In this document: positions 1 to 29,919 of the stretch, one piece after another | Layout of the letters: each line of letters begins with the position of its first letter | Position numbering within the stretch: position 1 is the stretch's first letter | From: a virus | IMG/VR virus record: IMGVR_UViG_3300012919_000025 | Span: 1-29,919 of that record | DNA: 29,919 nt | Strand: one strand, 5' to 3' | The notes under the pieces: model-generated | Databases searched by the model: none | What the model saw: the letters and a program-made list of their open reading frames with translations, nothing else | Told to the model about the DNA's origin: nothing | Translations under genes and position numbers: made by a program

Positions 1-16
1 TAAATAATTAAACAAT

Positions 17-268
17 ATGGACAAAAAAATTATCAATGACTTTTGGAATGAAATAGATAAGCATTTCAAAGCACCAGAACTTAGCTACACAGAAGTAGTT
101 ATTAGATTAATCAAGGACTATCTAAAAAAGCAACCTGATTTTAAGGTAGGCAAGATATCTTGGGACTTAGATACGAAAGGTAGTTACCTAAGTAGTAAAA
201 AGAAACTAGATATAGAGTTTAGAGATTCAGAATATACAATAACTATAACTAAGAATAATGAAAAATAA
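17..268 (+). CDS. Hypothetical protein, 83 aa
   Basis: I do not recognise this protein. It is small and charged, with an amphipathic first half (about residues 1-40) rich in Lys, Asp and aromatic residues, and a beta-like second half with alternating hydrophobic residues. No signal peptide or membrane segment is visible. The ATG follows an A/T-rich leader ending AACAAT, like most starts in this window. Its end overlaps the start of the next small gene by 11 nt, so both probably belong to the same early transcript. It may not be the first gene of its operon, because the window begins only 16 bases upstream. Confidence 0.6.
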   Translation: MDKKIINDFWNEIDKHFKAPELSYTEVVIRLIKDYLKKQPDFKVGKISWDLDTKGSYLSSKKKLDIEFRDSEYTITITKNNEK

Positions 269-437
269 GTTTACTGCATACGAAAAAAAGGTTATTCATA
301 CTGCCTTGTTAAAATTATTAGATAAAATACACGATAATGCTTTAACAAAAGATGATATAGAATATCTAGAAACTAATAATAGATATGTATTGATGAAAGT
401 TATTAATGATATAGAAAGAAATAATTTACTAAAATGA
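258..437 (+). CDS. Hypothetical protein, 59 aa
   Basis: This is a short reading frame filling the otherwise empty gap between the genes at 17-268 and 434-826. It starts at an ATG inside the end of the upstream gene and stops with TGA in an ATGA overlap with the next gene, a typical phage coupling arrangement. The product is mostly helical in appearance: a Lys/Leu-rich helix at about residues 9-24, then a turn and a second helix containing Asp-Asp-Ile-Glu and ending Asn-Asn-Leu-Leu-Lys. It could be a small DNA-binding or regulatory protein, but no family is recognised. The perfect fit to both neighbours is the main support. Confidence 0.55.
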   Translation: MKNKFTAYEKKVIHTALLKLLDKIHDNALTKDDIEYLETNNRYVLMKVINDIERNNLLK

Positions 438-826
438 TTAAAGATATTAATATAAAAGAATTGACTGGTCATTGTGTAGATTTACTTATGAGAACCTACA
501 CAGAGTTAGGTCAGACACCAAGTGAAGATGTTGTATTAATTATGAGCCAGAGTTTAGCTAATGATTTGAAAGAGGACTTTGGCAAATTAGATTTTGAAGA
601 TATAGTACAAGCTTTTAGGCAAGGTGTTAGAAATACAGATAAGTTTTCTATAAATGTTAAGACTTACTATAGTTGGATTAAGGCTCATAGGCAATTAATA
701 TGGTCACAAAATAGAAATGAAAGTGCCTATGTAGATAAAAGACTACACTATAGAAGTAGAAATGGAACTGGTATAAAAAAATTAGGTAATCAAATTAAAC
801 AATTAAAAAATAAAGACAATGAGTAG
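434..826 (+). CDS. Phage early protein, 130 aa, function unknown
   Basis: This is a mainly helical soluble protein. Residues 15-75 read like a family common in early regions of Bacteroidota phages: a helix with acidic residues (LDFEDIVQAFRQGVR), then a Lys-Tyr-Tyr-Ser-Trp motif followed by a basic helix. The C-terminus is strongly basic (Arg/Lys-rich from about residue 100), which suggests nucleic acid contact. It is coupled to its upstream neighbour by ATGA and overlaps the next gene by 8 nt. Its position before SSB-like and recombination genes suggests a replication accessory role, but that is inference from context only. Confidence 0.6.
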   Translation: MIKDINIKELTGHCVDLLMRTYTELGQTPSEDVVLIMSQSLANDLKEDFGKLDFEDIVQAFRQGVRNTDKFSINVKTYYSWIKAHRQLIWSQNRNESAYVDKRLHYRSRNGTGIKKLGNQIKQLKNKDNE

Positions 827-1136
827 AAGTTATCCAATATGGAATAAGGTACAAGCGTGTATATACAAATCATTTACTGGTTGGGGTACAAAGAATACTG
901 GTGAGGTTGAAATATTTGTAGGTAGTAGTGCAAAAAACAGCCACAGTTTTGTTGAACACTGTGTAACTAGAAGAGAAAAAGAATGGAAAGGACAAGAAGT
1001 TATAGTATTTTCTTTTAGTGTTGATGGTAAAGTAGTAAAAAGAACAGTTTTTAGTAAGGACAAGAGAGGTAATGCAAAAGAAAAACTTAAAGTTTTTTCT
1101 AAAATAAATAGTATTAAGTCACTAGAACTGAAATAA
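819..1136 (+). CDS. Hypothetical basic protein, 105 aa
   Basis: No family is recognised. The product is beta-rich and basic (many Lys and Arg), with tryptophans near residues 8, 22 and 56 and two cysteines (about 13 and 49). The first half reads Pro-Ile-Trp...Ser-Phe-Thr-Gly-Trp-Gly-Thr, then alternating strand-like segments. It overlaps the preceding gene by 8 nt, so the ATG is well placed. It is followed by a 47-nt A/T-only gap before the DUF3127-like gene, one of the few spacers in the early region. An open frame on the opposite strand here looks like a shadow and was not accepted. Confidence 0.55.
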   Translation: MSRSYPIWNKVQACIYKSFTGWGTKNTGEVEIFVGSSAKNSHSFVEHCVTRREKEWKGQEVIVFSFSVDGKVVKRTVFSKDKRGNAKEKLKVFSKINSIKSLELK

Positions 1137-1183
1137 TTTTATTATTTTTATCAAAAATTTTATTAACTAAACATTTATAAATT

Positions 1184-1501
1184 ATGTACAAAACAAAAGG
1201 TAGTATCAAAAGTGTATTACAACCATTAACATTTAACAAAAAAGATGGAACAACTGGACACAAAGGTAGATTTATTTTAACTACTGAGGCAAAGTATAAT
1301 CCAGATATCTATTTTGAAGTATTAAATGATAAAGGTATCGGTGATTTTTCTAATATTAATGTAGGAGATATGGTAGAAGTAGAGTTCAACTTATCATCAA
1401 GAGAGTACAATGGTAAGTATTATCACAATGTTAATGCTTGGAAAATAACTAAACAAGAAGTAGTAATGCAAGAGGTTGGAAGTGATGAAGACCCATTTTA
1501 A
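1184..1501 (+). CDS. DUF3127-like, candidate ssDNA-binding protein
   Basis: This 105-aa protein matches the pattern I know for DUF3127, a small OB-fold-like family of Bacteroidota and their phages. It has an N-terminal strand, then FNKKDGTTGHKGRFIL, then a YFEVLNDK segment, a conserved GDMVEVEFNLSSRE motif with NGKYYHNVNAWKI following. The C-terminus ends in an acidic tip, GSDEDPF, closely resembling the protein-interaction tail of bacterial SSB. I infer that it coats single-stranded DNA during replication or recombination, working with the annealing-like protein and nuclease encoded next. The SSB role is inference; family membership rests on recognised motifs. Confidence 0.7.
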   Translation: MYKTKGSIKSVLQPLTFNKKDGTTGHKGRFILTTEAKYNPDIYFEVLNDKGIGDFSNINVGDMVEVEFNLSSREYNGKYYHNVNAWKITKQEVVMQEVGSDEDPF

Positions 1502-1522
1502 TAACTAAAAAAAAAGTAAACA

Positions 1523-1951
1523 ATGAAAAAATTAGAAACTGAAGCAGACAAAATGAATAGAATCTATAAAGAAAATGGATTGGTGAGAGAAGATATTCAC
1601 CAAGACCAAAGAGGATTCAAATTCATTAAGAGAGCTGGTATTGAAAAAATTATTGCAAAACACAATATTCAAATGCAATTAGACCTTAAGGTTTGTAACT
1701 TAGGTTTAGAAAATACTGAAGACCATGTAGTGGTTATGGCTACTGGTAAGAAAGGAGATAATATTGTTCAATCCTTTGGTAGTGCCAATGATAAAACTTG
1801 TAGTCCTTTTCAGAAAGGTATCAAGGTAGAAATGGCAGAAAAAAGAGCCAAAGCAAGAGTAGTATTACAGTTAGTAGATTTGTATTCAGAAGGTATTCAT
1901 TCTGAAGATGAATTTCCAGAAGTAAAACCAGTTAATTCTATAAAGGCCTAG
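1523..1951 (+). CDS. Candidate ssDNA-annealing/recombination protein
   Basis: This 142-aa soluble protein contains the segment VEMAEKRAKARVVLQL at about residues 102-117. This AEKRA-x-AR pattern after an alpha/beta core is shared by Rad52/Sak/ERF-type phage annealing proteins and by a common early protein of Bacteroidota phages. The middle carries beta strands (LDLKVCNLGL, HVVVMATGKKGDNIVQSFGSAN) typical of such a core. It sits between the SSB-like gene and a PD-(D/E)XK nuclease with only 1 nt to the latter. That context fits a two-component exonuclease plus annealase system. The assignment is motif- and neighbour-based, and sequence divergence leaves it uncertain. Confidence 0.45.
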   Translation: MKKLETEADKMNRIYKENGLVREDIHQDQRGFKFIKRAGIEKIIAKHNIQMQLDLKVCNLGLENTEDHVVVMATGKKGDNIVQSFGSANDKTCSPFQKGIKVEMAEKRAKARVVLQLVDLYSEGIHSEDEFPEVKPVNSIKA

Positions 1952-1952
1952 T

Positions 1953-2660
1953 ATGAAAATCAGTCAAGGCTTACTAAGAGATTTCTATGACCCTAATTAT
2001 TGTAGTGTGAAGTGGAATGCTATATATAATTTAGGTCATAGAATTACTCCAACAGATGCTATGATAAATGGATTAGTATTTGAACAAAAGGTTATAGGAG
2101 AAAGTAGAGGTGGTGAAAGATATGAAATACCAAAACTTAAAAATGGTAAAGAATCTAAACGCGAAACTGATATAAATATACTATCTGATTTTGCTAGAAA
2201 GGTTATTAGAAACTTGAAAATAAAGTTTTTAGAAATACAACCAGAGTGGGAGGTAGATAATTTATCAGGTCACCCAGATGCACTTATAGAATGGAAAGGT
2301 GAAAAATGTATTTTAGATTTGAAATATACTGGAACTAAAGAAGATGATTCTTGTAGATATAATCCTTATGCTTGGGGCAAAGATTTAGAATACAAAGATT
2401 TTAGTCAAGCAATTCATTATGTTGAAATGTATTACAGACAACATGGAGAATACTTACCATTTTTCTATTTAGTATTTGGTAAGAGTGGTTGGGTAAAATT
2501 TATCAATGTAGATATAAGTTTACAATCTATGAGTAATCATAGAGAGAAAATAAATCAATTTGAAGTTGATATAGAAAATTTTACACCTCAAAAGTGTGAT
2601 AACTACAGATGTGAATTCTGTAAACATAAAGAACCAAAATTAATAATCGTAAATACTTAA
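1953..2660 (+). CDS. PD-(D/E)XK exonuclease, Cas4/RecB-like
   Basis: This is a 235-aa nuclease candidate. The catalytic signature is visible: GHPDALIEWKGEKCILDLKYTG at about residues 108-129 supplies the Asp and the D-x-K pair, with an upstream helix (NGLVFEQKVIGE) providing the usual Glu, and a later Q-x-x-x-Y-x-x-x-Y helix (SQAIHYVEMYY). One Cys near the N-terminus (PNYC) and three near the C-terminus (C-x4-C-x2-C) resemble the 4Fe-4S arrangement of Cas4 and AddB nucleases. It probably processes DNA ends for recombination with the upstream annealing-like protein. It abuts that gene (1 nt) and the HTH gene (2 nt). Cluster binding is inferred. Confidence 0.65.
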   Translation: MKISQGLLRDFYDPNYCSVKWNAIYNLGHRITPTDAMINGLVFEQKVIGESRGGERYEIPKLKNGKESKRETDINILSDFARKVIRNLKIKFLEIQPEWEVDNLSGHPDALIEWKGEKCILDLKYTGTKEDDSCRYNPYAWGKDLEYKDFSQAIHYVEMYYRQHGEYLPFFYLVFGKSGWVKFINVDISLQSMSNHREKINQFEVDIENFTPQKCDNYRCEFCKHKEPKLIIVNT

Positions 2661-2662
2661 AT

Positions 2663-2968
2663 ATGAGCAACAATATAGAAAAGAATATTAGACAATATGT
2701 GCAAGAAGTTTGTGAAGAAACAATCAAAAAAGGGCCACAAGAAATAAGTTTTGCTGACAAAACCTTTCAAGATTTCCTAAAAGAACACAGAATAAACAAA
2801 AGTTCTTTTGGTAAAATTATAGGAGTTTCAGGAAGTACCATTAACAAATATTATAATGACCCTATGTTACTTAAGGTTTCTCAGGTCTATTACTTATCTT
2901 TAGAGTGTAATAAAGATGTCAGAATACTTATAGATTTGATTTTAGAAAGAAACAAATATGGTTACTAG
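2663..2968 (+). CDS. HTH DNA-binding protein (XRE-like)
   Basis: This 101-aa protein has an apparent helix-turn-helix at about residues 38-62: FLKEHRINKSSFGKIIGVSG followed by a recognition-type helix STINKYYNDP. The spacing matches Cro/C1 (XRE)-type repressors. The N-terminal 35 residues form a charged helix and the C-terminal 30 residues another helix, possibly for dimerisation. It may regulate the early operon in which it lies, but no operator is evident nearby. The next gene begins 11 nt before its stop codon. Confidence 0.55.
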   Translation: MSNNIEKNIRQYVQEVCEETIKKGPQEISFADKTFQDFLKEHRINKSSFGKIIGVSGSTINKYYNDPMLLKVSQVYYLSLECNKDVRILIDLILERNKYGY

Positions 2969-3167
2969 AAAGTATAAAAGAAAGTTAGAAGAATTGACTA
3001 TTGATGAAATAAATCAGATTCATCAATTAATCAGACAAGGTATTAGAATCAAAACTATAATACAAATGATGAACATCAATCAGAAAGCTATTAATAGGCT
3101 TTATGAAAGAGATGAAAAAGGACAACCAATTTATAACTTAAACAATAATAACAATGACACAAATTAA
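2958..3167 (+). CDS. Small HTH-like protein, 69 aa
   Basis: The first 50 residues are basic and helical: LTIDEINQIHQLIRQGIRIKTIIQMMNINQKAINRLYERDEKG reads as a sigma/resolvase-type helix-turn-helix, with the IRIKTIIQMMNINQKAINRL part as the two DNA-contact helices. The last 10 residues are a low-complexity run of Asn, Asp and Thr. It overlaps both neighbours (11 and 14 nt), so it lies in a tight cassette of three consecutive HTH proteins. Its role, regulatory or replication-related, cannot be told from sequence. Confidence 0.5.
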   Translation: MVTRKYKRKLEELTIDEINQIHQLIRQGIRIKTIIQMMNINQKAINRLYERDEKGQPIYNLNNNNNDTN

Positions 3168-3417
3168 ATCAGTACTAAAATACCTGCAAGATAATAAGAA
3201 AGGTATAACACAAAGAGAGGCAATAGAAATGTTTGGTGCATATAGATTAAGTTCTATTATTCACACTTTAAGAAAAGAATATCATATAGATGGTATTCAA
3301 GAAACAGTACCTACACGATATAAGACTCCTAAGGGCAAAATAAGAAATTCTAATATAACAAGATATGTTTTAGGTCCTTATACCTTAGAACACTTAAAAA
3401 CTCTTAAAAATGGCTAA
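3154..3417 (+). CDS. Winged-HTH domain protein (PF14090-like)
   Basis: This 87-aa protein resembles the phage helix-turn-helix family often named PF14090: KGITQREAIEMFGAYRLSSIIHTLRKEYHIDGI at about residues 16-48 has the typical order 'start helix, E-A-x-x-x-F-G-x-x-R-L, second helix, L-R-x-x-x-x-I'. The following basic loop (TPKGKIRNSNITRYVL) would be the wing. Such proteins are frequent in phage early regions near replication initiators, and the next gene here is a replisome-organizer-like protein that overlaps it by 8 nt. A regulatory or origin-binding role is inferred. Confidence 0.6.
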   Translation: MTQIKSVLKYLQDNKKGITQREAIEMFGAYRLSSIIHTLRKEYHIDGIQETVPTRYKTPKGKIRNSNITRYVLGPYTLEHLKTLKNG

Positions 3418-4045
3418 AAGATTTACAGACAATAATAAATGGAAAAAGAAATGGTATAAAGATTTACCTATGGAATATAAATTGTTATGGCTTTATATTT
3501 TAGATGACTGTGACCATGCAGGTATTTGGGAGGTAGATTTAGATGTTGCAGAATTAAGAATCAAAGACAAGAATAGTAATCTTAATTTTGATATTGACAA
3601 ATGCTTAAGTGTATTTGAAGACCAAATAGTTAGTTTTAGAGATGGTGAAAAGTGGTTTATACCTGATTTTATTACTTACCAGTATGGCAAACTTAGTCCT
3701 AGCAATAGAGTTCACCAATCAGTTATACAATTATTACAAAAGTATAACCTTTATGAACCAGCTATTGAATTAGAATATATAAAGGAGAAAAAAATTATTA
3801 AGTTTGCAAAGCCTAATATTCAAGATATAACTGAATATTGTTTAGAACGAAATAATAATGTAGATGCTGAAAGCTTTTATAATTATTATGAATCTAAAGG
3901 TTGGTGTGTAGGCAAAAGTCCTATGAAAGATTGGAAGGCTTGTGTAAGGACTTGGGAGAAAAATAATTATAGTAATAATAAGAGTGATAATAAAATAAAT
4001 AAGAACTTAGAAACCTGGAAAAAGGTTCGTAATTCAATTAAGTAA
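3410..4045 (+). CDS. Replisome organizer / replication-initiator-like protein
   Basis: This 211-aa protein resembles N-terminal winged-helix replication proteins of phages. The opening MAKRFTDNNKWKKKWYKDLP, then an L-W-x-Y-I-L-D-D-C-D-H-A-G-I-W segment and FIPDFITYQYGKLSPSN are recognisable hallmarks of this group. The C-terminal part (about 145-190) contains ESFYNYYESKGWCVGKSPMKDWKACVRTWEKN, a DnaD-like tail module seen in replisome organizers that load helicase at the origin. No helicase or helicase loader gene was found in this window, so it may recruit host DnaB. Ends in a Lys/Asn-rich low-complexity region. The start is fixed by an 8-nt overlap with the HTH gene. Confidence 0.6.
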   Translation: MAKRFTDNNKWKKKWYKDLPMEYKLLWLYILDDCDHAGIWEVDLDVAELRIKDKNSNLNFDIDKCLSVFEDQIVSFRDGEKWFIPDFITYQYGKLSPSNRVHQSVIQLLQKYNLYEPAIELEYIKEKKIIKFAKPNIQDITEYCLERNNNVDAESFYNYYESKGWCVGKSPMKDWKACVRTWEKNNYSNNKSDNKINKNLETWKKVRNSIK

Positions 4046-4046
4046 T

Positions 4047-4382
4047 ATGGAACAATGGACTAACATAATCGTAAAAATACAAAAGGAAGGTATTCATTAC
4101 TGGAAAGATTGTGACTTAGAAGAAGTTGATTATCTTCAATATGCTCATAGACATATTTTTCATATCGTGTGTAAGAAAGAAGTAAACCACGATGATAGAG
4201 ATATTGAAATAATTATGTTCAAACACAAAATAGAAGATTATCTAACTGAAAAATATGGTGTAGTAGCAGAATTTGGTGGTATGAGTTGTGAAATGATAGC
4301 AAAAGAATTATTAAATAAATTTGAATTAAGCTATTGTAGTGTGTTAGAAGATAACGAAAATGGTGCAGAGGTATGGAAATGA
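4047..4382 (+). CDS. T-fold (QueD/PTPS-like) protein, divergent
   Basis: This 111-aa protein belongs to a family widespread in phages, usually unnamed. I see a layout that parallels the QueD encoded at 4972: an N-terminal strand with His17, then AHRHIFHI (His34, His36) in place of QueD's LHGHTY, then DRDIEIIMFKHKIEDYL, then MSCEMIAKELLNKF aligning with QueD's TSAENMAIWLFNQI, and a final strand with LEDNENGAEVW corresponding to QueD's AETKSSKVIY. It lacks the catalytic Cys and Asp-His pair of QueD. I infer a T-fold that may bind a pterin or purine. A closing 4-nt ATGA overlap leads to the small membrane gene. Confidence 0.5.
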   Translation: MEQWTNIIVKIQKEGIHYWKDCDLEEVDYLQYAHRHIFHIVCKKEVNHDDRDIEIIMFKHKIEDYLTEKYGVVAEFGGMSCEMIAKELLNKFELSYCSVLEDNENGAEVWK

Positions 4383-4534
4383 CAACTTATATAACTTTAA
4401 TAATATTTTTAGTTGGTGTGGTTCTTGGAGCATATGGTATGACACAAACAGAAAACCATATTGAAGAGAATATTAAGGAGTGGGATGAAAAAGAAAAAAC
4501 CAGAAAGAAAAAAACTAGTAAAAAAACTAGATAA
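4379..4534 (+). CDS. Small single-pass membrane protein, 51 aa
   Basis: This short frame starts in an ATGA overlap with the previous gene. Residues 4-20 (YITLIIFLVGVVLGAYG) form one hydrophobic membrane segment, followed by an acidic stretch and a very basic tail rich in Lys, Arg and Thr. The tail is encoded in an A-rich stretch that also encodes, in another frame, the basic start of the NinG-like protein, a 50-nt overlap. It could be a small phage membrane protein, for example for superinfection control or lysis timing, but nothing in the sequence decides this. Confidence 0.5.
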   Translation: MTTYITLIIFLVGVVLGAYGMTQTENHIEENIKEWDEKEKTRKKKTSKKTR

Positions 4535-4892
4535 AATATTCAGTCAATACACCAGAGCAAAGTTTATGGATGATACTGGTATGATTGAATGTTATACTTG
4601 TGGTGTAAAAAAAAGTTTCAATCAAATTCAGGCAGGTCATTTTATGTCACGAAAAAGTTACTCAACTCGTTGGTTAGAAAAAAATGTTATGCCCCAATGT
4701 GTAGGTTGCAATATGTTTAAACAAGGTATGCAGTATGAATTTGGTAAAAGATTAGACAAAGATTTTGGTATTGGTACTGCTGAAAGAATAAATCAATTAT
4801 CAAAACAAACAAAAAAAATTTCTACATATGACCTAGAACTAATGATACAAGAGTATCAGGACAAGTTAAACGACCTAGGTGAATTACTTTAA
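4485..4892 (+). CDS. ninG: NinG/Rap-like recombination protein
   Basis: This protein of 135 aa resembles lambda NinG (Rap), a structure-specific endonuclease acting on recombination intermediates. After a Lys-rich start come FSQYTRAKF, then a zinc-type pair CYTCG, QAGHFMSR (the characteristic A-G-H-F-x-S-R), a Arg-Trp-Leu-Glu-Lys-Asn-Val segment and PQCVGCN, a second Cys pair, in an HNH-like order. I chose ATG 4485 because AAGGAG lies at 4475-4480 just upstream, one of the few good Shine-Dalgarno matches in the window; an in-frame TTG at 4461 is less likely. It closes the recombination module and is followed by a 79-nt gap. Confidence 0.75.
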   Translation: MKKKKPERKKLVKKLDKIFSQYTRAKFMDDTGMIECYTCGVKKSFNQIQAGHFMSRKSYSTRWLEKNVMPQCVGCNMFKQGMQYEFGKRLDKDFGIGTAERINQLSKQTKKISTYDLELMIQEYQDKLNDLGELL

Positions 4893-4953
4893 TTAACAAT
4901 ACTTTCTTAATTATTATATTCAGTAAGCAATTACATTCATTAAAATATTTTGT

Positions 4954-4961
4954 TATGTTTG
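4954..4961 (+). promoter_or_regulatory. Candidate Bacteroidota-type -7 promoter box
   Basis: The 79-nt gap between the NinG-like gene and queD contains TATGTTTG, an exact match to the TAnnTTTG -7 consensus of Bacteroidota promoters. No convincing TTG -33 element lies at the expected spacing. The box is only 11 nt before the queD ATG, so a transcript would be almost leaderless. It would start the base-modification operon, since all genes from here to the terminase are tightly joined. Candidate only. Confidence 0.35.
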
Positions 4962-4971
4962 TAAAAAACTT

Positions 4972-5376
4972 ATGCTGAAAATAGTAAAAACTTATCATTT
5001 TTATTCAGGTCATAGAAATAAAGAAGCTGGTGAAAAGTGTGGTAGGCTTCATGGCCATACATATGATGTTGAATGTACCTTTAAGTTTACAAACTTAGAC
5101 AATGGTATAACAATGTTGTTTAGTGATATTGATAAAATTACTGAACCAATTGTAAAACAATATGACCATTATTTTATTCTATTTGACCAAGACCCAATTT
5201 GTGAAATGTTAGATTTAGCAAATGAACCATATAAGAAAGTTCCATTTGAAACATCAGCAGAAAATATGGCAATATGGTTGTTTAATCAAATCAGAAAAGA
5301 GTTACCTATTATCAAAATAAGTTTAGCAGAAACAAAATCTAGCAAAGTTATATATGAGCAAGGGCTTGAGGATTAG
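4972..5376 (+). CDS. queD: 6-carboxytetrahydropterin synthase QueD
   Basis: QueD converts 7,8-dihydroneopterin triphosphate to 6-carboxy-5,6,7,8-tetrahydropterin, the second step of 7-deazaguanine synthesis. The 134-aa length fits the family. Zinc ligands are His14 (YSGHRN) and His27 and His29 (RLHGHTY); catalytic residues are Cys23, Asp65 and His66 (YDHYF); Glu120 in LAET is the pterin-anchoring Glu. The segment TSAENMAIWLF is also typical. The gene starts a compact cluster and overlaps queE by 23 nt. All key residues are present, so I expect an active enzyme. A 6-pyruvoyltetrahydropterin synthase role is less likely because of the queE and dpdA neighbours. Confidence 0.9.
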   Translation: MLKIVKTYHFYSGHRNKEAGEKCGRLHGHTYDVECTFKFTNLDNGITMLFSDIDKITEPIVKQYDHYFILFDQDPICEMLDLANEPYKKVPFETSAENMAIWLFNQIRKELPIIKISLAETKSSKVIYEQGLED

Positions 5377-6067
5377 TGAACACTTTTATTCCTTACAAGG
5401 TGAGGGTAAAACAATGGGAATACCTAGTGTGTTCCTAAGACTTCAAGCGTGTAATCTAATGTGTGATGCCAAATGGGTGTGTGATACAATAGATGTTTGG
5501 ATAACTGGCGACCAATATTCAATAGAAGATACATTAGATTTATTTGAAAAACAAGGATATACAGATGTTCTATTCAAAGGTGCACACTTAGTATTAACTG
5601 GTGGTGAACCATTATTACAACAAAAAGCATTAGTAGAATTTTTAGAGGCTTACTATGAAAGGTTTTTTTATTTACCATATGTTGAAGTAGAAACTAATGG
5701 TACAAAAACACCAATACCAGAATTAATCAAATATGTTAATCTATTCAATGTTAGTCCTAAACTATCTAATGCAGGTATGAATGAAAAAAGAAGAGTAAAA
5801 CCTGACACTATAAAAGTATTCAATGAAATAGAAAATAGTATATTCAAATTTGTTATAGCAGACAAAGATGATTACAAAGAATTGTGTGAAACATATATTG
5901 AACCTTTAGATATTAGAAAAGAAAAAATATACCTGATGCCAGCAGCAGATGACCAAGATATGTTAGATGCTAATGCTCAATATGTAGCAAGTGTTTGTAT
6001 AAAGAAATGTTATAACTATTCATCTAGGTTACAAATAGAATTATGGAATAAAACAACTGGTGTATGA
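5354..6067 (+). CDS. queE: 7-carboxy-7-deazaguanine synthase QueE
   Basis: QueE is a radical SAM enzyme that contracts 6-carboxytetrahydropterin to 7-carboxy-7-deazaguanine (CDG). The 237-aa protein has the QueE opening SEHFYSLQGEGKTMG (residues 8-22), the SAM-binding L-T-G-G-E-P motif near residue 82, VEVETNGT near 114 and a N-V-S-P-K-L segment. The cluster cysteines are Cys33, Cys37 and Cys43, giving C-x3-C-x5-C rather than the canonical C-x3-C-x2-C. QueE proteins are known to vary at the third Cys, so activity is still plausible. It overlaps queD and, through ATGA, the small gene that follows. Confidence 0.85.
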   Translation: MSKGLRISEHFYSLQGEGKTMGIPSVFLRLQACNLMCDAKWVCDTIDVWITGDQYSIEDTLDLFEKQGYTDVLFKGAHLVLTGGEPLLQQKALVEFLEAYYERFFYLPYVEVETNGTKTPIPELIKYVNLFNVSPKLSNAGMNEKRRVKPDTIKVFNEIENSIFKFVIADKDDYKELCETYIEPLDIRKEKIYLMPAADDQDMLDANAQYVASVCIKKCYNYSSRLQIELWNKTTGV

Positions 6068-6198
6068 TAGATTTTTTTAGACACTTTTTTGGTTTTTGTG
6101 GTGAACCTCATTTGAACTTCTGGCATATACTTGCAACACCTTTTGGTGGTTATATAATTTATAAATTAAAACAAATAAACAATGACAAAAAAAATTAA
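6064..6198 (+). CDS. Small hydrophobic protein, 44 aa
   Basis: This reading frame fills the gap between queE and the folE fusion. It starts in an ATGA overlap with the queE stop and ends 17 nt inside the next gene. The product begins with Phe-rich residues (MIDFFRHFFGFCGEPHLNFW) and continues with a hydrophobic stretch HILATPFGGYIIYKL, consistent with a short membrane-associated peptide. I have seen no named family. Its placement inside the base-modification operon is notable, but it may simply be a membrane peptide unrelated to the pathway. Confidence 0.45.
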   Translation: MIDFFRHFFGFCGEPHLNFWHILATPFGGYIIYKLKQINNDKKN

Positions 6199-7021
6199 AC
6201 TAGTATGGGAGGATATCTTTGCTAGAGTGCATGATTTACCTAATGGAAAATACTATGGAGTTCCAAGAGGTGGAACAATAGTTGCAGGTTTAACTGGTCA
6301 GGCAGTTGATACTCCTGAAGAGGCTGACTACATAATAGATGACCTAATAGATAGTGGTAGAACAAGAGATAAGTGGAAAGAAAAATATCCTGATAAACCA
6401 TTTGTGGCTTTATATAATAAACAAAATGGTGATAAGTATTTAGGTTGGATTGAGTTTCCTTGGGAAGAAAAAGGTGAAAGAGATGCAGAAGATAGTGTAG
6501 CTAGATTATTACAAGCATTTGGTGAAGACACAAATAGAGAGGGTCTAAGGGAAACACCTAAAAGGTATGTTAAGTTTTTTAAGGAATTTCTAAACCCACC
6601 AGATTGGAAGTGTACGACATTTGATAGTGAGGGATATGATGAAATGATAGTACAAACTAATATACCTTATCATTCTTTATGTGAACATCATATAGCACCA
6701 TTCTTTGGTGTAGGTCATATAGCTTACATACCTGACAAAAGAATAGTTGGTTTAAGTAAATTAGCAAGAACCTTAGAAACATTTTCCAGAAGATTACAAA
6801 ATCAAGAAAGAATAACAAATCAGGTAGCTGAATTTTTACAAAACCAATTGAACCCTAAAGGTGTGGCAGTAGTACTAACTGCAAAACATATGTGTATGGA
6901 AATGAGAGGTGTAAAGAAACACGATACATATACAACCACTTCTAAATTAATTGGCTCATTCAAAGAAGACCACAAGTGCAAAGCAGAGTTCTTACAATAC
7001 ATATCTAATGCAACAAAATAA
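6182..7021 (+). CDS. folE: Phosphoribosyltransferase-like / GTP cyclohydrolase I fusion
   Basis: This 279-aa protein has two parts. Residues about 1-95 form a short type-I phosphoribosyltransferase-like domain: YYGVPRGG (24-31) and the PRPP loop IIDDLIDSGRT (51-61). Residues about 98-279 are GTP cyclohydrolase I: RETPKRYVKFF (123-133), SLCEHHIAPFFGVGHIAYIP, GLSKLARTLETFSRRLQNQE, and AKHMCMEMRG. Zinc ligands Cys167, His170 and Cys238 are all present. FolE turns GTP into dihydroneopterin triphosphate, the QueD substrate. The PRTase part might salvage guanine or a 7-deazaguanine base to a nucleotide, but that is inference. Its stop overlaps the next ATG by 1 nt (TAATG). Confidence 0.85.
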   Translation: MTKKIKLVWEDIFARVHDLPNGKYYGVPRGGTIVAGLTGQAVDTPEEADYIIDDLIDSGRTRDKWKEKYPDKPFVALYNKQNGDKYLGWIEFPWEEKGERDAEDSVARLLQAFGEDTNREGLRETPKRYVKFFKEFLNPPDWKCTTFDSEGYDEMIVQTNIPYHSLCEHHIAPFFGVGHIAYIPDKRIVGLSKLARTLETFSRRLQNQERITNQVAEFLQNQLNPKGVAVVLTAKHMCMEMRGVKKHDTYTTTSKLIGSFKEDHKCKAEFLQYISNATK

Positions 7022-7959
7022 TGGCAATAATTCTAGTACATATTGAACCCTTAGAAGAACGCTATTCAAAGCAATGGTTAGATGACCTAAAGGATAAGGT
7101 TGATGTTATATTAGGTAGTACTGAAGAACAAGTAATAAAAGATGGTGAATTTCTAGATGTTTACGATACTAACTTATTCAAACTTAATCAAGGTATTGAT
7201 ATAATAAATTATGTTAGAACTCATAAACTTACTAAAGATGATACTATATTTTTTCTTGATTTATGGAATCCAGTAGTAACAATGTTAGGTTATGTTAGAG
7301 ATTGTATGAATTTAGATTTCAAAATTGCAGGTATGTTACACGCAGGTACTTGGGATGAATGGGACTTTCTATCAAGAAGTGGTATGGGCAGATGGGCAAA
7401 AGGATTAGAGTACTCAATGATACAAGTGGCTGATAAAGTTATAGTGGCTACTGAATTTCATAAAGAATTAATCAGAAAAGATATAATGGAATTTACTAAT
7501 ATTATTGTAGAAGATTTTCCTATTTTTACAGATGATATAGTTCTTGACAAAAAAAATATAGTTGTATTTCCACACAGACTAGCACCTGAAAAGGATGTAG
7601 ATTATTTTTGGAATGTAGCAAAAGAGTATAAGAAAAAATACAATGATGATACTGTATTTATAGAATCAGTAGGTAATTGTAACAGTAAACAAGACTACTA
7701 TAATTTATTAGCAGAAAGTAAGGTTAGTTTTAGTAGTGCTAAACAAGAAACATTTGGTATTGCAATGTTAGAAAGTTTGAATTTAGGTTGTATTCCAGTA
7801 GTTCCAAATAGATTAAGTTATAGAGAAACTTTACCAGGTTATACTTATAATAATATTGAAGAGGCTATTGAAATGGTTAGAGATGGTATTATGAATTGGA
7901 AAAGGCCTAAAAAATATACTGTAAATAACTTTGACAATATATTGAAAAGATTAAAATGA
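7021..7959 (+). CDS. GT-B glycosyltransferase (GT4-like)
   Basis: This 312-aa protein has a GT-B pattern. The C-terminal half has FPHRLAPEKDVDYFW (183-197), corresponding to the sugar-donor R-x-x-x-x-K region, and ETFGIAMLE (243-251), an intact E-x7-E motif of GT4-type retaining enzymes, followed by SLNLGCIPVVPN. The N-terminal half opens with IILVHIEPL and contains GMLHAGTWDEW and ADKVIVATEFHKE, the acceptor domain. The H-R-x-x-x-E-K-x-x-x-x-F segment and the opening I-E-P recall tRNA-queuosine mannosyltransferase (QTMAN/GTDC1), which glycosylates a 7-deazaguanine. It lies between folE and dpdA with TAATG and ATGA junctions. I infer that it acts on the modified base; another acceptor is possible. 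Confidence 0.7.
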   Translation: MAIILVHIEPLEERYSKQWLDDLKDKVDVILGSTEEQVIKDGEFLDVYDTNLFKLNQGIDIINYVRTHKLTKDDTIFFLDLWNPVVTMLGYVRDCMNLDFKIAGMLHAGTWDEWDFLSRSGMGRWAKGLEYSMIQVADKVIVATEFHKELIRKDIMEFTNIIVEDFPIFTDDIVLDKKNIVVFPHRLAPEKDVDYFWNVAKEYKKKYNDDTVFIESVGNCNSKQDYYNLLAESKVSFSSAKQETFGIAMLESLNLGCIPVVPNRLSYRETLPGYTYNNIEEAIEMVRDGIMNWKRPKKYTVNNFDNILKRLK

Positions 7960-8828
7960 AAATATTTCTAGCTGGTGTTGAGGGCGGTGACCCACAAAAG
8001 ATTAGAGAGTATATAGAATATGCTTTCTATTCATATTATTACCTTAGAAATGGTGATAAGCAGTTAGAGGGTGCTATTGACGCTCACAAAATACTATTCA
8101 TTGATAGTGGTGCACACTCATTCTTCAATGAAAAAAGTGATGAGGGAGTAATGAGTGCTTCATATCACACAAAGAAAACTAAAACAAAAGAAACACCAGA
8201 AGAATATTTTGAAAAATATTTACACTGGATAGTAAAAAATTATAGAAAAATAGATTATTATGCTGAATTAGATATAGGTGAATTAGTAGGACAAGATGTA
8301 GTTTTAGAATGGAGAGAAAGATTAAAAGAAAAAAATGTATATGATAAGTGTGTACCAGTATATCACCCTACTTGTATGACTTGGGACGATTATATTGATA
8401 TGTTAGATGACTGCACTAGTGGTTACATTGCATTAGAGGGAGATAGAGGTAATAGAAAAAGACTTAACTATAATAAACTAATAAAACCTGCATATGAAAG
8501 AGGTATTAAGGTTCACGGTTTTGCTATGACTAAAACAGAAGTACTTAAAAATTATCCTTTCTATTCAGTAGATAGTACAAGTTGGATGCAAAGTGAGATG
8601 TATGGAACAATACCTTTTCACAAAAATGGTAGTATTAAAGCATTAAGATATAGTGATAAAGAAAAATTAATAGAAAAATTAGGTGACCTTGATGTGAATA
8701 TACTATTTGGTGAGGATAAGGCAGTTAGAAGATTATATACAATGAAATTTGGAATAAGAGCTTACAAAGAATACGAACATTTTTATACAAAACTATGGCA
8801 AAAAAGAAACATAAACTGGGATATCTAG
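7956..8828 (+). CDS. dpdA: DpdA-like DNA guanine transglycosylase
   Basis: DpdA proteins are TGT-fold enzymes that swap guanine in DNA for a 7-deazaguanine base. This 290-aa protein shows the motifs: FIDSGAHSFF (48-57, Asp50 corresponds to the TGT general-base Asp in DSGG), YAELDIGELVG (102-112), VPVYHP (133-138), HGFAMT (187-192) and YSVDSTSWMQ (203-212), where Asp206 is a good candidate nucleophile. It lacks the long tRNA-binding C-terminal domain of archaeal TGT. It is joined by ATGA to the glycosyltransferase and overlaps the ParB-like gene by 34 nt. With folE, queD and queE it makes a phage DNA-modification operon. Substrate base is probably CDG. Confidence 0.8.
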   Translation: MKIFLAGVEGGDPQKIREYIEYAFYSYYYLRNGDKQLEGAIDAHKILFIDSGAHSFFNEKSDEGVMSASYHTKKTKTKETPEEYFEKYLHWIVKNYRKIDYYAELDIGELVGQDVVLEWRERLKEKNVYDKCVPVYHPTCMTWDDYIDMLDDCTSGYIALEGDRGNRKRLNYNKLIKPAYERGIKVHGFAMTKTEVLKNYPFYSVDSTSWMQSEMYGTIPFHKNGSIKALRYSDKEKLIEKLGDLDVNILFGEDKAVRRLYTMKFGIRAYKEYEHFYTKLWQKRNINWDI

Positions 8829-9448
8829 ATATAGATGTCAACCAATTAGTAAAAGCTGATTGGAACTATAAAGAAGATGACAAAGAGTTATCTAAAAAAC
8901 TAAAAAAGAATATTGAAGAAGAGGGTATAATTCAAAATCTAATAGTAAGGGAGTTAGGAGATAAGTATGAAGTAGTCAATGGCAACCATAGATTAGATGT
9001 AATGAACGATTTAGGTATCACTAAGGTACATGTATATAACTATGGTAAAATATCTAAGAATAAAGCTATGGAGGTAGCTATTAAGACTAATGAAACTGCT
9101 TTCAAAACTAATGCTCTTAAATTAGGAGAAACCTTTTCTGAATTAACAAAAGAATATGATATAGATTATTTAGCAGATAGTTTACCATTCAAGAAACAAG
9201 AAATAACTAATATGATTGAATTGTTAGAATTTGATTGGACTAAATTTGATGATGATGATGAATTAGATTTAGAAGAACCAGACCCATTCAATCACACAAT
9301 TAAACTAAAAGTAACAAAAGAGGTATATGAAAATTGGATTAACCTTAAAAAAAGGATGTTTGAAATAAATGGATATGACAATGATAGTAAGGTTATAGAG
9401 TTTGCTATTATAGAGGCATTAAATATACCCTTAGAAAGCCTTAAATAA
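8795..9448 (+). CDS. ParB/Srx-like nuclease-domain protein
   Basis: This 217-aa protein has the ParB N-terminal fold: IDVNQLVKADWNYK, then LSKKLKKNIEEEGIIQNLIVRE, then KYEVVNGNHRLDVMNDLGITKVHVYNY, where G-N-H-R corresponds to the ParB box II (G-x-R-R/H-R). An acidic stretch (DDDDELDLEEPDP, about 150-165) separates it from a C-terminal domain that looks like a helical DNA-binding or ribbon module (TIKLKVTKEVYENW...). ParB-like proteins are often found directly before phage terminase genes, as here, where they may help mark or process DNA for packaging. Enzymatic activity cannot be judged. The ATG lies 34 nt inside dpdA. Confidence 0.75.
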   Translation: MAKKKHKLGYLDIDVNQLVKADWNYKEDDKELSKKLKKNIEEEGIIQNLIVRELGDKYEVVNGNHRLDVMNDLGITKVHVYNYGKISKNKAMEVAIKTNETAFKTNALKLGETFSELTKEYDIDYLADSLPFKKQEITNMIELLEFDWTKFDDDDELDLEEPDPFNHTIKLKVTKEVYENWINLKKRMFEINGYDNDSKVIEFAIIEALNIPLESLK

Positions 9449-9462
9449 CGGTTAAATAACGG
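9441..9462 (+). repeat. Tandem 11-bp repeat before terminase genes
   Basis: TTAAATAACGG occurs twice head to tail (9441-9451 and 9452-9462). It spans the stop codon of the ParB-like gene and ends 3 nt before the ATG of the candidate small terminase. CG dinucleotides are rare in this genome, so a repeat carrying one in each copy stands out. It could be a binding site for the terminase small subunit or ParB-like protein, or a simple duplication. Confidence 0.6.
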
Positions 9463-9465
9463 TGT

Positions 9466-9777
9466 ATGGGAGAATTTCCAAATAAAAAAACACAATTTAG
9501 TAAGACTAATCAGCCTGAAAATAGAGGCAGACCTAAAGGAAGTAGAAATGTAGCTACAGTATTGAAAGAATTATTAGCTACACAAGATAAACAATTAGGT
9601 GGTGATGGTGACTTTGGTAGTCCTTTGGCTAAGATGTTATTGAAGATAGCATTTGATAAGGATAGTTCTAACAATGATAAACTAAAAGCAATAAGAGAGA
9701 TACTTGATAGAGTAGAGGGTAAAGCAGAACAAGTAATAAGTATAAATACAAAACCACCAAGCTGGATAGATGACTAA
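9466..9777 (+). CDS. Candidate terminase small subunit (DUF5681-like N-terminus)
   Basis: This 103-aa protein begins with FSKTNQPENRGRPKGSRN, the DUF5681-type motif seen at the start of many small terminase-like phage proteins. It is followed by a helical region (TVLKELLATQDKQ, LLKIAFDKDSSNNDKLKAIREILDRVEGKAEQ) typical of the family. The N-terminal Arg-Gly-Arg-Pro-Lys-Gly segment could contact DNA in an AT-hook manner. It overlaps the large terminase gene by 8 nt, which strongly suggests partnership in recognising and packaging phage DNA. The very short length is within range for this group. Confidence 0.7.
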   Translation: MGEFPNKKTQFSKTNQPENRGRPKGSRNVATVLKELLATQDKQLGGDGDFGSPLAKMLLKIAFDKDSSNNDKLKAIREILDRVEGKAEQVISINTKPPSWIDD

Positions 9778-10909
9778 TGCTAAACCATATTATGACCTAA
9801 AAAAAAGTAATAAAAGAATAACAATATTACAAGGGGGAACTAGAAGTGGTAAAACATATTCTGTATTATTGGCTTTGATAGAGTTTGCTTGGAAGAATAA
9901 AAACAAAGGATTATATATAACCATTTGTAGAAAAACTTTTCCAGCTTTAAGGGCAAGTAGTATGAGAGATTTCTTTTCTATACTACAGAAAGAAGATTTA
10001 TATAGTGAGGAGTTTCATAACAAATCACAATATACTTATGAATTATATGGCAACACTTTTGAATTTATATCTACTGACCAACCACAAAAGGTTAGAGGTA
10101 GAAAAAGAGATGTGCTATTTATGAATGAAGCTAATGAGTTTTCATTAGAAGATTATACCCAGTTATCATTAAGGACAACATATAAGATTATACTTGATTA
10201 CAACCCTTCAGATGAATTTCATTGGATATATGATAGGTTGATAGAAAGGGATGATTGTGATTTTCATAAATCTACATACTTAGATAATCCATATTTAGAA
10301 GATAGTGTGGTTGAAGAAATAGAAAGGTTAAGAAACCTTGACCCAAACTATTGGAGAATATATGGCTTAGGAGAAAGAGGTGTTGGTATTGCAACAATAT
10401 ATAATCATTGGGAGTATTGTGATACCTTACCAAATAACCCTGATGAAATAATCTATGGACTAGACTTTGGCTATAATAATCCTAGTGCGTTAGTGAGGGT
10501 CTATATAAAAGACCAAGATATATATGCAGAAGAGGTGATGTATAAACAACACTTAACTACTTCTGATTTAATTAATAAACTAAAGACATTTGATTTAGGT
10601 AACAAGACTATTTGGTGTGATGCTGCTGAACCTAAAACTATACACGAAATAGCCAATAGTGGTTTCATAGTTAAGCCAGCAGATAAGAATGTAAAAAAAG
10701 GTATTGATAAATTAAAGAGTGTTAAAATATTTATATCAAAAGAATCAAATAATTTATTAAAAGAAATAAAAACTTATAAATGGAAACAAGATAGAGATGG
10801 TAAAGTGTTAGATGAACCAGTAAAAGTTCACGACCATTTGATGGATGGTTTAAGATATGCAGTATATAATCATCTGAAAACAGATAATAAAATTACATTT
10901 TTTTCATAA
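9770..10909 (+). CDS. terL: Terminase large subunit
   Basis: This 379-aa ATP-driven packaging motor and nuclease has a Walker A motif GGTRSGKT (22-29), a Walker B segment VLFMNEANE (115-123) and a coupling-type motif ILDYNPSDEFHWIYD. The C-terminal RNase H-like nuclease has GLDFGYNNPSALV with the first catalytic Asp, TIWCDAAEPKTI with the second, and DHLMDGLRYAVY near the end with the last. It resembles the PBSX/Terminase_3 group. It packages DNA into the prohead through the portal encoded 16 kb downstream. After its stop there is a 47-nt gap. Confidence 0.93.
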   Translation: MTNAKPYYDLKKSNKRITILQGGTRSGKTYSVLLALIEFAWKNKNKGLYITICRKTFPALRASSMRDFFSILQKEDLYSEEFHNKSQYTYELYGNTFEFISTDQPQKVRGRKRDVLFMNEANEFSLEDYTQLSLRTTYKIILDYNPSDEFHWIYDRLIERDDCDFHKSTYLDNPYLEDSVVEEIERLRNLDPNYWRIYGLGERGVGIATIYNHWEYCDTLPNNPDEIIYGLDFGYNNPSALVRVYIKDQDIYAEEVMYKQHLTTSDLINKLKTFDLGNKTIWCDAAEPKTIHEIANSGFIVKPADKNVKKGIDKLKSVKIFISKESNNLLKEIKTYKWKQDRDGKVLDEPVKVHDHLMDGLRYAVYNHLKTDNKITFFS

Positions 10910-10956
10910 TCCAGTTATGCTTTGTATATTATCAAAACTAAAATTATTATTGCAAT

Positions 10957-11352
10957 ATGAGATATACTATGAAAGTGGTAAATAATAAGCAAGGACAAAT
11001 ACTTGAAGATTATATAAATTTTTTGTTATTGAAAGCATATGAATTAACAGAAGATAATGACAATGGTAAATTTCTTAGATATGTGCAAATTATGAAAGGT
11101 ATAATATCACAAGCTAATTACTATACTGAACAACCAGATATGGAAGAGGCAGAACTAATACATCAATGGTTATTTATGACACCTAATCTAATGTTTCATT
11201 CTTTCAATGGTTTTATGTGTGGATTAGGAGAAACAGAAGAAGTCAATAATGATGACCTAATGAATGAAACTTTTAGTGTACTATCTAAGTTAAGTAGTAT
11301 GGCCAATAAACAAAATTTAGAACCAAACTTTATAGATTATGTTAGTAGTTGA
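10957..11352 (+). CDS. Hypothetical protein, 131 aa
   Basis: This is a helical protein of unknown function. Residues 10-55 form amphipathic helices (EDYINFLLLKAYELTEDNDNGKFLRYVQIMKGIISQAN), and a Met- and Phe-rich segment follows (LFMTPNLMFHSFNGFMCGLGETEE), then acidic helices. It sits between terminase and the frameshifted chaperone gene and overlaps the latter by 14 nt. It may be a tail completion or accessory structural protein, but no motif supports this. Its start follows the word ATTGCAATATGA, nearly identical to the sequence at the protease gene start. Confidence 0.6.
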   Translation: MRYTMKVVNNKQGQILEDYINFLLLKAYELTEDNDNGKFLRYVQIMKGIISQANYYTEQPDMEEAELIHQWLFMTPNLMFHSFNGFMCGLGETEEVNNDDLMNETFSVLSKLSSMANKQNLEPNFIDYVSS

Positions 11353-11980
11353 ATATGAAAAAATAAAAAAATATGTTCCAACAGATTGGAAAGATATAAC
11401 AATAAGAGAGTTTCATAACTTATATCAGGTTATATACAAATATGAAGATGATGATTTAGATAATGATGAGGTAAAAAAATTAATGTTCCTAAAAGAATAT
11501 GCAAGTTTTTTACTAAAGGAAGAAAGAAGTTATATAGAAAGAATGGAGGTAGAAGATATAGAACATTTGGTACAAGCCACTAATAAACTAATGACACAAT
11601 ATGAACCACAAAATTTAGAAAACTTTACCTATGAAGATGTTAAGTATTATTTTCCTAGGGATATTTCTAAACAAACCTTTGGTGAATATATAGAATGCCA
11701 GGCACTTGAAAAGAGTGCTAAGGTTATGAAGAATGGTAAGTTTGATGTGATAGCAGAACAGATGGCTAGGTTGTGTAAAACAGATGATGAATTAGGAACA
11801 TATTTAGATGAGGAAGTAGTTCAAGAAAGAGCAGAAAAATTTAAAGATTTGACAATGGATATAGTATGGGAGTTCAATTTTTTTTTGCTCAATTTTCAAA
11901 AGAACTTGGCAAAAGGTTTCCGAATCTATGGGGAGGAAAAACTGGGTCTATTGAAGCCATTAGAGCAGGTAAATTATTAG
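11339..11980 (+). CDS. Tail assembly chaperone, zero-frame product (G-like)
   Basis: This 213-aa product has the feel of tail assembly chaperones in Bacteroidota phages: a start MLVVEYEKIKKYVPTDWKDITIREFHNLYQV, acidic middle, then RDISKQTFGEYIECQALEKSAKV and helices. In the zero frame it runs through the T9 tract at 11878-11886 and stops about 30 codons later, giving the short, abundant form. Such chaperones bind the tape measure and help polymerise the tail tube. The usual position is just before the tape measure gene, whereas here four tail genes lie between. Start overlaps the previous gene by 14 nt. Confidence 0.65.
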   Translation: MLVVEYEKIKKYVPTDWKDITIREFHNLYQVIYKYEDDDLDNDEVKKLMFLKEYASFLLKEERSYIERMEVEDIEHLVQATNKLMTQYEPQNLENFTYEDVKYYFPRDISKQTFGEYIECQALEKSAKVMKNGKFDVIAEQMARLCKTDDELGTYLDEEVVQERAEKFKDLTMDIVWEFNFFLLNFQKNLAKGFRIYGEEKLGLLKPLEQVNY

Positions 11981-12177
11981 AACCTTATGGTTGGTTAAAT
12001 AGTTTATACAGAGTAGCAGAGAAAAAGATATTTGATAAGAAAGATATGACCCCAGTAGAAAGTGTAAAAAGAGAAAATGTATTGAAAGTGTTTACATATT
12101 TAAGTTGGTTGAATGCAGTTAATGATAGTGAAACTATGTATCACGAATTAATGAATAAAAAGAAAAATAAAAAATAA
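11339..12177 (+). CDS. Tail assembly chaperone, -1 frameshift product (GT-like)
   Basis: A -1 slip on T9 joins the zero-frame protein to an open frame that ends at 12177. The fusion is about 279 aa: 182 residues up to codon 11882-11884, then 97 more beginning FAQFSKELGKRF. The extension has the style of TAC C-terminal parts: GKLLEPYGWLNSLYRVAE and VFTYLSWLNAVNDSE. The downstream frame stays open across the whole overlap, with good protein-like composition, and continues 197 nt beyond the zero-frame stop. Known TAC genes of many siphoviruses use the same device. An ATG at 11866 in the -1 frame could alternatively start a separate 103-aa protein. Confidence 0.6.
11878..11886 (+). other. Slippery T9 tract for -1 frameshifting
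   Basis: Nine consecutive T residues read AAT TTT TTT TTG in the zero frame. A T-TTT-TTT heptamer allows both tRNAs to slip back one base with full pairing. It lies inside the overlap of the two chaperone frames. No strong downstream hairpin was evident to me by eye. A homopolymer miscount of one base would also fuse the frames, so read-level support is needed. Confidence 0.6.
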
Positions 12178-12182
12178 ATAAT

Positions 12183-13670
12183 ATGGCTCATGTATTTGGA
12201 TTAAATAAAATAAAAGACGCTATGACTTCAGTGTGGGGCTATGGTGATATAATATTTTCTAAAGAACCTAATGAAATAAACTTTAATCATAACAATATAT
12301 ATCCAATGGCAGTTGTGGTTCAACCAGAATCAGCAACACCTAGTATCTATGATGGTTGGGAAGATTATAGTTATACAGTTTATTTCTGTATGTTGTGGAA
12401 AAAGACTAACAGAAGTGCAGGACCTATTGAACAAAAATGGGACAATATACAAAGGATTGCAAATGAATGGTTAGATAATTTATTACAAATATATAACAAT
12501 GAAGACCTTATCTTAGACCCTACGACATTGAATATAACAAGACATAAGAACTTTGGTAATGATAAGGTTTTGGCTATACAGTTTGATTTTGTCTTACAAG
12601 GTTTTAGGACTTGTTTTAATCCACAAAAGTTTCACCCTGATAGTTTCAATGCATCTAATATATCACAACCAGGTGGCAAATTAAGTATGTATCCTGCTAA
12701 TGGTACAAAGTCTTATGAGGCTAAACAAGAATGCAGAGGTTGGTGGAGGTTTGATGGTTGGAAAGAAACAATACTTCATCAAACTGTTAGATATGTTAAA
12801 GGTTTGAATGATATGGGTTTATGGAAAAGAACAGAAAACAATCAAGATGTAACACACAAATTGAAAAGCTTTGGTTATGATTCAGAAGATAAACTTAAGA
12901 TGAGTGTATTGAATAGTAATGATAGTGCAGGTAATGAAATATTTTTTGGTGAAGGAACTAAACAAAACAAAACACCTAGTGCTACACAACAACACCCAGG
13001 ATACACTATAGAAAAAAAAGGTGATATGGCAACCAATCCAGAAGATATGCAATTTCAAGCGTTGAATGGTAATGAGTTTAGTTTAGGTTTTGTATTTGAA
13101 TTAGGTAGAGATGATACTGCTGATGAAAATGCTTTCATATTTAATAGTGATAATGGAATCATAGAGGCAAATGGCACAGAATATTATGGTTATGGTTTTG
13201 CAATTAGTGCTATTGCAGGAGGTATTCTAAAATTTACTTTCATTAGTGCTGCTGGTAATCTTCAATCACAAAATGTTGATGTCACAGATTTATTTGGTAC
13301 TGATATATATACAAAAGAAAATAGAGTTGTATCTATGATAGTAACATATGATGGTCAAAGAAGTGTCAAAATCTTTGTACCTAATCATAATTCAGCTAGA
13401 GTATCATTAGTAATGCCTTTAGATACTACTGGTTTATCAGGTCCTAATTTTCAACCTTGGTGGGGGCTATTTGATAATTCAGTATTTTGTAAAGCTAATC
13501 CAACTGTTCAATCTATGAGAAATAGTTGTTGGAGAAATAATTGTTATGAATTTTTAGTATATAATTATGATATGAGTACTTATACTGACCACGAAACTAC
13601 TGTAACACAACCAAAGAAAATAAATAACTATTGGAAACAAAAATATAATATTGAATTAAACAACTTATAA
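12183..13670 (+). CDS. Tail protein: tail-terminator-like N-part plus LamG-like C-part
   Basis: This 495-aa protein appears composite. Residues 1-150 look like a small tail-completion or terminator domain (YPMAVVVQPESATPSIYDGWEDYSYTVYFCML, then an IQRIANEWLDNLLQ helix and IQFDFVLQGF), a layout seen in tail terminator proteins. Residues about 170-490 are beta-rich with aromatic residues; NEFSLGFVFELGRDD, RVVSMIVTYDGQRSVKIFVP and a terminal CYEFLVYN segment are typical of a laminin-G/concanavalin jelly roll, which can bind sugars. The gene begins 5 nt after the chaperone stop. I infer a tail end protein with an exposed carbohydrate-binding domain. No catalytic motif is seen. Confidence 0.5.
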   Translation: MAHVFGLNKIKDAMTSVWGYGDIIFSKEPNEINFNHNNIYPMAVVVQPESATPSIYDGWEDYSYTVYFCMLWKKTNRSAGPIEQKWDNIQRIANEWLDNLLQIYNNEDLILDPTTLNITRHKNFGNDKVLAIQFDFVLQGFRTCFNPQKFHPDSFNASNISQPGGKLSMYPANGTKSYEAKQECRGWWRFDGWKETILHQTVRYVKGLNDMGLWKRTENNQDVTHKLKSFGYDSEDKLKMSVLNSNDSAGNEIFFGEGTKQNKTPSATQQHPGYTIEKKGDMATNPEDMQFQALNGNEFSLGFVFELGRDDTADENAFIFNSDNGIIEANGTEYYGYGFAISAIAGGILKFTFISAAGNLQSQNVDVTDLFGTDIYTKENRVVSMIVTYDGQRSVKIFVPNHNSARVSLVMPLDTTGLSGPNFQPWWGLFDNSVFCKANPTVQSMRNSCWRNNCYEFLVYNYDMSTYTDHETTVTQPKKINNYWKQKYNIELNNL

Positions 13671-13671
13671 A

Positions 13672-15579
13672 ATGGCGACACAATATAATGGAAATGCTGG
13701 TTTTGTATATTTTCCTAGTGTAGGACTAAGAAACTCACACTCTATAACCAGTTATCAAAGGCTTAAGGCAGTTAATCAACCTGCAGTATATCAAGTGTAT
13801 GTTGATGATAATAATAAAGGATTAGACTATCAACCAGTTAATGCAGGTGATGTAGTCAATGTGGTATTTCAAATAATGGCTTCAGGTAATTATTCATTAG
13901 CAGGTGCAGGTAATAGTAGAGTAATTGCTGAAATAAGAAAAGCAGCAGACATACCTTTTGAATATGGTAGTAATGATTTTACTAACTATACTAATTTTCC
14001 TTTAAATGGTAATCTAAACAAAAGAATATTTACTGTAGATATAAGTAACATTATCAAGACAAGATTATCATATGGCTTAATACCAGTAGGTAGAGGCACT
14101 TTTAATACTGAAATAATACAAGGACATTTGGGTACTGGTTTGTCAGGTGTTTATGGCCCTAATATACAATCACCAGTTGGTCAAGGTTGTCAGCAAGTAA
14201 AAGTTAAAGCATATTTTGAAGTACTAAATGCTGATGGAGAAATAGAAATAGCAAGACTAAATAATGGTAACATTCAATATGTATATGAAAATAATAATAT
14301 AACTGGCACTTCAGGTTATCCTACATTTTATGTTAATGCAGTAAGGCAACACGATGAAAGACAAGACCTTAATCAATATATAGTTAGAAGTACAAGGAGC
14401 GCAAGAAATGATAAGTTCTTATCTATGTGTCCTAATGGTTCTAATGATTCAAGTTTTGCTTCACCTAAGTATCTTAAAAAAATTAGATTAGATGAAAGGC
14501 AAGAGGCTTTGTATTGGTTTCAATTTCAAATACAAAAAAGCACACAAGGTCTAACTACTTTTGCAGGTGCAAACGCACAACAAAGTGCTTGTAAGGATAT
14601 GTTTATATATGTTGAAACATTGCAATCTAATGGTACGAATAACACTGCTAAACTAAATACTAATCAAGATTTTATGTGGTGGAGTATAGGTAACTGGCAA
14701 GATACACCAAATAATTTTGGCCCTGGAGAACCAAGAGGTGTTTCAGAATATCCTGCAGCTTGGTTAGCACAAAATGTATCACCTGATTATATAAATAATT
14801 CAACAGTTGGTACTCCAATTAATTCTGACACTTTACAATATAGAGTTTCATTAAGGTGGGAAGATTGTGAGAATGGTAGTTGTAGTCAAGCAGGTGGTGG
14901 CCCTAATCTTAATTGTAACAATTGTTTAATAACACCAGGTAATGTTTGGACTGGCACAGAATATAGAAGTACAGAATATAGGTATTTTGTTATAGACCAT
15001 AGTTCTGAAAATGCACCATTTCCATATATAAGAATACATTGGTTAAATAGTTTAGGTGGTATAGATAGTTATACTTTCAAAAGAAATAAAACAGAAACTA
15101 TATCTAGAAAAATATCAACTTATGAAAGAAAACCAAATGACCCTAGTTGGGGACTTGAAAAATATGGCCCTGCAGTTAATGATGTTATGATAGATGATAC
15201 TTGGGGTACTTGGCAAATTAACTGGGGCTTACAGATAGGCACAGACCAATATAAACAGAATACTGATGTGTTAAGTGTAGAGGCACAAGTAACTGGAACT
15301 GTATATTCAGAACCTTTGAATAAAGAAGATTCTAAATGGTTATCTGAAATAATGAAAAGTCCTAATGTTTGGATGGAAGTAGAAAATGATAGAGCAGATA
15401 GAAATGCTTATATAAATTCAGCAGTTTATGGTGGTTATGATATGTACACAACTAATAAAGATTACCAACCTATAATTGTTCAAGATGGTGAAATGATGTT
15501 GGTAGATGAGGAGAATAGATTAGTACAATTTCAATTACAATATAGAAAAGCCAATAACGAAATAACACAAAGAAACTAA
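13672..15579 (+). CDS. Large tail structural protein, 635 aa
   Basis: This is a beta-rich, low-charge protein without recognised enzymatic motifs. The last 90 residues match a pattern I know from tail proteins of Bacteroidota phages: SKWLSEIMKSPNVWMEVEND, then YQPIIVQDGEMMLVDEENRLVQFQLQYRKANNEITQRN, where the end A-N-x-x-I-T-Q-R is conserved. A Cys-rich segment near residues 400-425 (CENGSCSQAGGG...CNNC) may form a disulfide or metal knot. It lies between the composite tail protein and the 1050-aa tail protein, so a distal tail or tip component is likely. Exact role is not decidable. Confidence 0.55.
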   Translation: MATQYNGNAGFVYFPSVGLRNSHSITSYQRLKAVNQPAVYQVYVDDNNKGLDYQPVNAGDVVNVVFQIMASGNYSLAGAGNSRVIAEIRKAADIPFEYGSNDFTNYTNFPLNGNLNKRIFTVDISNIIKTRLSYGLIPVGRGTFNTEIIQGHLGTGLSGVYGPNIQSPVGQGCQQVKVKAYFEVLNADGEIEIARLNNGNIQYVYENNNITGTSGYPTFYVNAVRQHDERQDLNQYIVRSTRSARNDKFLSMCPNGSNDSSFASPKYLKKIRLDERQEALYWFQFQIQKSTQGLTTFAGANAQQSACKDMFIYVETLQSNGTNNTAKLNTNQDFMWWSIGNWQDTPNNFGPGEPRGVSEYPAAWLAQNVSPDYINNSTVGTPINSDTLQYRVSLRWEDCENGSCSQAGGGPNLNCNNCLITPGNVWTGTEYRSTEYRYFVIDHSSENAPFPYIRIHWLNSLGGIDSYTFKRNKTETISRKISTYERKPNDPSWGLEKYGPAVNDVMIDDTWGTWQINWGLQIGTDQYKQNTDVLSVEAQVTGTVYSEPLNKEDSKWLSEIMKSPNVWMEVENDRADRNAYINSAVYGGYDMYTTNKDYQPIIVQDGEMMLVDEENRLVQFQLQYRKANNEITQRN

Positions 15580-15647
15580 TGTTTAAGTTTAAGTTATGGA
15601 TATTTAATATACAATTAATACCACCAAAAATAACTATTAAATTATGA
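15579..15647 (+). CDS. Possible 22-aa coupling peptide
   Basis: A 22-codon frame begins on an ATG overlapping the stop of the 635-aa gene (TAATG) and ends with TGA overlapping the ATG of the 1050-aa gene (ATGA). The peptide is hydrophobic and basic (MFKFKLWIFNIQLIPPKITI). The perfect double junction suggests that ribosomes translate it in passing, coupling the two large tail genes. It may have no function as a protein. Chance is possible in such AT-rich DNA. Confidence 0.3.
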   Translation: MFKFKLWIFNIQLIPPKITIKL

Positions 15648-18600
15648 AAAAGGTAGAAATAGAAATATTACAAATTAATCAAAAAGAAACAACATTAACT
15701 AATCAACCAGTTAATCAGTTTCTTGGTAATGTAGATTTCAGTAGTCCAGTTGGTAGCAACTATACTTCTACCTATCCAGGTGTTGGTGATAACAATTGGC
15801 AATTAGCATACAAAAATAATTTACCAATCAATAACAATTGGAAAACTTTTAATGTTAATGCTGCACCACCAATAGGTGTAATAGCAACTGCACAACCACA
15901 AGTAGTAGGAAGTGAAATGCGATTATACACTCAATCAACAAATATTTCACAAACAACTATCAGTGGTATTTATCAAATGATAACTGGTGCAACACCTGGT
16001 AATCAATATACTTGCACCTTTGAAATTAGTTCTTTACCAGTTAATATGGCTGGTCTTTTCTTAGTTTTTGGAATACCACACTTTGCTTTTCAAACAAATA
16101 CACAAAACGCTAATCAATATGATAGTGGTGGTGGTGTTTATAGAGAGGACTTTTATGCACCTTTTTCTGCTACAAATATGCCTAATGGTAACATATCAGT
16201 TTTTAATGATGCTGTGTTTATACAAGTGATGAATCTAAGTGTTGGTACTAATTCATTTGAATTTACTTGGGGTAGTAATCCTAATGCACCTTTTGGTGTA
16301 GGAATGATAGGCTCTAATGGTACTAATAATCTACAATACATTGGTATAGATGAAATAAAGGTTGAAAATAATTCTACACAAAATGTAACAGTTATAGATG
16401 ATTTAGCAAGTACGATTGGTAGATTAGATTTAACAGATAGTCAGAACTTTCCTTTATCATTAACTTATGCAGTTGCAGATGGTAGTAATTTTGAAAGTAT
16501 ATTTGGTGATTATTCTAAAACATTCAAAGTTCCTGCTACAAAAAATAACATTAAATTATTAGGTCATATTCAGAATGAAAAGATTATAGATTCTAAGAAT
16601 ATAACAATGTTTAAGAATTGTAGGATATTAGTAGATGGTATAGAGTTTGCTAATGGTAAACTAAAAGTTAGTTCCTCACAACAAAGAAAAGACCCTGAAC
16701 TATTTGAGTGTGTTTTCTATGGTGGTAATTCAGATTGGGGCTCACAAATTAAAGGTAGAAGAATGTGTGATTTGATTACAGAATTAGGTGATGGTACAAA
16801 CACTTATAATTTGTTATATGATTATCCTGATATAGAGGCTACTTGGACTATGAATAATGCTCAAACAGATATTGTTTATCCATTAGTTAGTGTTGGTGAT
16901 TTCTACCCTGGTGGAACACCTGCGGTTGTCAATATGTTTGATACAGATGCTAGTGAACAAGATTGGAGAGCATATTTTTATGTAAGAAATCTTATTAAAT
17001 ATATATTCAAACCAACTGGTTATAGAATAGAATCAGACTTCTTAGATACCTATAAAGGTGGTTGGTTCAAAAGATTAATATGTCAATTTCAATGGGGCAA
17101 AAATGATGGTGATAATTTAAGTGAGGCTGCTACTATTGAATATGAAGATGGTCCTTCTAGTGGTTCTTGGTCTGATATTAATATGATTGTTGGTACTGGT
17201 ACTTCTGGTGGTTCATCAGACACTGGTTTTCAACCACTTGGTTCAACACCTGCACAACCAGGACTTCAATTTGAAACTTTAATAACAGATGACTTTGGTC
17301 AATTTAGTTCTGACTTCTATACTGGTTCTGCTACTGGTCAAATAACAATAGCATTAGATGGTAAAATGAATTATGATTGTAGTATTAATTTTGTTACTGG
17401 TGCTGGTATGAGTGGCTCTGCACCTTGGAATAGTCCAGTCGGACAAACTGGTGGTTTTTTACATAATAGTTTTGTAAGGGTACAAAGATTTAGTACACTA
17501 ACTGGTGCTACAACAACCTTAGCACAAGCTTCAGCATCTTATCAATCAGGTGCTTCATATACAAGTTCTTATTGGACACACCAAACTGTTGCAGTAAATA
17601 CTGGTTGGACTTTTGTAAATGCAGGTGATAAAATATGGTGTGAGGTTAGGACTACTGGTTTTGTACCTGGCTCTATGACTAACAATAGTTCTCCTTGGGT
17701 TAGTGGTGTTGTTAAGGATAATGTTACTAATGGTCGTACAAGGTTTAAGATGGAGTTTAATGCACAAGAAATACCAATTGGTAGTCGTTATAAACTACAC
17801 GAATTAATGCCTTGTAGTGTAAAGCAAACTGATTTCTTAAAAGGTATTGCTCATATGTTTAATTTATATTTCTATACTGATACAACAAAAAAGATTGTTT
17901 ATATAGAACCATTTGATAAATTTTATAAATCACCTACTGAAGCATACAATTGGGATGATAAGGTAGATTATTCAAAACCTATCATAGACAAATACAATAC
18001 TGGTTTGACTAATGAGATACTATTCAAATATAAAAAGGATAGTAATGATAAGATTTTGCCTTGGTATGAAAAACAAGAGTTCAAAGAATATCCTTACTAT
18101 TCATTCTATTATAATAATGTATTGAATGGTGTGCCAGGTTTTACAACATTTGAAAATCCTTTGTTCACTGGTACATTAATGGAATATGATAATGATACTA
18201 ATGGTGACCCTGGTTCTGGTGATGCTAATAACATACCAGTAATGGCAAAAGAAATAACTGCTTATGCAAAAAGAGGTACACCTGATAGGCCAAGTCAAGG
18301 TAACTTTGGAATAAAAATATTATGGTACAATGGTAAAGTAAGTCAAACTACAAATGAAGTAGGTTTTTGGAAAAGACAAACTGGTGCAAGTAGCTTTATT
18401 GGTAGTAACTTTTATCCAAGAGCAGTATTTGTAGATAAAACTAATGACACTTCATTAACTGGTAACTTAACATTTGCAGAACAAACTAATTTAAGCTATG
18501 GTGATGAGTTTAAGAGTAATACTTTTTCACCTGCTATATTGTTACCTGGTTTAGTAAGTAGATATTGGAGTAATATGTTAGACCAATTATACTTATCACC

Positions 18601-18796
18601 TAAAGTAAGAACCTTGTCAGTCAATATAAAAATCAGAGATATACTAAACCTAGATTTCAAAAGATTAATATATATGAATGGTAGTTATTGGAGATTAATT
18701 AAAATATTAGAATTTGCACCTGCAAAAGATATAGTAACAAAAATAGAATGTTTACAATGGATTGAAGCACCAATGCCTAACAGAAAACAAAATTAA
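15644..18796 (+). CDS. Very large tail protein (tail tip/hub or spike), 1050 aa
   Basis: This is the largest gene in the window. Residues about 245-345 carry the segment LTDSQNFPLSLTYAVADGS...FGDYSKTFKVPATKNN...LLGHIQNEKIID, a module common to large tail proteins of Bacteroidota phages (F-x-x-F/Y-S-K-x-F-x-V-P-A-x-x-x-N). It is followed by CRILVDGIEFANGKLKV. Before it lies an apparent insertion (about 25-240) of beta-sandwich, carbohydrate-binding type. The middle (about 505-700) is rich in Gly, Ser and Thr, and the last 120 residues contain VRTLSVNIKIRDILNLDFKRLIYMNGSYWRLIKI, a typical tail-hub-like end. It probably sits at the tail tip and contacts the host. Confidence 0.6.
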   Translation: MKKVEIEILQINQKETTLTNQPVNQFLGNVDFSSPVGSNYTSTYPGVGDNNWQLAYKNNLPINNNWKTFNVNAAPPIGVIATAQPQVVGSEMRLYTQSTNISQTTISGIYQMITGATPGNQYTCTFEISSLPVNMAGLFLVFGIPHFAFQTNTQNANQYDSGGGVYREDFYAPFSATNMPNGNISVFNDAVFIQVMNLSVGTNSFEFTWGSNPNAPFGVGMIGSNGTNNLQYIGIDEIKVENNSTQNVTVIDDLASTIGRLDLTDSQNFPLSLTYAVADGSNFESIFGDYSKTFKVPATKNNIKLLGHIQNEKIIDSKNITMFKNCRILVDGIEFANGKLKVSSSQQRKDPELFECVFYGGNSDWGSQIKGRRMCDLITELGDGTNTYNLLYDYPDIEATWTMNNAQTDIVYPLVSVGDFYPGGTPAVVNMFDTDASEQDWRAYFYVRNLIKYIFKPTGYRIESDFLDTYKGGWFKRLICQFQWGKNDGDNLSEAATIEYEDGPSSGSWSDINMIVGTGTSGGSSDTGFQPLGSTPAQPGLQFETLITDDFGQFSSDFYTGSATGQITIALDGKMNYDCSINFVTGAGMSGSAPWNSPVGQTGGFLHNSFVRVQRFSTLTGATTTLAQASASYQSGASYTSSYWTHQTVAVNTGWTFVNAGDKIWCEVRTTGFVPGSMTNNSSPWVSGVVKDNVTNGRTRFKMEFNAQEIPIGSRYKLHELMPCSVKQTDFLKGIAHMFNLYFYTDTTKKIVYIEPFDKFYKSPTEAYNWDDKVDYSKPIIDKYNTGLTNEILFKYKKDSNDKILPWYEKQEFKEYPYYSFYYNNVLNGVPGFTTFENPLFTGTLMEYDNDTNGDPGSGDANNIPVMAKEITAYAKRGTPDRPSQGNFGIKILWYNGKVSQTTNEVGFWKRQTGASSFIGSNFYPRAVFVDKTNDTSLTGNLTFAEQTNLSYGDEFKSNTFSPAILLPGLVSRYWSNMLDQLYLSPKVRTLSVNIKIRDILNLDFKRLIYMNGSYWRLIKILEFAPAKDIVTKIECLQWIEAPMPNRKQN

Positions 18797-18797
18797 T

Positions 18798-19466
18798 ATG
18801 CCTAGAGAATATCCACCAAATAAAAGAATAAAACAACTGAATAGACCTAAACCTAGCAGAACTATCTCTATGGTGCAAAGAGGTTCAATACCAGTTGCAG
18901 GCTATGAACACTTATTACATATAACAGAACATGGTATAGTGCAACAAGGTGGTGGCTTTGTATATATTGGTGGTGATACTAGAACTAATGAAATAAGATT
19001 AGTAGGTAATGGTTTTTTCAATTCATTAGGTGCTACACAAAGGGCTAACAATTTAAGTTGTACTAGGGTGAGTACTGGTATTTATAACTTAACTTTTACT
19101 ACACCTAGACCAGATGCCTTATATTCAATAGTTGCACAAGTAATTGAAAGTGACACCACAAGAGATGATACAAAAATACATGTTAAAGATACAAGCCAAA
19201 CAACAACTGGTTTTACCTTACAAGTATATGAGGGTGATAATGGTGGTAGTCCTGACACAAGGAGAGATAGAAGTTTTTATGTTATGGTGAGTGATACTAT
19301 TGAAATAGTAAACAGTCAGCCAATGACACAGTTATTAATGAGTGATAATAGTGGTAAGTTACATCCAGTTGTAACAACACTAGAACAACAACCTATCAGC
19401 TATAATAGTGGCAATAGTACACAAGGCTATGGGTCTAATCCAGATGGTAGCTATGGCGGTGAATAA
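18798..19466 (+). CDS. Tail fibre/receptor-binding-like protein, 222 aa
   Basis: I place the start at ATG 18798, 1 nt after the stop of the previous gene; an upstream in-frame TTG would give a longer, overlapping form and is less likely. The protein has a basic N-terminus, then a Gly-rich beta region. SLGATQRANNLSCTRVSTGIYNLTFTTPRPDALYSIVAQV at about residues 72-112 resembles the trimeric fibre-tip domain seen in many phages (R-x-x-T-G-x-Y-x-x-T-F-x-x-P). The C-terminus is Ser/Gly/Asn-rich and disordered. A receptor-binding or fibre function is inferred from this domain and from its position beside large tail genes. Confidence 0.5.
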   Translation: MPREYPPNKRIKQLNRPKPSRTISMVQRGSIPVAGYEHLLHITEHGIVQQGGGFVYIGGDTRTNEIRLVGNGFFNSLGATQRANNLSCTRVSTGIYNLTFTTPRPDALYSIVAQVIESDTTRDDTKIHVKDTSQTTTGFTLQVYEGDNGGSPDTRRDRSFYVMVSDTIEIVNSQPMTQLLMSDNSGKLHPVVTTLEQQPISYNSGNSTQGYGSNPDGSYGGE

Positions 19467-20001
19467 TAAAAAATTAAGTAAAACAATACAAGAGGACTTG
19501 TTATTAATAGGTGAGGATATCATTATTGATTTAGGAGTTACATTAGTATTGAAAAGAAGAATACAAGATAAAACGAAAAGTAGATTGATAACTGAAGCCG
19601 AACCAAAAATAGATGGTACTAAATTGCAAATATATATGCCTGATTACTGGGTATATGTAAACTATGGTACATCAGCTGGTGATGTTCCTTATACACCTAG
19701 AAAAGCAGGTGAGCCTGCAAAAGGTGGTTCTAGTAAATATATAAGTGCCTTATATAATTATTTAATTACAAAAGGTTTTAATAGTAGTGACCCTAGAACT
19801 AAAGGTATTGCCTTTGCAATTGCTAATAAACAAAAGAAATATGGTAATCCAATAGATAGAAGTAAGTTAGGTTTTTTAGAAAAAAGTATTAGAGATAATC
19901 AAGACAAATGGATAAGTGCTATTGAAGAGGCGTTGGGTCAAGCTTTGGAGGTAGCTATTTTTGAAGAGTTTGATAGAGCTAATAAACAAATAAAAATATA
20001 G
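19453..20001 (+). CDS. Tail accessory protein, possibly HK97 gp10-like
   Basis: The start ATG at 19453 gives 182 aa and a 14-nt overlap with the fibre gene; a GTG start at 19408 is possible but less likely. The protein contains YMPDYWVYVNYGTSAGDVPYTPR at about residues 59-81, followed by a helical C-terminal half (LGFLEKSIRDNQDKWISAIEEALGQALEVAIFEEF). The Tyr-Gly-Thr-...-Pro arrangement is reminiscent of HK97 gp10-type neck/tail completion proteins. The gene lies 2 nt before the tape measure gene. I am not certain of the family. Confidence 0.45.
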   Translation: MAVNNKKLSKTIQEDLLLIGEDIIIDLGVTLVLKRRIQDKTKSRLITEAEPKIDGTKLQIYMPDYWVYVNYGTSAGDVPYTPRKAGEPAKGGSSKYISALYNYLITKGFNSSDPRTKGIAFAIANKQKKYGNPIDRSKLGFLEKSIRDNQDKWISAIEEALGQALEVAIFEEFDRANKQIKI

Positions 20002-20003
20002 AT

Positions 20004-22265
20004 ATGGCAAAAACAATTTCATTAAATATAGATGTAGCAGGACAAGATGAACTATTACAAGCAACAAGTAGAGTAAATGCTTTAACTGCTGAAAAAAGAA
20101 AGCTGAATAAGGCTCTAAAGGAGGGTACTATAACACAAACTGGTTATGATAAGGCTATTGCTAAGAATAATGTTAATTTACAAGTGGCTCGTAGAAGAGC
20201 AAATGAATTGAATAGAGAGTTAATTAAGAAAAGTAAGATACTAAAAGATAGTAGAAGTTTTACAGAAAAATTAACTGGTGGTCTAGGTAAAATGGCTCTT
20301 GGTGTGACTGCTGCGGTAGCAGGTTTTAAGGCTTTGACAAGTGCAGTAGGTGGTGCAATTACGGCCTTTGGTAAACAAGCTGAAGCTGAAACTAGATTAT
20401 TAACTGCTACACAAGGTAATGTAGAAATGACTGAAAGATTAGCAGAGCAGGCCGAAAAATTACAACAAGTATCTACTTTTGGTGATGAGGAGATAGTGGC
20501 ACAACAAGCATATCTTGCATCATTAGGTATGACCGAGGATGAAATTAATAAAGTTATAAGAGCTAGTATGGACTTGGCGGTAGGTACTGGTCAAACCTTA
20601 GAATTTGGTGTGAAGAACCTAGCAAAAACTTTTGGTGGACTAACTGGTGAGCTTGGTGAAAGTTTACCTATGTTAAAAAACCTTACTAAAGAACAATTAA
20701 TGGCTGGTGAAGCAGTAGATGTCGTTAGTCAAGCATTTGAAGGACAAGCTGAAGCAGTTGCTAAAACTGGAGTAGGTCCATTAAAGCAATTGAATAATGT
20801 TGTAGGTGATTTGAAAGAAAAAGGTGGAGAAATGTTAATGAAATTCTTACAACCTTTTATATCAAGTATGGTTAAGTTCCTACCTAAGATACCTGGTTTT
20901 TTTAGAAACATACAAAGACAAGTTTATGGTTTGTATAACTATTTTGTTGACTTATACAATGAAAGTGCAGGTTTCAGAGCTATAATTGAGTTATCTATTC
21001 TACCATTAAAAAACTTATGGACTATTGGAAAGTCAGTAGTAAACAATCTTAAACAATCTTTTGGTGGTATTGGTAAAATTATTAAAGGAATATTTACATT
21101 AGATAAAGACGCTATCAAAGAGGGTTTCAATGATGTAAAAAGTGCTATGAAAAAGACAGTATCTGATATCACAACTGGTACACAAGAAAATATGAATAAG
21201 GCACTTAATAATATTAGGACTGGTACTGCTAAACAACTTACATTAACAGAGGATGATGCAGAAAAAGTTACAAAAAACAATGTTCAAATAATAAATAAAA
21301 CTGTTGACCAAACAAATAAGAGTACTAAAAAACTAACACCATTTCAAATTGATGAAGAGGCAGAAAAGAAAAGAGCTGCTAAAGCATTGAACGATTTGAA
21401 AACACAATTATTGAATGGTGAAATAACAAAAGAACAATTTAAACAAAAAGAGTTTGAATTACAAGACACTCATTTGCAAAATATGAAAGCATTGATGGAA
21501 AAGTATGGAATGGATGTTACTGAAATTGATGGAAAGATATTAGATAATAAGATTAAGAATATGGCTAAAGAGGTTGAAGAATATAAGGCAACAGATGCAA
21601 CAAAATTAGAGGTAGCTGCTGCTTTTGTTAGTGCTTTAGGTGAATTAGGAGATAGAAGAACTACAAAAGAAATGGAGGCTCTTGAAAAACAAAAGGAACA
21701 AGGTATAATAACAGAAGAACAATATGAAAAGAAAAAAGAGGCGGTAGAAAGAAAGGCTTTCAATAGGAAAAAGAAGTTAGATATGGCACAAGTAATAATA
21801 AACTTTGCACAAGCTAATTCTAAGACCTTTGCACAACTTGGTTTTCCAGCTGGATTAGCCGCTATACCAGTATTGACTGGATTAATGTTAGCACAATTAG
21901 CAATGATTGCATCACAACAATTTGCTGATGGTGGATTAGTATTAGGTGATGGTGGTATGTTCAAAGGTCCTAGTCACGCACAAGGTGGTATCAAGTTTAG
22001 AGCAGGTGGTAGGCTAATGGAGGCAGAGGGAGGTGAAGCAATAATAAATAAAAGGAGTTCAGCAATGTTTAGACCATTGTTGAGTAGTATTAATCAAGCT
22101 GGTGGTGGTGTGAAATTTGCAGATGGTGGTATCTTAAATGGTTTTGGTAGTTCATTTGATATGGCAGGTGGTTTCAATAACAGAAGTGAGGTAGTAGTAG
22201 TAGAATCTAACATAACAGATACACAAAACACTGTACAAAATATACAATCAACTGCTTCAATATAA
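20004..22265 (+). CDS. Tape measure protein
   Basis: This 753-aa protein sets tail length and is ejected with the DNA. The N-terminus begins with a coiled coil (about 15-75, ALTAEKRKLNKALKEGTITQ and similar). Residues 92-120 are hydrophobic (LGKMALGVTAAVAGFKALTSAVGGAITAFGKQ). A TMP core follows (TFGDEEIVAQQAYLASLGM, FGGLTGELGESLPML). The C-terminal half has long Lys/Glu coiled coils and a second hydrophobic stretch (about 600-640). The end has GGLVLGDGGMFKGPSHAQGG and EAEGGEAIINKRS, typical of TMP C-termini. At three residues per about 4.5 angstrom the tail would be roughly 110 nm, a rule-of-thumb estimate. It confirms a long non-contractile or contractile tail; no sheath gene was seen. Confidence 0.88.
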   Translation: MAKTISLNIDVAGQDELLQATSRVNALTAEKRKLNKALKEGTITQTGYDKAIAKNNVNLQVARRRANELNRELIKKSKILKDSRSFTEKLTGGLGKMALGVTAAVAGFKALTSAVGGAITAFGKQAEAETRLLTATQGNVEMTERLAEQAEKLQQVSTFGDEEIVAQQAYLASLGMTEDEINKVIRASMDLAVGTGQTLEFGVKNLAKTFGGLTGELGESLPMLKNLTKEQLMAGEAVDVVSQAFEGQAEAVAKTGVGPLKQLNNVVGDLKEKGGEMLMKFLQPFISSMVKFLPKIPGFFRNIQRQVYGLYNYFVDLYNESAGFRAIIELSILPLKNLWTIGKSVVNNLKQSFGGIGKIIKGIFTLDKDAIKEGFNDVKSAMKKTVSDITTGTQENMNKALNNIRTGTAKQLTLTEDDAEKVTKNNVQIINKTVDQTNKSTKKLTPFQIDEEAEKKRAAKALNDLKTQLLNGEITKEQFKQKEFELQDTHLQNMKALMEKYGMDVTEIDGKILDNKIKNMAKEVEEYKATDATKLEVAAAFVSALGELGDRRTTKEMEALEKQKEQGIITEEQYEKKKEAVERKAFNRKKKLDMAQVIINFAQANSKTFAQLGFPAGLAAIPVLTGLMLAQLAMIASQQFADGGLVLGDGGMFKGPSHAQGGIKFRAGGRLMEAEGGEAIINKRSSAMFRPLLSSINQAGGGVKFADGGILNGFGSSFDMAGGFNNRSEVVVVESNITDTQNTVQNIQSTASI

Positions 22266-22272
22266 TTAAGAT

Positions 22273-22467
22273 ATGTTTGTTAATAAAAAAATTAAAGAGA
22301 ATAGGCTAAGTATTTGTAAAAATTGCGATTTTTATAGAAATTTTTTAATGTTAAAGTCACCAAAGTTGAAATGGGGGGCAAGATGTAGTGTGTGTACTTG
22401 TTTTTTAGATGCTAAAACAAGTCTTACAAAGGAGTTCTTTGGTAAATGTCCAATTGGTAAATGGTAA
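22273..22467 (+). CDS. Small Cys-rich (zinc-ribbon-like) protein, 64 aa
   Basis: This small protein has ICKNCDFY at about residues 14-21, RCSVCTCFLDAKTSL at about 37-51 and GKCPIGKW at the end, giving at least six cysteines in paired spacing that suggest metal binding. I have seen this pattern in short proteins near tape measure genes of Bacteroidota phages, without known function. It starts 7 nt after the tape measure stop and overlaps the next gene by 7 nt. A role in tail assembly is inferred only from position. Confidence 0.6.
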   Translation: MFVNKKIKENRLSICKNCDFYRNFLMLKSPKLKWGARCSVCTCFLDAKTSLTKEFFGKCPIGKW

Positions 22468-22706
22468 ATACTAAACAATATACTGATAAACTAACTTATG
22501 AAGAACTAAGTGAGATATCAGAGGCAGTGGTAACAATACACGAGGGCGATAAGGAAAATGTTGATGGTGATTCTATGAGATTACTATTCAAATATTGGAA
22601 CTTTCTATGGCCTAGATATAAACAAGATATAAATTGTGGTAGTTGTAGAAAGGCGGTACTAAAATTCTTCAGTATTTTGGTTTCTGACATACATGATAAT
22701 GGCTAA
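22461..22706 (+). CDS. Hypothetical protein, 81 aa
   Basis: This small protein is acidic in the first half (LTYEELSEISEAVVTIHEGDKENVD). The second half contains MRLLFKYWNFLWPRYKQDINCGSCRKAVLKFF, in which a C-x-x-C pair sits before a hydrophobic helix. The pattern 'N-x-C-x-x-C-x-x-x-V/A-L-x-F' occurs in short phage proteins of unknown role. The gene overlaps the zinc-ribbon-like gene by 7 nt and the next by 14 nt, making a three-gene cassette between tail and head modules. Confidence 0.55.
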   Translation: MVNTKQYTDKLTYEELSEISEAVVTIHEGDKENVDGDSMRLLFKYWNFLWPRYKQDINCGSCRKAVLKFFSILVSDIHDNG

Positions 22707-23037
22707 AAGACAAAATGATATAGATATTGTTTATGAGTTTTTAGATGTTATAGAACATCAAATAGAAATGAAATATAGTACTGATGCAACAATAAAAGAT
22801 ATACTATTGACACTAACACAATATGGTTTGGTTGAACCTAAAAGATTAAGAAACTATATGATTATATATGAATTTGATAAAACATTAAAATTTAATGATG
22901 GTAATGTTACTCATACTTTTTGTGACTTAGGAATCAAATATGAGATGTCAGAAAGTCAAGTTGCAAGAATAGTTTATAAAGAAAGGAAAAAACAGTTACC
23001 CTCATACAATATCAGGTTAAGTAAAAAAAGTTCCTAA
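22693..23037 (+). CDS. Hypothetical protein, 114 aa, HTH-like
   Basis: The protein is helical and basic at the end. Residues about 20-50 (IEMKYSTDATIKDILLTLTQYGLVEPKRLRNYMIIYEF) and 70-95 (FCDLGIKYEMSESQVARIVYKERKK) look like regulator helices. The latter is a possible helix-turn-helix, since YEMSESQVARIV fits a recognition helix. ATG 22693 and ATG 22699 are in frame; either could start it. It could be a late-gene regulator placed before the capsid operon, but this is speculative. A 41-nt gap follows, which may hold a promoter. Confidence 0.5.
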   Translation: MIMAKRQNDIDIVYEFLDVIEHQIEMKYSTDATIKDILLTLTQYGLVEPKRLRNYMIIYEFDKTLKFNDGNVTHTFCDLGIKYEMSESQVARIVYKERKKQLPSYNIRLSKKSS

Positions 23038-23078
23038 AATGCCTAAAACTATTTACATAACCTTTTTATAATTGCAAG

Positions 23079-24155
23079 ATGAATAAATGGTATAAGATTA
23101 AAAATGAAGCTGAAGAAGTAGATGTTTATATCTATGATGAAATCGGCTCTTATGATATTTCTGCAAAATCTTTCATAGATGAAATAAAAGACCATAAAGG
23201 TAAAACTCTTAATATTCATATCAATAGTTTAGGTGGTGAGGTATTTGATGGAATGGCTATTGCTAATGCTATTAAGAATTACAAAGGTAAAACTAGAACT
23301 TACATTGAGGGAATAGCAGCAAGTATTTCAACTGTTATAGCTTTGTCAGCTGATGAAGTTTATATGGCAGAAAACTCCTTATTTATGATACATAATGCTT
23401 GGGGAGGTAGTATGGGAGATGCAAAAGAAATGAGAAAACAAGCTGAATTATTAGACAAAATATCTAATGAAATAGCTCGTATATACACAAAGAAATCATC
23501 ATTACCTCAAGATAAGATATTAAGTATGATGAATGAAGAAACATGGTTAGATGCAAAGGAAGCTAAAGATATGGGCTTTGTAGATTATATAACAGAGCCA
23601 GTTAAGGTAGCAGCTAAGTATGATATTAGTAATTTCAAAAATATTACAGACGATAAAATCAAATCAATAATTAATCAAAATCAAATAAAAATGGCAAAAA
23701 ATGAAAAAAGTCTTTTAGAAGACATCAAAGCACTTTTTGTAAAGAATGAAAGTATCAATAATGGTTCTTATGATGATGATAAAAAATCAGAAATGGAGGA
23801 CGATGACAAGATGGCTGAAGTGCCAGCAGAAGTACTGAAATCTTTAGAAGAGTTGAAATCAAGAGTAGATGATTTAGAATCTAAAATAGATTCAATGAGT
23901 GGTCAAGTAGGTGAGAAAGAAGAAGAAAATGCTTCTTTGAAAGCTGAATTAGTTGACGCTAAGGGTGAGTTAGAAACTGCAAATGATACAGTTTTAGCTT
24001 TAGGAAAAGAATTATCAAGAGTAAATGCAACTGGTACTTCTGTTTCAAATGACAAAGACCCTTCTCCAATTAAAGCAGAAACATCACTAGATAGTAACAG
24101 TATAGCAATGAACAGTTTAGCAGAGGCTATTCGTTCTCGTTATGTGAATAGATAA
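23079..24155 (+). CDS. ClpP-like prohead protease with C-terminal scaffold
   Basis: This 358-aa protein matures the capsid. Residues 1-180 form an S14 (ClpP) fold: INSLGGEVFDGMAIANAI (48-65), the nucleophile Ser82 in GIAASIST (78-85), His105 in MIHNAWGG (103-110), and a probable third residue Asp158 in ETWLDAKEA. The C-terminal 150 residues are Glu/Lys/Asp-rich coiled coil (LKSLEELKSRVDDLESK, EKEEENASLKAELVDAKGEL), as expected for scaffolding delta-domain function. A second ATG with its own leader lies between the domains. It precedes the capsid gene by 31 nt. Confidence 0.85.
   Translation: MNKWYKIKNEAEEVDVYIYDEIGSYDISAKSFIDEIKDHKGKTLNIHINSLGGEVFDGMAIANAIKNYKGKTRTYIEGIAASISTVIALSADEVYMAENSLFMIHNAWGGSMGDAKEMRKQAELLDKISNEIARIYTKKSSLPQDKILSMMNEETWLDAKEAKDMGFVDYITEPVKVAAKYDISNFKNITDDKIKSIINQNQIKMAKNEKSLLEDIKALFVKNESINNGSYDDDKKSEMEDDDKMAEVPAEVLKSLEELKSRVDDLESKIDSMSGQVGEKEEENASLKAELVDAKGELETANDTVLALGKELSRVNATGTSVSNDKDPSPIKAETSLDSNSIAMNSLAEAIRSRYVNR
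23691..24155 (+). CDS. Nested scaffolding protein from internal start
   Basis: An in-frame ATG at Met205 of the protease gene is preceded by AAAATCAAATAAAA, the same 14 nt that precedes the capsid gene ATG at 24187. Initiation here would give a 154-aa free scaffold, MAKNEKSLLEDIKALFVKN onwards, mostly coiled coil. Lambda Nu3, nested in the gene for the protease C, is the known precedent. Shared leader sequence is what I see; use of the start is inferred. The protein is acidic, as most scaffolds are. Confidence 0.5.
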   Translation: MAKNEKSLLEDIKALFVKNESINNGSYDDDKKSEMEDDDKMAEVPAEVLKSLEELKSRVDDLESKIDSMSGQVGEKEEENASLKAELVDAKGELETANDTVLALGKELSRVNATGTSVSNDKDPSPIKAETSLDSNSIAMNSLAEAIRSRYVNR

Positions 24156-24186
24156 TAATTAATTAATAACTTAAAAATCAAATAAA

Positions 24187-25242
24187 ATGGCAGCAGCAGG
24201 AAATGGTATTAATGTAGCATACAATGGTACATATGCAGCTCAAATGTTATTAGAACCAATTTTCAAATCGGATAACATAATGAGCAACTATACAGTATAT
24301 CCAAATGTAAAGTATAAACAAAATGTTTTACTTGCACCAGGATTACAAAAAATAGTAATGGCGAATGGTGGATGTAGTTCAACAGATAACTCTGGTTCTG
24401 GACTTTCAACTTCATTTGATATTACAGATAAAGTAATTACAGTAGCAGATTGCTCTGTAAAAATGTCTCAATGTTGGGATACTTTCTACAATGAAGTGAT
24501 TGTAGAATCATACAAGTCAGGTATTAATATGCCTAACTTAACTGGAACTGAATTAGCAAGAGTAATTGCAGATAGAGTAAGATTAGGTCTTGCAAGAGAT
24601 GTGGTTAGAGTAATGTGGGGAGGTGATACAACTTCTGGTAATGTTACTTATGCTTGGGCAGATGGATTATTCAAGTTAGCTAATGGTAACATAACAACTT
24701 CAGAATTTCAAGCTTCAGCAGGTACTGGTCATACAGTAGTTAATGGAGCATTAGTTGGAACTGATGTTATGTCTTTATTAGAAGAAGTGTTTACTGAAGC
24801 ACCTACTAACCTACAACAAACACCAGCTAGTGAAAAGAAATTATTTGTAACACCAAATATTTACAATGCTTTCTATGGTCAATTAACTTTAGTAGGACAA
24901 ACTGGTGCAGTAGATTATGGACATTCAGAGGCTCAGTCAGGTGTAAATTACACTAAACTAAGATATAGAGGGATTGAAATAGTTCCTATGTATGAGTGGG
25001 ATACTATCCTAACAGATGGTAATGTTGGTTTATTTGCAAGTGGTGGTGTTAGCTATAAGCAAGGAGTTGTTTATGCAGCTAAATCTAACTTAATGATAGG
25101 TTCAGATGTAACTAGCCCAGAGAATCAATTCAAAATGTTCTATGATGAAGTTTCTGATAATATGTACATCAGAAGTTACTTCAAAATGGGATATCAGTAT
25201 GGCTTTGATTCATTAATGCACGCTGGTTTCATAACTAACTAA
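24187..25242 (+). CDS. Major capsid protein (HK97 fold)
   Basis: This 351-aa protein follows the protease-scaffold gene directly and has the composition of HK97-type capsid proteins. There is an N-terminal arm (AAAGNGINVAYNGTYAAQMLLEPIFKSDNIMSNYTVYPNVKYKQNVLLA), a helix ARVIADRVRLGLARDVVRVMWGGD, then a LFVTPNIYNAF segment and a C-terminal beta region (GVVYAAKSNLMIGSDVTSPENQFKMFYDEVSDNMYIRSYFKMGYQYGFDSLM). I rely on genomic position and layout; sequence identity to a named capsid is not claimed. A strong hairpin follows its stop, consistent with high expression. Confidence 0.85.
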   Translation: MAAAGNGINVAYNGTYAAQMLLEPIFKSDNIMSNYTVYPNVKYKQNVLLAPGLQKIVMANGGCSSTDNSGSGLSTSFDITDKVITVADCSVKMSQCWDTFYNEVIVESYKSGINMPNLTGTELARVIADRVRLGLARDVVRVMWGGDTTSGNVTYAWADGLFKLANGNITTSEFQASAGTGHTVVNGALVGTDVMSLLEEVFTEAPTNLQQTPASEKKLFVTPNIYNAFYGQLTLVGQTGAVDYGHSEAQSGVNYTKLRYRGIEIVPMYEWDTILTDGNVGLFASGGVSYKQGVVYAAKSNLMIGSDVTSPENQFKMFYDEVSDNMYIRSYFKMGYQYGFDSLMHAGFITN

Positions 25243-25252
25243 TAATTGAATA

Positions 25253-25272
25253 GAGGGGGTTTATGCCCCCTC
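25253..25272 (+). terminator. Rho-independent-type terminator after capsid gene
   Basis: GAGGGGG (25253-25259), a 6-nt loop TTTATG, then CCCCCTC (25266-25272) form a perfect 7-bp GC-rich stem in an otherwise AT-rich genome. It lies 10 nt after the capsid stop. The following sequence ATATTTAC is T-rich but has no long T run. It probably stops or attenuates transcription after the capsid gene. Confidence 0.75.
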
Positions 25273-25300
25273 ATATTTACTAACCTTAAAATTAAAAGAT

Positions 25301-25870
25301 ATGGCAATAGACCAAGGTATAGCTATAGGCTGTACAGATATAAATAGAAAAGGAGGACTAAGATATGTTGCCTTAAAATCTTGGGCTGAATTAAGTGGAA
25401 ATACTTTTGTATTTTCTAATACAGACCATACTTGTTCATCAGTAGGTGGTGCAGAAACTGCTTACTTATACGAATTCAAAGATGAAACTGCTAAGTTAGA
25501 TGTGTCAGGAACAAAAGAGAATGGCCAAACAACTTATGAAGTTAAGATTGAAATGTATATACCAAGGTTATAAGGTGCAAAATTACAAGAACTAATGCAG
25601 GCTCAAGACGAATGTTTAATCGCAGTTTGTCAAGATACTAATGGTACTAATTGGATATTAGGTATTTCTGAAGCATTTGAAAATGTAGATGTAAATTACA
25701 GAAACCAAACATTTGGAACATTAAGTGCATTAGAAGGTAGTACTGGTGCTGCTTTTACAGAAGAAAATGGTATAACTGTTACTTTTATGGCAAGACAATT
25801 TGAATTACCAAGAGAATATACTGGTTCATTCACAGTTGATACTGCTGCTTTAACAGTAACTTTATCATAA
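25301..25870 (+). pseudogene. Tail-tube/head-decoration-like gene split by in-frame TAA
   Basis: Two adjacent reading segments are in the same frame and read as one protein of about 189 residues. The first (25301-25573) ends EVKIEMYIPRL and stop TAA at 25571-25573. The next, without a frame change, continues GAKLQELMQAQDECLIAVCQDTNGTNWILGISEAFENVDVNYR to 25870. The joined sequence resembles tube-type proteins of Bacteroidota phages, in which a Y-I-P-R/K-L strand leads into K-L-x-E-L. A separate restart at ATG 25595 is possible. Causes could be a point mutation (CAA, GAA or AAA to TAA), sequencing error, or stop-codon readthrough. Other genes use TAA as a normal stop, so reassignment is unlikely. 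Confidence 0.6.
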
Positions 25871-25879
25871 TTTAATAAA

Positions 25880-25927
25880 GGAGAGAGGTTTTAGACTTGC
25901 ATTTCTGAGACAAGGTATCCTCTCTCC
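25880..25927 (+). other. Long stem-loop in the gap before the portal operon
   Basis: GGAGAGAGG (25880-25888) is the exact reverse complement of CCTCTCTCC (25919-25927). The 30-nt loop holds a short inner helix CTTG/CAAG (25896-25899 and 25911-25914). The 66-nt gap between the tube-like gene and the 86-aa gene is mostly this structure. No T run follows, so it may be a terminator, an RNA processing site or another RNA element rather than a simple terminator. Confidence 0.5.
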
Positions 25928-25936
25928 AATATTAAT

Positions 25937-26197
25937 ATGGCTTGTTGTAACAATAAACAAGAATTGATACCTATATTTGTAGAAATAAATAAATACTTAG
26001 ATATGGCAAAATATGAAGCAAAAAAACAAAGTGGTAGAACAACTTACAATGGTTATCATTTTGTTTGGAGAAAAGCTAGTCAAGAAGAATTGGCCTTTGC
26101 TTATGAAGAGCTAGGTCTAAAAAAATTTGTAAACAAACTAGACAATGAAAAAACAACCAAAAAAACAAAAAACAGAAGTAAGAGTAAAAAAGAATAA
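25937..26197 (+). CDS. Hypothetical protein, 86 aa
   Basis: This small protein begins MACCNNKQELIPIFVEINKYLDM and ends in a run of Lys, Thr, Asn, Arg and Ser. Its centre contains TTYNGYHFVWRKASQEELAFAYEELGLKKFVNKL, an alpha/beta-looking element. The final 53 nt overlap the start of the portal gene in a different frame; both frames encode Lys-rich sequence there. It is not recognised. A structural or head-assembly role is inferred from position just before the portal gene. Confidence 0.55.
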   Translation: MACCNNKQELIPIFVEINKYLDMAKYEAKKQSGRTTYNGYHFVWRKASQEELAFAYEELGLKKFVNKLDNEKTTKKTKNRSKSKKE

Positions 26198-27665
26198 AGA
26201 TAACATTCTATCTTATGGAGTTTTTAATCTTGCAGTTCCTGAACATATTCAAGAACCAAAAGATATAGAAAACATTCCTACTGAATGGATACCTTGGGGA
26301 GATGATAATCTATTTCCACAATATTTAGCAGAGCTAAAAAGACAATCACCAACACACAGAGCAATACTAACACAAAAAACTACCTTTACTGCAGGAAGAG
26401 GTTTCAGTACCAGTGATGAAAATTTAGAAAAATGTTTTCATAAGGTCAATGCTGATAATGAAACTATGAGAGAAGTATGGAAAAAGTTAGTAGATGATTA
26501 CTATGCTTTTGGAAATGCTTTTTTAGAAATAGTATTGTATGATGGTGGTATGAATGTATATCATATTGATGCAACAAAGGTAAGAATAGCAAAAGATAAG
26601 AAAGGTATATACATTAATCCTGATTGGACACAACCTTTTGCAGATATAGATGAATTAGATTACCTATGTTTCTATCCAAATATGATGAATAGTAGAGCAG
26701 TTATACAATTCAAAGATTATGAACCTACTTTCAACTACTATGGTTTACCTGATTACATTGGTAGTTTAGAACATATTGCTATTGATTACGAAATAGGTAA
26801 ATGGAATCATAGTAAATTTAGAAATAGCTTTCAACCAAGTGCGATTATAGAAATCAATGGTGATATGTCGCAAGAAGAGGCTAAGAAGATGGTTAAAGAG
26901 GCACAAAGAAAGTTTTTAGGTGAGGGTAATCAAGGTAAGATAATGTTCATTGTAAAGGGTAGTGGGGACACCACACCAGCTAATGTACAAATTATTAAAG
27001 ACGACCAAGATGGTAGTTGGGACACCTTACAGACCCTTACAGTGCAAGCTATACATACTGCACACAGATGGCAACCTGCTTTAAGTGGTGTAGTATCAGC
27101 AGGTAAAATGAATTCTACTGGTGCTGAAATTAGAATAGCTTATGAAATAGTACAAAATATAGTTGTTAATGAAACAACAGAAGTATTTTTACAAACTATA
27201 TCAGACCTATATGAAAAAATAGGTTACGATACAACTGATTTAGAGGTAATATATGAGCCACCAATTAGTTATCTATCAGATATAAAACCACAAGAGGTTA
27301 TGACTATCAATGAGCAGAGAGAAATATTAGGACAAGAACCAATTGATGGCGGTGATAGATTTTATGCAGAGATAACCAAAGGTGGTGGTGGCTCTGACAA
27401 AGTTGTTGCACCAGTACAAACTAATGAAGAGGGAGAAAGTGTAGAAAACACAAACTCAGAGGCACAAGCTACATTAAGAGGTTCTGTAGGTGGTGTGACT
27501 GGTATATTATCTATACAAGAAAAGGTATCACAAGGGATAACAGAGTACAATTCAGCTATTGCTATATTGAAAACTATTTATGGTTTTACACAAGAAGAGG
27601 CTGAAGCAATACTAGGAACTCCTATACAAGAATTTAGTGATGAACAACAAACAGTAGAAGAATAA
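26145..27665 (+). CDS. Portal protein
   Basis: This 506-aa protein is the ring at the capsid vertex through which DNA passes. The N-terminal region contains SYGVFNLAVPEHIQEP, then WIPWGDDNLFPQYLAELKRQSPTHRAILTQKTTFTAGRGF, a recognisable portal pattern. The core has YYAFGNAFLEIVLYDGG, YHIDATKVRIAKDKKGIYINPDW and a WNHSKFRNSFQPSAIIEINGDMSQEEAKKM clip/stem part. The C-terminal 90 residues are acidic and helical. It starts within the preceding small gene and ends in a TAATG junction with the next gene. Its place downstream of the capsid gene is unusual, since portals usually precede it. Confidence 0.85.
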   Translation: MKKQPKKQKTEVRVKKNKDNILSYGVFNLAVPEHIQEPKDIENIPTEWIPWGDDNLFPQYLAELKRQSPTHRAILTQKTTFTAGRGFSTSDENLEKCFHKVNADNETMREVWKKLVDDYYAFGNAFLEIVLYDGGMNVYHIDATKVRIAKDKKGIYINPDWTQPFADIDELDYLCFYPNMMNSRAVIQFKDYEPTFNYYGLPDYIGSLEHIAIDYEIGKWNHSKFRNSFQPSAIIEINGDMSQEEAKKMVKEAQRKFLGEGNQGKIMFIVKGSGDTTPANVQIIKDDQDGSWDTLQTLTVQAIHTAHRWQPALSGVVSAGKMNSTGAEIRIAYEIVQNIVVNETTEVFLQTISDLYEKIGYDTTDLEVIYEPPISYLSDIKPQEVMTINEQREILGQEPIDGGDRFYAEITKGGGGSDKVVAPVQTNEEGESVENTNSEAQATLRGSVGGVTGILSIQEKVSQGITEYNSAIAILKTIYGFTQEEAEAILGTPIQEFSDEQQTVEE

Positions 27666-28252
27666 TGGCAAATTACAGACAATATATAAACCTGGTTACT
27701 GCACAACAAGTAATTGCTAATGTATTCACAAATGAAAATACTGATGAATATTTAATTACTGATGATTTAATTACTATAACAGAATTAACTCATTTGAAAC
27801 CAGTATTAGGTTTGAAATTTTATGAAGAATTAAAATTACAAAATAATAATGGTACATTAACTGCAGATAATCAAGAACTAATGACATACTTTTTACAACC
27901 TGCATTAGAATGGTTAGTAAGATTTGAAAGTGTCAATGAAATACAAAATAACTCTACAAGTCAAGGTATAGTACAAAACATATCAGATTTTAGTAATCCT
28001 TTGTCGCCACCTCAACTTGCAGATTATGTACAAGATACCTATAGAAAGGCTAAAGTAATGTTAAATGATATGATACATTACCTTAAACACGAAGACCAAA
28101 CTGGTAAGTTTCCAACATACGAACAACATGGCCCTTGTAATAATGATTCGACTTGGAAAAATCATGGATTAATAATGTATGATGATTATCATTTGAGAGA
28201 AAGATTAAGTAGTTATAGGTACTGGAAATATGGGCCGAAGTCAATTTATTAA
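27665..28252 (+). CDS. Head-tail connector-like protein (DUF6712-type)
   Basis: This 195-aa protein follows the portal directly. Its helical composition and the segments MANYRQYINLVTAQQVIANVFTNENTDEYLITDDLITITELTHLKPVLGLKFYEEL and TYFLQPALEWLVRFESVNEIQNNSTSQGIVQNI resemble small adaptor proteins that bind the portal and close the head. I associate this layout with head-tail connector proteins of Bacteroidota phages. The C-terminus has KFPTYEQHGPCNNDSTW. It begins on the TAATG junction with the portal stop and is followed by a 19-nt gap. Confidence 0.6.
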   Translation: MANYRQYINLVTAQQVIANVFTNENTDEYLITDDLITITELTHLKPVLGLKFYEELKLQNNNGTLTADNQELMTYFLQPALEWLVRFESVNEIQNNSTSQGIVQNISDFSNPLSPPQLADYVQDTYRKAKVMLNDMIHYLKHEDQTGKFPTYEQHGPCNNDSTWKNHGLIMYDDYHLRERLSSYRYWKYGPKSIY

Positions 28253-28271
28253 CTAAAAAAAATATAAAAAA

Positions 28272-28643
28272 ATGAGTCAAGAACCTTTAAGTATGAATTC
28301 ACAAACTGCAGATGTAAAAGCTGCTAGTTTAATGTATGACCAATTAGGAAAATGTGGTGCGGTAGTGATACTGCCAGGAGAAACTTGGACTGCAGCTGAT
28401 GGGTCAGGTGATACAATTAGTAGAATACATATAGTAAATTCAGGTCCAAGTGCAAAAAATGCAACCTTATCTGTAACTAGAACTACTGGTTATAAAAATG
28501 CTAGTAATAATTCATTACAAGGATTAGTAAGTACTTTACAATATACAGATAACACTATAATCTATGGTAATTTTGATAGAGTAGGTGTAGGAGAATTAGA
28601 AGGAGCATTAGTAATAGGATATTTAGATTGTAATTTAAGTTAA
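28272..28643 (+). CDS. Hypothetical beta-rich protein, 123 aa
   Basis: This small protein is rich in Gly, Ser, Thr and Val and has alternating hydrophobic residues, suggesting beta-sheet. GAVVILPGETWTAADGSGDTISRIHIVNSGPSAKNATLSVTRTTG at about residues 28-73 is typical of a small virion-associated immunoglobulin-like or decoration domain. The final segment ELEGALVIGYLDCNLS is hydrophobic. It lies between the connector and a Cys-rich structural protein. A head-decoration function is inferred and uncertain. Confidence 0.5.
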   Translation: MSQEPLSMNSQTADVKAASLMYDQLGKCGAVVILPGETWTAADGSGDTISRIHIVNSGPSAKNATLSVTRTTGYKNASNNSLQGLVSTLQYTDNTIIYGNFDRVGVGELEGALVIGYLDCNLS

Positions 28644-28644
28644 T

Positions 28645-29298
28645 ATGCCTTGTTTACAATGTGATAATGGTAAATGGAAGTTTGGAAAAACTGGTGAATG
28701 CAAATACACTAGTAAAGAAACTTGTGAGGCTGACAATGCTAGTTACTATGCTGAAACCTATAATGACTATCCTGAATCTGCAAGTAATAATGCTTGTAAG
28801 GTTTTGAAATGGAGAGAAGAACACGGTGATGAGGTTAAAGGAATGACAAGGGTAGGTTGGAATAGAGCAAACCAGCTCTGCTCAAAAGAAAAGTTGAGTA
28901 GAAGAACGATTGCAAGAATGGCTAGTTTCAAAAGACACGAAAAGAATGCAGAGGTTTCAGAAGAAAACAAAGCTACACCTTGGAAAGACGCAGGATATGT
29001 AGCTTGGCTAGGTTGGGGAGGTACAAGTGGTGTTAATTGGGCTATAAAAAAATTAGAATCAATTGACAAAAAGAAGAATGATGCTAGTCACGATTTGCAT
29101 ATTGACCTTACTAATGAAATGATGGAACAATTGCACGATACTGGTGAATTAGAAACATTAGTAGAAGAAGATGGTAAGGAAATGTTTGTAAAAATAACAT
29201 TTGGTAGAGAAGATATAAATGATATAATAAATGCTAGTAACTATTTTACTAGAAAGTATAAAAATTATTTAGAAAAGTATGGCTATAAACGAACATAA
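28645..29298 (+). CDS. Head-morphogenesis accessory protein, 217 aa
   Basis: The N-terminus PCLQCDNGKWKFGKTGECKYTSKETCEADN holds four Cys residues in a pattern common at the start of phage head proteins. The middle (about 42-95) has NNACKVLKWREEHGDEVKGMTRVGWNRANQLCSKEKLSRRTIARMASFKRHEKN, the 'x-R-A-x-x-L-x-x-x-x-x-L-S-x-x-T-I-x-R-M-x-x-F-x-x-R-H' element known from prohead proteases and related head proteins. A W-L-G-W-G-G motif follows (PWKDAGYVAWLGWGGTSGVNWA). The C-terminal 70 residues are acidic then helical. It may act in capsid maturation or as a virion component; I see no protease catalytic triad. It overlaps the next gene by 20 nt. Confidence 0.55.
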   Translation: MPCLQCDNGKWKFGKTGECKYTSKETCEADNASYYAETYNDYPESASNNACKVLKWREEHGDEVKGMTRVGWNRANQLCSKEKLSRRTIARMASFKRHEKNAEVSEENKATPWKDAGYVAWLGWGGTSGVNWAIKKLESIDKKKNDASHDLHIDLTNEMMEQLHDTGELETLVEEDGKEMFVKITFGREDINDIINASNYFTRKYKNYLEKYGYKRT

Positions 29299-29914
29299 AA
29301 ATTTAGATGGTGATAACTTGCATGTACCTAAAGGTTTTACTGATGCAGTAAATAATAGTGTGTGTACAAAAAATGGTTCAGGTGCAGTAGAATGGAAACC
29401 TATTGCTACAACTGGTTTTGGTCAAAGAATTGTGTTGGACTTTAGTGGTTATGCAACTGCACTAATTAATCTTTACAAATATCCAGTACAACAATCTTCA
29501 AACAACGCACCATTTAATTTGAATACAGGTTATGGTAGTGCTACAATTGGTTCAAACACACAAGGTAGAAGTGCATTGAATCAAAGAGTTTGTAAAGTTA
29601 TGGCTACAAATGTTACTTGTGCAGTATGGAAAGGATGGATAACAAGTTCTGGTACTGATAACATTACATTAGCTTTAGTTAAATGGACACCTACTGATAA
29701 TGAAAGTAGTGCCTTGACTGCAACTGAAATTGGTAGTGTAACAGTAACACCAAATGGTTCAAGTGTAACAAGAGCATTTGAAGTAACTTCATTTACCAAC
29801 GCTGATTTAACTGCAGGTGATATTGTTATGCCTATGATAAAAGCTGCAACAGAAAGTGAAGAGGGAGTAACTGCTTATTTTAATAGTTCAATACAATTAG
29901 TAATAACAAGTTAA
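29279..29914 (+). CDS. Virion structural (fibre/appendage-like) protein, 211 aa
   Basis: The protein begins INEHKNLDGDNLHVPKGFTDAVNNSVCTKNGSGAVEWKPI, a start similar to some phage fibre or head-appendage proteins, where H-x-P-K-G-F-x-x-A and a W precede a beta region. The rest is low in charge, rich in Thr, Ser, Asn, Ala and Val, and strand-like (LDFSGYATALINLY, VTCAVWKGWITSSGTDNITLALVKW). It lies 20 nt inside the previous gene and stops at 29914, so it is complete within the window. The specific role is not decidable. Confidence 0.55.
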   Translation: MAINEHKNLDGDNLHVPKGFTDAVNNSVCTKNGSGAVEWKPIATTGFGQRIVLDFSGYATALINLYKYPVQQSSNNAPFNLNTGYGSATIGSNTQGRSALNQRVCKVMATNVTCAVWKGWITSSGTDNITLALVKWTPTDNESSALTATEIGSVTVTPNGSSVTRAFEVTSFTNADLTAGDIVMPMIKAATESEEGVTAYFNSSIQLVITS

Positions 29915-29919
29915 AAAAA

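Follow-up and report, generated by a model that had tools for sequence, protein, structure and literature searches.

GATC is absent from a tailed-phage contig carrying deazaguanine genes and depleted across most of its lineage

Results

GATC count and codon choice

A tailed phage that carries a set of deazaguanine genes contains no GATC in the 29,919 bases analysed here (IMG/VR record IMGVR_UViG_3300012919_000025, hereafter the window), and the same gap recurs in most of its lineage, including relatives in which the deazaguanine genes are not detected. We consider elimination of the site under GATC-directed nucleases of Bacteroidota hosts to be the probable cause (probability roughly 0.78). 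The initial annotation had stated that GATC is missing from the 29.9 kb although dozens of sites would be expected, and had called for a comparison of four-base words with a Markov model; the statement holds throughout, with 0 observed against 79 expected from base composition, 50 from a first-order and 54.6 from a second-order Markov model, and 66 (Markov) when both strands are pooled. Protein content and codon bias were held apart from the word by redealing the codons of each amino acid across 42 ORFs chosen by hand (29,313 bases), so that neither the proteins nor the overall codon usage changed. This synonymous-codon shuffle predicted 59.1 ± 5.2 GATC, with a minimum of 45 in 500 shuffles. 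By the definition of site elimination in the available part of PMC6286503 (a ratio of observed to expected under 0.1, given 15 or more expected sites), the window is a case of elimination, at 0 against 50–66 (Markov) or 59.1 (codon shuffle).

In the window ORFs, synonymous compensation at would-be sites is seen in the codons of Asp, Ile and Ser, and the switch in codon choice is confined to contexts in which GATC would arise. Before C, Asp is encoded by GAC in 48 cases and by GAT in none, whereas in other contexts GAT accounts for 478 and GAC for 75 of 553 codons. ATC is not used for Ile after G (0 of 72; 57 of 605 elsewhere), and where the preceding codon ends in GA all 20 Ser codons are AGY, as against 294 AGY and 273 TCN among the 567 in other contexts. 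This compensation bears on a sequencing or library artefact, for example digestion with a GATC-cutting enzyme before sequencing, which is conceivable because both the window and its close relatives come from metagenomes. The word is nevertheless kept in contigs that share a dataset number with depleted ones, namely L010 at 75/57 (observed/expected, as for all such pairs below) beside L107 at 8/62, L076 at 20/46 beside L098 at 0/13, and L058 at 19/18 beside L111 at 0/8; together with codon compensation, these normal contigs exclude an artefact for practical purposes.

Other words purged from the window

The initial annotation's view that the loss is specific to GATC did not survive the same codon-shuffle null, under which CATG (14/58), ACGT (0/27), TCGA (1/24), GGNNCC (0/12), GTMKAC (0/17) and CCTGT/ACAGG (1/44) are purged from the window too, with CTGTC/GACAG at 1/16 and CCTTC/GAAGG at 10/33. 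AGCT and CTAG show a mild reduction only, and GTAC, TGCA and GGCC no or hardly any. The reported words were picked after screening many, which entails a selection effect on the weaker ones; GATC, CATG, ACGT, TCGA and CCTGT are far beyond any such effect. CpG is low in the window (rho 0.15), but we set it aside as a further purged word, low CpG being common in low-GC Flavobacteriales samples.

The breadth of this list weighs against counter-selection of GATC through mismatch repair, in which MutH-type enzymes nick the unmethylated site. MutH is, to our knowledge, confined to other bacteria, and its nicking would leave CATG, ACGT, TCGA and CCTGT unpurged, which makes this account exceedingly improbable. 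The available part of PMC4687349 does cite such nicking as a cause of GATC avoidance, as proposed for enterophages.

Genes of the window

The window comes from a tailed phage; it encodes a terminase of the PBSX family as well as a portal-like protein. Its relevant features are as follows.

1953–2660: Cas4-like nuclease candidate
4972–5376, + strand: QueD-like 6-carboxytetrahydropterin synthase (PTPS Pfam, 5e-23; NCBIfam QueD, 7e-19, below the model cut-off)
5354–6067, + strand: QueE-like radical SAM protein (best NCBIfam models QueE, 4e-20, all below cut-off; Fer4_12)
6182–7021, + strand: FolE, GTP cyclohydrolase I (Pfam, 7e-65)
within 6182–7021, + strand: phosphoribosyltransferase-like N-terminal part of FolE (weak phosphoribosyltransferase match)
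7021–7959, + strand: glycosyltransferase-like gene between FolE and DpdA (Glycos_transf_1, 9e-9; present in the module of contig L113 too)
7956–8828, + strand: DpdA-like, TGT-type transglycosylase (phrog_887, 5e-32; 74% to L113; no Pfam or NCBIfam match)
8795–9448, + strand: ParB-like gene overlapping DpdA (ParB_N, 6e-8; phrog_723)
9770–10909, + strand: terminase large subunit, PBSX family (TIGR01547, 1e-43)
24187–25242, + strand: putative major capsid protein, the tree marker (30 viral relatives; weak match to annotated capsid-type XkdG)
26145–27665, + strand: portal protein (TIGR01540, 5e-21, below cut-off)

The capsid name is inferred from position and the XkdG match. The QueD-, QueE-, FolE, glycosyltransferase-, DpdA- and ParB-like genes form a single run (4972–9448), so that DpdA occurs together with the FolE, QueD and QueE set by which DpdA phages are recognised, the QueD and QueE models scoring below the NCBIfam cut-offs; the scanned window ORFs included no recognisable QueC. 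Megablast of the window against phages gave no match, nor did a tail protein.

Among viral contigs, L113 holds the only near relative of the window's DpdA, in the same gene run, and its terminase differs from that of the window (28% identity); the named phages among the 30 matches listed of 43 records match DpdA at 26–41% identity. The module proteins of the window and L113 share 57–74% identity (QueE 26%). Both copies of the module region are free of GATC, at 0 of 9.8 ± 2.1 expected in the window and 0 of 6.5 ± 1.8 in L113, and zero was reached by none of 1000 shuffles in either. That copies so diverged are nonetheless GATC-free indicates that selection probably acted while the genes resided in such phages; the module has not visibly relaxed selection against GATC.

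The gene content also bears on self-avoidance, in which the lineage would encode a nuclease attacking host DNA at GATC and purge the site from its own genome. In its favour, the contig, a fragment, encodes NinG, the Cas4-like candidate and several ORFs that match no family. Against it, the scanned window ORFs gave no restriction-nuclease family match, neither NinG nor the Cas4-like gene was found in five longer relatives with the same gap, and the purged words differ by branch, so that we judge self-avoidance very unlikely.

The gap across the lineage

The initial annotation proposed a look at relatives, and these bear it out: the GATC gap is a trait of the lineage. Thirty viral contigs match the putative capsid protein at 40–71%; the capsid tree comprises the window plus 29 of these contigs and leaves out L101 (2.2 kb; 3 GATC against 6 expected, Markov). 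Many of these loci are fragments, and the expectations for relatives were derived from automatically called ORFs. On this basis GATC falls below 0.1 of expectation in 24 of the 30 tree rows and is exactly zero in 22, with a minimum of four changes of GATC state on the tree. The rows at or above 0.1 are L082 (2/11), L105 (2/15), L107 (8/54), L108 (2/19), L109 (2/10) and L110 (16/31). Two whole contigs, 37,064 and 39,460 bases long, stand at 0/77 and 1/70. Relatives found through the terminase are mixed, with 0/34 in L002 and 26/27 in L001. The sites kept by L110, L107 and L001 count against a nuclease reading.

The sites purged vary by branch of the lineage. AGCT is below 0.1 in L095, L100, L102–L104 and L106–L109, low in L105 (3/16) and normal in the other rows, the extremes being 0/99 in L107 and 126/132 in L097, and TCGA is low across most capsid-tree relatives. 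Most of the window's structural genes are matched in the longer relatives, unlike its module and terminase. FolE was found in none of the 32 other viral records, many of them fragments, although these include the 37- and 39-kb relatives; QueD, among 15 records (again many fragments), occurs in the window and L113 only. A search of 33 viral records, the window included and many of them fragments, yielded no gene of the D12/Dam family, the only methyltransferase family covered, and on these records a phage Dam-family gene seems an unlikely main cause.

DpdA-type and Bacteroidota phages

Could the deazaguanine modification itself create the gap, for instance if DpdA exchange at GATC were harmful? 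The window, L113, Bacteroides phage BS162P1 (0/81) and a faecal clone with a DpdA-type match (8/74) all have DpdA-like genes and are all GATC-poor, the BS162P1 match being weak (28.6%, 3e-7, annotated hypothetical). Nine DpdA-type phage records were chosen from 43, most of them being read in part, and the seven from other phyla (phages of Fusobacterium, Streptomyces, Mycobacterium, Rhizobium, Acinetobacter, Pseudomonas and Vibrio) have GATC at 0.36–1.12 and no four-base palindrome below 0.2. Phage BS162P3, cultured like BS162P1 on Bacteroides salyersiae BSC162, has 0/68 and is absent from the 30 DpdA matches listed of 43, the per-organism count leaving room for no second Bacteroides record. 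With the relatives in which FolE was not found, these data make the modification a highly improbable cause; as the main cause the module is contradicted by relatives without a detected module, the gap not being confined to its carriers.

Among other Bacteroides phages GATC stands at 2/42, 61/105, 54/90 and 65/81, and a Flavobacterium phage has 22/74; within one Bacteroides species, the phages of two different strains stand at 0 and 65/81. This variation, and the gap in BS162P3 without a DpdA match, indicate that the trait follows host background more than the module. The two phages of the single strain BSC162, both without GATC in the regions read, lend support to a nuclease reading.

Hosts and candidate enzymes

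An alignment of the capsid protein against genome contigs gave no relative, and the five relatives from a terminase scan, at 45–53%, are too distant, so no host can be named by either route. Flavobacteriales were sampled because a Winogradskyella MAG holds a distant terminase relative (L135). The survey of DpnII- and Dam-type systems suggested by the initial annotation was productive in part: candidate DpnII operons exist in this order but are clear in only 2 of 395 genomes. The DpnII family exceeds its cut-off in 4 of the 395, and the two clear, full-length genes both adjoin genes for a Dam-type and a second methyltransferase, as in DpnII operons. Among 296 Flavobacteriales genomes, the DpnI family occurs in 5 and D12 methyltransferases over cut-off in 72. 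NlaIII-family (1 of 296) and AccI-family (3 of 296 over cut-off) matches indicate only that candidate enzymes for CATG and GTMKAC occur in Flavobacteriales. The rarity of the DpnII and DpnI families counts against a nuclease reading of a lineage-wide pressure, unless other enzyme families act. In the Bacteroides fragilis group, five species each had one or more isolates with GATC methylation, according to the available part of PMC10333322.

Some chromosomes are themselves poor in GATC, which raises the possibility that the phage has a host-like composition, acquired through common mutation bias or amelioration instead of nuclease selection on the phage. The comparison chromosome G048, without a shown tie to the phage and with about 23% of its genome read, has 57 of 1232 expected GATC over 388 kb (GCGC 0.05, TCGA 0.21), and two of three sampled members of its family are low (5/65 and 2/47); the low CpG of the phage likewise recurs in low-GC Flavobacteriales. 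Across the G048 family (n=4), AGATCT occurs 20, 37, 14 and 234 times, as against 834, 302, 9 and 3 for the reversed word. A motif scan of the 388 kb of G048 gave two motif matches, neither convincing as a methyltransferase. Typical Flavobacteriales, however, have GATC medians of 0.74 (20 samples, two picked for their DpnII gene) and 0.65 (40 samples, part from D12 hit lists, with small genomes and three from the G048 family), neither set being random, and the GC content of G048 (0.40–0.43) differs from that of the phage (0.31). Moreover, the loss of AGCT in one subset of the lineage and the 0 versus 65/81 contrast between strains of one Bacteroides species fit acquired avoidance better, and we regard a host-like composition as unlikely.

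Discussion

Probable elimination of sites under host nucleases

We infer a host nuclease as the agent of the gap, and likewise its type and the Bacteroidota identity of the hosts. Ancestors of the phage would long have replicated in Bacteroidota whose nucleases act at GATC, either DpnII/MboI-type, which cut the unmethylated site, or DpnI-type, which cut the methylated one. Every GATC would then have been a potential lethal cut, and all would have been removed by synonymous changes; the sites of other enzymes would have been purged as well, partly at other times. The deazaguanine module would have entered the window's branch, with selection continuing despite its presence. The avoided words correspond to sites of Type II enzymes already described and vary from branch to branch. 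Where the initial annotation proposed strong selection by a GATC-cutting host enzyme, selection is thus well supported and such a system is its most likely cause, though the data single out no host or enzyme.

Modification genes and avoidance together

The initial annotation placed this pressure alongside deazaguanine modification. The genes are present, and avoidance is independent of them, since relatives without detected FolE share the gap; for modification itself the claim extends only as far as these genes. Phage 9g DNA, which contains deoxyarchaeosine, resisted 71% of the enzymes tested and was cut completely by TaqI and RsaI, according to the available part of PMC5567051, and such modification can thus be partial protection. 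A tentative extension, which we hold to be somewhat doubtful, is that deazaguanine modification leaves GATC unshielded in Bacteroidota phages, modification and elimination then being complementary layers of which the second covers gaps in the first. A failure of modification to protect is unproven: the DNA may be unmodified or partly modified, or the GATC pressure may stem from hosts met under other conditions. Modified DNA might also escape the host enzyme, which would leave avoidance without a clear need.

Site elimination is already known, and the useful part of the present case is the dissociation of the deazaguanine module from site avoidance. In one phage, two anti-restriction strategies can be compared as they occur in nature, and the comparison suggests that deazaguanine genes need not make site avoidance superfluous. 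The BS162P1/BS162P3 pair on BSC162, one with a DpdA-like gene and the other with none detected, opens the question to bench experiments. The set of purged sites also serves as a fingerprint of restriction systems encountered by an uncultured lineage and could help to name its hosts.

Comparison with known systems

We found no report of GATC elimination in a deazaguanine phage in the open-licence literature. Elimination as such is a documented phage strategy with GATC a frequent target (Rusinov et al. 2018, PMC6286503, available part), the word lying below expectation in 46 of 46 phages whose hosts encode a methyl-directed enzyme. The window resembles the cases described there in having lost a short Type II palindrome almost completely, and differs in its deazaguanine genes and in the purging of several sites together. 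DpnII/MboI-type systems would supply the inferred pressure, complete operons being present in two Flavobacteriales genomes that have no link to the window phage. GATC avoidance in bacterial chromosomes, as treated in the available part of PMC4687349, concerns the same word and the same inferred cause, there in host genomes and here in a virus lineage. With the deazaguanine phages, namely 9g (PMC5567051) and those of Hutinet et al. 2019 (PMC6884629), both as far as their available text goes, the window shares the QueD–QueE–FolE–DpdA set, and unlike them it has no recognised QueC. In 9g only some six-base sites are missing, which that text calls possibly coincidental, whereas in the window a four-base word has been wholly purged.

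Word avoidance in the window and its relatives

The asymmetric five-base word CCTGT/ACAGG is also purged in the window, where it occurs once against 44 expected; the purge is confined to the window, its relatives not sharing it. Two viral contigs related to the window by terminase have word biases of their own. L002 (1-9018) is nearly lacking in TTAA, CTAG and GTAC, and its CpG and TpA dinucleotides reach 0.04 and 0.35 of expectation, respectively. L001 (1-5686) has no CTAG, GTAC, AGCT, ACGT or TCGA but a normal number of GATC sites.

GATC-poor sequences and Dam-type methyltransferases in cellular genomes

The 1.7-Mb chromosome of Flavobacteriales genome G048 (pieces L162, L174-L177 and L226-L241) is nearly devoid of both GATC (57 observed, 1232 expected) and GCGC (26 observed, 510 expected) over the 388 kb read. 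Its remaining GATC sites are bunched, 24 of them falling within a single 20-kb piece. Family searches of Flavobacteriales genomes gave no match in G048 to the D12 (Dam-type) methyltransferases or to the DpnII and DpnI nucleases.

A 4.1-kb, apparently viral contig of MAG G303 (L214, G303:C97) has a D12 methyltransferase gene yet lacks GATC (0 against 11 expected). Two further D12 matches read through in-frame TGA codons and perhaps belong to elements with recoded TGA:

G088:C3:71763-72416, D12 methyltransferase match, 5 TGA codons
G154:C15:148993-149616, D12 methyltransferase match, 6 TGA codons

Neighbours of DpdA

Two genes adjoin DpdA in the deazaguanine module:

Window 7021-7959 and L113:2892-3836, glycosyltransferase-like gene, flanked by FolE and DpdA in each copy of the module
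Window 8795-9448, ParB-like gene, adjoining DpdA

The glycosyltransferase-like product might act on the putatively modified base. The ParB-like gene, a possible DNA-targeting partner, neighbours DpdA not only in the window but also in the phage contig L113 and in two named phages, phiFN37 and Nadezda (loci L243 and L245).

Follow-up and report, generated by a model that had tools for sequence, protein, structure and literature searches.

A phage 7-deazaguanine DNA-modification operon in which a QueD-like protein and a glycosyltransferase probably take the place of QueC

We propose, with a probability of roughly 60%, that the window, by which we mean the whole 29,919-base viral record analysed here, carries an operon of modular build for 7-deazaguanine modification of DNA, and that a QueD-like protein (DPL) and a glycosyltransferase (GT), together with a matched DpdA, have been exchanged for QueC, giving a glycosylated DNA base. 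The DNA of this phage, and that of the many other phages that share these genes, probably contains a sugar-decorated 7-deazaguanine, for which we infer the chemistry, the sugar and the location in DNA. The operon genes at 4972–8828 are listed here with their neighbours; all are encoded on the + strand and overlap or abut at their ends.

4047–4382, + strand: DPL, 111 amino acids, phrog_17812 (function unknown), E 1e-24
4972–5376, + strand: QueD, 6-carboxytetrahydropterin synthase with a C..HGH motif, PF01242 E 5e-23
5354–6067, + strand: QueE, CDG synthase, radical SAM, phrog_2076 E 3e-55
6064–6198, + strand: 44-amino-acid open reading frame overlapping queE and folE, without family match
6182–7021, + strand: fusion of a xanthine/guanine-type phosphoribosyltransferase (PRTase, about residues 1–96) with FolE (residues 103–274), called from TIGR00063, PF01227, NF006613 and the PDB
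7021–7959, + strand: GT, a GT4-type retaining glycosyltransferase of 312 amino acids with an EX7E motif, PF00534 E 9e-9 and AF2 model
7956–8828, + strand: DpdA-like transglycosylase, phrog_887 'queuine tRNA-ribosyltransferase' E 5e-32, and trees
8795–9448, + strand: ParB-like protein, phrog_723 E 7e-19

The original prediction had read 4972–8828 as an operon for 7-deazaguanine modification of DNA, composed of queD, queE, a folE fusion and dpdA and lacking queC, and profile searches recovered each of these genes. QueD matched PF01242 at 81.7 bits (cut-off 22.4) and TIGR03367 at 68 bits, under the 89-bit cut-off of that model, while QueE, called by phrog_2076, scored under the NCBIfam QueE cut-offs and was assigned by alignment the CX3CX5C spacing of the phage type (compare phiSM). 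The FolE domain matched PF01227 with E 7e-65 and TIGR00063 at 201 bits, over cut-off, and the DpdA-like protein, recognised by phrog_887, had no Pfam match at E 0.1. The genes had also been described as adjacent and coupled; they do overlap or abut on one strand, but folE and dpdA are separated by the GT gene, which overlaps dpdA by 4 bases. That gene had been overlooked, as had the upstream DPL and the PRTase identity of the FolE partner. The gene set recurs in well over a hundred loci, so the arrangement is far beyond chance.

QueC and QueF had been reported as not visible, and this held: PF06508 found no match in the whole record, which is a linear fragment, and the only QueF signal was a marginal Pfam cross-hit inside FolE (residues 174–230, scoring 27.4 bits where the cut-off is 27.3), rejected as a QueF gene since it lies under a 218-bit FolE match. 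Among 80 IMG/VR loci anchored independently on QueE, 37 carried QueC, 26 carried DPL and none carried both (Fisher p 6.5e-10, without correction for relatedness); the remaining 17, many on short contigs, had neither. GT was present in half of the loci with DPL (13/26) and in 0 of the 54 without it.

A wider survey comprised 158 IMG/VR loci, 128 with and 30 without GT, counts that include near-duplicates as well as contigs listed a second time (L007/L112, L011/L117). Within the stretch taken at each GT locus, DPL was found in 125 of the 128, a TGT-family transglycosylase in 120, FolE in 102, QueE in 86 and QueC in none. The first profiles had detected DpdA in only 12 of 80 GT loci; clustering brought out a 514-amino-acid family with a DSGG(F/Y)Q motif in 83 of the 128 (hhalign 99.8 to the ACP17/X1 transglycosylase), and the loci in which profiles found no transglycosylase (8/128) or no QueE (42/128) include some at contig ends. 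When 49 whole GT-bearing records were searched for QueC together with phiSM as a control, the full-length protein appeared in the control only. Partial matches arose in 4 of the 49: three were divergent QueC-like PP-loop proteins (PHROG 'QueC-like') of 190–220 amino acids, encoded at a distance from the cassette and reaching 22–29 bits on TIGR00364 against a cut-off of 150, and the fourth was rejected as an NAD synthase. The complete DPL and GT set is also present in named phages whose hosts differ widely, namely Acidovorax ACP17, Pseudomonas PAC2 (PA5oct group), Sinorhizobium Phosso, Xanthomonas X1 and Synechococcus BUCT-ZZ01, while DPL without detected GT occurs in phiST (Cellulophaga), MA9V-3 and Roos, and QueC in phiSM and 9g. 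In the window, itself a fragment, about 2.6 kb separate GT from the upstream DPL. Five DPL loci from genome contigs showed the same cassettes, four of them with GT; their MAG labels (Rhodobacteraceae, Bacteroidetes, Phycisphaerae, Euryarchaeota, Rickettsiales) do not thereby identify a host.

Three loci, L182, L183 and L186, have a common QueD-QueE-FolE and diverge at the end of folE into DPL with GT, DPL, and QueC, respectively. Of 81 loci, 58 had all four genes together with a known state, and 52 of these were kept as non-redundant; on their trees the state changed 18 times for QueD, 19 for QueE and 16 for FolE but 4 for DpdA; shuffling gave means near 20, and a count as low as that of DpdA in 0 of 200 shuffles. 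The DpdA proteins of DPL-only, DPL with GT, and QueC operons form largely separate lineages. Phylogenetic placement of DpdA, which the original prediction had named as a check, put the window enzyme in one tree with those of 9g and phiSM, on a branch holding only operons with both DPL and GT. Given that DPL and QueC are mutually exclusive, that GT is confined to loci with DPL and that the DpdA lineages are largely separate, QueC appears to have been replaced rather than to be missing. As the exchanged genes and dpdA are neighbours, their shared history may also reflect co-transfer and not matched specificity.

A PDB sequence search with DPL returned chance-level rows, and its likeness to QueD emerged from a fold search, in which an AF2 model (pLDDT 96.9) matched E. 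coli QueD 4ntk with Z 13.1 and rmsd 2.0 over 106 positions. The modelled protein has the QueD/PTPS fold with a triad of zinc-type histidines, H17, H34 and H36, conserved in 53 sequences. In QueD the catalytic cysteine stands four residues ahead of the HxH; alignment places Leu30 of DPL at this site, and the leucine is invariant in the 53 sequences. DPL would probably process CDG in QueC's stead, most simply by decarboxylation, and it is possibly DpdL itself or closely related to it, DpdL reportedly being a predicted CDG decarboxylase of the dCDG/dDG phages that Cui and colleagues are said to have described in NAR in 2023.

Fold searching with the AF2 model of GT showed a GT-B fold, with Z up to 24.3 against GT4-type enzymes, and across 54 phage GTs the EX7E motif had E or D at position 243 in 54/54 and E251 in 54/54. 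The T4 DNA glucosyltransferases were absent among the best 50 fold matches listed, which excludes nothing. A profile built from the 54 phage GTs matched all 11 bacterial proteins of the PF12038 (QTMAN_N) family, to which the tRNA-queuosine mannosyltransferase QTMAN belongs, with E 8e-20 or better, against a best score of 7.2 bits among 25 generic GT4s. The similarity resides in the C-terminal, donor half, whose profile scored the 11 QTMAN-family proteins at 62–98 bits and the best of the 25 generic GT4s at 9.6 bits. With the N-terminal, acceptor half, QTMAN proteins scored no better than generic GT4s and no similarity was detectable, and the PF12038 domain was found in 0 of the 54 phage GTs at E 0.01. 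A clade of phage GTs with QTMAN was neither rejected nor proven in a tree that included generic GT4s (AU p 0.627). As judged by these profiles, the sugar-binding half of GT is specifically related to the QTMAN Pfam family and not to generic GT4s. We propose that GT probably glycosylates deazaguanine. An epimerase, GFO/IDH-like or ADH-like gene accompanied 31 of the 128 GT loci and 0 of the 30 without GT.

In the proposed pathway FolE, QueD and QueE would, by their family functions, convert GTP to CDG, and DPL would convert CDG further, in the simplest case removing the carboxylate to leave 7-deazaguanine. GT would add a sugar to the deazaguanine, either as the free base or after insertion, and DpdA, again by family function, would put the modified base into phage DNA in exchange for guanine. 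We predict as the product a deazaguanine that has lost its carboxylate or been converted in some other way and that probably carries a sugar; in phage DNA it would block host nucleases. The PRTase fused to FolE could return the released guanine through GMP to GTP for use by FolE. This N-terminal domain matched NF006613 with E 1e-6, below cut-off and aligned in part, carries a PRPP-binding motif (IIDDLIDSG), and had xanthine or xanthine-guanine PRTases as all six of its best PDB matches. The same fusion is found in many QueC operons among the QueE-anchored loci, which together with the xanthine/guanine PRTase likeness is as guanine recycling predicts, and it suggests how DpdA systems may recycle the guanine they expel. 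More tentatively, and less likely than not in full, glycosylated purine DNA may extend from the small phage of the window to jumbo phages, with the sugar possibly on the C7 freed by DPL (a C-glycoside) and possibly added to the free base, and with each DpdA lineage suited to its own base. QueC, DPL, and DPL plus GT, each accompanied by its DpdA, would then be exchangeable modules fed by one shared source of CDG, and a swap of one to three genes would change the chemistry of the phage's DNA. Several points count against the reading with DPL and GT: it is not obvious which atom would receive the sugar should DPL leave only a hydrogen on C7, the acceptor half of GT shows no likeness to QTMAN, three GT-bearing records hold the distant QueC-like proteins, some GT loci show no transglycosylase or no QueE, and DPL in the window is not next to GT.

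Of the other explanations, an unlikely but the least improbable one is that DPL alone is part of the deazaguanine pathway while GT acts elsewhere, on a protein, a different DNA base or a glycan of the host surface. Surface glycans are a frequent target of GT4 enzymes, which are common in phages, and half of the DPL operons lack GT; yet GT overlaps dpdA, is almost always accompanied by DPL and never occurs without it in the QueE-anchored set, has a donor domain related to QTMAN rather than to generic GT4s, and comes with DpdA lineages that differ from those of DPL-only operons. The original prediction had offered two routes, insertion of CDG by DpdA itself or completion by host QueC, and neither fits best with the exclusion of QueC by DPL in the 80 loci and the confinement of GT to DPL operons. 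We give a small chance to the former, in which dCDG is formed with no QueC step, and GT and DPL either play no part or work on the carboxylate. It would account for the absence of QueC from the record and for the loci with neither QueC nor DPL (many on short contigs), and dCDG has reportedly been found in phages by Cui and colleagues. PMC6884629 already puts QueC-less phages in print as CDG candidates, proposing this form for Mycobacterium phage Bipper. The window, however, has DPL, which substitutes for QueC at the same junction in its relatives, and its DpdA lies in the branch confined to operons with DPL and GT.

It is very improbable that host QueC completes preQ0 for insertion by DpdA. 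Phages without synthesis genes could use host-made precursors, according to PMC6884629, but QueC-bearing operons with this architecture supply the enzyme themselves, and neither the DPL/QueC exclusion nor the restriction of GT to DPL loci would be explained. Hardly to be expected at all is that the operon modifies tRNA, with a queuosine-like or manQ-like base, instead of phage DNA. The transglycosylase is in the TGT superfamily and GT is related to the Pfam family of the queuosine-tRNA mannosyltransferase; against this, no QueF-, QueA-, QueG- or QueH-like genes were noticed in the cassettes, the DpdA tree unites the window enzyme with those of 9g and phiSM, and 9g DNA carries dG+ (PMC6884629). 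The exchange of QueC for DPL and GT remains our preferred reading.

The window resembles phages 9g, CAjan and Rosebush (FolE-QueD-QueE-QueC and DpdA) in that FolE, QueD, QueE and a transglycosylase of the DpdA family are encoded together in a single operon, but it has DPL and GT for QueC, its own DpdA lineage and a FolE-PRTase fusion. It is like the dCDG/dDG phages with DpdL in its QueC-less operon, but adds GT, and its DpdA is unlike that of DPL-only phages. QTMAN is likewise GT4-type with a similar donor-binding half (11/11 family proteins, E 1.1e-19 or better), whereas the window GT has an acceptor domain without detectable similarity, belongs to another operon and probably acts on DNA. At the level of function, a GT decorating a DNA base, the T4 alpha- and beta-glucosyltransferases and RB69 hydroxymethylcytosine arabinosylation are comparable (PMC13216743, PMC6024577); a hydroxymethylpyrimidine is decorated there, and a 7-deazapurine made by FolE, QueD and QueE is proposed here. 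Mannosyl-queuosine in tRNA is mentioned in PMC10639084, and we found no report of glycosylated 7-deazaguanine DNA in the literature searched.

If the proposal is true, sugars join the 7-deazaguanine DNA modifications, the unannotated family phrog_17812 and a GT family spread across phages of many hosts each gain a likely function, and phages alter a base of their DNA through exchange of a small cassette that brings its own transglycosylase; the proposal also bears on escape from restriction. The natural series L186, L183, L182 is informative on the base specificity of DpdA, and the directly relevant isolates are ACP17, the PA5oct group, X1, BUCT-ZZ01 and Phosso for DPL with GT, phiST, MA9V-3 and Roos for DPL, and phiSM and 9g for QueC. 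The ParB-like gene overlaps the end of dpdA, and a similar ParB is also found downstream in L001. The nearest relatives of the window TerL are in Thermoanaerobacterium and Flavobacterium phages, at 37–38%.

The genes from queD to that of a ParB-like protein all lie on the + strand with ends that overlap or abut, and are followed by those for a DUF5681-like protein and then the terminase large subunit. Together with the gene for DPL, a QueD-like protein, they are arranged in the window as follows.

4047-4382, + strand, DPL, 111 aa, phrog_17812
4972-5376, + strand, QueD
5354-6067, + strand, QueE
6064-6198, + strand, 44-aa ORF
6182-7021, + strand, phosphoribosyltransferase (PRTase) domain-FolE fusion
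7021-7959, + strand, glycosyltransferase (GT), between folE and dpdA
7956-8828, + strand, DpdA-like transglycosylase
8795-9448, + strand, ParB-like protein

The original prediction described queD, queE, a folE fusion and dpdA as adjacent genes of an operon without visible QueC. The four identifications stand, and a search of the whole record, a linear fragment of 29,919 bases, gave no match to QueC (PF06508); folE and dpdA, however, are not adjacent, since the GT gene, which that prediction missed, intervenes. The QueC-less operon is a real and widespread variant.

DPL was spotted only through relatives: in L001, an IMG/VR locus whose DpdA is 73% identical to that of the window, its homologue directly precedes the GT gene. 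Its family, phrog_17812, is annotated as of unknown function. The AlphaFold2 model of DPL (53 sequences, pLDDT 96.9) has a predicted fold best matched by E. coli QueD (4ntk; Z 13.1, rmsd 2.0 over 106 residues), with other tunnelling-fold enzymes ranking behind. His17, His34 and His36 align with the metal-ligand sites of QueD and are invariant among the 53 sequences, as are Arg35, Arg51, Glu54, Ser80, Cys81, Glu82, Glu101, Asp102 and Glu104, and Leu30 occupies the position of the QueD catalytic Cys. Because the 43 DPLs from GT loci and the 10 from GT-less loci keep the same residues, the reaction is probably the same with and without GT. The name DPL is taken after DpdL, reportedly a predicted CDG decarboxylase. 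DPL also forms the C-terminal part of larger proteins, preceded by an endonuclease VII/HNH-like domain in Chryseobacterium phage MA9V-3 (L163:7467-8348) and by about 260 residues without known family in Vibrio phage Bakedbeans (L167:7230-8381).

We gathered 80 loci through QueE, using the window and phiSM QueE as queries and thus independently of GT and DPL. QueC was present in 37, DPL in 26, neither in 17 and both in none (Fisher p 6.5e-10, a statistic that ignores kinship); among the 55 loci of at least 10 kb, 31 had QueC only, 17 DPL only, 7 neither and none both (p 5e-9, likewise ignoring kinship). GT occurred in 13 of the 80, every one with DPL. The slot between FolE and DpdA often holds QueC, DPL or DPL with GT, and three loci (L182, L183 and L186) have DNA that can be aligned across queD, queE and folE and diverges at the folE end, beyond which they carry DPL with GT, DPL, and QueC, respectively. 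These results show that DPL takes the place of QueC, and imply that it works on CDG, the substrate of QueC.

A second set of 158 loci came from IMG/VR scans with GT and DPL profiles, at least two contigs being represented twice. The 128 GT loci contained DPL in 125 cases, a TGT-family transglycosylase in 120, FolE in 102, QueE in 86, PRTase in 60, QueD in 40 and QueC in none. An epimerase-, GFO/IDH- or ADH-like gene was found in 31 of the 128 versus 0 of 30 GT-less loci, and a family of about 174 aa (U174; L075:6706-7245 and relatives), which has no Pfam or PHROG match and may contribute another enzyme to the sugar pathway, in 74 versus 0. Full-length QueC was absent from all 49 whole GT-bearing records; three encode, distant from the cassette, a divergent QueC-like PP-loop protein, and one an NAD synthase instead. 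The PP-loop proteins of L171 (record G022), L172 (G025) and L174 (G028) have 190-220 aa and a QueC-like Cys-rich tail. HhH-GPD-like, HIT-like, cysteine-dioxygenase-like and second radical-SAM proteins (for example L042:13238-13654, L042:15380-15763, L043:12380-12802 and L007:8709-10004) occurred in 19, 23, 24 and 12 of the 128 GT loci and were absent from all 30 others.

Trees were built from 52 non-redundant loci having all four genes (30 with QueC, 11 with DPL, 11 with DPL and GT). The slot state had to change 18 times on the QueD tree, 19 on that of QueE and 16 on that of FolE (shuffled means 19.9-20.1), versus 4 on the DpdA tree, where 0 of 200 shuffles were as low; FolE, which adjoins the slot, was mildly clustered by state (1 of 200 shuffles as low). 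The DpdAs of DPL-only operons form one side of a fully supported branch, and in a larger DpdA tree the DPL-GT group and the QueC group can each be explained by 5 changes, against shuffled means of about 30. Thus, the upstream CDG factory is largely common to all three states, and the genes in the slot move together with a given DpdA. Since DPL-only and DPL-GT operons have different DpdAs, GT may alter what DpdA handles, although co-transfer of neighbouring genes could also explain this. In 83 of the 128 GT loci, the apparent transglycosylase comes from a protein family that is about 514 aa long and bears a DSGG(F/Y)Q motif (L065:5091-6605 and relatives); this family matches the ACP17/X1 type (hhalign 99.8) but nothing in Pfam or PHROG. 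A match to the window DpdA type (hhalign 93.6) suggests that phrog_20335, whose annotation is unknown, is a transglycosylase related to DpdA; it occurs in DPL phages without GT (L164:8720-9499 in Cellulophaga phage phiST; L128:697-1542) and in 0 of 128 GT loci.

The model of the window GT (AlphaFold2, 54 sequences, pLDDT 94.2) has a predicted GT4-type GT-B fold, matching sucrose-phosphate synthase, MshA and BshA at Z 23-24 and tetrahydrobiopterin glucosyltransferases near 20.8; residues at the EX7E and R-E-K positions are conserved. Named phages with relatives include Acidovorax ACP17, the PA5oct group, Sinorhizobium Phosso, Xanthomonas X1 and Synechococcus BUCT-ZZ01; in five phage neighbourhoods inspected, QueE and DPL were nearby in all and FolE in four. 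The QTMAN family mannosylates queuosine, a 7-deazaguanine, in tRNA. Compared with 11 bacterial proteins bearing QTMAN_N (PF12038) and 25 generic GT4s of the same phylum, a profile of 54 phage GTs recovered all 11 (E 8e-20 to 8e-30) and scored at most 7.2 bits against the generic GT4s. The reverse search, with a QTMAN profile of 10 rows, 2 of them in the wrong reading frame, found 54/54 phage GTs (window E 1.6e-16), versus 12/54 for a generic GT4 profile. The likeness is confined to the donor-binding half, and this sugar-binding half, judged by these profiles, shares specific ancestry with the QTMAN family. Unlike QTMAN proteins, none of the 54 phage GTs matched PF12038, and their acceptor half is no closer to that family than generic GT4s are; membership of GT in the family was accordingly rejected. 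A tree joining phage GTs with QTMAN gave an AU p of 0.627, by which the clade is neither rejected nor proven. Mannosyl-queuosine is mentioned for mammalian tRNA in PMC10639084.

We estimate at roughly 60% the probability that the pathway ends in DNA carrying a glycosylated deazaguanine. DPL would act on CDG, GT would place a sugar at a presumed position on the deazaguanine, the modified base would be inserted into DNA, and DNA so modified may be protected from nucleases. Insertion of CDG itself by DpdA, which had been proposed beside the use of host QueC, would yield plain dCDG, a product that we regard as improbable. As to the glycosylated product, our literature search, incomplete in coverage, returned no report of glycosylated 7-deazaguanine in phage DNA, so novelty is not proven. 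PMC7824862 credits PA5oct with a deazaguanine synthesis and incorporation system, and discusses phage glycosyltransferases in a different setting, that of capsular polysaccharide clusters.

The first 96 or so residues of the FolE fusion best match xanthine and xanthine-guanine phosphoribosyltransferases. The fusion is not tied to the sugar, because QueC operons have it too. Each base that transglycosylation inserts releases one guanine, and one GTP is spent per deazaguanine; a PRTase that salvages guanine, being fused to FolE, would close this guanine-GTP loop.

Elsewhere in the window (12183-18796), three large proteins of 495, 635 and 1050 aa are encoded upstream of a tape-measure-like gene; PHROG gives nothing beyond one weak match for the three, and the first two have no Pfam match. 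The window QueE (5354-6067) has the cysteine spacing CX3CX5C, unlike CX3CX2C, and the QueE of L001 (L001:1170-1781) is strongly divergent, though its neighbours are 56-73% identical to those of the window.

Follow-up and report, generated by a model that had tools for sequence, protein, structure and literature searches.

The locus described here raises the question of what a glycosyltransferase (GT) does inside a viral operon for the synthesis of 7-deazaguanines and their exchange into DNA. The window, i.e. the whole stretch of DNA analysed, is a complete IMG/VR virus record of 29,919 bp, classed as linear; such records are often fragments. It has a GC content of 31% and contains no tRNA. The operon has the order queD-queE-folE-GT-dpdA, all on the plus strand, and the following features are relevant:

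4047-4382, plus strand: F1, a second QueD-fold protein (phrog_17812, function unknown), assigned by profile comparison, AlphaFold, Foldseek and alignment
4972-5376, plus strand: QueD, 6-carboxytetrahydropterin synthase (PTPS, E 5e-23; C-x3-HGH and D65-H66)
5354-6067, plus strand: QueE, 7-carboxy-7-deazaguanine synthase (phrog_2076, E 3e-55)
6182-7021, plus strand: FolE, GTP cyclohydrolase I (PF01227, 7e-65), with a phosphoribosyltransferase-like (PRT) N-terminal domain
7021-7959, plus strand: GT4-like retaining GT-B glycosyltransferase, 312 aa (motifs IEPLEERYSKQW, HAGTWDEWDF, FPHRLAPEK and QETFGIAMLE; Pfam, alignment, AlphaFold2 and Foldseek)
7956-8828, plus strand: DpdA-like DNA-guanine transglycosylase, 290 aa (phrog_887, E 5e-32; alignment; weak alignment to 7ui4)
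8795-9448, plus strand: ParB-like protein (PF02195, E 6e-8)

A first-pass annotation of this DNA had placed an intact GT gene between folE and dpdA with overlapping start and stop codons, and both overlaps can be read directly: the folE stop codon TAA (7019-7021) shares one nucleotide with the GT start codon ATG at 7021 (TAATG), and the end of the GT gene (TGA, 7957-7959) shares four nucleotides with the dpdA start, ATG at 7956 (ATGA). The QueD-fold gene at 4047-4382 and the PRT-like N-terminus of folE had gone unnoticed there. The ParB-like gene, which overlaps dpdA, probably marks the end of the operon and may itself belong to the system. Another viral locus (L014) also has a ParB-like gene adjoining dpdA.

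Sequence, fold and family of the glycosyltransferase

The GT reading frame starts with ATG and is uninterrupted. Its product matches the Pfam family Glycos_transf_1 (E 8.6e-9; 35.6 bits against a curated cut-off of 26.4), which is matched at E 0.01 by 27 of the 42 GT family members. The AlphaFold2 model, built from 37 family members (pLDDT 93.8, pTM 0.90), is a two-domain GT-B protein, so that the earlier description as an intact GT-B enzyme holds. In an alignment of 42 homologues (15-60% identity), the two motifs singled out in that description, E243-x7-E251 and F183-PHRLAPEK-191 with R186 and K191, are nearly invariant. The same is true of the N-terminal residues E9, R14, Y15, W19, HAG107-109, D112 and D115, which are specific for this family. 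Model and alignment together contain the double Rossmann fold, the EX7E motif and the R/K donor-phosphate residues of a GT4-like GT-B enzyme.

The nearest solved folds found with Foldseek are GT4/GT5 enzymes, among them glycogen synthase, TarM, MshA, BshA and SenB; for MshA, BshA and TarM the E-values are 1e-7 to 1e-9 and the TM-scores 0.5-0.68. The closest viral model is that of the orthologue in phage ACP17 (TM 0.90). With the GT4 enzymes MshA, BshA and TarM the window GT has the EX7E donor motif in common, whereas the motifs of the N-terminal acceptor domain are different. No member of the Pfam families of the T4 alpha- and beta-DNA glucosyltransferases was matched when the window GT and the 42 GTs were compared to all Pfam models with hmmscan.

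Structure prediction and comparison, proposed in the first-pass annotation, thus bore out the GT-B fold and gave no support to the kinship to the tRNA-queuosine mannosyltransferase QTMAN (GTDC1) that had been suggested there, the structural neighbours being TarM, MshA, BshA and glycogen synthase. The domain PF12038 (QTMAN_N) had no match at E<=1 in the 11 GT-bearing records and none among the 42 GT family members. Kinship to QTMAN is therefore unsupported and was rejected. We take the H-R-x3-E-K stretch to be a common donor-site motif of GT4 enzymes. What the window enzyme would still share with QTMAN is a GT-B fold and, as a proposal, a deazaguanine nucleoside as acceptor. Mannosyl- and galactosyl-queuosine are glycosylated deazaguanine nucleosides in tRNA (PMC12518689, PMC8654956), and transglycosylase and GT might form a viral parallel acting on tRNA. 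This is very unlikely given the missing QTMAN_N match and the type of transglycosylase, which is DpdA-like at the GT loci (phrog_887 and phrog_10773 types) with no Pfam model matching at E 0.1. QueF, QueA and QueG were not noticed in the operons, as an incidental observation outside any targeted search.

Linkage to deazaguanine genes in viruses

IMG/VR was scanned with the GT alone. At least 597 stretches encode it, the best 80 of which were kept, and partner genes were scored with independent HMMs at a set of 85 viral and 23 bacterial or MAG loci. In 38 of the 85 viral loci the GT is well flanked (at least 5 kb on both sides). Every one of these 38 carries F1, biosynthesis genes (FolE/QueD/QueE) and a DpdA-like transglycosylase, all on the GT strand, and at least one deazaguanine partner gene is present at 85 of 85, counts that come from related loci and hence are non-independent trials. 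Since the association recurs in all well-flanked viral loci, it is not due to chance, and the earlier placement of the GT in a deazaguanine operon is confirmed. Occurrence of homologues without any deazaguanine gene, which would have spoken against this placement, was seen at only one locus with long flanks, a bacterial one described below (L120), in a check that comprised the 108 viral and bacterial or MAG loci and the named phages.

The tree of the GT family has long branches, with deazaguanine linkage on all sides. The linkage is kept down to 24-36% GT identity, across shuffled gene orders and three DpdA subtypes, and is seen in phages of Pseudomonas, Acidovorax, Sinorhizobium, Synechococcus and Xanthomonas. 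Among named phages, the GT is encoded by the PA5oct/PAC2/Paride jumbo group (Pseudomonas), ACP17, Phosso, X1, BUCT-ZZ01 and the PhiXhv group with Ep032. QueE is encoded by all six named lineages (PA5oct/PAC2, ACP17, Phosso, X1, BUCT-ZZ01 and PhiXhv-12), and in all but the last it lies within 6 kb of the GT. Among 50,697 phage records, QueE is matched in 369 and FolE in 392; these frequencies were taken as background because scanning with an unrelated phage GT as a control (Arthrobacter DanielleIgnace gp91) yielded one relative only.

PhiXhv-12, the most distant named lineage, had been considered as a deazaguanine-free exception and was dropped as such. The gene directly upstream of its GT (L012:5606-7129), annotated as L-glutamine-D-fructose-6-phosphate aminotransferase, is a GATase-QueC fusion (PF06508, E 2e-49), and QueE and a FolE-like match are found elsewhere in the genome.

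Many phage GT4 enzymes function in seroconversion or act on capsules. A GT that modifies host surface glycans, virion proteins or lipids and lies in this operon by chance is nevertheless highly improbable, as the linkage to deazaguanine genes is absolute in deeply diverged viruses and extends to bacterial islands, and the GT overlaps translationally with its neighbours in the window. With the GT linked to deazaguanine genes, a sugar on the deazaguanine is therefore the best-supported reading.

Transglycosylase, FolE fusion and absence of QueC

In the window DpdA, D50 (DSGA) and D206 (VDSTSW) are invariant in 16 homologues and fit the catalytic aspartate pair of TGT and DpdA; H187 is found in the motif VHGFA. 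The alignment to the solved DNA-guanine transglycosylase 7ui4 is weak (E 0.9) and covers the same region, this short DpdA being tied to known TGTs by PHROG profile and motif only. PDB profile searches with the DpdA sets gave weak matches, mostly to the right enzymes. Because profile comparison gave no convincing link between the window-type and the PA5oct-type DpdA, both are treated as separate subtypes with shared motifs.

The N-terminal domain of FolE comprises about 95 aa and contains the motif IIDDLIDSG. The same PRT-FolE fusion is present in four further loci (L007, L014, L017 and L021), and a PRT match was obtained at 54 of the 85 viral GT loci. The domain may salvage the guanine that DpdA sets free, or the deazaguanine may be its substrate.

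QueC (PF06508) was not found above the cut-off in any of 23 IMG/VR records, in PAC2, ACP17, Phosso, BUCT-ZZ01 and X1 (the latter with one sub-threshold match) or in the window, the record of which is a fragment. With QueC missing from the GT records of the main clade, the pathway is expected to halt at 7-carboxy-7-deazaguanine (CDG) and then to run through the QueD-fold protein F1. The DpdA systems described in phages insert dPreQ0, dPreQ1, dG+ or dADG (PMC6884629), and the window has FolE, QueD, QueE and DpdA in common with them, by which a deazaguanine is exchanged into DNA. In contrast to these systems, F1 and a dedicated GT take the place of QueC or Gat-QueC (the preQ0/G+ branch). The 2019 paper that describes them (Hutinet 2019) contains no word starting with "glycosyl". 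A survey of jumbo phages assigns a deazaguanine system to PA5oct, and the part of it consulted ties no GT to this system (PMC7824862).

F1, a QueD-fold partner of the glycosyltransferase

At the 38 well-flanked viral loci the GT is linked to F1 as tightly as to the biosynthesis genes. Comparison with QueD by hhalign gave 95.6%, and the AlphaFold model of F1 (pLDDT 96.3) matches E. coli QueD with a TM-score of 0.77-0.79 (Foldseek, E 4e-6). F1 has the T-fold and the three-histidine metal site of the QueD/PTPS family: the zinc-type triad H17/H34/H36 is invariant in the alignment, as are R51, E54, S80-C81-E82 and E101-D102. The C-x3-HGH cysteine and the D-H dyad of QueD are absent from the F1 alignment and present in that of true QueD proteins. 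F1 is probably a zinc-dependent enzyme and a candidate for the step after CDG; in the simplest reading, CDG, the product of QueE, would be its substrate. A 2023 NAR paper by Cui reportedly introduced DpdL as an enzyme that decarboxylates CDG and detected 7-deazaguanine in the DNA of phages; F1 may be this DpdL.

F1 is also encoded without the GT, in the phages Cellulophaga phiST, Chryseobacterium MA9V-3, Rhizobium I1_18, Vibrio Bakedbeans and D479 and Faecalibacterium Roos, most of which have FolE and QueE. Because such loci exist and every well-flanked viral locus with the GT has F1, the distribution of the GT is nested within that of F1. In phage Roos the order is ParB-F1-DpdA-Vut_1 (L095:8291-10887), with a strong Vut_1 match; FolE and QueE were not detected in this phage, and the arrangement is a salvage version of the pathway.

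Bacterial loci

The scan of GTDB genomes yielded 23 GT loci, several of which look viral or are found in MAGs; a plasmid search for the bacterial GT found none. In the alphaproteobacteria Shimia, Devosia, Sulfitobacter, Thalassobius and Azospirillum the GT adjoins a DpdA-like gene, and within 8 kb of the GT neither F1 nor biosynthesis genes were detected. A short membrane protein (Vut_1, PF02592) is encoded immediately upstream in all four genera tested (Shimia, Devosia, Azospirillum and Sulfitobacter; E 2e-7 to 3e-5, one of the four matches being over the cut-off). We take Vut_1 to be the COG1738/YhhQ family. YhhQ is described as a preQ0 transporter in the part of the source consulted (PMC5372724). 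With Vut_1 adjoining GT and DpdA, these loci thus combine salvage, GT and base exchange in a reduced module (L109:7483-10548 and L104:6081-9044), possibly a bacterial DNA-modification island. These modules lacking F1 show that an imported base, of unspecified kind, can suffice for the GT, which counts against the explanation preferred here. The Magnetospirillum loci have GT, F1, DpdA and QueD.

The GT of Paenibacillus polymyxa (L120:8001-9023) has no partner gene within 8 kb. Inspection by eye revealed neighbouring genes resembling those of a nucleotidyltransferase, a PLP decarboxylase, an acyl-CoA dehydrogenase and an ATP-grasp enzyme, possibly a natural-product biosynthetic cluster. This homologue looks like a derived escape because it is nested within the GT tree.

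Closest in chemistry is the antibiotic huimycin, in which GlcNAc is attached to the 2-amino group of a 7-deazaguanine, a step assigned to the GT HuiG of a folE/queD/queE/queC cluster (PMC7439116). In contrast to the proposed viral product, huimycin is free, and its cluster has QueC and no DpdA. A free, huimycin-like metabolite instead of a DNA base would agree with the identical biosynthetic front end (PMC7439116) and with the secondary-metabolite-like genes around the Paenibacillus homologue. We give little credence to such a product, since a DpdA-like transglycosylase, which huimycin-type clusters do not need, accompanies the GT in all 38 well-flanked viral and 21 of the 23 bacterial loci. 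These figures also answer the co-occurrence survey of GT and dpdA suggested in the first-pass annotation, in favour of the pairing.

A proposed route to a glycosylated DNA base

We consider it likely that the operon encodes a sugar-adding branch of viral 7-deazaguanine DNA modification. FolE, QueD and QueE would convert GTP to CDG, which, with QueC missing, would be passed to F1 rather than used for preQ0 synthesis. F1 would alter C7 of CDG, the product perhaps being 7-deazaguanine itself, and DpdA would exchange guanines in the viral DNA for this product. The GT4-like enzyme would then use a nucleotide-sugar to glycosylate the inserted deazaguanine, and the bulky base so formed would shield the genome from nucleases, following the logic of T-even glucosylation. 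In the best reading the GT thus acts on a deazaguanine already inserted by DpdA. The sugar is possibly joined through N2, for which huimycin is a precedent, or forms a C7-glycoside. Should F1 do no more than decarboxylate CDG, no ring-pendant hydroxyl group is available and N2, O6 and the C7 carbon are left as nucleophiles; the sugar would then need to be placed on N2 or C7, which also counts against this explanation.

It is unlikely that the GT works ahead of DpdA, on the free deazaguanine base or on a nucleotide product of the PRT, with the sugar entering DNA or serving as a transient protecting or channelling group, because the pockets of DpdA and TGT are known for small C7 substituents. 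Glycosylation of T-even and RB69 DNA, moreover, takes place after polymerisation according to the sections consulted (PMC6024577). Such an early transfer would be in line with the recurrence of the PRT in the operons and with the proposal that the huimycin GT modifies a free 7-deazaguanine derivative, adding GlcNAc at its 2-amino group (PMC7439116).

Glycosylation after insertion would make the system work like DpdA modification combined with T-even-style glycosylation. As in T-even glucosylation (T4 alpha-GT and beta-GT) and RB69 arabinosylation, a GT-B enzyme is proposed to add sugar to a non-canonical phage DNA base. The bases are 5-hydroxymethyl- and 5-hydroxycytosine there and a deazaguanine here, and the window enzyme is GT4-like and matches no Pfam family of the T4 glucosyltransferases.

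Several genes near the GT at other loci are candidates for sugar tailoring, namely a PIG-L deacetylase (L039, L012), a second GT (L011/BUCT-ZZ01 and L029), an epimerase (L030), a class III aminotransferase (L034 group) and Gfo/Idh/MocA and alcohol-dehydrogenase-like genes (L029). In the BshA and MshA pathways, a GT is paired with a PIG-L deacetylase. As none of these genes is among the operon genes of the window, host UDP- or GDP-sugars would serve there. In one subclade a radical SAM protein (12 loci) is encoded directly upstream of the GT and overlaps it (L005:6649-7992, L007:6610-7986, L019:6622-8004); it possibly adds further base or sugar chemistry. A protein of about 173 aa lacking any family match (F4; L074:6736-7257) is present at about 62 loci, mostly in a marine GT group in which QueD is mostly undetected.

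Implications

The open literature, to which the search was confined, yielded no paper reporting glycosylated deazaguanine in DNA, and the glycosylated DNA bases in the papers found are pyrimidines. We know of no other kind of glycosylated DNA base, and a glycosylated 7-deazaguanine would be, to our knowledge, the first sugar-decorated purine base in DNA. Because the pairing of GT and deazaguanine genes recurs in hundreds of unrelated viruses and in some bacteria, a sugar-coated substitute for guanine is probably present in the DNA of many viruses. It is, with somewhat less confidence than for the branch itself, probable that in hundreds of viruses, and in some bacteria with the transporter-GT-DpdA island, DNA guanine is replaced by a glycosylated 7-deazaguanine through a QueC-independent route from CDG via F1 and DpdA to the GT. 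If so, phages would have merged two great strategies of base camouflage. This would explain why GT and phrog_17812, an unannotated pair, occur together at about 600 or more IMG/VR loci and in phages that can be cultured, the PA5oct/Paride group among them, and would provide new enzymes for setting sugars at guanine sites in DNA.
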